This document shows positions 1-29,281 of a stretch of DNA of 29,281 nucleotides, in pieces. The notes beneath the pieces were generated by a model. The model did no database searches and had not been told where the DNA came from. It saw nothing but the letters and a program-made list of their open reading frames with translations. This DNA is from a virus. The DNA lies in IMG/VR virus record IMGVR_UViG_3300044625_001142, positions 1 to 29,281 of that record. One strand, 5' to 3'. Made by a program: the position numbers and the translations under genes. Numbering within the stretch: position 1 is the first letter of the stretch; each line of letters opens with the position of its first letter.

Positions 1-376
1 ACGTTCTCGCGTCGTGGCAACGCTTACATAACGGACGAAGGTTCGCGAGATCGTGCGTCCCGCCCGACTGTAAAGGTACTATGTGATCGACGACGGTCGC
101 CGGTGCGTCCTGACAGAACCGGCACAACGGTTCGAGTCGGAGAACCTGCGCACGGACGGCCCTCCACCGGGGGCCGTAATCCCGCCACGTTTCCCGTTCC
201 TTCCGGCGACGTTGGATCTCTGCCCGGTGCGTGTCGCAATACCCGTCGTGCGTCAGGACGCCGCACCCGTGAGAAGAACAGAACCGGGGGGGTCGTTTTG
301 GCACGGGGGGAGGTGTGCCGGAAACTGTGTTCGTGTGTTTCCCCGGGGTCACGGCAACGGGCCGGGCGTCCGTCAT
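1..376 (-). CDS. HNH endonuclease, partial (3' end beyond window)
   Basis: Reading leftward from an ATG at 376-374, an open frame of 125 codons runs off the left edge. The protein has a first cysteine cluster (FCSSHGCG and GYCDTH, about residues 32-49), then the HNH core: WRAVRAQVLRLEPLCRFC, followed by TVVDHIVPLQSGGTHDLANL and RPLCKRCHDART at the edge. The order CxxC - VDHI - N - CxxCH is that of phage HNH nucleases, which act with terminase in genome packaging in many cos-type phages. The start was chosen because GGAAGGG lies three bases upstream; a stop codon at 397-395 closes the frame above it. A GTG at 304 is a weaker alternative. The start codon lies in one arm of a large inverted repeat (374-418). 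Confidence in HNH is high; a packaging role is inferred. Confidence 0.88.
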   Translation of the reverse strand, partial: MTDARPVAVTPGKHTNTVSGTPPPVPKRPPRFCSSHGCGVLTHDGYCDTHRAEIQRRRKERETWRDYGPRWRAVRAQVLRLEPLCRFCQDAPATVVDHIVPLQSGGTHDLANLRPLCKRCHDART

Positions 377-418
377 TTTCCCTTCCGCGTCCCCTTAGGG
401 GGGGACGCGGGGAAAATG
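374..418. repeat. Imperfect inverted repeat at the HNH start
   Basis: CATTTTCC...CCGCGTCCCC (374-394) faces GGGGACGCGGGGAAAATG (401-418) around the spacer TTAGGG. The inner stem CCGCGTCCCC/GGGGACGCGG is perfect over 10 bp. It covers the HNH ribosome binding site and start codon on the minus strand, so as RNA it could hide the start, or it could be a protein binding site. It might equally be a weak terminator for the upstream small ORF. Function is inferred only. Confidence 0.6.
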
Positions 419-493
419 AACGTCCGCTACCGCTCCGGCCCTTATGCCGCTTGACCTTTTCGCAAGCGTGCGGGGGGCGCGCGGTTTCGTCAT
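395..493 (-). CDS. Possible 32-residue basic peptide
   Basis: A short frame from ATG 493-491 to TAA 397-395 would encode a basic N-terminal half (MTKPRAPRTLAKRSSG) and an unremarkable tail. The bases around its start, GGGAAAATGACG on the minus strand (499-488), are identical to those around the HNH start (382-371), which is the main reason to list it. It lies between the lipoprotein and HNH genes in the same direction and the same frame as HNH. No family is recognised. It could equally be non-coding, with the shared start sequence arising from a duplicated control site. Confidence 0.3.
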   Translation of the reverse strand: MTKPRAPRTLAKRSSGIRAGAVADVHFPRVPP

Positions 494-547
494 TTTCCCG
501 GCGTTTTGGGAAACTGACGGGGGGTGCGTGCTACCGGCGCGCGAGGG

Positions 548-898
548 TCATTCGCCGCACGCGCGGCGTTGTGCGCCCATCGCGTCGGCAAGGGCGGACA
601 CCGAGTCGTCGTATGTCGCGTATCCGGCCTTCTCGTTCTCTTCCGTTGCGACCCACACGCGGTAACTATCGAACGCGGCACGCACGGCGTCACTCGGCAT
701 TCCTGCCGGCCAACCGTTCACGTGCCGTCCGAATGCCTCCGTTGCGGTGTATCCGGCGTCGAAATCGTCGAGGATACGGGGGAGTATGGCGCACGCGGCG
801 ACGTCGGCCGGGGTGAGCGTTGGTGCGGTTTCGGTTGGCGGTGCGGCGCACCCAGCGAGGGTTGCGATCGTGAGGGCGAGGACGGTTCGTTTCAGCAT
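548..898 (-). CDS. Small predicted lipoprotein
   Basis: A 116-residue protein with a short charged N-terminus (MLKR), a hydrophobic stretch and a lipobox LAGC with Cys17, so it should be lipid-anchored outside the cytoplasmic membrane. The mature part is acidic and helical, with cysteines near residues 36 and 114, and matches no family I recognise. Phage lipoproteins expressed in lysogens often block superinfection; that role is an inference here. It follows the surface-modification genes with a 42-bp gap. There is no clear Shine-Dalgarno. Instead the start is preceded by a degenerate copy of the 15-bp repeat (914-928) and CCGGGT directly before ATG, the arrangement also found at the orphan gene starting at 6476. 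Confidence 0.78.
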   Translation of the reverse strand: MLKRTVLALTIATLAGCAAPPTETAPTLTPADVAACAILPRILDDFDAGYTATEAFGRHVNGWPAGMPSDAVRAAFDSYRVWVATEENEKAGYATYDDSVSALADAMGAQRRACGE

Positions 899-913
899 AC
901 CCGGCTACCGTGC

Positions 914-928
914 GCGCCGGGGGCACGC
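914..928 (-). repeat. 15-bp repeat, degenerate copy before the lipoprotein
   Basis: Minus strand GCGTGCCCCCGGCGC, 13 of 15 matches. It is part of the 33-base block (928-896) that resembles the block before the orphan gene at 6476. Another 13/15 copy lies at 466-480, beyond the lipoprotein stop. Confidence 0.55.
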
Positions 929-940
929 GGCGCCACGAGG

Positions 941-1831
941 TTACAGGGCGTCGAGAAGGGCGGCCGCCGCAACCGGGGCGGCGTTCCCTAAATGCGGATA
1001 CACGCGGGCCACGGCTTCCCGTCGCCGGCCGATCCACCCGTCGATCCGGCGCACCTCATCGGCCAACGGGAGTAACTGCCCGGGTTCGTTCACCTGAACG
1101 CCGGGAATGTCGCGCCAGAACCGGAGACCCTGTTCGACGTCGCGGCGATACCACGGGGCGTTTAGAACGATCACGGGGCGGTCCAGTGCGGCGAACTCGT
1201 AAAGGGTTGAGGACGTGTCGCACACATAGACATCGGCAAGGGCGACCACATCGGCGAACGTCTCGGCGATCTCCCACCCGAGTTCCTCGTATCGCGGTCG
1301 GGCGAAACCCCACGCGCGAGGGTGCGCGTGCCCGATCGGTTGCCATTCGGCGGGGACGTCGGCGAGAACGTCGGTGTAGTGCGGGAACGCCGTTCGGGTT
1401 TCCGGGACGACGTGACAGTCCCAATGCCACGAGAACGCCACCCGTCGCGTGCCCGGGGCGCGTAGTTTCGTCAGTGCGTCGAGTTTCGGGGCGCCGACGA
1501 TCGCGTGTCGCGCGTTCGGATACGCCGCCCGGTTCAGCGCGTCCACGTGCTCATTCACGTTCGCGAACAACCGGACACGATCCCGGCCACCGGCCCCGGC
1601 GTATGACCGGTTCGGACTGTTGTAGGTGAACCCGGCGCCGTGTTCGAAAAACGCGACCGGGCCGCGCGTGTTCTGATAGTCACGCCAAGACGCGACGACA
1701 GTTAGCGTGCCCGGGGCGCGTAGTTCCCGGGGTGATCGTGCGAACCGTCCCCGAACGTCTTCCGGTAGTGCGTCATACACGGGGCGGAGGTGTTCCGCGT
1801 AGTGCGGTTCCGTCGCGAGGAAATCGATCAC
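941..1831 (-). CDS. CDP-glycerol glycerophosphotransferase-like GT-B protein
   Basis: A 296-residue protein with the layout of TagB/TagF-type glycerophosphotransferases (GT-B fold): an N-terminal Rossmann strand (TLTVVASW), then FFEHGAG with a histidine in the position typical of the family, a linker, a C-terminal Rossmann strand (RRVAFSWHW), and the nucleotide-binding motif VCDTSSTLYEFAALDRPVI followed by VLNAP. Family members transfer glycerol-phosphate units from CDP-glycerol to cell-surface polymers, but related enzymes use other CDP-activated donors. It starts with GTG overlapping the stop of the upstream glycosyltransferase (GTGA), so the two are probably co-translated. Two exact copies of the 15-bp repeat (1447-1461, 1705-1719) lie inside it, each encoding RAPGT just before a Rossmann strand. 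The acceptor (host wall polymer or virion protein) is unknown. Confidence 0.8.
   Translation of the reverse strand: MIDFLATEPHYAEHLRPVYDALPEDVRGRFARSPRELRAPGTLTVVASWRDYQNTRGPVAFFEHGAGFTYNSPNRSYAGAGGRDRVRLFANVNEHVDALNRAAYPNARHAIVGAPKLDALTKLRAPGTRRVAFSWHWDCHVVPETRTAFPHYTDVLADVPAEWQPIGHAHPRAWGFARPRYEELGWEIAETFADVVALADVYVCDTSSTLYEFAALDRPVIVLNAPWYRRDVEQGLRFWRDIPGVQVNEPGQLLPLADEVRRIDGWIGRRREAVARVYPHLGNAAPVAAAALLDAL
1447..1461 (+). repeat. 15-bp repeat, copy 1 (exact)
   Basis: GCGTGCCCGGGGCGC on the plus strand, inside the glycerophosphotransferase-like gene where it encodes APGT on the minus strand, at the junction of the two GT-B domains. It shares a further 3' CGTAGTT extension (broken only at position 16 on) with copy 2. 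See the findings for the family as a whole. Confidence 0.85.
1705..1719 (+). repeat. 15-bp repeat, copy 2 (exact)
   Basis: GCGTGCCCGGGGCGC on the plus strand, inside the same gene as copy 1 and in the same reading frame (APGT), just before the first Rossmann strand of the protein. Copies 1 and 2 are identical over about 22 bp, through the downstream GTAGTT. Confidence 0.85.
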
Positions 1832-2757
1832 AACCGGAGGAGACGACGTTCGAGTTCGTCTATGTATGGATCGGGGGCGAGTTCAGCGGACCGCGCAAGG
1901 GCGGCGGCGCTTTTCTCCGCATACACGGCCGGGTCGTCAAGCGCCCAGATCGCTTCCACCCATTCGGCGATTTCGCCCCGGTCGGCGAACGTGCCCGACG
2001 AGCCGAGACTTTCCAACAGTCCCGGCGTCGGGTGCGCGATCGACGGGATACCGGACGCGGCGGCCTCGATACCGACACGGCCCCACGACTCGTAAGCGGA
2101 CGGCACTAACAGAACGCGCGTCTTGCCGTAGATGGAGCGAATGTCGGGGGTATGCGGGACGAGTTCCACGTTCGACGGGATCCGGTCCGGTATGATCTGT
2201 TCGGAGTATCCGCCATAGACGCCGACGAACCGGTGATCGCGTAAGATACGCGCCAACGTCCAGAACACGCGCGCACCCTTGTTCTCGCCGAGATTTATGA
2301 GCGTCAGTGCTTCACCGGGCGTCGTCCTGTAACGTGCCGGATCGACCGGCGGCGGGATCACTATTGTCTGTCCCTGCCATCGGATCGCGCGTTGTATCCA
2401 CCGGGAGTTCGCAACGACGAGGGACGCCTCGCGGGGCTTTACGCGGTGGAACCGGAGTTGTTGGTCGTTATGGATCAGGTGAACGAGGTGTTTGCGGCCC
2501 GCGTTCGTGCGTATCACTATCCGGGTTCGGTCAAGGTGCGTAAAGACGACGTCGGCGTCGTCGATCAGTGCGGACGGGTCAGCGGTCGCGGCCGTCTCGA
2601 TCTTGACACCCTCCCACTCGGTTACCGAACTACGGTCAACGTAAACGGTAGTGTTGTGCCCGCGTTTTTGGAGTTGTAGGAGGATCTCGTGTAACATCAG
2701 TTCCGCCCCGGCGCAATGGTCCGGGGGGTAGAGGTGAACCCACGCGAGGATTTTCAC
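1828..2757 (-). CDS. GT4-type glycosyltransferase
   Basis: A 309-residue GT-B glycosyltransferase. The N-terminus KILAWVHLYPPDHCAGAE is the family-4 opening with the GAE acceptor-side loop. The C-terminal half has VPSAYESWGRVGIEAAASGIP, containing the E-x7-E donor-binding motif. It transfers a sugar from an activated donor to an unknown acceptor. The start is GTG 2757-2755, overlapping the TGA of the upstream methyltransferase as GTGA; a longer reading to 2925 only re-reads that gene in another frame. It is translationally coupled at both ends to neighbours that also look like surface or glycan modifiers. Capsid or tail glycosylation, cell-wall modification to exclude other phages, and DNA base glycosylation are all possible; the glycerophosphotransferase-like neighbour favours a surface polymer. 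Confidence 0.85.
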   Translation of the reverse strand: MKILAWVHLYPPDHCAGAELMLHEILLQLQKRGHNTTVYVDRSSVTEWEGVKIETAATADPSALIDDADVVFTHLDRTRIVIRTNAGRKHLVHLIHNDQQLRFHRVKPREASLVVANSRWIQRAIRWQGQTIVIPPPVDPARYRTTPGEALTLINLGENKGARVFWTLARILRDHRFVGVYGGYSEQIIPDRIPSNVELVPHTPDIRSIYGKTRVLLVPSAYESWGRVGIEAAASGIPSIAHPTPGLLESLGSSGTFADRGEIAEWVEAIWALDDPAVYAEKSAAALARSAELAPDPYIDELERRLLRL

Positions 2758-3269
2758 GCGGCGGGGGCGAGACGGACGATCTGCGCGCCGTATCGGTGCT
2801 CGTAGTGTTGGACGCGTCCCGTCTCGACGAAATCGGCGAACGTCCAATGCGATACGTGCGCTTCCGTCGGCGGGAGACCCGGGCCGGTGTCGAAATGCTC
2901 GATCGGTGTAGCGATCACGAACCACGCGTGCGGAACCCGGGCGAGAAACGCGAGCGCGTCGGGTTTCTCTATGTGTTCGATAACGTCACCCATAACGATC
3001 AGATCGTAAGGGGCGAGTTCGTCGTCGGTCAGCGTCAAGACGTCCCGGACATACACGTGATCATAGATCGCCGGGAGCCGGTGCGCCGCGACGTAAGGTT
3101 CCCACGCTTCCACTGCGTCCACGACGGGCGTTGGATCGAGGTATTCGCGTAACAGGACGCCGTGTTTCCCATACCCGGCGCCGACGTCGAGAATGCGGCG
3201 CGGGGTCGGTTGGATCGTTCCCGCGAGGGTGATCGTCCGTTCGGCCACTAACAGAACTCCGGAAGGCAT
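2754..3269 (-). CDS. Class I SAM-dependent methyltransferase
   Basis: A 171-residue Rossmann methyltransferase with motif I RILDVGAGYGKHG (about residues 25-37), an acidic second-strand end (DAVEAWEPY), and YDLIVMGDVIEHIEKP as the motif III/post-III region seen in small-molecule and sugar methyltransferases. There is no DNA methylase (N/D)PPY motif, so it probably methylates a metabolite or glycan rather than DNA. It lies 15 bp below the DNA methyltransferase gene and overlaps the glycosyltransferase by 4 bp. Start choice: ATG 3269 has no clear ribosome binding site, whereas a GTG at 3248 has GGAG eight bases upstream and would shorten the protein by seven residues without touching motif I. 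O-methylation of a sugar added by the next gene is a reasonable inference. Confidence 0.8.
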   Translation of the reverse strand: MPSGVLLVAERTITLAGTIQPTPRRILDVGAGYGKHGVLLREYLDPTPVVDAVEAWEPYVAAHRLPAIYDHVYVRDVLTLTDDELAPYDLIVMGDVIEHIEKPDALAFLARVPHAWFVIATPIEHFDTGPGLPPTEAHVSHWTFADFVETGRVQHYEHRYGAQIVRLAPAA

Positions 3270-3284
3270 ACGGTAACGAGTGCC

Positions 3285-4874
3285 CTAAACGCCGAGCGAT
3301 AGTTGGCTGTGCTTTTTCTGCGCGTGGCGGACACGTCCCGCGATGATCGGGAGGTAGTCCGGGGTCAGTTCGCACCCAATCCACCCGAAACCCTCCGCGA
3401 TCGCGGCGACCGCCGTCGTTCCCGAACCGAGGAACGGATCCAATACGACGCCGCCGGGCGGGGTGACCAGACGCACCAGATACCGGATCAGCGCAACGGG
3501 CTTTACCGTCGGGTGATAGTTCGCGCGGGCGGCCGTTTTATGCCCGTCGAGTGACCCATCGACACGCCCGGCGTAGACGCCGGGCGTGTCCGCCTTTTTC
3601 AGATCGTCGAGACCGGCGTTCCGTTCCGCACGTGACGGTTTCGGACAGTAGAAGAAACGCGACGCGCCGCCGGTGTCTCCGTATTGAGGACCACACGGAA
3701 TACCGTTGCCTTCGTTCCAGATACCGCCGGTGCCTCTGTCGTCTCGGGGCTTGCCGGCTTTGCTTGTTCCGCTTTGCGCGTCGAGTTCGACACCGGCGGC
3801 CTCGTCGAGTATCACGTTCGCCGGCCAGCGTCCTGCCTCGTGTGGCACGATGGTGACTTCGGGCGTGTTGCGTTTGCCGCCGCCGGGAGCCATCGCCCGG
3901 CCGGCGGGGTATTTCGTGGAACCCATCTTGTCGGTCGTCCCGATCCGACAACCGTCTATGTTGAGCGCGCCGGTGCCGTGCGCTAACACGTTCGCGGCGA
4001 CCGTGCCGTCGAGCGGCTTACGCGCAACGACGATCGGTTCGTGTGCGGGTTTGAGGGCGGTCCCCCACCCGGCCCACTCTTTCGCCGCGTCAGTCGCCGG
4101 TTTGTCGCGTTTTTCTTTCGGTGTCAGATTAGCCTCGAATTCGTAGTTGGCTCTCCACTGCGCCGCGGCTGCCGCTGCCTTGTGTCGGCCCGTCACTTCG
4201 CGTTTGGCCCAGTTCGGCCCGGGTTGTCCCTTGCGGCCGTTGAGCGTCCAGAGAAGGTCGCGAACGCGCGCCGGGATTTCGTCAAGCGTCACGCCGAGCA
4301 CGTCGAGAAGGTCGGACACCTGTTCCAACGTCGGGACCGTTGGTTGGCTTTTCGAACTCGTCCAATGTCCCGCCATACCGGAGAACCCGAACGCGTCGTC
4401 TATGTCCCGGTTCGACAAACCCGCCGCGTCACGTGCCGCACGTATCCACGCGGTAACCTCGTACACCTCCGCGCGGTCGTCGCGCTGCTTGTCTATCGCC
4501 TTCGACACGTCCAACGACTTAGGGAACCCGGAACCGTAGATCCAGTGTATCGAGTCGCGGATCTCGAACCCGGCGTCCTCGATCGCGACGACCATACGGT
4601 GATACGTGCGCGTCCCGCCGAACGCGAGAAGGTGCCCGCCCGGTTTCAGCACCCGCAAACACTCCTGCCACAGTTCGACCGAATACGCAACCCCGGATGC
4701 GTCCCACGCCTTCCCCATAAATCCCAACTCATACGGCGGATCGGTCACGATACTATCGACCGAACCGTCGGGGAGATCCCGGAGCCGGTCCAGACACGAC
4801 CCGACCAGAACCCGCCCGGTAGCATAACGAACCGTTTTCCGCGCCGGTTTCCCGGCCTGTTTCCGTTTACCCAT
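3285..4874 (-). CDS. DNA methyltransferase (N6-adenine/N4-cytosine type)
   Basis: A 529-residue DNA methyltransferase with catalytic motif TDPPY (residues 44-48) before the SAM-binding motif DPFLGSGTT (479-487), the beta-class order. DPPY favours N6-adenine. An insertion of about 80 residues (about 128-210) looks like an Xre-type helix-turn-helix (AAGLSNRDIDDAFGFSGMAG, then PTLEQVSDLLDVLGV) and may contribute to target recognition. No restriction enzyme gene is adjacent, so it is probably an orphan methylase protecting phage DNA or regulating it. The start ATG 4874-4872 begins MGKRKQAG; the longer frame to 5150 overlaps the divergent operon and is rejected. A perfect 14-bp-arm inverted repeat (3561-3590) lies within the coding region. 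Confidence 0.93.
   Translation of the reverse strand: MGKRKQAGKPARKTVRYATGRVLVGSCLDRLRDLPDGSVDSIVTDPPYELGFMGKAWDASGVAYSVELWQECLRVLKPGGHLLAFGGTRTYHRMVVAIEDAGFEIRDSIHWIYGSGFPKSLDVSKAIDKQRDDRAEVYEVTAWIRAARDAAGLSNRDIDDAFGFSGMAGHWTSSKSQPTVPTLEQVSDLLDVLGVTLDEIPARVRDLLWTLNGRKGQPGPNWAKREVTGRHKAAAAAAQWRANYEFEANLTPKEKRDKPATDAAKEWAGWGTALKPAHEPIVVARKPLDGTVAANVLAHGTGALNIDGCRIGTTDKMGSTKYPAGRAMAPGGGKRNTPEVTIVPHEAGRWPANVILDEAAGVELDAQSGTSKAGKPRDDRGTGGIWNEGNGIPCGPQYGDTGGASRFFYCPKPSRAERNAGLDDLKKADTPGVYAGRVDGSLDGHKTAARANYHPTVKPVALIRYLVRLVTPPGGVVLDPFLGSGTTAVAAIAEGFGWIGCELTPDYLPIIAGRVRHAQKKHSQLSLGV
3561..3590. repeat. Perfect 14-bp inverted repeat inside the methylase gene
   Basis: GACACGCCCGGCGT (3561-3574) and its exact reverse complement (3577-3590) are separated by only AG. 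On the minus strand it encodes DTPGVYAGRV of the DNA methyltransferase. On the plus strand the hairpin is followed by CGCCTTTTTC, so it resembles a rho-independent terminator for antisense transcription. It could also be a protein-binding dyad or an mRNA structure slowing translation of the methylase. Confidence 0.85.
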
Positions 4875-4942
4875 ACGGGGACGCGTGCCCGCGTGCGGGG
4901 GGCCTATTGCCGAAATCGGAACCCCGGGCACGCTCCCCGGGT
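4875..4942. promoter_or_regulatory. Divergent intergenic region with dyads
   Basis: The 68 bp between the leftward DNA methyltransferase and the rightward lysis-type operon must hold both promoters. It contains a small dyad CCCGC-GT-GCGGG (4888-4899), a 13/15 copy of the 15-bp repeat in inverted orientation (4919-4933), and a second CCCCGGG just before the rightward ATG. No convincing -10/-35 pair could be assigned. Its position makes it a likely operator, perhaps for the small HTH protein encoded immediately to the right. Confidence 0.5.
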
Positions 4943-5188
4943 ATGGATACACATACACGCGTCGCGGCCGCGAAACACCGCGAGTTAGAGGCACGCAAGA
5001 TCGCGGACGCCGCCGCCGCCGACTATCGAAAGACGGTGCGTGACGCCGTCGCCGAATGGCGCGCCGGGGGCGCTTCCCTCCGGGTATGCGCCGAACGTAT
5101 GAACATAACCGAGGGCGCGCTCCGCGACCTGTTGCGGCCCGACGGGACACCGCGACGCGCGAAACGCCGTAAACCGGTGACGCCGTGA
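4943..5188 (+). CDS. Small HTH-like protein
   Basis: An 81-residue, strongly charged protein. Residues about 5-40 form a probable helix rich in Ala, Arg and Glu. Residues about 42-66 (GASLRVCAERMNITEGALRDLL) look like a helix-turn-helix. The C-terminus is basic (RRAKRRKP). It probably binds DNA. The ATG at 4943 follows CCCCGGGT directly with no purine-rich ribosome binding site; the frame stays open further left but only into the control region. It heads the rightward operon and overlaps the transglycosylase start. It could regulate the divergent region, but no family is recognised. Confidence 0.7.
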   Translation: MDTHTRVAAAKHRELEARKIADAAAADYRKTVRDAVAEWRAGGASLRVCAERMNITEGALRDLLRPDGTPRRAKRRKPVTP

Positions 5189-5592
5189 AACTCCTAACGG
5201 TCGCCGCAATCGTCGTCGCGTCATTCCTAACACCGGACCGCGCCGCACCCGAAATACCGGTCCCGGCGTCGGCGAAATGCCGTCAGTATTGGCGGACCGC
5301 ACTCGCGGCCGGTTGGCGCGAACACGAACTCCCGTTGTTAGACGCGGTCATTTGGCGCGAATCGCGGTGTAAACCGAACGTCGAGAACCCGAACGACCCG
5401 TGGGGAGGTTCCATCGGACTGTTACAGGTAAACCGGGGTTGGGTCCGATGGCTCCGCGAGCGCGGCGTTATCGGCCATTCCTCCGACCTTTACAACCCGC
5501 ACCACAACCTCGCCGCCGGCCGCGCGATCTATGAATACGCGTGCTCCCGGCACGGGCACTGTTGGATTGCTTGGGGGATACTCTCTGCGTAG
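5185..5592 (+). CDS. Secreted lytic transglycosylase-like muralytic enzyme
   Basis: A 135-residue protein with an N-terminal hydrophobic signal or anchor segment (residues 1-16) followed by a goose-lysozyme/SLT-like core. VIWRESRC carries the expected catalytic Glu59, GGSIGLLQVN (74-83) is the family's conserved turn, and DLYNPHHNLAAGRAIYE (101-117) is the usual downstream motif. Such enzymes cleave the glycan strands of peptidoglycan. It starts with GTG overlapping the TGA of the HTH gene. It lies apart from the M15 endolysin at 15.5-16 kb and on the other strand, so it is either a second lysis module or a wall-remodelling enzyme made at another stage. Cysteines at 32, 62, 120 and 126 could form disulfides outside the cell. 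Confidence 0.88.
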   Translation: MKLLTVAAIVVASFLTPDRAAPEIPVPASAKCRQYWRTALAAGWREHELPLLDAVIWRESRCKPNVENPNDPWGGSIGLLQVNRGWVRWLRERGVIGHSSDLYNPHHNLAAGRAIYEYACSRHGHCWIAWGILSA

Positions 5593-5619
5593 TCCCCGGC
5601 CGACCCCACTCCTAACGGC

Positions 5620-6165
5620 GTGGACGACACACAACGGGAACACCGGCGAATGCTGCGCGAACGTCGCCGCCACGAGGCGATACGCGGAATCGCCGGAACC
5701 GATCGTCCCCGTTGCGAATGCTGCCGCGAACACCGCATTTGGACACTCACGTTCGACCACCGGCACGGCGGCGGCAACGACGACCGTCGCGCCCACGCGA
5801 ACGCGCCGACAATCCAGATCATACGCGGAGAACGTAAACGTCTCGGCCATTGGCCCACGGACAAATACGCGATTCTCTGCGCAACGTGTAACCACGGGCG
5901 ACGCGTCTCCCCGGACGGCGTCTGCCCACACCAGAACGAAACCGGGGGAGGTGAAATGACAACAGAACTCCGCACACTCGCCGGGACCATCGTCCGCGTG
6001 TTCGTCGCGGCAACACTCGCCCAGTTCATCGCGAACGGCGGCGACGTGTTCGCCATCGACGGCAACGCCGCAAAGACGATCATCTCGTCCGGCATTGCGG
6101 CCGCCGCGATCGCGCTCTACAACTACGCGAACCCGCGCGACCACCGCTACGGGATCAAGCGCTAA
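5620..6165 (+). CDS. HNH/endonuclease VII-like segment fused in frame to a holin-like segment
   Basis: A continuous 181-codon frame from GTG 5620. Residues 1-112 contain paired cysteines (CECC, about 31-34), LTFDHRHGGGNDD, and CATCNHGRR, a zinc-bound beta-beta-alpha nuclease pattern like recombination endonuclease VII. Residues 113-181 are a separate two-helix membrane unit. There is no stop codon between them, and the second part has its own strong ribosome binding site (see the entry at 5956). Either the full fusion is made, or a short nuclease gene has lost its stop. It follows the transglycosylase by 27 bp and ends before a terminator. Assignment of the first half is by zinc and DH motifs only; no activity can be asserted. 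Confidence 0.65.
   Translation: MDDTQREHRRMLRERRRHEAIRGIAGTDRPRCECCREHRIWTLTFDHRHGGGNDDRRAHANAPTIQIIRGERKRLGHWPTDKYAILCATCNHGRRVSPDGVCPHQNETGGGEMTTELRTLAGTIVRVFVAATLAQFIANGGDVFAIDGNAAKTIISSGIAAAAIALYNYANPRDHRYGIKR
5956..6165 (+). CDS. Holin-like two-TM protein (internal start)
   Basis: Starting at ATG 5956, with GGAGGTG placed four bases upstream, this gives 69 residues: MTTELRTLAG, a first hydrophobic helix (TIVRVFVAATLAQFIA), a polar loop with DGNAAK, a second hydrophobic helix (TIISSGIAAAAIALYNY) and a basic tail (NPRDHRYGIKR). Size, two helices and the charged C-terminus fit small phage holins, which form holes in the cytoplasmic membrane at lysis. The neighbouring transglycosylase supports this. 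The same frame is open upstream, so the protein may be made both alone and as part of the 181-residue fusion. Confidence 0.78.
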   Translation: MTTELRTLAGTIVRVFVAATLAQFIANGGDVFAIDGNAAKTIISSGIAAAAIALYNYANPRDHRYGIKR

Positions 6166-6190
6166 CCAACGCGCCCCGAAAAACGATCAA

Positions 6191-6214
6191 CCCCGGGAGT
6201 TTCGGCTCCCGGGG
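6191..6214. terminator. Bidirectional rho-independent terminator
   Basis: CCCCGGGAG (6191-6199), loop TTTCGG, CTCCCGGGG (6206-6214): a perfect 9-bp GC-rich stem followed by TTT on the plus strand. It sits 25 bp after the rightward operon and before the convergent gene at 6285-6476, so it ends at least the rightward transcripts. Confidence 0.88.
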
Positions 6215-6266
6215 TTTCGTGCGTTCACGGCACGAACGCGCAACGCCCTAACACGTCAGACCCCGA

Positions 6267-6281
6267 ACGTGCCGGGGGCGC
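6267..6281 (+). repeat. 15-bp repeat, degenerate copy (13/15)
   Basis: ACGTGCCGGGGGCGC, differing from the consensus at positions 1 and 8, lies three bases beyond the stop of the gene at 6285-6476. With the exact copy at 6492-6506 it brackets that gene. Confidence 0.5.
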
Positions 6282-6284
6282 GGA

Positions 6285-6476
6285 TCAGAACTCTACGGGT
6301 GCCGCAACGTCGGCCGTTGCCGCGTCCACGATCGGACACCACACCGGGTCCTCGTTCGGACGGGACAACACGGCGAGGAGTTCGTCCGGGGTCATCTCCC
6401 GGTAGTATGCGTAAGCGCTACCGGCGGTTAGAAAGATCACGGGACGGTCGGGGTTGAGGAGTTCGGGCGTTTTCAT
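6285..6476 (-). CDS. Small orphan protein of unknown function
   Basis: A 63-residue protein (MKTPELLNPDRPVIFLTAGSAYAYYREMTPDE..., only part shown) with no membrane segment, an MTPDELLAVLSRP helix and one cysteine. No family is recognised. It stands alone between convergent terminators and faces the rightward operon. There is no Shine-Dalgarno. Upstream lies an exact 15-bp repeat copy, then CCGGGT directly before the ATG. A TAGTGT six bases before the ATG would fit a -10 element of a leaderless actinobacterial transcript, which is an inference. A small gene with its own signals in a phage is a plausible lysogeny-expressed factor. Confidence 0.6.
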   Translation of the reverse strand: MKTPELLNPDRPVIFLTAGSAYAYYREMTPDELLAVLSRPNEDPVWCPIVDAATADVAAPVEF

Positions 6477-6506
6477 ACCCGGACACTATGCGCGCCCCGG
6501 GCACGC
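6474..6506 (-). promoter_or_regulatory. Start-associated element with exact 15-bp repeat (copy 3)
   Basis: On the minus strand, GCGTGCCCGGGGCGC (6506-6492) is followed by GCATAGTGTCCGGGT and the ATG at 6476. This 33-base block matches the block before the lipoprotein gene (928-896) at 27 of 33 positions with identical spacing, which suggests a shared promoter, operator or translation signal. Copy 3 is inverted relative to copies 1, 2, 4 and 5. Confidence 0.65.
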
Positions 6507-6651
6507 GCCGCAAGGGAGACGGCCGCGAAATCCCGCACCCCGTCAGACGCGCCCAGATCGTTTCTCCGGGGCGTTTCGCCCGGAAAGGGTGTCCGGGTGC
6601 TCCCCGGGCGTTTTCACCGCTCCTGCGCGTTCCTGACGTCAGAAAAGCAAA

Positions 6652-6676
6652 AAACCGGGGCGTTTTGCCCCGGTTT
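6652..6676 (-). terminator. Strong terminator after the integrase
   Basis: AAACCGGGGC (6652-6661), loop GTTTT, GCCCCGGTTT (6667-6676): a perfect 10-bp stem. On the minus strand the stem is followed by TTTTTTGCTTTT, a good U-tract, 27 bp after the integrase stop. It should end the long leftward transcript. The rest of 6477-6702 holds copy 3 of the repeat and a weaker hairpin (about 6563-6585); I cannot identify attP. Confidence 0.92.
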
Positions 6677-6702
6677 CCGCTCCGAAACTGCCGCGAACGG
6701 CG

Positions 6703-9609
6703 TTAGAGGACTTCGACCGTCCCCCCGGCGCCACTTTCGCCCTTCTCGGCGAGGGTGTTACGCGGCCCGGACCACTTGCGGCCGTAGTCGGCCGGGAATA
6801 CCACGGTCGGGAGTTCCGGCGCACGACGGCACGTCGAACAGATCAGACCGCCCGGCACTTCCGGCACACGCACCGGGTGATCGAGTGTCCGCGTTCCACA
6901 GAACGGGCACGGACGAACCCACACGCGGCGGTCCGGGTTCCTGTTATGCCACTTCTCCGACCGTTCGAACACCGGCGCAAGACTGCTCGCCCCGGCGCCA
7001 CGACGACGCTTCCCACGGGTCAGTTCCTCACCGACGATACGCGGTGAAAGGGTCGTGATCTGCGGCAACACGTCACGGACGAACACGTCCCAACCGATAC
7101 CGTCATCGCCGGCCGCCTTCGCTGACGCGATCGCACGACGAACCGTCTCTTGCGTGTCAAGCACCCACGCGAACACCCAACCGGCATTCGACGAATACAC
7201 GTCGCGGACGTGCGACGAGAACGCCGGGTCGATACCCGCCGGGACGCGGAACGGCTTCCCGCTTTTCGCCTCTTCTACCATCGCCCAGATCACGCGGCGC
7301 GTTTCCTCCACCGGGCAATCGATCGCCGCGACACGGAGACCGATAGACGGCAAGATACCGAGACGGCGGAACTCGTCGTGGATCGCCCGGGCGACCTTTT
7401 CGCGGGTCGTGAAACCCAACGCGTCGCGGATCTCGTCGAGCGACTCGCCCAACGCGAACCGGCGTTCCAACACGCCCTCGCGACGGGCACGCACCCGGTC
7501 GGCGGTCGCCACGTTACGCACGCGGCACTCGATCGGACCGAACACCGCCGGACCTTCGTCCGTATCGACGGACAGATACAGGGATACCCCGACGTGCGCC
7601 CGGTCGTCGCTGACGACGAACCGTAGATCGAGGACACGATCGCGGAGCGCAAGGTTCAGGGTCGCCGGTGCCTTCCCGTCCGTTTGCGCGAGGAGCGCAA
7701 CGGCGGCGAACAGATCCGACACCTGCGCACGCGCCGCGTCGGTCAGTCCGGGGACGTCGATTTCGAGTTCGGCGTCGGTGATCTCCTTCCGGAGTTCTCG
7801 GACGCGTTGTTCCGCATTCGACAGATCGCGCGTCGCGCCTTTCAGCGTCTCACGGTTCGCGGCCGTTGGATCCTCCGCGAAAATCTCGTCGGCGATACCG
7901 TAAAGGTTCCGCGCACGGTTCGCGGCCTTTTCCGCCATTGCGAGTTCGTTTTCGAGTAGCGACGTTTCGCGTGCCCGGGGCGCGCCCTTGCGGGTCGTCT
8001 CCCGTTGCCACTGAACACCGTTCTCCGTCAACGCCGCGACGATGGACCCGGCGACCGCCCCGTGGAGTTCCACGTCGTCGATCGTCGCCATCTTCTCGCA
8101 TTCCTCCCAACGCCAACCGAGGGAACGCCCGGCCGCGTCACGGGCCACGGTCAGCGGACGTCGGACCAACTGATACGACCGGCCGGAGAACGCACCCAAC
8201 CGCCATTCGTGATCGTCGACGATCCACGCCGGGAACCCGGTCATCGGCTTACGCTCCACGTGCCGGGACGCCGCCCGCCCCCGGGCGGACTCTTCGCGTT
8301 GCCCGCCGAAACGCTTTTCGCGGCACGCGGCGACCAGTTCATCGGGAACCCACTTCCCGCCGGGGAGGGCGCCGTGTCCGAAATCGAGTTCCGTCGCAAG
8401 GAACTTCACGCGGCCGACGGCACGCCACTTCTCCGTTACGGCGGCGGCGACCTTCTCGTCGGCGATCGGGATACGCTGTTCGTAGTAGTAGATCCCGGTT
8501 TCCAACAGGGAACCGATCACAACGTCGCCGGCCTCGTCTACGCGCTGAATGCCGACGAGACGGTTCAGCATAGAACGGACGACGAGGTGCGGGTTACGCG
8601 CGTCGAGGACGGTCGCGTTCGGGTTGTTCAGACGTGCCCGGAGCACGGCCGAACCCCACCCGTATTTCGTCGCCAACTTCTCCGCGATCTCCCGCTCGGT
8701 CAGATCGGACGCACCCCACGTCAGGACGTCGCGGACGAGATCCTGTTTCGTGACGTCCGGAACGACGCGGACGCTCTGTTGCCCGCGCGGACCGTAAACC
8801 GTCTCGAACCGGTAGCACCCGAGCGCCGGTAGCGCGTCCTCGGACTTTGCCCACTGCCCGTCCATAAGGACGTCGTGCGCGCCGCGTTGGAGACGGTCGA
8901 CGGTGTTTGTGTAGTCCCATACCGCGCCGTCGAGGTAGTTAGAGAACGATTGCGACCCGGCGTCGGTCCACATTGCCATCGGCGGACACCCATACGCGAC
9001 GATCGTCGTCCGCGCCTTTTCGCACGCGTCCGCGAGTTTCATACCGTGCCGCTTCGAACGTGCGACGCGCGTAATCGGGCCGGTCACGATCTCGGATACC
9101 GAATGCCGGAGAACCAGTTCGGCGAGACGGTCGGTGAAATCGTTAGACTCGTTCTCGTTCGACTTTGCCGCCGAGAACAGGGATACGAGGAACAGGGTGT
9201 CCCCGATCTCCAACACCCACCCGATCGTTTTCCGGCCGGAGAGACCGCCGGTCAGCGTCCGGGCGTTGTAGCGTGCGCGGAGTTCCTCCGCCGCACGCCC
9301 CTTTTCGGCAAGGGCGACACCGTGCGTCAGGAACTCGGCGACGTCGGCGTCGTCCTCATACGGACGGCACGTGTATTCGATCAGTTTTTCCAGTTCGCCG
9401 AACGCGTTCTCGTCGGACTCTCGAAACACAAACAACCGGTCATAGTGCCGGGCCGTTCCGACGGTTGCGGCGAGACGATCCGCACGCCGGGCGGCTTCCC
9501 GGTGCGCGGTCGTGATACGCGAGGGGGCGACGGCGGTCCCGGTCGCGGCGGCGGGTTGTTCGTGCTGACCGTATGCGTTCCGGGTGCGCTTCGTCTTTTT
9601 CGTTGCCAT
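6703..9609 (-). CDS. Very large serine integrase
   Basis: A 968-residue site-specific recombinase. The catalytic N-domain shows R63-x-S65 (FVFRESDEN) and ITRVARS (R181, R184), matching the R-x-S and DRLGR motifs of serine recombinases. Between them is an insertion of about 60 residues beyond the usual spacing. A recombinase domain follows (about 200-330; VLMDGQWAKSEDALPALGCYRF and EREIAEKLATKYGWGS). The usual mid-protein zinc ribbon cysteines are not seen. A coiled coil (about 545-640), an HTH-like stretch (about 710-745) and a C-terminal zinc ribbon (CPFCG, CSTC; about 902-925) make up the rest. Typical family members are about 450-650 residues. The start ATG has GGAG upstream. It integrates the genome, presumably without host factors. 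An exact 15-bp repeat (7969-7983) lies just before the coiled coil. Confidence 0.85.
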   Translation of the reverse strand: MATKKTKRTRNAYGQHEQPAAATGTAVAPSRITTAHREAARRADRLAATVGTARHYDRLFVFRESDENAFGELEKLIEYTCRPYEDDADVAEFLTHGVALAEKGRAAEELRARYNARTLTGGLSGRKTIGWVLEIGDTLFLVSLFSAAKSNENESNDFTDRLAELVLRHSVSEIVTGPITRVARSKRHGMKLADACEKARTTIVAYGCPPMAMWTDAGSQSFSNYLDGAVWDYTNTVDRLQRGAHDVLMDGQWAKSEDALPALGCYRFETVYGPRGQQSVRVVPDVTKQDLVRDVLTWGASDLTEREIAEKLATKYGWGSAVLRARLNNPNATVLDARNPHLVVRSMLNRLVGIQRVDEAGDVVIGSLLETGIYYYEQRIPIADEKVAAAVTEKWRAVGRVKFLATELDFGHGALPGGKWVPDELVAACREKRFGGQREESARGRAASRHVERKPMTGFPAWIVDDHEWRLGAFSGRSYQLVRRPLTVARDAAGRSLGWRWEECEKMATIDDVELHGAVAGSIVAALTENGVQWQRETTRKGAPRARETSLLENELAMAEKAANRARNLYGIADEIFAEDPTAANRETLKGATRDLSNAEQRVRELRKEITDAELEIDVPGLTDAARAQVSDLFAAVALLAQTDGKAPATLNLALRDRVLDLRFVVSDDRAHVGVSLYLSVDTDEGPAVFGPIECRVRNVATADRVRARREGVLERRFALGESLDEIRDALGFTTREKVARAIHDEFRRLGILPSIGLRVAAIDCPVEETRRVIWAMVEEAKSGKPFRVPAGIDPAFSSHVRDVYSSNAGWVFAWVLDTQETVRRAIASAKAAGDDGIGWDVFVRDVLPQITTLSPRIVGEELTRGKRRRGAGASSLAPVFERSEKWHNRNPDRRVWVRPCPFCGTRTLDHPVRVPEVPGGLICSTCRRAPELPTVVFPADYGRKWSGPRNTLAEKGESGAGGTVEVL
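7969..7983 (+). repeat. 15-bp repeat, copy 4 (exact)
   Basis: GCGTGCCCGGGGCGC inside the integrase gene, in a different reading frame from copies 1, 2 and 5 (it encodes APRAR rather than APGT). It lies at about residue 542-546, immediately before the coiled coil. It shares 18 bp (CGCGTGCCCGGGGCGCGC) with copy 3. Confidence 0.85.
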
Positions 9610-9841
9610 TGGGGTTCTCCTGCCCGGGGGGTTGGATCCGGACAGGGACCCACCGTGCGCGCGGCGGAGAAAACGGCAAGGAGGTTATGCGTGTAGCGGG
9701 TGCCCACAACGCGAGTTCCCGCCCCAACCGCTAACCGCGCGACACCCTGCGGATACCCGCGCCGGTATTGGCTTTTCGCACGTCACCGCCCCCACTGTCG
9801 GCGATCCGGGCGCCCGGGCAACTCCCGGACCCGGCGTTTCG
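9610..9841. other. Intergenic region between zinc protein and integrase
   Basis: 232 bp with no convincing gene. It holds the integrase ribosome binding site (GGAG), a perfect 12-bp palindrome CCGGGCGCCCGG (9806-9817), an adjacent small hairpin CCGGG-CAACT-CCCGG (9814-9828), and on the plus strand AAGGAGGTT followed by ATG 9687 and only 15 codons. It could carry attP or an integrase promoter, but I see no specific evidence for either. Confidence 0.5.
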
Positions 9842-10531
9842 CTATTTCCGGAAACGCTTCCCGGTCCCGGCGCACACCGCGCAACGCGGGTCCGTGCTCG
9901 CGGCCTTCCGGCGGCACGACACGCAATCGACGAACGGGCGGCCCTTCCGGACCTTCCCGTCGATACCGGAACGGAACTCCGATTGGTGACGTTGTGAACC
10001 ACACCCGGGGCACGGCTTCCACCCATACGGCGGACGGAAACAGTCACCCCGACACTCGGAACAACTACCCGTCGGCTGCCCGTCCGGTCGGCGCGTATCA
10101 TCGACCGTCGTCCCTTTGCCGCACGTCTCACATACCACGCACGGCGTCAGATCGACGTTGTTCAGCGTGCCCGGGGCGCTGACATTTTCGGCCGGCGTAT
10201 CCCCGGTTCGGGGTTTCCGCCCATACTCCTGTTTCCGTGCCCGCACCTCGGCCCGGGCCGCGTCCACGCAATCGACACACTCGCGCATACGGTTAGCCTT
10301 CCGCGTGTTCCCGTATTGGTCCACGTGATCGGAGAACCGGGGGAAACTGTCAAGGGGCAACAGACGTTCGCACCGGCGACACGTCTTCTCCGTCTTTGTC
10401 CTCGCGGCCTTCGCAATCGTTATCGGCGTTCCACGTGCCGCGTAGAATGCGGCGAGACGGTCAACGTCGATACCGTCCCGACGTGCGATGTCCGGATCTA
10501 CACGGATACCGAAATCGGTTCGCGCGCTCAC
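9842..10531 (-). CDS. Multi-zinc-finger protein next to the integrase
   Basis: A 229-residue protein with seven CxxC-type pairs. The N-terminal half has an HTH-like region (about 16-45) and KTCRRCERLLPLDSFPRF...CVDC, a zinc motif common ahead of HNH domains, but no HNH core follows. The C-terminal half has CVVCETC, CSEC, CPGC, CVSC and CAVC. It probably binds nucleic acid or acts as an assembly factor. The GTG start overlaps the sigma factor stop (GTGA), so it is co-expressed with the sigma factor, and it precedes the integrase. A role as integrase partner or directionality factor is only a hypothesis. The linker between its halves holds an exact 15-bp repeat (10165-10179), encoding SAPGT. 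Confidence 0.75.
   Translation of the reverse strand: MSARTDFGIRVDPDIARRDGIDVDRLAAFYAARGTPITIAKAARTKTEKTCRRCERLLPLDSFPRFSDHVDQYGNTRKANRMRECVDCVDAARAEVRARKQEYGRKPRTGDTPAENVSAPGTLNNVDLTPCVVCETCGKGTTVDDTRRPDGQPTGSCSECRGDCFRPPYGWKPCPGCGSQRHQSEFRSGIDGKVRKGRPFVDCVSCRRKAASTDPRCAVCAGTGKRFRK
10165..10179 (+). repeat. 15-bp repeat, copy 5 (exact)
   Basis: GCGTGCCCGGGGCGC in the linker between the two zinc-rich halves of the protein at 9842-10531, encoding APGT on the minus strand. Flanking bases extend the imperfect dyad (TCAGCG...CGCTGA). Confidence 0.85.
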
Positions 10532-11379
10532 AACTCCCCCAATCCGAACGGGTTAGCGGGGTGTGTCAGTTTCGCCAACGCGGACGCCTCCAACCGGCGC
10601 ACCGCTTCCCCAGACGTGCCGAGTATCTTACCCAACTCGGCAAGGGTGCGACCTTCCGCACCATTGAGACCGAACCTTGCCTCTATCACGATACGTTCCT
10701 CCTCTGTCAGCGTTTCCAACGACCGCCGGACACGTTCGAACAGATCCTCCCGTTCGACCGTCTCTTCCGCCCCGCGGGACGGATCGGCGACCACGTCCTC
10801 CACGGTGAGGGAGTCCCGATCGGTCGCATACGCGCCCGTGACCGGTTCGGATAGACTGACGTTCGCTAACGGGAGATCCTCCAACCGGGGAACGCCCCCG
10901 GTAACGTCCGCGATCTCGGCGTCGGTCAGACGCCGCCCCAACTCGTTTTCCCGTTCCTTCACCGCCCGGGTTGCCAACGCCGCCGAATACGCAACCTCTT
11001 TCGGGATCCTGATCTGCCGGGAGTAATCTACGGCTTTGTTTAGGGCCGTTGTGACGTATCGTCGCGCCCACTGATACGGTGACATACCGCCCGGCGCGGG
11101 GTTCCACCGGTCCATCGCCTCCGTCAGCGCCGCAACCCCGATCGCGAAAATCTCGTCCCGGTCGAGCCGGTGTTCGTATCCCCGGCCTATTGAGACCACT
11201 AACCGGAGGTGACGTTCGATCAGTTCGTCCCGGACCCGGCGACGGGCGTCCGCGTCACCGGCCGCGATCGCGGCGGAGAGTTCCGCCGTGATACGTGCCG
11301 TGTCCGCCGCTGTAAGCGGCGCGAAACGCTCGTCGCCGAGCCGTAGAGACAGGGGGTCGCCCCCCTTGTGTGTGTTCAC
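10528..11379 (-). CDS. Phage-encoded sigma-70 family sigma factor
   Basis: A 283-residue sigma factor. Region 2 spans about 52-126, with LIERHLRLVVSIGRGY, DEIFAIGVAALTEAMDRW and the helix SPYQWARRYVTTALNKAV that melts and reads the -10. Region 3 is about 127-165 (IPKEVAYSAALATRAV...LTDAEIADVTG). Region 4 is about 219-272, with LETLTEEERIVIEARFGLNG and an HTH, TLAELGKILGTSGEAVRRLEASALAKL. The order and spacing are RpoD/SigB-like without region 1.1, larger than ECF sigmas. It should redirect host RNA polymerase to phage promoters. It starts with GTG at 11379, 47 bp below the helicase, and overlaps the zinc protein. The start lies in a dyad GTGTG-TT-CACAC (11370-11381) and shares TGAACACACACAA with the annealing-protein start. 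Confidence 0.92.
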   Translation of the reverse strand: MNTHKGGDPLSLRLGDERFAPLTAADTARITAELSAAIAAGDADARRRVRDELIERHLRLVVSIGRGYEHRLDRDEIFAIGVAALTEAMDRWNPAPGGMSPYQWARRYVTTALNKAVDYSRQIRIPKEVAYSAALATRAVKERENELGRRLTDAEIADVTGGVPRLEDLPLANVSLSEPVTGAYATDRDSLTVEDVVADPSRGAEETVEREDLFERVRRSLETLTEEERIVIEARFGLNGAEGRTLAELGKILGTSGEAVRRLEASALAKLTHPANPFGLGEL

Positions 11380-11426
11380 ACGAAAGACGGTCCGACAGAC
11401 CGAAAAACGGCAAGATACCCCGACAG

Positions 11427-13037
11427 TTAGAACGGGAGATCGTCGTTACCGATTTCGCCGTATTCGGCGAGATACGGCCGCACCGACCCGAGTAGTTGTT
11501 CCCGGCCGTCTTTCTCCACCGTCACCCAACCCCGGGAAACGAGGAAATCGAACGCCGACGACAGGGTCGCCGCCCGCCAACCCTTCCCGCCCTTCGCGGT
11601 GCGCCGTTCGTTCAGCGTGTCGCGGATCTCCGTCTTCGACATCGGTTCGCCGTTCTCCGACAACAGACGCGACACCAGTTCGGCGGCGATCAGATCCCAC
11701 CGCTTCTCGGCCGCGATCGCGTCCACCTGTTCCGGCGACATCAGTTCGAGGTGCGTCGACTCGATCGTGTCCGTTGCCGCCGGCGTAGAAACGAGGGTCG
11801 CCGCGTGCCGCCGGTTCTGTTTCGTCGTGACCTTCACACGCCCCGGGCGGTCCTTTACGACGTCCACGTCCACTTTTCCGACCGTCCACGCCGAACCCGG
11901 TTCCCGGACCGTCGCCGTCAGCGCCGTTCCCGATACCGCCGCGAGTTTCGCACCCGACCCACGCGGCGAACGCGACTGAAACGACCCCGGCGCACCGCCC
12001 GCGTTTTTCGCGACGTGATCCACACAGAACACACCCGCCCCGAGCGACACGATCGGCCACGCGAACCCGGATAACCAGAGATTCACGTCCCGGGCCTTGT
12101 CCTCCTCCAACGTCGGCACGTGCGACGACATCGCCGCCGCCACACCGTCGAGAACGACCAACGACACAGAACGGGACCGCACGATCCGGACGATCTGCGC
12201 CCGGGCCGCCGGGTCGAGACCGGTCGTCGCTGCCCGGTAGAAAAACAGACGGGCCGACGCGTCCCGAGTTCCGTCCGCGATCGGACCTTCCACCCAATCG
12301 CGGACCGTTTCGACCGCGTGACCGCGACCGAGCGCGATAGACACCAGACGTTCCGCACACGACGCGCCGTCCGCTTCCTCAAAATCCACATACACGGCCG
12401 GGAGTCCCTGTTCGAGTAGTTGGACGCACGCCAACTTCGCAAGCCACGACTTCATAGACTCCGGCGGTGCCGAAATCCAGTTCAGACGACCCGGATAGAG
12501 AAGGGCCGCCCCGTCATCGCGACGGAGTAGCGTCGGTTCGAGTCGTTGGTGCGTCCCGGCCGCGATCGCCGAAACGACGCCCCCAAGATCCGTCCACCCT
12601 TCCGCGTCCACCGCCCAGACGCCCGACGCGAGTTCCTCAATCTCCGCTGCCGCGTCACTGCCCGACGAGATCGCGTGCGCGACCGCGTAAGCCTTCGCCG
12701 CCTTCTCACGCTTACGGGCAAGATCACGAACGATACCGGCGGCCGTCTTGATCTCGTCAAGATTACCGACGGCACGTCCGACGAGAAACGCGATCGCGCG
12801 GTCGCCGCCCACGTGGTCGAGTTCGCCCCCGGCGCGGAGTTCCTCCACCAACGCCGGCGCGCCGGTCGTGCCGGCCAACGCGAGACGCGCGGCCGCCGAG
12901 TAGATCGTGCCGATACGCGGTTCGTGAAAATCGCCCGGACCGAGTTTCTCCGCGATCGCGTCAAGCGCCCCGGGCGTTGCGATAACGGAACCGATAACCA
13001 GTTGTTCCGCCGCCGCGTTCGTGAGTTTGTTAGACAT
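11427..13037 (-). CDS. Replicative helicase/RepA-like ATPase with DnaB-N domain
   Basis: A 536-residue protein. Residues 1-60 look like a DnaB N-terminal domain (EQLVIGSVIATPGALDAI, GDFHEPRIGTIYSAAARL). Residues about 180-400 are a RecA-like ATPase with an unusual Walker A (SAPPESMKS, 189-197, lacking the usual glycines but keeping Lys-Ser), VYVDFEE (215-221) and Walker B VSLVVLDG (D297), then VDHVAKN as the arginine/sensor region. Residues about 450-520 form a winged helix (SRLLSENGEPMSKTEIRDTLNE...LVSRGWVTVEKDG). This is the RepA/DnaB-like hexameric helicase seen in many actinophages and should unwind phage DNA for replication. It overlaps the RusA stop by 8 bp. Confidence 0.85.
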   Translation of the reverse strand: MSNKLTNAAAEQLVIGSVIATPGALDAIAEKLGPGDFHEPRIGTIYSAAARLALAGTTGAPALVEELRAGGELDHVGGDRAIAFLVGRAVGNLDEIKTAAGIVRDLARKREKAAKAYAVAHAISSGSDAAAEIEELASGVWAVDAEGWTDLGGVVSAIAAGTHQRLEPTLLRRDDGAALLYPGRLNWISAPPESMKSWLAKLACVQLLEQGLPAVYVDFEEADGASCAERLVSIALGRGHAVETVRDWVEGPIADGTRDASARLFFYRAATTGLDPAARAQIVRIVRSRSVSLVVLDGVAAAMSSHVPTLEEDKARDVNLWLSGFAWPIVSLGAGVFCVDHVAKNAGGAPGSFQSRSPRGSGAKLAAVSGTALTATVREPGSAWTVGKVDVDVVKDRPGRVKVTTKQNRRHAATLVSTPAATDTIESTHLELMSPEQVDAIAAEKRWDLIAAELVSRLLSENGEPMSKTEIRDTLNERRTAKGGKGWRAATLSSAFDFLVSRGWVTVEKDGREQLLGSVRPYLAEYGEIGNDDLPF

Positions 13038-13407
13038 TGTCCCTCCGTTCGATCTCCACTACGCATTCGTTATCCGCCGCGACACGGATAACAGGGTCCA
13101 GGACCGTTACCCACTGCGCGTCGTCATCGGGCACAACGCGACACCCGGACACCAATGTGTCCACGATTTTTTTTACGTTCGTTCCAGTATAGTTATGCCC
13201 GTCGCGACGACCGGCACGCGGGAACGTCAACGTCACACGCACCGTCACCGGGAAACCGACCTCCGGGCGGGGACGCAACGCACCCCACGCGGCGAGCACT
13301 GCCCAACCCCAGTCGTCGAGACGACGTTTCCGGGCGGCCCAATGAAGACGGTTCGACTCGTTGATCGACAACGGGCGCGACGGCTGCGGGAACGTTAGAC
13401 GCGTCAC
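13030..13407 (-). CDS. RusA-family Holliday junction resolvase
   Basis: A 125-residue protein with the RusA pattern: PLSINESNRLHWAARKRR near the N-terminus, then RRDGHNYTGTNVKKIVDTLV and CRVVPDDDAQW, which supply the clustered aspartates and lysine for metal-dependent cleavage of four-way junctions. It resolves branched DNA during phage recombination and packaging. The start was set at GTG 13407 because it overlaps the upstream stop as GTGA, the pattern used throughout this block; a TTG one codon earlier is possible. It lies directly before the helicase gene. Confidence 0.88.
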   Translation of the reverse strand: MTRLTFPQPSRPLSINESNRLHWAARKRRLDDWGWAVLAAWGALRPRPEVGFPVTVRVTLTFPRAGRRDGHNYTGTNVKKIVDTLVSGCRVVPDDDAQWVTVLDPVIRVAADNECVVEIERRDNV

Positions 13408-13787
13408 CAATGGACCTCCAACAGACGCGCCGTCTCGAACGCCTCCGCGATCGTGTTTCCGTCCCGTATGAAAATCACCGCCGTTTCATAAACCGAGAAC
13501 GGACAATCCACCGGACGGAGCGGATACAGGACACCCTCAACGCCGATCAGCGGACCGAACACCGGGTCGGACAGTTCCCCGAACGCGAAATACACGTGGA
13601 GACCGTGCCACCCGAAATACGCGCCCAGAAACCGCGAACGCGCCGACGACGACATCGACCGACTCGGCCCGCGCCACCGGCGATACCCGGGAAACAGGAC
13701 TGCGGGAACGTGGAACGGTGCCTCGCTCCGATACACGAGCGCTTTTGCGAGATCGTTCAGCGCGGCACGCAACCGGAACAGGTTCAT
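13404..13787 (-). CDS. Unknown 127-residue protein in the replication block
   Basis: Starts MNLFRLRAALNDLAKALVYR at ATG 13787, which overlaps the stop of the upstream HTH gene (ATGA); a longer frame to 13868 is rejected because it would re-read that gene. The middle is rich in aromatic residues and glycine (RFLGAYFGWHGLHVYFAFG) and the end is EAFETARLLEVHW. I recognise no family. Its coupling between the small HTH gene and RusA suggests a DNA metabolism accessory. Confidence 0.6.
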   Translation of the reverse strand: MNLFRLRAALNDLAKALVYRSEAPFHVPAVLFPGYRRWRGPSRSMSSSARSRFLGAYFGWHGLHVYFAFGELSDPVFGPLIGVEGVLYPLRPVDCPFSVYETAVIFIRDGNTIAEAFETARLLEVHW

Positions 13788-13999
13788 ACGCGTTCCGCCC
13801 CGAGTTCCGACAACCACAGACGCAACCCGAACACCTCCGCCGGGTGTAACCCCAACCGGACACACCACGAATCCGCGAGACCGACAGAGATACCGTCACG
13901 GAGAACGGCGTTCAGCGTGCGCGTATTCGTGCCAACGGCGGCACGAAACGACCGGAACGACAACCCGGACGCGTCCAAAATGCGACGAGCGGGGAGCAC
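13784..13999 (-). CDS. Small HTH DNA-binding protein
   Basis: A 71-residue protein that is almost entirely an Xre/MerR-sized helix-turn-helix unit: RILDASGLSFRSFRAAVGTN, then TRTLNAVLRDGISVGLADSW and a closing helix (LGLHPAEVFGLRLWLSEL). It starts with GTG sharing one base with the stop of the annealing-protein gene (TAGTG) and overlaps the next gene by 4 bp. It could be a Cro/repressor-type regulator or an excisionase-like factor; the sequence does not separate these. Confidence 0.65.
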   Translation of the reverse strand: MLPARRILDASGLSFRSFRAAVGTNTRTLNAVLRDGISVGLADSWCVRLGLHPAEVFGLRLWLSELGAERV

Positions 14000-14658
14000 T
14001 ACGCGGTGCGTTTCTGTTGCGCGGCCGACAGTTTCTCGATCAGGTCGGACGCCTGCGCGACGGTAAGATCCTTCGCCGACGGCACGCCATAGAGACGGCC
14101 GAGCCGGTCGCGATACGTGTCATCGTCGAGGGCGAGTTCGCGGCGGAGAATGCCGATCTTCTTTACCTGCGCGTCGGTCGCCTTTTCACCGACACCGATA
14201 ACGACCGGATCACCGTTCGACGGTTCGTCCATCGCGGCGCGAACTGCCGACCGCTTTTTCGCCGGCGCGTCCGACGTTGCGTTGCGCGCACGGGCGTTCT
14301 CCACCTCGTCAAGCGACGCGACACCGTGTTTGGTGTCAGCGGCAAGGGCGGCCACGATCGCGCGACCCCACGCCGACGTTTCCGCGTTGGCGGCTTCACT
14401 ATCGCGCGTAAACGGCGTCTTGCCCGGGAACGGCTCCCACGCGATACCGACACCCGGACACGGATCGTCCGGCGTGCGATACGCGGCCGCGACGTATTGG
14501 AGAAACGTCTTCTCCCCGATCGTGACAATACGGATCGGTTCGTCTATGTTGGCGGGACGGAGTGACCCGTTCGGATAGAGACGTCGGAACTCGGCAATGC
14601 GGGTCGCAACGTCGATGTAGTCGCGGGCGAAATCGCCCCGGTTGTTGTGTGTGTTCAT
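13999..14658 (-). CDS. Single-strand-annealing-like recombination protein
   Basis: A 219-residue protein. The N-terminal domain (DYIDVATRIAEFRRLYPNGS, GVGIAWEPF, then SEAANAETSAWGRAIVAAL) has the xETSAxGRA pattern of phage ERF/Rad52-type annealing proteins and their uncharacterised relatives. After a charged linker, the C-terminal about 55 residues (TDAQVKKIGILRRELALDDDTYRDRL...AQASDLIEKL) resemble the small GemA-like helical domain often attached to such proteins. It probably binds ssDNA and promotes annealing during replication or recombination. The start ATG 14658 was chosen over 14667 because TGAACACACACAA is shared with the sigma factor start. A perfect 14-bp palindrome lies 7 bp upstream (14666-14679). 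Confidence 0.7.
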   Translation of the reverse strand: MNTHNNRGDFARDYIDVATRIAEFRRLYPNGSLRPANIDEPIRIVTIGEKTFLQYVAAAYRTPDDPCPGVGIAWEPFPGKTPFTRDSEAANAETSAWGRAIVAALAADTKHGVASLDEVENARARNATSDAPAKKRSAVRAAMDEPSNGDPVVIGVGEKATDAQVKKIGILRRELALDDDTYRDRLGRLYGVPSAKDLTVAQASDLIEKLSAAQQKRTA

Positions 14659-14665
14659 ACCGCGC

Positions 14666-14679
14666 ACCGTCGCGACGGT
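14666..14679. promoter_or_regulatory. Perfect 14-bp palindrome before the annealing-protein gene
   Basis: ACCGTCGCGACGGT is its own reverse complement. It fills most of the 35-bp gap between the genes at 14694 and 14658, just upstream of the start, and is a candidate operator. The same gap has no clear ribosome binding site. Binding protein unknown. Confidence 0.5.
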
Positions 14680-14693
14680 TCACGGAACGTCAA

Positions 14694-15257
14694 CTATCCC
14701 CGGTTGCGGCCACCATTTAGGAACGCGCGCCCCCGGCGCGCAAGACGCCACGCCGTAAAACGCCCCACGTGGAACGTCTCTTGTATCTCCCGCACCCCGC
14801 CCCCGTCGAGAACGAGAACGTGGATTTTGTCCAACAACCGCGTTTCCCAATGCGACCAGACGTCGAGAAACGACGACAGGATCTCGACCTCGTCCTCGTC
14901 CATACGTAAAAACTTACCGGCGACCGTCGGGCGCACCCCGTCGTCGATCAGACCCAACCACGCGCGGAGAATAGACGACGACACCTCGCCTTCGTATTCG
15001 CCGGTTGCCTCCACCACTTCGAACACGTCGGCGAGTGAGACCGACCCGCCAAGATCCACCACGTCGGCGAGAACCTCGATAGAAAACAACTCCGGCGGCA
15101 ACAGGGCGCCCACGGCGCGAATCGCATAGCGCGCACCGTCGAGAAACCCCTCCGGTTCTAAATCGCGGTGCTCGTCAAGATCGGACAGAACGTTAGCGAA
15201 ACCCTCCGGCGACATCGGTAGCACGCCGACGTTCCGTTGGAGCGTTTCGAGGTTCAC
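14694..15257 (-). CDS. Unknown protein with C-terminal HTH
   Basis: A 187-residue acidic protein whose last about 35 residues (VREIQETFHVGRFTAWRLARRGRAF) look like a helix-turn-helix with a basic recognition helix. The first 150 residues are helical and acidic (PPELFSIEVLADVVDLGG, EDEVEILSSFLDVW) and are not recognised. The GTG start overlaps the WhiB stop (GTGA), so the pair is co-translated and may work together in transcription control. Alternatives such as a small terminase-like or replication-initiation protein cannot be excluded. Confidence 0.6.
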   Translation of the reverse strand: MNLETLQRNVGVLPMSPEGFANVLSDLDEHRDLEPEGFLDGARYAIRAVGALLPPELFSIEVLADVVDLGGSVSLADVFEVVEATGEYEGEVSSSILRAWLGLIDDGVRPTVAGKFLRMDEDEVEILSSFLDVWSHWETRLLDKIHVLVLDGGGVREIQETFHVGRFTAWRLARRGRAFLNGGRNRG

Positions 15258-15475
15258 GAAACGTCCCGGACGTGTTCGTCGCGTTCATACGGGCCGAGAC
15301 CGCCACGGATACCGAGACGGATTTTCTCCGTCGCGAGACAGTCCGTCAGACACTCATCGCGCACCGGACACGACCGGCAAATGTCCACCGCCCGCCGGCC
15401 TTCCGGGGACGTGCGTTTGGCGAAAAACGGGGCGATACCAACCGTTCGACACGCCGCCCGGGTTCGCCAACTCAT
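15254..15475 (-). CDS. WhiB-family iron-sulfur transcription regulator
   Basis: A 73-residue WhiB protein: MSWRTRAACR with the first cysteine at residue 9, then DICRSCPVRDECL supplying Cys33, Cys36 and Cys42 in the CxxCxxxxxC spacing that holds a [4Fe-4S] cluster, followed by the GIRGGL turn and a basic/charged tail. WhiB proteins bind region 4 of the main sigma factor and redirect transcription, and they are confined to actinobacteria and their phages. This is the best evidence for the host group. The start ATG 15475 lies 16 bp below the endolysin stop; longer frames only re-read the endolysin gene. With the sigma factor gene in the same block it suggests two layers of takeover of host RNA polymerase. 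Confidence 0.93.
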   Translation of the reverse strand: MSWRTRAACRTVGIAPFFAKRTSPEGRRAVDICRSCPVRDECLTDCLATEKIRLGIRGGLGPYERDEHVRDVS

Positions 15476-15491
15476 ACCGGGACGCGTGGCG

Positions 15492-16040
15492 TCACACGGG
15501 GAATGCCGCGACCTCGTCGGGCACGTTATCGCCCGCGACGTAACGCCAATGCCACGGTTCGGACTGTAACTCGGCGGAGAACCCGAACCGGTGCGCGTTG
15601 CGCACCAACCACCGCACGAACGCGGGGGACACCGACTCGGGCTGCGGATCCCCGTCGCGTTCCTCCGCAAAATCGACCGCCAATCCGAGACCGTGATTTG
15701 ACGTCCCGGGCCGCGCTGCGGCGGCCGTTCCCGGTAGTTGCCACCACCGTTCGCCGTTCCACGTCTTCGACGGCCGGCCGTCGAGCGGCGTTCGCGTGTA
15801 GCGCGACCGGAACAGGGTTTCCTGTTGCGCGAGGGAACGATACGTGCCGGTAGCACGCACCACGAACCCGGCCTCCGTTGCGGCCGCGACCAGTGCCCGA
15901 CACGCACGCGCCGCCGTCGGGACCATCACAAACGACCCGATCCCGCACGAAACCAACAGACGCGGCGGGAGTTCGCCGTTACGTCGCCCGCGTAGTTCGC
16001 GCGGCAACCGCACCGGCATAACGGGGAGCGTTATGCGCAC
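15492..16040 (-). CDS. Endolysin, M15-family D,D-carboxypeptidase/L-Ala-D-Glu type
   Basis: A 182-residue peptidase of the VanY/M15 family. TGTYRSLAQQE (about 64-74) is the substrate-binding motif, SNHGLGLAVDF gives zinc ligands H116 and D123, and EPWHWRY gives E161 and H164. It cleaves peptide bonds in peptidoglycan cross-bridges or stems. The start is GTG 16040, four bases after GGAGG; the longer frame to 16079 re-reads the upstream gene. It follows the holin-like gene with a 10-bp overlap. There is no signal peptide, so release should depend on a holin. No separate wall-binding domain is present; the first 45 residues are basic and unassigned. Confidence 0.92.
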   Translation of the reverse strand: MRITLPVMPVRLPRELRGRRNGELPPRLLVSCGIGSFVMVPTAARACRALVAAATEAGFVVRATGTYRSLAQQETLFRSRYTRTPLDGRPSKTWNGERWWQLPGTAAAARPGTSNHGLGLAVDFAEERDGDPQPESVSPAFVRWLVRNAHRFGFSAELQSEPWHWRYVAGDNVPDEVAAFPV

Positions 16041-16318
16041 GGATCCTCCCGGTTGTCGTCCTCTTCTATCGAATGCCACGCGCGGTGTTGTTCGAGTTCC
16101 TGACGAACCCGGGCGACCTCTTCCGCGACGCTATGAACCTCGCCGTGGATTTCGTCGACCATCTCCACCAACCGACGCTGACCCGGCGTCCGGTGATTCA
16201 CTGCGGCATTCACCTCGTTCAGCGGTCGGGAGAGTTTCCGCACCTGATACGCGGCGACGAACGCCGCCAATGTCGGCGGCACCGCCGCGATCATCGCAAC
16301 GAGCACGCCCTCACTCAC
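16031..16318 (-). CDS. One-TM holin-like protein (DUF2746-like)
   Basis: A 95-residue protein with one hydrophobic helix at the N-terminus (VLVAMIAAVPPTLAAFVAAY), VNHRTPGQ, and a long helical, heptad-like C-terminal half (VEMVDEIHGEVHSVAEEVARVRQELEQHRAW). The VNHR motif plus a coiled coil next to the lysin is typical of an actinophage membrane protein usually annotated as holin-like. It overlaps the tail-hub gene (GTGA) and the endolysin. It would be the membrane component of the main lysis module; it could also be a spanin-like or accessory protein. Confidence 0.75.
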   Translation of the reverse strand: MSEGVLVAMIAAVPPTLAAFVAAYQVRKLSRPLNEVNAAVNHRTPGQRRLVEMVDEIHGEVHSVAEEVARVRQELEQHRAWHSIEEDDNREDPCA

Positions 16319-18732
16319 GACAGACTGATCCCGATTACAAGATCGCCGGCCGTAGTGTCCGTGCGTTCGCCGAGTATGTTGCCCGTGAAATCGCGACGGA
16401 CCTTTACCGTGCCCGTCGTATCGGCCAGTGTCGTTACCGTCACACCCCCGCCGTCGGTAGTGAAATACGCGGGAACTGCGCCCGAACCACTGTCATACGT
16501 TCCCGAGATCAGGACCGCGTCCTCGTTCCCGCCGGCGGCGATCTCGGACGCGACAGACCCGGCCGGTAGCACGTCGTCGAACGTCTCCAATACGCCCGTA
16601 TCGAGGTTGAGTCGTTGCCAACTGTCACGATCCCCCGGGTTTACTCCTTGCGTGTCCACGGTCATAACGTGCGTGCTGTTCATACTGATTCCGCCCCAAC
16701 GCGAGATCGCGGAGGTAGAGTAGAGAAGACGACCGGAAACCGTCCAACGGCGACCCGCCGTCGCGCCCGCTTCCAATACGTAAACGTGTTGATTACCGGA
16801 GGACGTGAAAGGCGCCCACGCGATACCCCAATCGCCCGCCGCAAACCAACTTCCCGACGCGCTATTCGGCACACTCGGCCCGACATACGAAACCGACGCG
16901 TTCGTCTCGTCGGTGAACGTCGGTAGGAAATCCGAGACGGTCCCCGTGTCGTCGATCGTCACGATACGGGCGTTAGTAGAACCGGCGACGTGAGTACACG
17001 AACAGTACATAACACCTTGCGAAACGCCGAGCGTGCGTATGCCGCCGTAGTTGTAGGTCGTCGCGACGTTGTTATGAACAACGAGAAGGGTGTTCGTGCT
17101 AACGCCTGATGTCGAGTCCGAGTTGAGTTGGAACGCGAACGTCCCGGTAGATAGACGCGACAACGCTAACCCGTTCGTCCACGACGTCGACGGTAGCGAA
17201 ATCGTGTAGACGCTCGGCGCGACAAAATCGATGACACGTCGTCCGTTATCGTATGTGACGAACCCCTCGCCGGCTTGGAACAGATCCCACGTCACGTTCG
17301 GGTCGTAAGGGAGACCGGCGACCGATGACGGCGGCACAAACCCGAACTGTGTTCCGACACCGCCGCCGCCCGACTGAACGAGACCCGTTGCGATGTTACG
17401 CCCGTCCGCTTCCGTTATGAACACCTCGTCTCCGGTGTAGAAATCCCAAATACTCCCGTTCTCAAAATCGGTGGAAACCCCGGAACAGTCGGCGTTGCCT
17501 TCCCGGGTGCTACTGTCATAACTGACGACGGTACAAACCTCCGCACCGCCGCCGATCGCACCGCCGCCCGGGTCGATGTCGATAGGCTCATACCCGATAC
17601 CGGATTCCCCGGCGGCGTTGTTGCGTTCCGCGCGCAACAGTAGACGCGCCAACCGGCGATCCAGATCGGCGCGCACGTCGCCGAGTTCCGGAACGAACGT
17701 CAGACGTCCCGACTGATCTTGCGTAACCGTAATCGCACGAATACGGAACTGCGCACGCGTCCCGTCAGTGTCCGCCAAAAACACGCGGTCCCCGACATAG
17801 AAATCGGAATACGGGGTCGGGCCGTTCTCGTCAAGACTGACCGTCCGCGACTCGGCCGCCCCGGACAGTTTATCCAACAGACCTTCCGTCGCAAGGTCGA
17901 TCACCGTCGCGTCGGTCGTGTTCGACAGGGCGAGGAACGTCTCCCGACGACCGAACGTCGAGATAGAACCGGCGTTCGTTTCCGTCGTGAACGTCGAACC
18001 GTCCGCCCCGGACGCGATCAGCACCGCGTTAGAGATCGGGCCGGCAGAAACCGCCGACAACTCCGACACGCTCAACCCGGCACGAAAAACGAGCGGGTTC
18101 GCACCCGTCGTCCGATCCGTCCCGCGTTCGGGAACCATCTCGATAACGAGTTCGGGTGTCACCCAAACGTCCACCGCGAGTTCCTCCAACGTCCCGACGA
18201 TCTCCGTTAGCGTGCTACCGGTGCGGACGTCGATCGTCAGCGTGTCCGGGTATGCGTCCCCGTCGGAATCCACAGTCGGGGAGAAACCCATCGTAAACCC
18301 GGTAAGCGCGCCTCGGGCCTGCGCCTCGTCTATCAAATCATCGAGAATGTATCCGGGCGTTCGCGTCGTGTAGGTTCGCACAGTTTCCCCGGCGATCTCC
18401 GGATAAACGACGGCGTCGGCAAGACGCGCGCGGAGACCGCGACCGGAAATCTCCGCAACCCGGGCCGTTCCACCAGTCGCCGCGCCCGTCTTCTCAATCG
18501 TGACCGTTTCTACCGTCCCGGCGAACACCCACGCGTCCGACGTATCACCCAACGCGAACCGGACAACCGACCCGACGCCTAACGTTCCGAGATCTTCCAA
18601 CGGGAGAGAAAACGAGAATGAACCGGCCTCGTCTATGTCGTCAAGCCAACGCACACCGAACGCCGTTCCCAATCGGGAAACCGGCGTCGTGCCCGACGCG
18701 TTGTATTCGACTACGGAGAGGATCACGCCCAC
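16315..18732 (-). CDS. Tail hub/receptor-binding minor tail protein
   Basis: An 805-residue protein. Residues about 1-370 resemble the siphovirus Gp37-like/gp27-type tail hub (VRWLDDIDEAGSFSFSLPLEDL, AEISGRGLRARLADAVVYPE, then GSTLTEIVGTLEELAVDVWVTP). A glycine-rich linker follows (IGYEPIDIDPGGGAIGGG), then a small beta domain (AEVCTVVSYDSSTREGNADC), and from about 470 to the end a beta-rich Ser/Thr/Gly region with repeated strands and WGGI/WGIAW motifs that suggests a propeller-like receptor-binding head. No separate fibre gene follows, so this one protein probably closes the tail tip and recognises the host. Fold assignment of the second half is inference. Confidence 0.82.
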   Translation of the reverse strand: MGVILSVVEYNASGTTPVSRLGTAFGVRWLDDIDEAGSFSFSLPLEDLGTLGVGSVVRFALGDTSDAWVFAGTVETVTIEKTGAATGGTARVAEISGRGLRARLADAVVYPEIAGETVRTYTTRTPGYILDDLIDEAQARGALTGFTMGFSPTVDSDGDAYPDTLTIDVRTGSTLTEIVGTLEELAVDVWVTPELVIEMVPERGTDRTTGANPLVFRAGLSVSELSAVSAGPISNAVLIASGADGSTFTTETNAGSISTFGRRETFLALSNTTDATVIDLATEGLLDKLSGAAESRTVSLDENGPTPYSDFYVGDRVFLADTDGTRAQFRIRAITVTQDQSGRLTFVPELGDVRADLDRRLARLLLRAERNNAAGESGIGYEPIDIDPGGGAIGGGAEVCTVVSYDSSTREGNADCSGVSTDFENGSIWDFYTGDEVFITEADGRNIATGLVQSGGGGVGTQFGFVPPSSVAGLPYDPNVTWDLFQAGEGFVTYDNGRRVIDFVAPSVYTISLPSTSWTNGLALSRLSTGTFAFQLNSDSTSGVSTNTLLVVHNNVATTYNYGGIRTLGVSQGVMYCSCTHVAGSTNARIVTIDDTGTVSDFLPTFTDETNASVSYVGPSVPNSASGSWFAAGDWGIAWAPFTSSGNQHVYVLEAGATAGRRWTVSGRLLYSTSAISRWGGISMNSTHVMTVDTQGVNPGDRDSWQRLNLDTGVLETFDDVLPAGSVASEIAAGGNEDAVLISGTYDSGSGAVPAYFTTDGGGVTVTTLADTTGTVKVRRDFTGNILGERTDTTAGDLVIGISLS

Positions 18733-19583
18733 GCGCCCTTTACGTGGACGTGAACGTGACAGTTTACCGTGTTACCCGGGATCAGAACACGGAGCGAGTT
18801 CTCGCCCGGTCGCAACGGTAGCCAAATCGCGGACCCGCCGTTCGTGATCGACCCGCCGACTTGCGTCGCCCCGTGTGTTGCCGTGTAGGTGTCGGCGTAG
18901 ATTATGAGAGGGTCGTTCACCGTCGCGTCGTATTCGACGAACACGCCGCCGGACGCGTCGTATGTCAGGTTCTCAATACGGAACGAATCGCACGACGGGT
19001 CGCCGGACGTACCGTCAACCTCGATACGTGCGTCCTGAATCTCCACGTTGCCGGGGACAGTGATCGTGTGCGTTTTCGACGTTTGGTTATGGTTGATACT
19101 GATCGGCAACAGGGATTCGTCGGTGTCGCGGAGAACGCCGCCCGGGAGCGTCACGTCGACGACCAGACGCGCCGCGTGCGGTCCGAGTGTCTGTATCGAA
19201 AGGGCCGGGTTCACGTGAACGTCGCCCTCCCGCGTTCCGTCCGGCGTGACCCATTGGAGAACACGCGTCCCGGTTAGCGTCGTCGGATCCGGCGTGAATA
19301 GCGCTTTTAGATAATCGAGGTTCGCGAGGAGGGTTGCGCGCGGATCGGCGGACGGGTTATCGTCCGTATCATAGTATCCGTTCACGGTAAGCGGGATCGT
19401 GAACGTTCGCGCGGCAAGCGTTCGCCGACGCGGGATCTCACCGCTACGCGACGGGTTTACCAGATCGGCGCCGCGCACCCCCGGACCGTCGAGAAACGAC
19501 GACAGGTTCTCCGTCGACCACGCCTCACACGACAGGGGAACGTCGCTTAGCGTCAGATACTCGCTCATCGTCGCGGTTGGCAT
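18723..19583 (-). CDS. Distal tail (Dit-like) minor tail protein
   Basis: A 286-residue beta-rich protein lying directly after the tape measure and overlapping the tail-hub gene by 10 bp, the position of Dit in siphoviruses. The first half carries RRTLAARTFTIPLTVNGYYD and ATLLANLDYLKALFT, typical of the Dit belt domain; the second half (ITVPGNVEIQDARIEVDG, WLPLRPGENSLRV) is a galectin/CBM-like jelly roll. The start could be ATG 19583 or ATG 19568 (MSEYLTL); both leave the domain intact. Confidence 0.82.
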   Translation of the reverse strand: MPTATMSEYLTLSDVPLSCEAWSTENLSSFLDGPGVRGADLVNPSRSGEIPRRRTLAARTFTIPLTVNGYYDTDDNPSADPRATLLANLDYLKALFTPDPTTLTGTRVLQWVTPDGTREGDVHVNPALSIQTLGPHAARLVVDVTLPGGVLRDTDESLLPISINHNQTSKTHTITVPGNVEIQDARIEVDGTSGDPSCDSFRIENLTYDASGGVFVEYDATVNDPLIIYADTYTATHGATQVGGSITNGGSAIWLPLRPGENSLRVLIPGNTVNCHVHVHVKGAWA

Positions 19584-19589
19584 ACGGCG

Positions 19590-21668
19590 TTACCCTTTCA
19601 GATACGCGGCGCGCCGGAGCGCCTGCGGAATGGACGTGGACGCCGGTTCCGGAACCGGGTTCGTGATCGTGATTGTGTAGTTCGCGCCGCCGGCCCCACC
19701 GACGACGCCGGTAAGCGCCTCGTTCGGTATGACGGTTCCCGCACGGCGCGGGACGATCAGTTCGGGACCACGCTCACCGACGAGATACGCCCGGTTCGGG
19801 TCGATCGGGCCGCCGTCGGCCTTGCCGCCTCCGAAAAACGAACCGAACGCGGATTTTATGCCACTCCCGAGGGCCGACGGGAGGTTCCGGATCGCGTCGA
19901 CGATACGGCGAATGAACCCGGCGATCCTGTCGAACACGTCGCGGAAGAAATCGTAAACCCCACGCACGCGATCGCGGACGATGTCGAACGCCAAACGGAA
20001 CCCGTCCACTATGCCCGTAAACAGACGCGCGAAAACGTCACCGATCGCACCGACAGTCGACGAAACGGCGTCAGCAATACCCGATAGAACACCGGCAACC
20101 GCCGAGATCGCGTCCCCGATTGCTGACCCGACTGCCTGAAACCCTCCGATCACGGCCGAGATAACGTCCCCGATCGCCCGTCCCGCCGCACTAAACCCGT
20201 TCACCACCGCCGAGATCGCGTCCCCGATGACCTGACCGACTGCCTCGAACGCCTGTTGGAGACTTCCGGTCAGAACCTCCCACGCGGCCTTCCCGTATTC
20301 TGCGATCTTAGAAAACACTTCGGAGAAAAACGCGACGATCTCGTCCCAGTACTTCACGATCAGCACAACGGCCGCGATTGCGGCTATCGCGGCGAGCGCC
20401 CACGGGTTAGTGAGCAATGCCGTATTCAGGAGTTTCAGTGTCGTTATGATCGTCTTTACGGAGGTTATGACTTTCGCAATGACGATCAGCACCGGACCGA
20501 GGGCGGCGGCGAGACCGGCAACAACCACGATCGTTTTCTGTGTATCCGGTGACAACTCTCCGAACCAGTCCGCAAATCGCTGTATGTAGGGGACTACCGT
20601 CTCTATCGCCTTCGAGATTGCGGGGAACAGTTGTAGCGCGATCGGCTCCAACGCGAGCGCCGCTTCCTTTTTCAGCATACTGTATTGCTCCGTCCACCCG
20701 GACGTTTCGTCGGCCAGACCGGAGATCGTGTCTTTACCGTTCTGTAAGGTGTCTAACGTCCCGTCGATGTCGAACTGTCCGCGTTTGATCGCGTCCAATG
20801 CGTCGAGGAACGTCCGCGCCCCGAACAACTCCTTTGCCCGGGCCTGCGCCGACGCGTTATCGCCCTTCGCGATGAACCCCTCAATCTCCTTTACTCCGTC
20901 ACGGAAAAACGTCGCGGCGTCTTTACCCTCTCCCGCCGCCTTGACTATGTTCGCGCGTAAACCGGCCAGCACGGTATCCGTGTTCACACCGGCCTTCTCG
21001 AACTGCCCCAACAACGCCGCCGTTTCGTCGAGACCGAAACCCAACTCGGCGAACGCGGCCGATTGCGATACGAGGGACGTCGTCAGGTCGTCGAACGGAA
21101 CGCCGGTCGCCTGACTCGCGCGAAACAGTTTGTCGAACGTCGCCGTTGCCTCTTCTGCCGGAACACCGAACGCCGACAGAACGCGCGTCAGCGTATCGAG
21201 GTTCGCCGGCGCGCCGGTGATCTGTTCCAAATCGAGGAGTTGCGTCGCCAACTTCTCTAACGGTTCCCCGGTGAGACCTGTTCGCACGAACAGGTTAGAA
21301 ATCGTCTCTGCGGCCCGGTCGAACGACGCCGTCGTCGTCGTGGCGACATTCTCGAACGACGTTTCGAGTTTCGCCAGTTCGTCACCGCCGACGCCGGACA
21401 GAATACGGATCTTGTCGCGCGCGTCGTCAAGATCCATACCCGCCGCAATCGCCGCCCCACCGATCGCCAAAATCGGCGCGGTGACACCGGCGGTTAGACC
21501 CTTACCGGCCTTGTTCAGACCAGACGACAGTTTCTCCGAAATCGTCGCCGACGCCTTAGACGCCGCGTCCCCGGCGGCCTTACCGATCGAGTCGGCGAGC
21601 GCGGCCCCGGCACCGTCGGCAAGCGACAGAGACGTCAGCACATTTAGTAATCCGATGTCAAGCGCCAC
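19590..21668 (-). CDS. Tape measure protein
   Basis: A 692-residue protein that sets tail length. The N-terminal helices are Ala-rich (AGAALADSIGKAAGDAASKA), then the TP901-type core (SFDRAAETISNLFVRTGLTG, FGLDETAALLGQFEKAGVNT). Two hydrophobic segments follow (TIVVVAGLAAALGPVLIVIA and PWALAAIAAIAAVVLIVKYW), then three 18-residue repeats (DNA 20088-20249). The C-terminus has YLVGERGPELIVP, the usual end motif of tape measures. The start is GTG 21668, eight bases after AAAGGAGG, rather than the ATG at 21692 upstream of that site. It overlaps the chaperone T frame by 11 bp. At about 0.15 nm per residue, a tail near 100 nm is expected. Confidence 0.93.
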   Translation of the reverse strand: MALDIGLLNVLTSLSLADGAGAALADSIGKAAGDAASKASATISEKLSSGLNKAGKGLTAGVTAPILAIGGAAIAAGMDLDDARDKIRILSGVGGDELAKLETSFENVATTTTASFDRAAETISNLFVRTGLTGEPLEKLATQLLDLEQITGAPANLDTLTRVLSAFGVPAEEATATFDKLFRASQATGVPFDDLTTSLVSQSAAFAELGFGLDETAALLGQFEKAGVNTDTVLAGLRANIVKAAGEGKDAATFFRDGVKEIEGFIAKGDNASAQARAKELFGARTFLDALDAIKRGQFDIDGTLDTLQNGKDTISGLADETSGWTEQYSMLKKEAALALEPIALQLFPAISKAIETVVPYIQRFADWFGELSPDTQKTIVVVAGLAAALGPVLIVIAKVITSVKTIITTLKLLNTALLTNPWALAAIAAIAAVVLIVKYWDEIVAFFSEVFSKIAEYGKAAWEVLTGSLQQAFEAVGQVIGDAISAVVNGFSAAGRAIGDVISAVIGGFQAVGSAIGDAISAVAGVLSGIADAVSSTVGAIGDVFARLFTGIVDGFRLAFDIVRDRVRGVYDFFRDVFDRIAGFIRRIVDAIRNLPSALGSGIKSAFGSFFGGGKADGGPIDPNRAYLVGERGPELIVPRRAGTVIPNEALTGVVGGAGGANYTITITNPVPEPASTSIPQALRRAAYLKG
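20088..20249 (-). repeat. Three 54-bp tandem repeats in the tape measure gene
   Basis: Three successive 18-codon units, each beginning with Phe and containing IGD(A/V)ISAV, at 20249-20196, 20195-20142 and 20141-20088. GATCGCGTCCCCGAT-like words recur at DNA level. Unit gain or loss would alter tail length by fixed steps. Confidence 0.85.
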
Positions 21669-22370
21669 CGCCAACCTCCTTTCCCGGAACACGAACCGGG
21701 ACGCGGAAATCCCGGATCAGATCGCGGAGACGAGTGCCGCGCCCGGCGCGCTTCTCGGCCTTCTCCCACGGGCGCGGAATCCGCACCGGTTCCGGCGGCC
21801 GGCTACCCTGCTTCGAATGCGCGACAATGAACGCCCGGCGCAACGCGTCGATAACCTCGATTTGCGTAGCGAGTAACTCCCGCTCATCGGACCACGACGT
21901 CCGGGCCGAACGCCACAACGCCGCGTCGGGCGGTAACCACTCGATCAGTGACAGAACACGACGCGCGCCCAGTGCTTCCGGGCCGTAGAGATCGGCGCGG
22001 AGATCACGCCCATACACCCGGAACCAGTCCGCTTCCAACGCGGAGAAATGCGCGCGGACTGTGTGAACGGTCCCGGTTAGACTTTTGGGTCGGCCCCGTA
22101 GATCGCCGCGACGCCCTGAATCACTTCCAGAACGTCCGCGACAGACGGGTTCAGGGCCTCGAACTCGCCCCACTGATCACCCAAGAGGAGACGCACCGCG
22201 CGGAGTGCGGACGCACCATCGCCGCCGGCGGCGGCTTCCGCAACCGTCCACGGCATTTCCACCGGCAATGTGAAATCGCGGCCGCCGAAACGAACGATAG
22301 GAGTTTCCCCGTTCGCTTCCTGTCTTGCGGCACGGGCGGCGTCGAGGTCAAGGACGCGCGCCACGGTCAA
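21658..22370 (-). CDS. Tail assembly chaperone G-T fusion (-1 frameshift)
   Basis: Reading the G gene to the slippery heptamer and slipping back one base gives 96 G codons plus 141 codons of the T frame (SLTGTVHTVRAHFSALEADW..., only part shown), ending at TGA 21660-21658. The total is 237 residues. The T part is helical and ends in a basic region (WEKAEKRAGRGTRLRDLIRDF). G and G-T bind the tape measure and major tail protein during tail assembly; their ratio is set by the slip frequency. The T frame has no good independent start, and it joins the G frame exactly at the heptamer, which supports the shift. Confidence 0.87.
22077..22370 (-). CDS. Tail assembly chaperone G
   Basis: The 97-residue unshifted product, starting with TTG that overlaps the major tail protein stop (TTGA); a GTG two codons later is an alternative. 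It contains FTLPVEMPWTVAEAAAGGD and LLLGDQWGEFEALNPSVADVLEVI, typical of lambda-G-type chaperones, and ends GADPKV just after the slip site. Its position between major tail protein and tape measure is the conserved one. Confidence 0.85.
   Translation of the reverse strand: MTVARVLDLDAARAARQEANGETPIVRFGGRDFTLPVEMPWTVAEAAAGGDGASALRAVRLLLGDQWGEFEALNPSVADVLEVIQGVAAIYGADPKV
22083..22089 (-). promoter_or_regulatory. -1 ribosomal frameshift site CCCAAAA
   Basis: On the minus strand the G frame reads GAC CCA AAA GTC TAA. C CCA AAA fits the X XXY YYZ rule in the correct frame, and slipping -1 continues as AGT CTA ACC into the T frame. It lies one codon before the G stop, the usual place. Confidence 0.88.
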
Positions 22371-22936
22371 CTACCCGCCGGTTCCATTGCCGGGTCGTCG
22401 GTGATCAGATACCAACCGGCCTCGTCGTCGGCGCTTGCCAGAACCGAGAAGGTGATTGGGAGATCGGCGGCGGCGGTGCGGGCGAGGGTCGTTTCCACCG
22501 ACTCCGACACGACGCCGCGTTCGATGACGAGACGATAGTTTTTCGACCCGTCCTGCCACGAAATCACCATCGCGCGCTCGTAAAGCGCGTCACCGGGGAG
22601 CGGCGGGGTGTAGGTGTATTCGCCGCCGGCCTCGGTCACTTCACCGCCACCGAACGCCAACAGGAGGGACTGTTCGGTCCATTCGCGAAGGATCATTGAG
22701 AGATCCACGGTGCGGGCGGTTACGATCTTACGGATCGGAAGAAGGGTTTGGAAAGCGAGAACGTCGGTCACGTCAACCGACGCGGACACCGAAACCCCGT
22801 CCTCGCCCACGTATCCGAGATCGACGAACGCGGCGTTCAGCGACGCGCTAACAGTCGTCGGAAGGGTCGTGCCCACGGGCGCGACGTGAACGGATCCACC
22901 ACTCGCAACCAGCACGTTTTCGGGATTTGTTGCCAT
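22367..22936 (-). CDS. Major tail protein
   Basis: A 189-residue beta-rich protein (NVLVASGGSVHVAPVGTTLP, FVDLGYVGEDGVSVSASVDV, then SWQDGSKNYRLVIERGVV) of the siphovirus tail-tube family. It has a strong ribosome binding site (GGAG upstream of ATG 22936). It forms stacked hexamer rings of the tail tube. Unlike many actinophage tail proteins it has no Ig-like C-terminal domain. Position after the tail terminator and before the chaperones agrees. Confidence 0.9.
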   Translation of the reverse strand: MATNPENVLVASGGSVHVAPVGTTLPTTVSASLNAAFVDLGYVGEDGVSVSASVDVTDVLAFQTLLPIRKIVTARTVDLSMILREWTEQSLLLAFGGGEVTEAGGEYTYTPPLPGDALYERAMVISWQDGSKNYRLVIERGVVSESVETTLARTAAADLPITFSVLASADDEAGWYLITDDPAMEPAGS

Positions 22937-22958
22937 CGTTGTTGTTCTCCTCTGCTCG

Positions 22959-23369
22959 TTATGATCCCGGCGCGGCCGGTTGACGGTGCGCCGTGACAGT
23001 CACCGTCGCCAGATACCGGGGCGTTTGCGCTTCCGGGTCCGGAACCCACGTTGCGCCCGATTCCTGATCGACTGCGGTTACGACTACGCCCTCTACGAGT
23101 GCCCCCTCCAACGTGTTTTCCAACGACGCGACGGCCGCCGCGAGCACGTCCCACGCGTCCCCCTTCGTATCCGCCCACGCTTCCACCGTCACCCGGGACG
23201 CATACAGGTAACCCCGGACCGGGATCGTGCCCCCGTTGAGGGTGATCCGGATACGCGGCAAAACGGCGTTCGGCGGGAGTTCCGTAGAAACCCCGTTCTC
23301 ACCGACAAGGTCCGTAACGTCGGGGTCGGCGAGTAGGTGTTGGACGACGACGCGCTCAATGTCTATCAC
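22959..23369 (-). CDS. Tail terminator protein
   Basis: A 136-residue protein starting with GTG that overlaps the gp10-like stop (GTGA): IDIERVVVQHLLADPDVTDL, LPRIRITLNGGT, SRVTVEAWADTKGDAWDVLAAA. This is the helix-then-strand layout of siphovirus tail terminator/completion proteins, which cap the tail tube and join it to the head. Assignment rests on fold pattern and gene order. Confidence 0.8.
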   Translation of the reverse strand: MIDIERVVVQHLLADPDVTDLVGENGVSTELPPNAVLPRIRITLNGGTIPVRGYLYASRVTVEAWADTKGDAWDVLAAAVASLENTLEGALVEGVVVTAVDQESGATWVPDPEAQTPRYLATVTVTAHRQPAAPGS

Positions 23370-23926
23370 GCCCGACTCCTACCCTGACCGCGTTTCTTTG
23401 TCGCAATCGCAATCGCACGCGGCCCGCCCGTCTCACGCCACGCGGTAAGGTTCTGCTCCGTTGTCTTCCCCTCGAACAACGCGACCCACTGAACGCCTTT
23501 TACCCGGGACGCGACATTCTGCGCCGCACGCGTCAGCACCAACGACGGCGAACGGGCGATCGACCCGAACTCGATGAGGAACGACTTCCAATCGCGCGAC
23601 GCGACAATACCGACCGTGCCGTCATACGATCCGCCCGACGGGTCGCCCCGGAACTCGGCGGCAATGAGCGGGTTCGAGAACCGTTTTCCCGATCCGCGAA
23701 ACCTGTTCGCGCGGAGTTTCTCGCGCACCTGCCGCGCCGGTAACGTGCCCGTTTCGATCCCGGCCGCATACTTCCCCGTGTCGTATGCCTCCGATCGGGC
23801 AAGGGACGTCGCCTCGTCGCGTACCTTCTCGGCGATCTCGGCCAACCGGTCGCGAACTTGCGTAGAACGCGACAACGCCGCCCACACGCGGTCGTAATCG
23901 ATCGTCAGTTTCGCCTTTTCGGTCAT
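23366..23926 (-). CDS. HK97 gp10-like head-tail joining protein
   Basis: A 186-residue protein starting MTEKAKLTIDYDRVW at ATG 23926, which overlaps the upstream stop (ATGA). It has a long helix (VRDRLAEIAEKVRDEATSLARSEAYDTGKY) and FLIEFGSIARSPSLVLTRAA, the EFG(T/S)...P..ftRPA-type motif of the HK97 gp10 family. It takes part in head-tail joining or tail completion. The C-terminus is basic (TKKRGQGRSRA). The longer frame to 24010 re-reads the neighbour and is rejected. Confidence 0.85.
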   Translation of the reverse strand: MTEKAKLTIDYDRVWAALSRSTQVRDRLAEIAEKVRDEATSLARSEAYDTGKYAAGIETGTLPARQVREKLRANRFRGSGKRFSNPLIAAEFRGDPSGGSYDGTVGIVASRDWKSFLIEFGSIARSPSLVLTRAAQNVASRVKGVQWVALFEGKTTEQNLTAWRETGGPRAIAIATKKRGQGRSRA

Positions 23927-24258
23927 ACCGTCACCAACCGCACCGGCGCTTCTATGTGATGAACGCCGACCGAGTTCTGCGGCGAGATCGGCGGACCGAA
24001 CACCTCCCACGTCGCACCGTTCACCGTCACCCGGTCAAGCGCCGACAGATCCGTTCCGGCCTCAACGAACAGAGTTCCCGTCCGCGTCAGCGACGTTCGG
24101 TCGTCGTCGAGTTCCTCACCGCCCGTCTCCACCAGACGACACGGCACACCGTCGGCCACCTCGTCCCACACCACGACCGGGTTCCCGTAGTCGTCGAAAC
24201 CGTCCTCGGTTTCCCGCTCGATCGTCGCCGACGAGATCAGTAGCGAACGAAACGACAC
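23923..24258 (-). CDS. Head closure/stopper protein
   Basis: A 111-residue small beta-barrel type protein (SLLISSATIERETEDGFDDYGNP, VPCRLVETGGEE, LDRVTVNGATWEVFGPP), matching SPP1 gp16-like head-tail joining proteins in size, pattern and gene order. It closes the connector after packaging. Two bases separate it from the connector gene upstream. Confidence 0.82.
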   Translation of the reverse strand: MSFRSLLISSATIERETEDGFDDYGNPVVVWDEVADGVPCRLVETGGEELDDDRTSLTRTGTLFVEAGTDLSALDRVTVNGATWEVFGPPISPQNSVGVHHIEAPVRLVTV

Positions 24259-24260
24259 GG

Positions 24261-24788
24261 CTACGCCCGCTTGTAGCGATCCAACACCACGAGTTCGGCG
24301 GCCTGAAACGACGCACCGCCGCCCGTGTACGTCACCGAGTACGAACCGATACTCTCCTGCTTGACCGACAACGGCGCGTCATAGAGTCGCGCCGCGACGG
24401 ACGCAACCACACCGACGATCGCCGCCGGGATCGTCGCGTATCCGTGCGAATACGTCACCACGACCGACCGCAACGTCGCCGGCCACGTGCCCGTTAGTTT
24501 CCGGAGTTCCCCGGTTCGCGACCACGCGTAATCGTCGCCTTCCGTCAGTTCCTCCTCGTCAACCTCAACCGACGCAACCTCCGTCACCGGGTAAGCGGGC
24601 AACAACAGGACACGCGTCCCGGAACCGTCCATCGTCTCGACGTCGTCCTCGACGAGTTCGACCGTCTGACCCAAATACGCTTCCACGAACGCCGACGCCG
24701 TATCCAACGCCGCCAACGCCGACGCGTCCTCTTCGTCGATGTCCCGACGGAGTAAAGCGGCCAGATCCGCGATCGTCGCCAACGCCAC
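24261..24788 (-). CDS. Head-tail connector/adaptor (gp6/gp15-like)
   Basis: A 175-residue mainly helical protein beginning LATIADLAALLRRDIDEEDA and LDTASAFVEAYLGQTVEL, followed by the beta segment LLLPAYPVTEVASVEVDEEEL and YSHGYATIPAAIVGVVASVAAR. This is the HK97 gp6/SPP1 gp15 adaptor pattern that docks under the portal. The GTG start shares one base with the stop of the 61-residue gene (TAGTG). Confidence 0.87.
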   Translation of the reverse strand: MALATIADLAALLRRDIDEEDASALAALDTASAFVEAYLGQTVELVEDDVETMDGSGTRVLLLPAYPVTEVASVEVDEEELTEGDDYAWSRTGELRKLTGTWPATLRSVVVTYSHGYATIPAAIVGVVASVAARLYDAPLSVKQESIGSYSVTYTGGGASFQAAELVVLDRYKRA

Positions 24789-24973
24789 TACTCGCCGCCT
24801 TCCGTCGTCTCGTCGTCCTCAACCGGCGCGGCCTTCTTTTTCCCCTTCGCCTTCGACGGGGCGGCGGCCTTATGCTTTACCGACGCGGGCACATACCCGA
24901 ACCGGGCGGCCTCGTGCGCACGCAACCGGAGAAACACACCCGGTCGCACCTCGTAAACGTCGAGTTTGGTCAT
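24788..24973 (-). CDS. Small 61-residue head-region protein
   Basis: The N-terminus TKLDVYEVRPGVFLRLRAHEAARFGY is followed by an Ala/Lys-rich stretch (AAAPSKAKGKKKAAP) and an acidic end (EDDETTEGGE). Similar short genes sit between capsid and connector genes in many actinophages without a known function. It lies after the capsid terminator and has no clear ribosome binding site, so its expression may depend on read-through. Confidence 0.7.
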   Translation of the reverse strand: MTKLDVYEVRPGVFLRLRAHEAARFGYVPASVKHKAAAPSKAKGKKKAAPVEDDETTEGGE

Positions 24974-25008
24974 AGTTCTACGAGTGCCGATACGCGCCCA
25001 GAATGCCG

Positions 25009-25038
25009 AAACCCCGGGACCATTCGGCCCCGGGGTTT
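25009..25038. terminator. Terminator after the major capsid gene
   Basis: AAACCCCGGG (25009-25018) pairs perfectly with CCCGGGGTTT (25029-25038) around a 10-base loop. It lies 22 bp beyond the capsid stop and leaves TTT after the stem on the minus strand. The likely effect is partial termination, giving extra capsid message relative to downstream tail genes. Confidence 0.85.
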
Positions 25039-25059
25039 ACGGTTAGTTCGTCGCGGTTA

Positions 25060-26253
25060 TCAGGAACCGGAGGTGAGATCCGCGATCACGAACTTCGCGG
25101 GGTTCAGGACACCGAACGCGGCGCGGGCGTTACCCGACACGGCGACGAGACCACGGACCGCGTAGTCCGAGTGCTGCGGGTAAACCGCAACGGTGACCGG
25201 CTGACGCTCCCAGAGGACCGCCGCACGGAAATCACCGACGATCGCGGTTCCCTCCGGCACTGCGGCGTCCACGACGCGGGGCACGCCCCAGATCGTCGGA
25301 GTTGCCGCACCAGCGGGACCACCGAACAGGAACACGCCCGAGTCGTTCAGGAGGTCGATCTGCTCGTCGTCTGCCGGGTTCAGGAGAACGGCCGACGGGC
25401 GACCGTTGCCGGTGTGACGCACCTTGCGGATCGCCTTACGGATCGTGGTGATCAGGTCAGTGTCGAATGCCTGCGACTGTGTGCCGCTGACCTCCAACAG
25501 ACCTTCCATATTCTCACCGAGTCCGTCGCCGTTGATCACCTGATCGGCGACCTCGTCCAAGATCGACGAACGGATAAATGCGTCGACGAGTGATTGGAGT
25601 TGCGCGGCGTCGTTGAGTGCCCGCACAGACGCCGGAATGAACGTGCGCACGTCGCGGACGTTCGCGGTCATCTTCACGAACTTCATCGTGGACTCGTCAC
25701 CTGCGGTGCCTTCGGCCTTCGGTGCGGCGGCGTTCACGCTGTCGCCTGCGCCGTAGTTCAGCACCCGGGCGAACTCGACGGCGTCAGACGTCGTCGAGGC
25801 AAGGGTGAGAAGGGACAGGACGTTCAGTTCGCGGGCGTAAGCGGCCTCAACAGGGGCGTAACGCTGCGCGTCGATGAGCGAACCGGCGTAGTCGTCGGAC
25901 GCACCGGTGATCGTGGCTTTCAGACCACCGACCGGAACCGACGGTGAGTTCGGGACGGACTTTGCGTCCACGACACCGTTAGCGGTTGCGCCGTTGAGCC
26001 AGTGACGGAACGAACCATCGGCGAGCAAACGCTCCCCGGCGGTGCGGGCCTTCTTGCCCTCTTCCTGCGGCTTGACGGAACCGAGTTCGGCGCCGAGAGA
26101 CTCGACGGCCGCGCGGAGTTCCGCGTCCTGCTTGACGGCCTTCGCGCCGGCGATCGCGGACTCGACGGTCTCGCGCTCCTCGGCGGTAAGGGCGCGACCT
26201 TCCGCTGCTGCGGCGGCCGCGATCTGCTTTGCGTTCTCAATGAGGTTGTTCAC
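25060..26253 (-). CDS. Major capsid protein, HK97 fold
   Basis: A 397-residue HK97-type capsid protein. Residues 1-75 are a helical, charged delta/scaffold domain (AEGRALTAEERETVESAIAG, LGAELGSVKPQEEGKKAR) probably removed by the protease. The shell domain has VEAAYARELNVLSLL, FVKMTANVRDVRTFIPASV, ILDEVADQVINGDG and WGVPRVVDAAVPEGTAIVGDF, the usual HK97 landmarks. The GTG start is preceded by GGAG. It forms the icosahedral head. Confidence 0.95.
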   Translation of the reverse strand: MNNLIENAKQIAAAAAAEGRALTAEERETVESAIAGAKAVKQDAELRAAVESLGAELGSVKPQEEGKKARTAGERLLADGSFRHWLNGATANGVVDAKSVPNSPSVPVGGLKATITGASDDYAGSLIDAQRYAPVEAAYARELNVLSLLTLASTTSDAVEFARVLNYGAGDSVNAAAPKAEGTAGDESTMKFVKMTANVRDVRTFIPASVRALNDAAQLQSLVDAFIRSSILDEVADQVINGDGLGENMEGLLEVSGTQSQAFDTDLITTIRKAIRKVRHTGNGRPSAVLLNPADDEQIDLLNDSGVFLFGGPAGAATPTIWGVPRVVDAAVPEGTAIVGDFRAAVLWERQPVTVAVYPQHSDYAVRGLVAVSGNARAAFGVLNPAKFVIADLTSGS

Positions 26254-26286
26254 CGGGTTTCTCCTTGTGTTGTTGGTCGGTGCTTG

Positions 26287-27834
26287 TTATGACCCGATCT
26301 CGGCGAGATCGAGAAGGTAACGCGCAACGTCACCAGACAGTCCCAGTTCCTCGGCCTTGACCGTCACCGGTTCCTCGGCCTTGACAGGTTCCCCTGTTGT
26401 GTTGCCTTCCATCGAACCGAGCACTTCGCCGAGAAGGTTCTTCGCGTTGCGAATGCGCTCCTCGTTTTTCGCGGATAGTGTCCGTCCGACCTTCTGACGG
26501 GTGCCGGGGGCGGCGGCCTTTTCACGCGCGCCCGTATCGGCGGCCTCGCCTTCCTCTTCGTATTTCGTCAGTTCAGAGAACCGGAAACCCCGGAACGTGT
26601 TCGTTGCGACGGCTTCCCCGTCGGTGTCCTCATAGACGCGCACCAATGCCAACGGGTCGTCGGCCGACGCGGTCAGCGACAACGGGTCGCCCTCGATACC
26701 GAACTCGCCTTCCGTCATAACGTATTCGACCCGGCCCTCGCCGCCGTCGAACGTGACGAAATCGCCCAATGTCAGTTCGTCCGCCGCCGCCTTCTCCGCG
26801 AGAAGGGCGGACCGCACTCCGATTAGGTGGGTTTCGCTATTTGCCCCTTTTAGTGTGGGTCCTGTTTCCAAAATCGACAAGCGCCGGAGTTCGGTCACGC
26901 CGTCCTTACCGGGGGCGGCGTCGATCACGTCATACGCGAACGAGAACTCCGACACCGCACCCTCGGCGAGGAGTTGGCGGACGTGCTGCGCCGTCGGCGT
27001 GTCGAACAGGGACGCACGAACGACGAGACCCTCGTCGGTTTCCTTCGCGTCGCGCACCACACCGAGAAACGACTCCGGGCGGCCCCAGTCGTGCGACCAG
27101 ATGAACGGGATAGAACGACCGGCGTCGGCAATCTCTTTCAGACTGTCAGCGAACGCGCCGGGCATAACCCGATCGCCGACGAGATCGGTGTTACCGAACA
27201 CGGATACGAGCGCGGTAACCTCGCCGTGCGGCGCGTCATCGGACGCGGCCTTGACTTCGAAACGTGCGGGAGAGGACTTGCGTAGAACCTTCACCGCCGG
27301 ACGAGTGCCGCGTTTCGCCGCGTTGTCCGAAACGGACGACTCGTCCGCGTCGATCTGCGCGACCAGACGTTCCGCCCACGTGCGGCCCGGGTCACCGCCC
27401 CACAACGCCCACGCGATCCGCCCCGCCGACGGGTAACCGTCCTCGTCGGGACTCCACCCCTGACCCTGTTTGTCGACTTCGTGCCTTGCGAAATACGACA
27501 CCATACGCCGCAACGTATCCACCGACAGGTTCTCCCCGTTCGCGATGTCCCGGGCACGCGCGACGCCGACCGGCGTTCCGCCGCGTCCGTATTCACGACG
27601 CCACTCCAACCCGCGTTCCGCTTCCTCGCGCGCCCCTTGCGGCGGGCGTCGGTCATCGGGAACGGCTTTTGCCGAACGTTCGCCGCCCGGCTCGATGTCC
27701 TCGGCGAGTGATACGGCGACCATTTGGTCGATCGCTTCCCGGCGGGTGCGGTGACACCCGATCACTTCGCCGTCGTCTTTCTCCACCGCCCACCCGGAAC
27801 AGTCCGGGTTGTCGTTCGTCACGAAATACGGCAC
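26287..27834 (-). CDS. HK97-type capsid maturation protease with N-terminal extension
   Basis: About 515 residues. The serine protease core is central (EVTALVSVFGNTDLVGDRVMPGAF; IPFIWSHDW with the catalytic His; VSEFSFAYDV with the catalytic Ser). It is preceded by about 190 residues holding two additional units: a Cys motif (NPDCSGWAVEKDDGEVIGCHRTRREA) and a domain with WSPDEDGYPSAGRIAWALWGGD. The C-terminal about 190 residues are acidic and include AAAPGTRQK. It cleaves capsid subunits and itself during head maturation. Start uncertain: GTG 27834 follows the portal stop by one base; TTG 27852 would overlap portal by 17 bp. The extension is larger than in typical proteases of about 200 residues and may act as scaffold. 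Confidence 0.87.
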   Translation of the reverse strand: MPYFVTNDNPDCSGWAVEKDDGEVIGCHRTRREAIDQMVAVSLAEDIEPGGERSAKAVPDDRRPPQGAREEAERGLEWRREYGRGGTPVGVARARDIANGENLSVDTLRRMVSYFARHEVDKQGQGWSPDEDGYPSAGRIAWALWGGDPGRTWAERLVAQIDADESSVSDNAAKRGTRPAVKVLRKSSPARFEVKAASDDAPHGEVTALVSVFGNTDLVGDRVMPGAFADSLKEIADAGRSIPFIWSHDWGRPESFLGVVRDAKETDEGLVVRASLFDTPTAQHVRQLLAEGAVSEFSFAYDVIDAAPGKDGVTELRRLSILETGPTLKGANSETHLIGVRSALLAEKAAADELTLGDFVTFDGGEGRVEYVMTEGEFGIEGDPLSLTASADDPLALVRVYEDTDGEAVATNTFRGFRFSELTKYEEEGEAADTGAREKAAAPGTRQKVGRTLSAKNEERIRNAKNLLGEVLGSMEGNTTGEPVKAEEPVTVKAEELGLSGDVARYLLDLAEIGS

Positions 27835-27835
27835 G

Positions 27836-29281
27836 TCAGACGCCCCAGTCAACGAGACACTGACAGTTCGCTTTTTCGTCCGCTCCTAACGACGGGTCGC
27901 CGGGGAACATTGCGCCATTGGAGAACGTGTCCGAACGCGGCACCGTCTCCCCGTCGAGGGACGCGTGCGACGAACGCGGATTGCCGGACGTGACCACCCA
28001 CGTTTTCTCCGCAAGGTCAGCGGCGGCGGCCGCCTCGTTCCGCGCGAACTCGCCAACGGACGTCGCAACCGACAACGCATACGTTAGCGCCGTGCCGACC
28101 GAGATTTCCCCGAACAGGGACTCGATCGCGTCGGCCAACCCTTCGTCGTCGGTTTCGTCCAATACGGCCGACAGACGCGAAATCGTCGAGTCGTTTATCG
28201 CCCCGGCGGTCCCTTCCGCGAACGCGTCGAGATACTCGGCGGCGTTATCCGGGTCCCAATCGGCGACCGTTGCCGCCATACGACGCGCCAACCGGCGGAC
28301 GGCCGGTTTCAGATCGTCGGCGAGTTCACGATCGAACCGGGTACGGTCGAACACGTCCCCGGCGGTCGCCTTTACGCGCGACTTCCTCTTTGCGCCGATT
28401 TTCGACACGACCGACCGACTCTGACGGTTCAGCGCGTCGACGATCGTCGTCTCGAACTCCTTAGCGGCGTCGCGACGTTCGCGCAAGATCCGCGACCGGC
28501 GGAGCGCCTTCACGTTCTCCGGATCGCCGGCCGATTTTGTCGCCGTCGGTTCGTCCGATGACAACCCGCCCAACACGCGCGACTCGGGGACCGAGTCCTG
28601 CGGCGACGCCTGCCCGCCGACGAGGACGTTTAGCGGGATCACCAGTTCGTCGCCCCCATCGATCGGTGACAGGTTCAGACGTGCGCGCGCCTCGTTGCGC
28701 GACAGATACGGCGCACCGACCGACGCTTGTAGGATCGCCGCCTGTTCGGTGAACGACCCGGCCAGTTTCGCCGCGAGCGAGAACTCCAAATACGTTTCCG
28801 CCGGGACATCGAACTCGGGGAGTAGTTGCGTTTCCAGTTCCTCCTGAATACGGGTCAACCACGGTGCGAGACAGTCGGCGTACAGTTGCCGGTGTTGTTC
28901 GGTCAACGACGCGTAGTTCGTCGCACCGAGACCGAGCAAACCGACCGGGATACCGTAAGCGGTTGCGACGATCTCGCGCGACAGTTGGAACGACTCTAAA
29001 TACTGCGCGTCACGTGCCGAATACGACACCGGACGATACGTCATTCCCTCTTCCAACACGACCGTTCGACCAGACGCCGCCGCGCCGGTGTAACCGGCCT
29101 CGAACTCCGCGCGGAACCGGGCACGTGCCTCGTTCGACCACGTCGGCGCGGTCATCGGTCGTTCGATAACGCCGCCCATACGCGCCGAGTTCTCCCAAAA
29201 CTTCTCGCGGTAACGGCCGGCGGCGTGTTGTTCGGCGAGGATCTGACGGAGCGTCTCGATCGGGGACAGACCGCGACGCGG
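27836..29281 (-). CDS. Portal protein with MuF-like C-terminus, partial (5' end beyond window)
   Basis: The frame is open to the right edge (481 codons visible). At the edge it reads LSPIETLRQILAEQHAAG and KFWENSAR, then GGVIERP, a classic phage portal stretch; YESFQLSREIVATAYGIPVGLLG-like motifs (ESFQLSREIVATAYGIP) and the clip/crown region follow. The last about 60 residues (SGNPRSSHASLDGETVPRSD, then ADEKANCQCLVDW) match the C-terminus of Mu gpF-type minor head proteins, so portal and MuF-like parts are fused. The dodecameric portal is the DNA gate; MuF parts are usually internal head components. An internal ATG at 29179 is not the true start. Confidence 0.93.
   Translation of the reverse strand, partial: PRRGLSPIETLRQILAEQHAAGRYREKFWENSARMGGVIERPMTAPTWSNEARARFRAEFEAGYTGAAASGRTVVLEEGMTYRPVSYSARDAQYLESFQLSREIVATAYGIPVGLLGLGATNYASLTEQHRQLYADCLAPWLTRIQEELETQLLPEFDVPAETYLEFSLAAKLAGSFTEQAAILQASVGAPYLSRNEARARLNLSPIDGGDELVIPLNVLVGGQASPQDSVPESRVLGGLSSDEPTATKSAGDPENVKALRRSRILRERRDAAKEFETTIVDALNRQSRSVVSKIGAKRKSRVKATAGDVFDRTRFDRELADDLKPAVRRLARRMAATVADWDPDNAAEYLDAFAEGTAGAINDSTISRLSAVLDETDDEGLADAIESLFGEISVGTALTYALSVATSVGEFARNEAAAAADLAEKTWVVTSGNPRSSHASLDGETVPRSDTFSNGAMFPGDPSLGADEKANCQCLVDWGV

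Follow-up and report, generated by a model that had tools for sequence, protein, structure and literature searches.

The window, which is the whole of the linear IMG/VR virus record IMGVR_UViG_3300044625_001142 (positions 1..29281), raises the question of why several four-letter words that its composition should supply in quantity are missing from it. The original prediction was that AGCT, TGCA, CATG and CTAG are wholly absent, with about 100 copies of each expected from independent bases. Exact counting over both strands of the 29,281 bases gave 0, 0, 0 and 0 against a computed expectation of 96.5 each, and words of the same composition were as abundant as had been stated (GATC 270, TCGA 225, ACGT 236). 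The effect had nevertheless been under-called: TTAA also stands at 0, AATT, ATAT and TATA have a single copy each, and GTAC, correctly listed as present with its 12 copies, is strongly depleted with respect to a Markov expectation of 90. Under a second-order Markov model the expected numbers are 10.3 for AGCT, 43.7 for TGCA, 23.8 for CATG and 20.3 for CTAG, the value for AGCT being low because the trinucleotides AGC and GCT are depleted as well.

The window is probably most of the genome of a siphophage of an actinobacterium, an assignment that forms part of the joint explanation given below. The features on which the analysis draws are the following.

3285..5150, minus strand: beta-class N6/N4 DNA methyltransferase with a CcrM-like C-terminal stretch (phrog_67, 1.9e-76; PF01555, 1.1e-33), which, as proposed earlier, may protect remaining sites
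5185..5592, plus strand: lysozyme/SLT-like gene, opposite in direction to nearly all others (Pfam SLT_3, 3.3e-9; SLT, 3.2e-8)
5620..6165, plus strand: HNH-like gene, on the opposite strand (phrog_2255, E 1e-4)
15254..15907, minus strand: WhiB-like gene (PF02467, 1.6e-13), with homologues in 5 relatives
25060..26253, minus strand: major capsid protein (PF05065, 4.5e-29), the query used for finding relatives

The WhiB-like gene marks an actinobacterial host. Homologues of the HNH-like gene were found by tblastn in three related phages, G001, G002 and G003 (58%, 41% and 50% identity, respectively), where they also lie on the opposite strand. A host search with the portal protein against genome contigs gave no match, and one with the capsid alignment yielded distant prophages only (13 loci at 27-39%); among 396 actinobacterial genomes no close prophage was found and 13 carried distant ones. 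As these searches returned neither a host nor a restriction system, the enzymes discussed below are inferred.

A null model was built by permuting synonymous codons within the genome 300 times, keeping proteins and codon usage, over the 28 leftward genes that make up 89.5% of the window. The mean expectations, with the lowest permutation in parentheses, were AGCT 52.5 (39), CATG 34.2 (21), TGCA 32.9 (19), CTAG 25.6 (15), TTAA 21.7 (11) and GTAC 97.2 (81). Tens of each absent palindrome are thus expected, and codon bias does not explain the loss. The zeros hold in the uncalled sequence too (1,950 four-mer starts), and the absence exceeds composition, dinucleotide and codon effects; the counts are neither near expectation nor explained by trinucleotide and codon bias, either of which would have spoken against the original prediction. 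Some non-palindromic words are lost from both strands in the same way, among them GGATG/CATCC (1), GCATC/GATGC (1), CCTGG/CCAGG (1) and TTGAA/TTCAA (0).

Further asymmetric words have disappeared from just one of the two strands. On the plus strand CCAG occurs 69 times and its reverse complement CTGG 0 times, and the same holds for ACTT and AAGT (43 and 0), GCTTC and GAAGC (33 and 0), CTGC and GCAG (81 and 1, the latter at 18044), AGACC and GGTCT (34 and 1, the latter at 26167), GCCT and AGGC (107 and 6), CCCA and TGGG (130 and 9), CCACC and GGTGG (57 and 3), CTTCG and CGAAG (39 and 2), and CTCTT and AAGAG (17 and 1). These words run one way along the DNA beyond codon expectation, with few inverted copies in some cases. 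When each new word was tested given the words already absent (conditional resampling), 51 depleted words were obtained with a summed LLR of 1153, of which 12 were palindromic, 14 symmetric, 23 restricted to one orientation and 2 mixed; four control phages gave 15-32 words and a summed LLR of 238-435. We also considered that the lost orientation is simply the rarer one by protein content. This was so for 27 of 39 words (P 0.024), a weak effect among words that overlap, and the idea was set aside.

The explanation that we favor, with a probability of about 0.7, is that selection on the ancestors of this phage favored simultaneous escape from many restriction specificities. The loss of palindromes, and of some asymmetric words from both strands, would permit escape from ordinary type II-like enzymes, for which one unmodified site is enough to cut. 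Strand locking of the other words would permit escape from enzymes that need two asymmetric sites facing each other, of type III or type ISP, since the phage would retain such sites while leaving hardly any, or none at all, pointing the other way. A host population with varied systems, rather than one strain, is suggested by how long and how varied the word list is. Long selection against the sites of several restriction systems, rather than base composition, had been predicted. This is supported because the signal survives the codon null, homologous relatives miss other palindromes, and sites of identical amino acids have been altered synonymously. That prediction covered the palindromes and overlooked the one-strand losses, which point to another class of restriction enzyme.

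In favor of this explanation, the words locked in the window include CCACC and GCAG, the latter known from the literature as a type III site of 4 bp. When the locked words were compared with published type III sites, 5 of 14 eligible ones (three nested) corresponded, and 25 of 407 background pairs did. The corresponding figures were 6/17 and 62/433 in G002, 4/18 and 38/488 in G003, and 1/17 and 35/452 in G001. An adenine on one strand only was found in 21 of 29 locked words and 4 of 11 symmetric words (P 0.065), and in 9 of 9 control words; as a property of locked words it is not significant and is common to controls. Simple one-strand adenine methylation is further argued against by ACTT/AAGT, which has A on both strands, and by CGGGC/GCCCG in G003, which has neither A nor T. 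Other observations also count against the explanation. Dozens of motifs exceed what a single strain is known to carry. A few inverted sites are left on the plus strand (GCAG 1, GGTCT 1, GGTGG 3, AGGC 6 and TGGG 9), and even one of them might in theory supply the partner for a head-to-head pair.

The textbook view that phages can evade type III restriction by strand bias draws chiefly on T7 and EcoP15I. The recognition sites of type ISP enzymes are longer than the words of the window. All 36 CAGCAG (EcoP15I) sites of T7 are described as having one orientation, so that no head-to-head pair exists (PMC3874151). The asymmetric sites of the window are likewise kept one way, but T7 does this for one 6-bp motif and the window for several motifs of 4-5 bp with 33-107 kept sites each, and in its relatives the locked motifs are different ones or are locked the other way round. 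The BASEL study, in the passages drawn on here, notes the dependence of type III enzymes on head-to-head sites and calls this limit 'largely theoretical' on the ground that every genome has many 5-nt sites (PMC8594841); with 34 copies against 1, AGACC in the window is a counter-example to that remark. For the type ISP enzymes LlaGI and LlaBIII, enzymes arriving from head-to-head sites are reported to collide (PMC4666363), a need for facing sites that the proposed mechanism shares. As reported by Rusinov et al. (2018), palindromic type II sites are completely or almost completely lost in about one-tenth of viral genomes, and in that survey systematic strand-asymmetrical avoidance of type I and III sites was looked at and not seen as a general strategy (PMC6286503). 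The window resembles the dsDNA phages of that survey in that its palindromic type II sites are almost entirely gone, but differs from what is reported there in losing many words together, several asymmetric ones from one strand.

The strand-locked words could instead be due to another one-strand DNA system, type IIL/IIG, BREX or the phosphorothioation-based Ssp, all of which likewise use asymmetric sites modified on one strand; we regard this as unlikely, though the most credible of the alternatives. Ssp was considered because its motif, CCA (PMC9646914), is the most depleted sense trinucleotide of the window (76 versus 244 expected; reverse complement TGG, 425 versus 540). It was set aside because nicking by SspE is described in that source as not limited to CCA sites, so that loss of CCA should not help the phage. 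As for type IIG, the Rusinov et al. survey reports that its sites are not avoided (PMC6286503), and the strict requirement for opposed sites is documented, in the sources drawn on here, for type III and ISP enzymes (PMC3874151, PMC4666363).

Comparison with relatives, whose capsid proteins are 59-78% identical and whose GC content is 36-66%, bears on whether the phage itself produces the absences. A bias of the phage itself, in mutation, replication strand or repair, would agree with the strand dependence and with the strong dinucleotide signature of the window (AG 0.59, CT 0.53 and TG 0.62 of expectation). It is improbable given that specific four-letter words are at exactly zero while their neighbors are common, that the close relative G001, with DnaB-like helicase and capsid proteins 76-78% identical, tolerates CATG, TGCA, CCAG and CTGC, and that G002 lacks GATC and ACGT but has AGCT. 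The missing palindromes thus differ between related phages, which fits restriction imposed by the host and not a property of the lineage. A modification or repair effect, offered earlier as another possible cause, finds no support because even close relatives miss different words. Homologous sites that encode identical amino acids were compared in 12 genes of G001. Of 121 forbidden words at such sites, 120 have given way to synonymous sequence in the window, against 55 of 77 allowed words. The word changes are largely synonymous, and related phages have lost different sets. On the capsid-sense strand, the minus strand of the window, AGACC and GGTCT number 1 and 34 in the window, 60 and 1 in G003, 41 and 0 in G002, and 24 and 0 in G008, and are balanced in G001 (58 and 69), so that the lock on this EcoP1I site has opposite senses in related phages. 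Counting against the favored explanation, flips between relatives were seen for only 3 of 131 locked words, AGACC being the one strong case.

Several short motifs locked at once, independently of gene direction, in a phage whose relatives are locked differently, would show that such escape can extend to many motifs and is rapidly renewed. Tentatively, and at slightly less than even odds, this actinobacterial phage lineage may arrange many asymmetric sites of 4-5 bp in one orientation as a general counter-defence, quickly re-set, against translocating restriction enzymes. The missing and one-way words of each genome would then record which restriction systems its host population has, undescribed 4-bp type III/ISP specificities among them, and the specificities of an uncultured host could be read from nothing more than phage sequence.

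One-strand losses could also arise at the mRNA, MazF-like endoribonuclease toxins or translation effects purging the transcripts, and since nearly all genes lie on one strand, losses from the sense strand would look alike at first. This was examined with the opposite-strand genes of four phages, including the 5185..5592 gene of the window. Their mRNA does contain the words that the main coding strand has lost (30 observed, 42 expected), whereas the reverse complements, which that DNA strand lacks, remain largely absent (5 observed, 44 expected); a first version of the test gave 32 against 33.7 and 6 against 37. Untranslated stretches obey the same DNA-strand rule, the uncalled sequence of the window having 6 CTGC and 0 GCAG, and 5 GCCT and 0 AGGC. 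The lock follows the DNA strand, irrespective of gene direction or mRNA. These genes contradict a MazF-like avoidance acting on transcripts from both strands, and an origin at the mRNA is very improbable.

Codon usage and composition alone, which the GC content of 64% and the strong codon bias might favor, are the least probable cause of all, as the codon permutations give 26-52 expected copies for each of the four tetramers and control actinophages lack the pattern. In a strict codon test (at least 20 expected, at most 5% observed), one-orientation words numbered 7 in the window, 5 in G001 and 4 in G003, and 0 in eight of nine control phages, lambda having 1 weak word. The test covered 10 of the 17 family records, the window included (G009, G010, G011, G013, G014, L004 and L001 were left out as short); three had at least 4 words, one had 1 and six had 0. 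The lock is not common to all relatives, which also counts against the favored explanation. Raw one-way counts made without the codon null are misleading in AT-rich genomes, as in KHP30 (28 of 419 word pairs) and G002 (62 of 433), each of which has 0 strict one-orientation words. In T7, used as a positive control, CAGCAG was recovered at 0 and 36 in its two orientations, together with the loss of GATC and CCWGG.

Exact counts found no copy of AGCT, TGCA, CATG, CTAG or TTAA in the window, one copy each of AATT, ATAT and TATA, and 12 of GTAC. The original prediction that the first four of these palindromes are missing, and that base composition is not the reason, agrees with these counts and with the synonymous-codon permutation (300 permutations), the appropriate null where coding density is high. 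The permutation gives expectations of 52, 33, 34 and 26 for the four, 22 for TTAA and 97 for GTAC, and none of the 300 permutations approached zero. Also missing on both strands are the non-palindromes GGATG/CATCC, GCATC/GATGC, CCTGG/CCAGG, TTGAA/TTCAA and CTCAG/CTGAG; the longer palindromes CTCGAG and GGGCCC have 0 copies. ATG codons are scarce (68 in 28 called genes, on the minus strand), which a need to avoid CATG would lead one to expect, and the amino-acid composition may be affected too.

A feature not seen in the original prediction is that some asymmetric words have been lost from a single strand. The plus strand of the window includes CCAG 69 times and CTGG 0, ACTT 43 and AAGT 0, GCTTC 33 and GAAGC 0, CTGC 81 and GCAG 1, AGACC 34 and GGTCT 1, GCCT 107 and AGGC 6, CCCA 130 and TGGG 9, and CCACC 57 and GGTGG 3. 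For the strand carrying the capsid gene in sense (minus), the codon null expects 67 CTGC, 44 CCAG, 48 ACTT, 89 GCCT and 50 CCCA among the lost words. Under a strict threshold (20 or more expected, no more than 5% observed) applied to 10 family records, seven one-orientation words were found in the window, five in the relative G001, four in G003, one in G004 and none in G002, G005, G006, G007, G008 and G012; among nine control phages there were none in eight and one in lambda. The effect is therefore pronounced in part of the family, not throughout it. In conditional resampling, where the test of each further word takes the losses already listed as given, the depleted words numbered 51 in the window (summed LLR 1153), 43 in G001 (832), 51 in G003 (895) and 10 in the relative G006 (139), against 19, 32, 24 and 15 in the control phages Butters, Galaxy, T7 and Reyja (LLR 300, 435, 421 and 238). 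The method recovered the known GATC, CCWGG and CAGCAG features of T7, whose raw CAGCAG count (0, with 36 of the complement) equals the published 36 sites, described as all one-way (PMC3874151). CATCAG, the PstII type III site, is likewise one-way in T7 (0 and 34) and T3 (0 and 30). Helicobacter phage KHP30 shows a strong loss of a single palindrome, ACGT (1 versus 34 by codon permutation).

Type III enzymes are described as having asymmetric sites, methylating one strand and cleaving only between opposed sites, and T7 as escaping EcoP15I because all its sites face one way (PMC3874151); type ISP enzymes also work through head-to-head sites (PMC4666363). Against such an enzyme the loss of one orientation would be enough for the phage; for a palindrome or fully methylatable site complete loss would be needed. 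Both classes of loss are present in our data. The arrangement in the window would work as the one-way sites of T7 do against EcoP15I. The EcoP1I site is locked, i.e. kept in one orientation, in the window (minus strand, AGACC 1, GGTCT 34), reversed in G002 (41 and 0), G003 (60 and 1) and G008 (24 and 0), and balanced in G001 (58 and 69); such a flip is expected if either orientation serves the phage. Two further words locked in the window are GCAG, whose 4 bp have been published as a type III site (HP0593; PMC3874151), and CCACC (NgoAXP). Among locked words, type III sites known from publications are over-represented against the background word pairs in the window (5/14 eligible, three of them nested, versus 25/407), G002 (6/17 versus 62/433) and G003 (4/18 versus 38/488), with no over-representation in G001 (1/17 versus 35/452), which lends the type III reading weak support.

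Against escape through one orientation stand the residual inverted sites in the window, the small number of orientation flips between relatives and the negative outcome of the host and enzyme searches described below. The BASEL paper terms the head-to-head limit "largely theoretical" in the passage cited (PMC8594841), and Rusinov et al. sought strand-asymmetrical avoidance, which their cited text describes as not systematically observed (PMC6286503). A search confined to open-licence literature turned up no phage described as having multiple motifs locked to a single strand. The list of missing or locked words also exceeds the 13 to 15 systems of Neisseria gonorrhoeae, described as among the highest loads (PMC6789123), so that one has to suppose either that the host population is varied or that something else contributes. 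One-strand adenine methylation does not fit ACTT/AAGT, nor CGGGC/GCCCG in G003, and a test of the locked words for adenine on one strand was not significant (control words 9/9).

A cause built into phage replication would not change as fast as the missing palindromes differ among relatives. Searching with the capsid identified 16 IMG/VR loci with 59-78% capsid identity to the window, except L001, a 4.1-kb overlap that is 99.9% identical. G001 lacks GTAC, CTAG, AATT, TTAA and ATAT (AGCT, 3 versus 96 expected), G002 lacks ACGT, CCGG, GATC and GCGC, G003 lacks AATT, and G007 lacks CTAG, AATT and ATAT. The G+C content ranges from 36% to 66%, an unusual spread at this capsid identity (G001-G014, L004).

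The minus strand carries nearly all genes of the window, and genes transcribed opposite to this majority separate DNA-strand from mRNA effects:

5185-5592, plus strand (rightward), SLT gene
5620-6165, plus strand (rightward), HNH gene

Their mRNAs include CTGC five times and CCAG three times, words nearly absent from every leftward mRNA, and no CTGG (6.5 expected) or GCAG (2.9 expected). The HNH gene is on the opposite strand also in G001, G002 and G003. When the opposite-strand mRNAs of four phages were pooled, words that the main sense strand has lost occurred 30 times versus 42 expected and their complements 5 versus 44 (GC-weighted codon null); in a first version, based on the codon usage of the phages themselves, the figures were 32 versus 33.7 and 6 versus 37. 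Because words overlap, the Poisson P (about 1e-13) serves as an indication only. Uncalled sequence likewise follows the DNA strand, and transcript-level causes are therefore excluded for the main words. Evidence of selection on the DNA itself comes from 12 aligned genes: at sites with identical amino acids, G001 carries 121 copies of words that the window forbids, and 120 of these were synonymously replaced (one AGACC was kept), versus 55 of 77 for three allowed words, with 22 kept (Fisher P 1.8e-9).

The record (29,281 bases, linear) is probably incomplete. It starts with an HNH gene and breaks off within the portal gene or close to it; a terminase gene was not identified in the 29,281-base window, and judging from these ends it may lie in the missing portion. 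The protein set is that of a siphophage and includes portal, S78-type protease, HK97-type capsid, tail tape measure, a DnaB-like helicase, a sigma factor, a WhiB-like protein, a DNA methyltransferase and glycosyltransferases. An actinobacterial host is indicated by the WhiB-like proteins, found in the window and five relatives, and by relatives of the capsid among actinobacterial phages and prophages; WhiB is not known outside Actinobacteria and the phages that infect them. A WhiB-like stretch is found in G002 too, at 36% G+C. A portal search of genome contigs and a capsid search including 396 actinobacterial genomes found neither the host nor a matching restriction enzyme.

The words most in excess of the codon null are GAAC (280 versus 165) and GTTC (274 versus 161), which together are the Dnd phosphorothioation motif. 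G001 is also rich in both and GTTC is high in most relatives; the excess may compensate for words that have been lost. The methyltransferase gene (3285-5150, minus strand) is of the N6/N4 DNA type, and a stretch of about 180 bases is about 80% identical at the DNA level to mycobacteriophage methyltransferases, one of which is annotated "HindIII-like". The replication region includes a 968-amino acid reading frame (6703-9609, minus strand) without PHROG, Pfam, NCBIfam or PDB match.

What the first reader, a model, noticed from the sequence alone, without database searches (positions are those of the whole stretch)
1447..10179. A 15-bp sequence repeated exactly five times, mostly at domain boundaries inside genes
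GCGTGCCCGGGGCGC occurs at 1447, 1705, 7969 and 10165 on the plus strand and at 6492 inverted; copies 1-2 are identical over about 22 bp and copies 3-4 over 18 bp. A given 15-mer should not recur by chance in 29 kb even at this GC. The genic copies are read in two frames (APGT in three, APRAR in the integrase), so the conservation is at DNA rather than protein level. All four sit where a protein linker is expected: before each Rossmann domain of a GT-B enzyme, before the integrase coiled coil, and between the two zinc-rich halves of the next protein. This suggests a spreading mini-element that survives only at tolerant sites, or a protein binding site (repressor/stoperator-like). No exact copies were seen right of 10.2 kb.
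Basis: partly seen in the sequence, partly recalled or inferred. Interest (0 to 1): 0.78.

Follow-up and report, generated by a model that had tools for sequence, protein, structure and literature searches.

The report
Repeated control site across phage genome
A 15-base sequence found five times in an uncultured actinobacterial phage is one version of a short DNA signal kept by several of its distant relatives, probably a landing site for a phage control protein that sits both in front of genes and, unusually, inside the loops of protein-coding genes.

Summary
GCGTGCCCGGGGCGC occurs exactly five times, and codon-preserving shuffles never give more than three copies of any 15-mer. It is the local version of a broader motif, TGCGTGC-YNNGG-GYGY (near-palindromic here: GCGTGC-N5-GCGC), with at least six more copies in the window. 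Uncultured relatives from 37% to 64% G+C carry the motif, each with its own centre: CCGGG here, CCTCG, TGGGG or YCCCG elsewhere. A matrix trained without the window and its nearest relative still ranks the five copies 2nd to 6th in the window. Two capsid-related isolates show no enrichment.

The motif avoids the structural genes, runs mainly antisense to transcription (34:7), and occurs upstream of start codons, just after stop codons, upstream of the terminase operon, and inside genes. In-gene copies lie in poorly conserved loops, are read in two frames, and turn over between relatives; three of four show no real insertion. This favours a DNA-binding site over an inserted mini-element.

Best explanation: operator/stoperator-like sites of a phage regulator. 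The best candidate is an 81-residue HTH protein (4943-5188 +) whose divergent promoter region carries sites. No binding is shown. It resembles Cluster A stoperators and Microbacterium phage start-associated repeats but belongs to neither.

The parts
1447..1461 (+). exact copy 1, inside glycosyltransferase-like gene 941-1831 (-), antisense, residue about 123
1705..1719 (+). exact copy 2, same gene, antisense, residue about 37
6492..6506 (-). exact copy, intergenic, 15 nt before ATG (6476) of a 63-aa gene; lies in the 17-bp gap between TTGCGG (6513-6508) and CATAGT (6490-6485); position conserved in G001
7969..7983 (+). exact copy, antisense inside the 968-aa recombinase-like gene 6703-9609 (-), residue about 542
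10165..10179 (+). exact copy, antisense inside endonuclease VII-like gene 9842-10531 (-), in a segment of about 22 residues that the relative lacks
466..480 (+). variant GCGTGCGGGGGGCGC upstream of the terminase-side HNH gene; position conserved in G001
526..540 (+). variant GCGTGCTACCGGCGC, 8 nt after the stop of the lipoprotein-like gene; position conserved in G001
914..928 (-). variant GCGTGCCCCCGGCGC, 15 nt before ATG (898) of the lipoprotein-like gene; position conserved in G001
6267..6281 (+). variant ACGTGCCGGGGGCGC, 4 nt after the stop of the 63-aa gene
5539..5553 (+). variant GCGTGCTCCCGGCAC, palindromic core, near the end of a lysozyme-like + strand gene (5185-5592)
4919..4933 (-). 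variant GCGTGCCCGGGGTTC in the divergent region between the HTH gene and the methyltransferase, about 10 nt before the HTH ATG
4943..5188 (+). 81-aa HTH protein, candidate binder
6285..6476 (-). 63-aa gene downstream of the 6492 site
548..898 (-). 116-aa lipoprotein-like gene downstream of the 914 site (signal with LAGC)
   Evidence: lipobox by eye

Best explanation
The 15-mer is this phage's version of a sequence-specific DNA-binding site, TGCGTGC-YNNGG-GYGY, read by a phage-encoded regulator in a lineage of uncultured siphophages. Copies near start codons and in the divergent and late-operon control regions act as operators. Copies inside genes act as polar, stoperator-like sites where bound protein hinders transcription of the non-structural half. 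The likeliest binder is the small HTH protein at 4943-5188 (+), which would also control itself. SHOWN: the motif, its enrichment, its sharing by relatives, orientation bias, location bias, turnover in place. INFERRED: that a protein binds it, that the HTH protein is that protein, and that in-gene copies affect transcription. The confidence is for 'binding site of a phage regulator'; for the HTH protein as binder I would give about 0.4.
For: Fixed spacing of 5 between GCGTGC and GCGC in two genomes with differing centres. De novo discovery of the related motif in G010 and its presence in 37% G+C relatives. Cross-genome matrix ranks the five copies 2-6; leave-one-out enrichment 17 vs 1.8 (window), 13 vs 1.8 (G001), 10 vs 2.0 (G007), 19 vs 2.2 (G010), 5 vs 0.6 (G016), none in two control phages. 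Antisense orientation 34:7 and no site in the structural block of five genomes. Intergenic sites keep their positions while genic sites do not. Upstream control region of the HNH/terminase operon carries the motif or a variant in the relatives read. HTH gene conserved in six genomes, with sites in its promoter region in the window and G007, and a relative found only through the HTH protein has motif variants.
Against: No binding data. G012 has the HTH gene but no clear enrichment, G030 has none in 6.7 kb, and G001 has no site next to its HTH gene. The HTH family match is weak. Sigma and WhiB-like proteins are equally conserved candidates. Relatives are not independent, so the orientation and location p-values are optimistic, and the site lists were partly chosen by hand.
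Confidence: 0.58

Rival explanations
1. Promoter elements of the phage-encoded sigma factor (10528-11379), some of them giving antisense transcripts.
For: The sigma factor is conserved in the lineage; two sites lie 15 nt before start codons and one overlaps a promoter-like gap.
Against: No conserved -10-like sequence at a fixed distance from the motif (by eye); most sites point against the genes.
Confidence: 0.15
2. A spreading mini-element that survives only at tolerant sites.
For: Copies within one genome are more alike than copies between genomes; copies 1-2 share 21 bp; two G010 copies share about 37 bp; the 10165 copy lies in a window-only segment.
Against: Three of four genic copies, and two more in G001, replace equal lengths of coding sequence with at most one residue of gap; some intergenic copies are fixed in position.
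Confidence: 0.1
3. A packaging, replication or recombination signal.
For: The region upstream of the HNH/terminase genes carries the motif plus C-tracts and GGGAANNTSA repeats.
Against: Sites are scattered over the whole non-structural half but absent from the structural half, unlike a genome-wide polar signal or a single packaging locus.
Confidence: 0.12
4. Chance plus codon bias in GC-rich DNA, or an RNA hairpin.
For: Thirteen to fourteen of 15 bases are G or C, and the motif is nearly palindromic with a G-U compatible mismatch.
Against: Codon-preserving shuffles; presence in 37% G+C relatives; RNA folds of both strands are no better than shuffled sequence, the best z-score being -1.3.
Confidence: 0.03

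Closest known systems
Stoperators of Cluster A mycobacteriophages (L5, Bxb1; PMC6550527)
   Same: Multiple short sites, mostly one orientation relative to transcription, promoter and non-promoter positions, a consensus that varies between related phages
   Different: Cluster A sites are 13-14 bp without dyad symmetry, 20-30 per genome throughout the genome; here about 10 sites, near-palindromic in the window, only in the non-structural half and partly inside genes, with an unrelated 81-aa HTH candidate
Inverted repeats of Microbacterium Cluster EG phages, compared by their authors with Cluster O mycobacteriophage repeats (PMC7302621)
   Same: Inverted repeats 14-22 bp upstream of start codons, conserved between diverged genomes, function unknown; compare the 6492 and 914 sites at 15 nt
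   Different: Those are intergenic and start-associated with a different consensus (GATCAACCNNGGTTGATC); here many sites are inside genes or after stops
Repeats of Microbacterium Cluster EC and EI phages (PMC7302621)
   Same: 5-12 copies, phages with a sigma factor gene, function unknown
   Different: Intergenic; EC repeats lie 22-30 bp before starts; sequences not available here for comparison
Start-associated sequences (SAS/ESAS) of Cluster K mycobacteriophages (PMC3203893)
   Same: Asymmetric short repeat, mostly one orientation, conserved across subclusters
   Different: SAS lies at the ribosome-binding position with a proposed role in translation initiation; this motif does not sit there

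Membership tests
Cluster A stoperators | Orientation biased relative to transcription | tested here: met
   34 antisense to 7 sense at 13 bits or more over seven genomes
Cluster A stoperators | 13-14 bp site lacking dyad symmetry | tested here: not met
   Window and G001 sites are near-palindromic; G010 sites are asymmetric
Cluster A stoperators | 20-30 sites throughout the genome | tested here: not met
   About 10 strong sites, none in the structural block
Cluster A stoperators | Cognate Cluster A type Rep repressor encoded | tested here: inconclusive
   No repressor family found among the proteins scanned; the HTH candidate has no match in the phage collection; not every ORF was scanned
Cluster A stoperators | Repressor binding blocks elongation | not testable with these tools
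   Needs binding and reporter assays
Start-associated repeats (SAS, Cluster EG/O inverted repeats) | Sites lie just upstream of start codons | tested here: not met
   Only 6492, 914 and 4919 do; the genic copies and the after-stop copies do not
Inserted mini-element | Insertion at the copy that is absent from relatives | tested here: not met
   Three of four genic copies show no gap or one residue; the 10165 copy is an exception

The most novel reading that the evidence does not exclude
A distributed roadblock (stoperator-like) system unrelated to Cluster A, in which an 81-residue HTH protein reads sites written into the variable loops of coding sequences, antisense to transcription, with a centre that drifts from phage to phage and may set immunity type.
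Probability: 0.25. Interest if true: 0.68.

Novelty: new variant of a known kind. Interest (0 to 1): 0.52.

Why it matters
Stoperators are described for Cluster A mycobacteriophages. A second, sequence-unrelated case with sites inside coding loops would suggest that distributed roadblock repression arose more than once, and would show regulatory DNA shaping protein loops. The lineage has no isolated member close in helicase or HTH protein in the collection searched, so the motif also gives a handle on gene control in uncultured phages.

Tried and rejected
Exact look-up of the motif in the paper library found nothing relevant. The genome collection gave no prophage relative by helicase, so no host. 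Isolated phages have no close helicase, sigma or HTH relatives. The recombinase alone gave no relative at first; relatives came through the sigma and capsid proteins. Pattern scans of IMG/VR for motif variants mostly returned single matches in unrelated contigs, about what chance would give by my rough estimate; nearly all contigs with several copies belong to the lineage. An RNA hairpin, a fixed -10-like sequence after the motif (by eye) and Chi-like use were considered and set aside. An early idea that the 5540 copy lay in a promoter was dropped when a lysozyme-like gene was found there. G012, though a relative, is not clearly enriched.

Full report
WHAT WAS CHECKED. The window is a whole IMG/VR record of 29,281 bp from a siphophage. 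Its main genes are on the - strand: portal, head maturation protease, major head protein, head-tail adaptor, tape measure, Dit and tail genes, WhiB-like, DnaB-like helicase, sigma factor, endonuclease VII-like, a 968-aa protein that I read as a large serine recombinase although it has no Pfam match, DNA methyltransferase and glycosyltransferases. Up to 3 mismatches gives 26 matches against 6.5 expected. Codon-preserving shuffles reach at most 3 copies of any 15-mer, against 5, and at most 3 GCGTGC-N5-GCGC, against 8. Copies 1-2 share 21 bp; copies 3-4 share only the 15-mer.

THE MOTIF IS BROADER. In the window and in the syntenic relative G001 (IMGVR_UViG_3300047564_003388, about 68% DNA identity) the ends GCGTGC and GCGC are kept at a spacing of exactly 5 while the centre varies. 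Further relatives came through the capsid. G007 (54% G+C) carries TGCGTGC-CCTCG-GCGC. Unbiased gapped-pair counting in G010 (54.5% G+C) gave GCGTG-NN-GGGGG as the top signal, 8 seen against 0.06 expected, which is TGCGTGCYGGGGGTGT. G016 and G019 (37-38% G+C) carry TGCGTGCTGGGGGTGT and TGCGTGCTGGCGGTGT. A matrix built without the window and G001 puts the five copies at ranks 2-6 in the window. Leave-one-genome-out scans show enrichment in the window, G001, G007, G010 and G016, and none in the isolated phages Orcanus and Chewbacca.

WHERE IT SITS. Some sites keep their place between the window and G001: upstream of the 63-aa gene, upstream of the lipoprotein-like gene, and the pair upstream of the terminase operon. 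The sites at 6492 and 914 each lie 15 nt before an ATG. The 6492 copy fills the 17-bp gap between TTGCGG and CATAGT, a weak promoter match. Other sites follow stop codons by 4-13 nt. The window's genic copies are antisense, are read in two frames, and lie in loops where 0-2 of 6-7 residues match the relative although the glycosyltransferase and recombinase are about 60% identical; apart from the 10165 copy there is no gap larger than one residue. In the recombinase the window, G001 and G007 have sites at different positions. Some G010 sites first called genic lie upstream of the probable true start. No listed site falls in the structural block in five genomes, and orientation is 34:7 antisense. 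These last tests treat related genomes as independent and use site lists partly chosen by hand, so their p-values are optimistic.

WHO MIGHT READ IT. A small HTH protein is encoded against the main genes at 4943-5188 (+). Homologues occur in G001, G007, G010, G016 and G012, with a near-invariant [TS]EGALR[DE]LLR helix and a basic tail. AlphaFold2 predicts a long helix followed by a helix-turn-helix (pLDDT 87); PDB matches include Fis but none is significant. In the window the divergent region between this gene and the methyltransferase holds GCGTGCCCGGGGTTC and, on the other strand, GCGTGCCCGCGTGCGGGGGG. In G007 a site lies 15-16 nt before the HTH start. A relative found through the HTH protein alone, G029 (37% G+C), has TGCGTGTTGGGGGCGT upstream of that gene. 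Against this, G012 and the G030 fragment have the protein without clear motif enrichment, and G001 has no site beside its HTH gene.

INTERPRETATION. I favour operator/stoperator-like sites of a phage regulator, with the HTH protein the leading candidate. Binding and function are inferred. Cluster A stoperators share multiplicity, polarity and a per-phage consensus (PMC6550527) but differ in symmetry, number and position. Microbacterium Cluster EG 18-bp inverted repeats lie 14-22 bp before starts and have no known function (PMC7302621), like the 6492 and 914 sites. Cluster K SAS sites sit at the ribosome-binding position (PMC3203893), which this motif does not. A spreading mini-element is not supported by the alignments. 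An RNA hairpin is not supported by folding. Sigma-factor promoters and packaging or replication signals remain possible.

Noticed in passing
window 282-540 and the equivalent region upstream of the HNH/terminase genes in relatives: A control region with C-tracts of 5-7 bases, a second repeat (window CGTCATTTTCCC at 371-382 and 488-499; GGGAANNTSA-like in relatives, sequence differing per phage) around a GC-rich hairpin; it could be a packaging, replication or late-promoter region.
   Followed up: partly
window 5185-5592 and 5620-6165 (+): A lysozyme-like gene and an HNH-like/hydrophobic-tail protein on the strand opposite to the main genes, missed if only long - strand ORFs are read.
   Followed up: partly
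window 10528-11379 (-): A phage sigma factor is conserved across the lineage; G012 has a second sigma-like ORF beside it. Its promoters are unknown.
   Followed up: no
G010 oriented 26100 and 27790: Two motif copies share about 37 bp (ACACCCCCAGCACGCAATCCACACYTGGGCGCACCC) upstream of two genes, longer than the motif itself.
   Followed up: no
window 6703-9609 (-): A 968-aa recombinase-like protein with a C-terminal CxxC pair and no Pfam match; a relative at 32% identity in G007.
   Followed up: no
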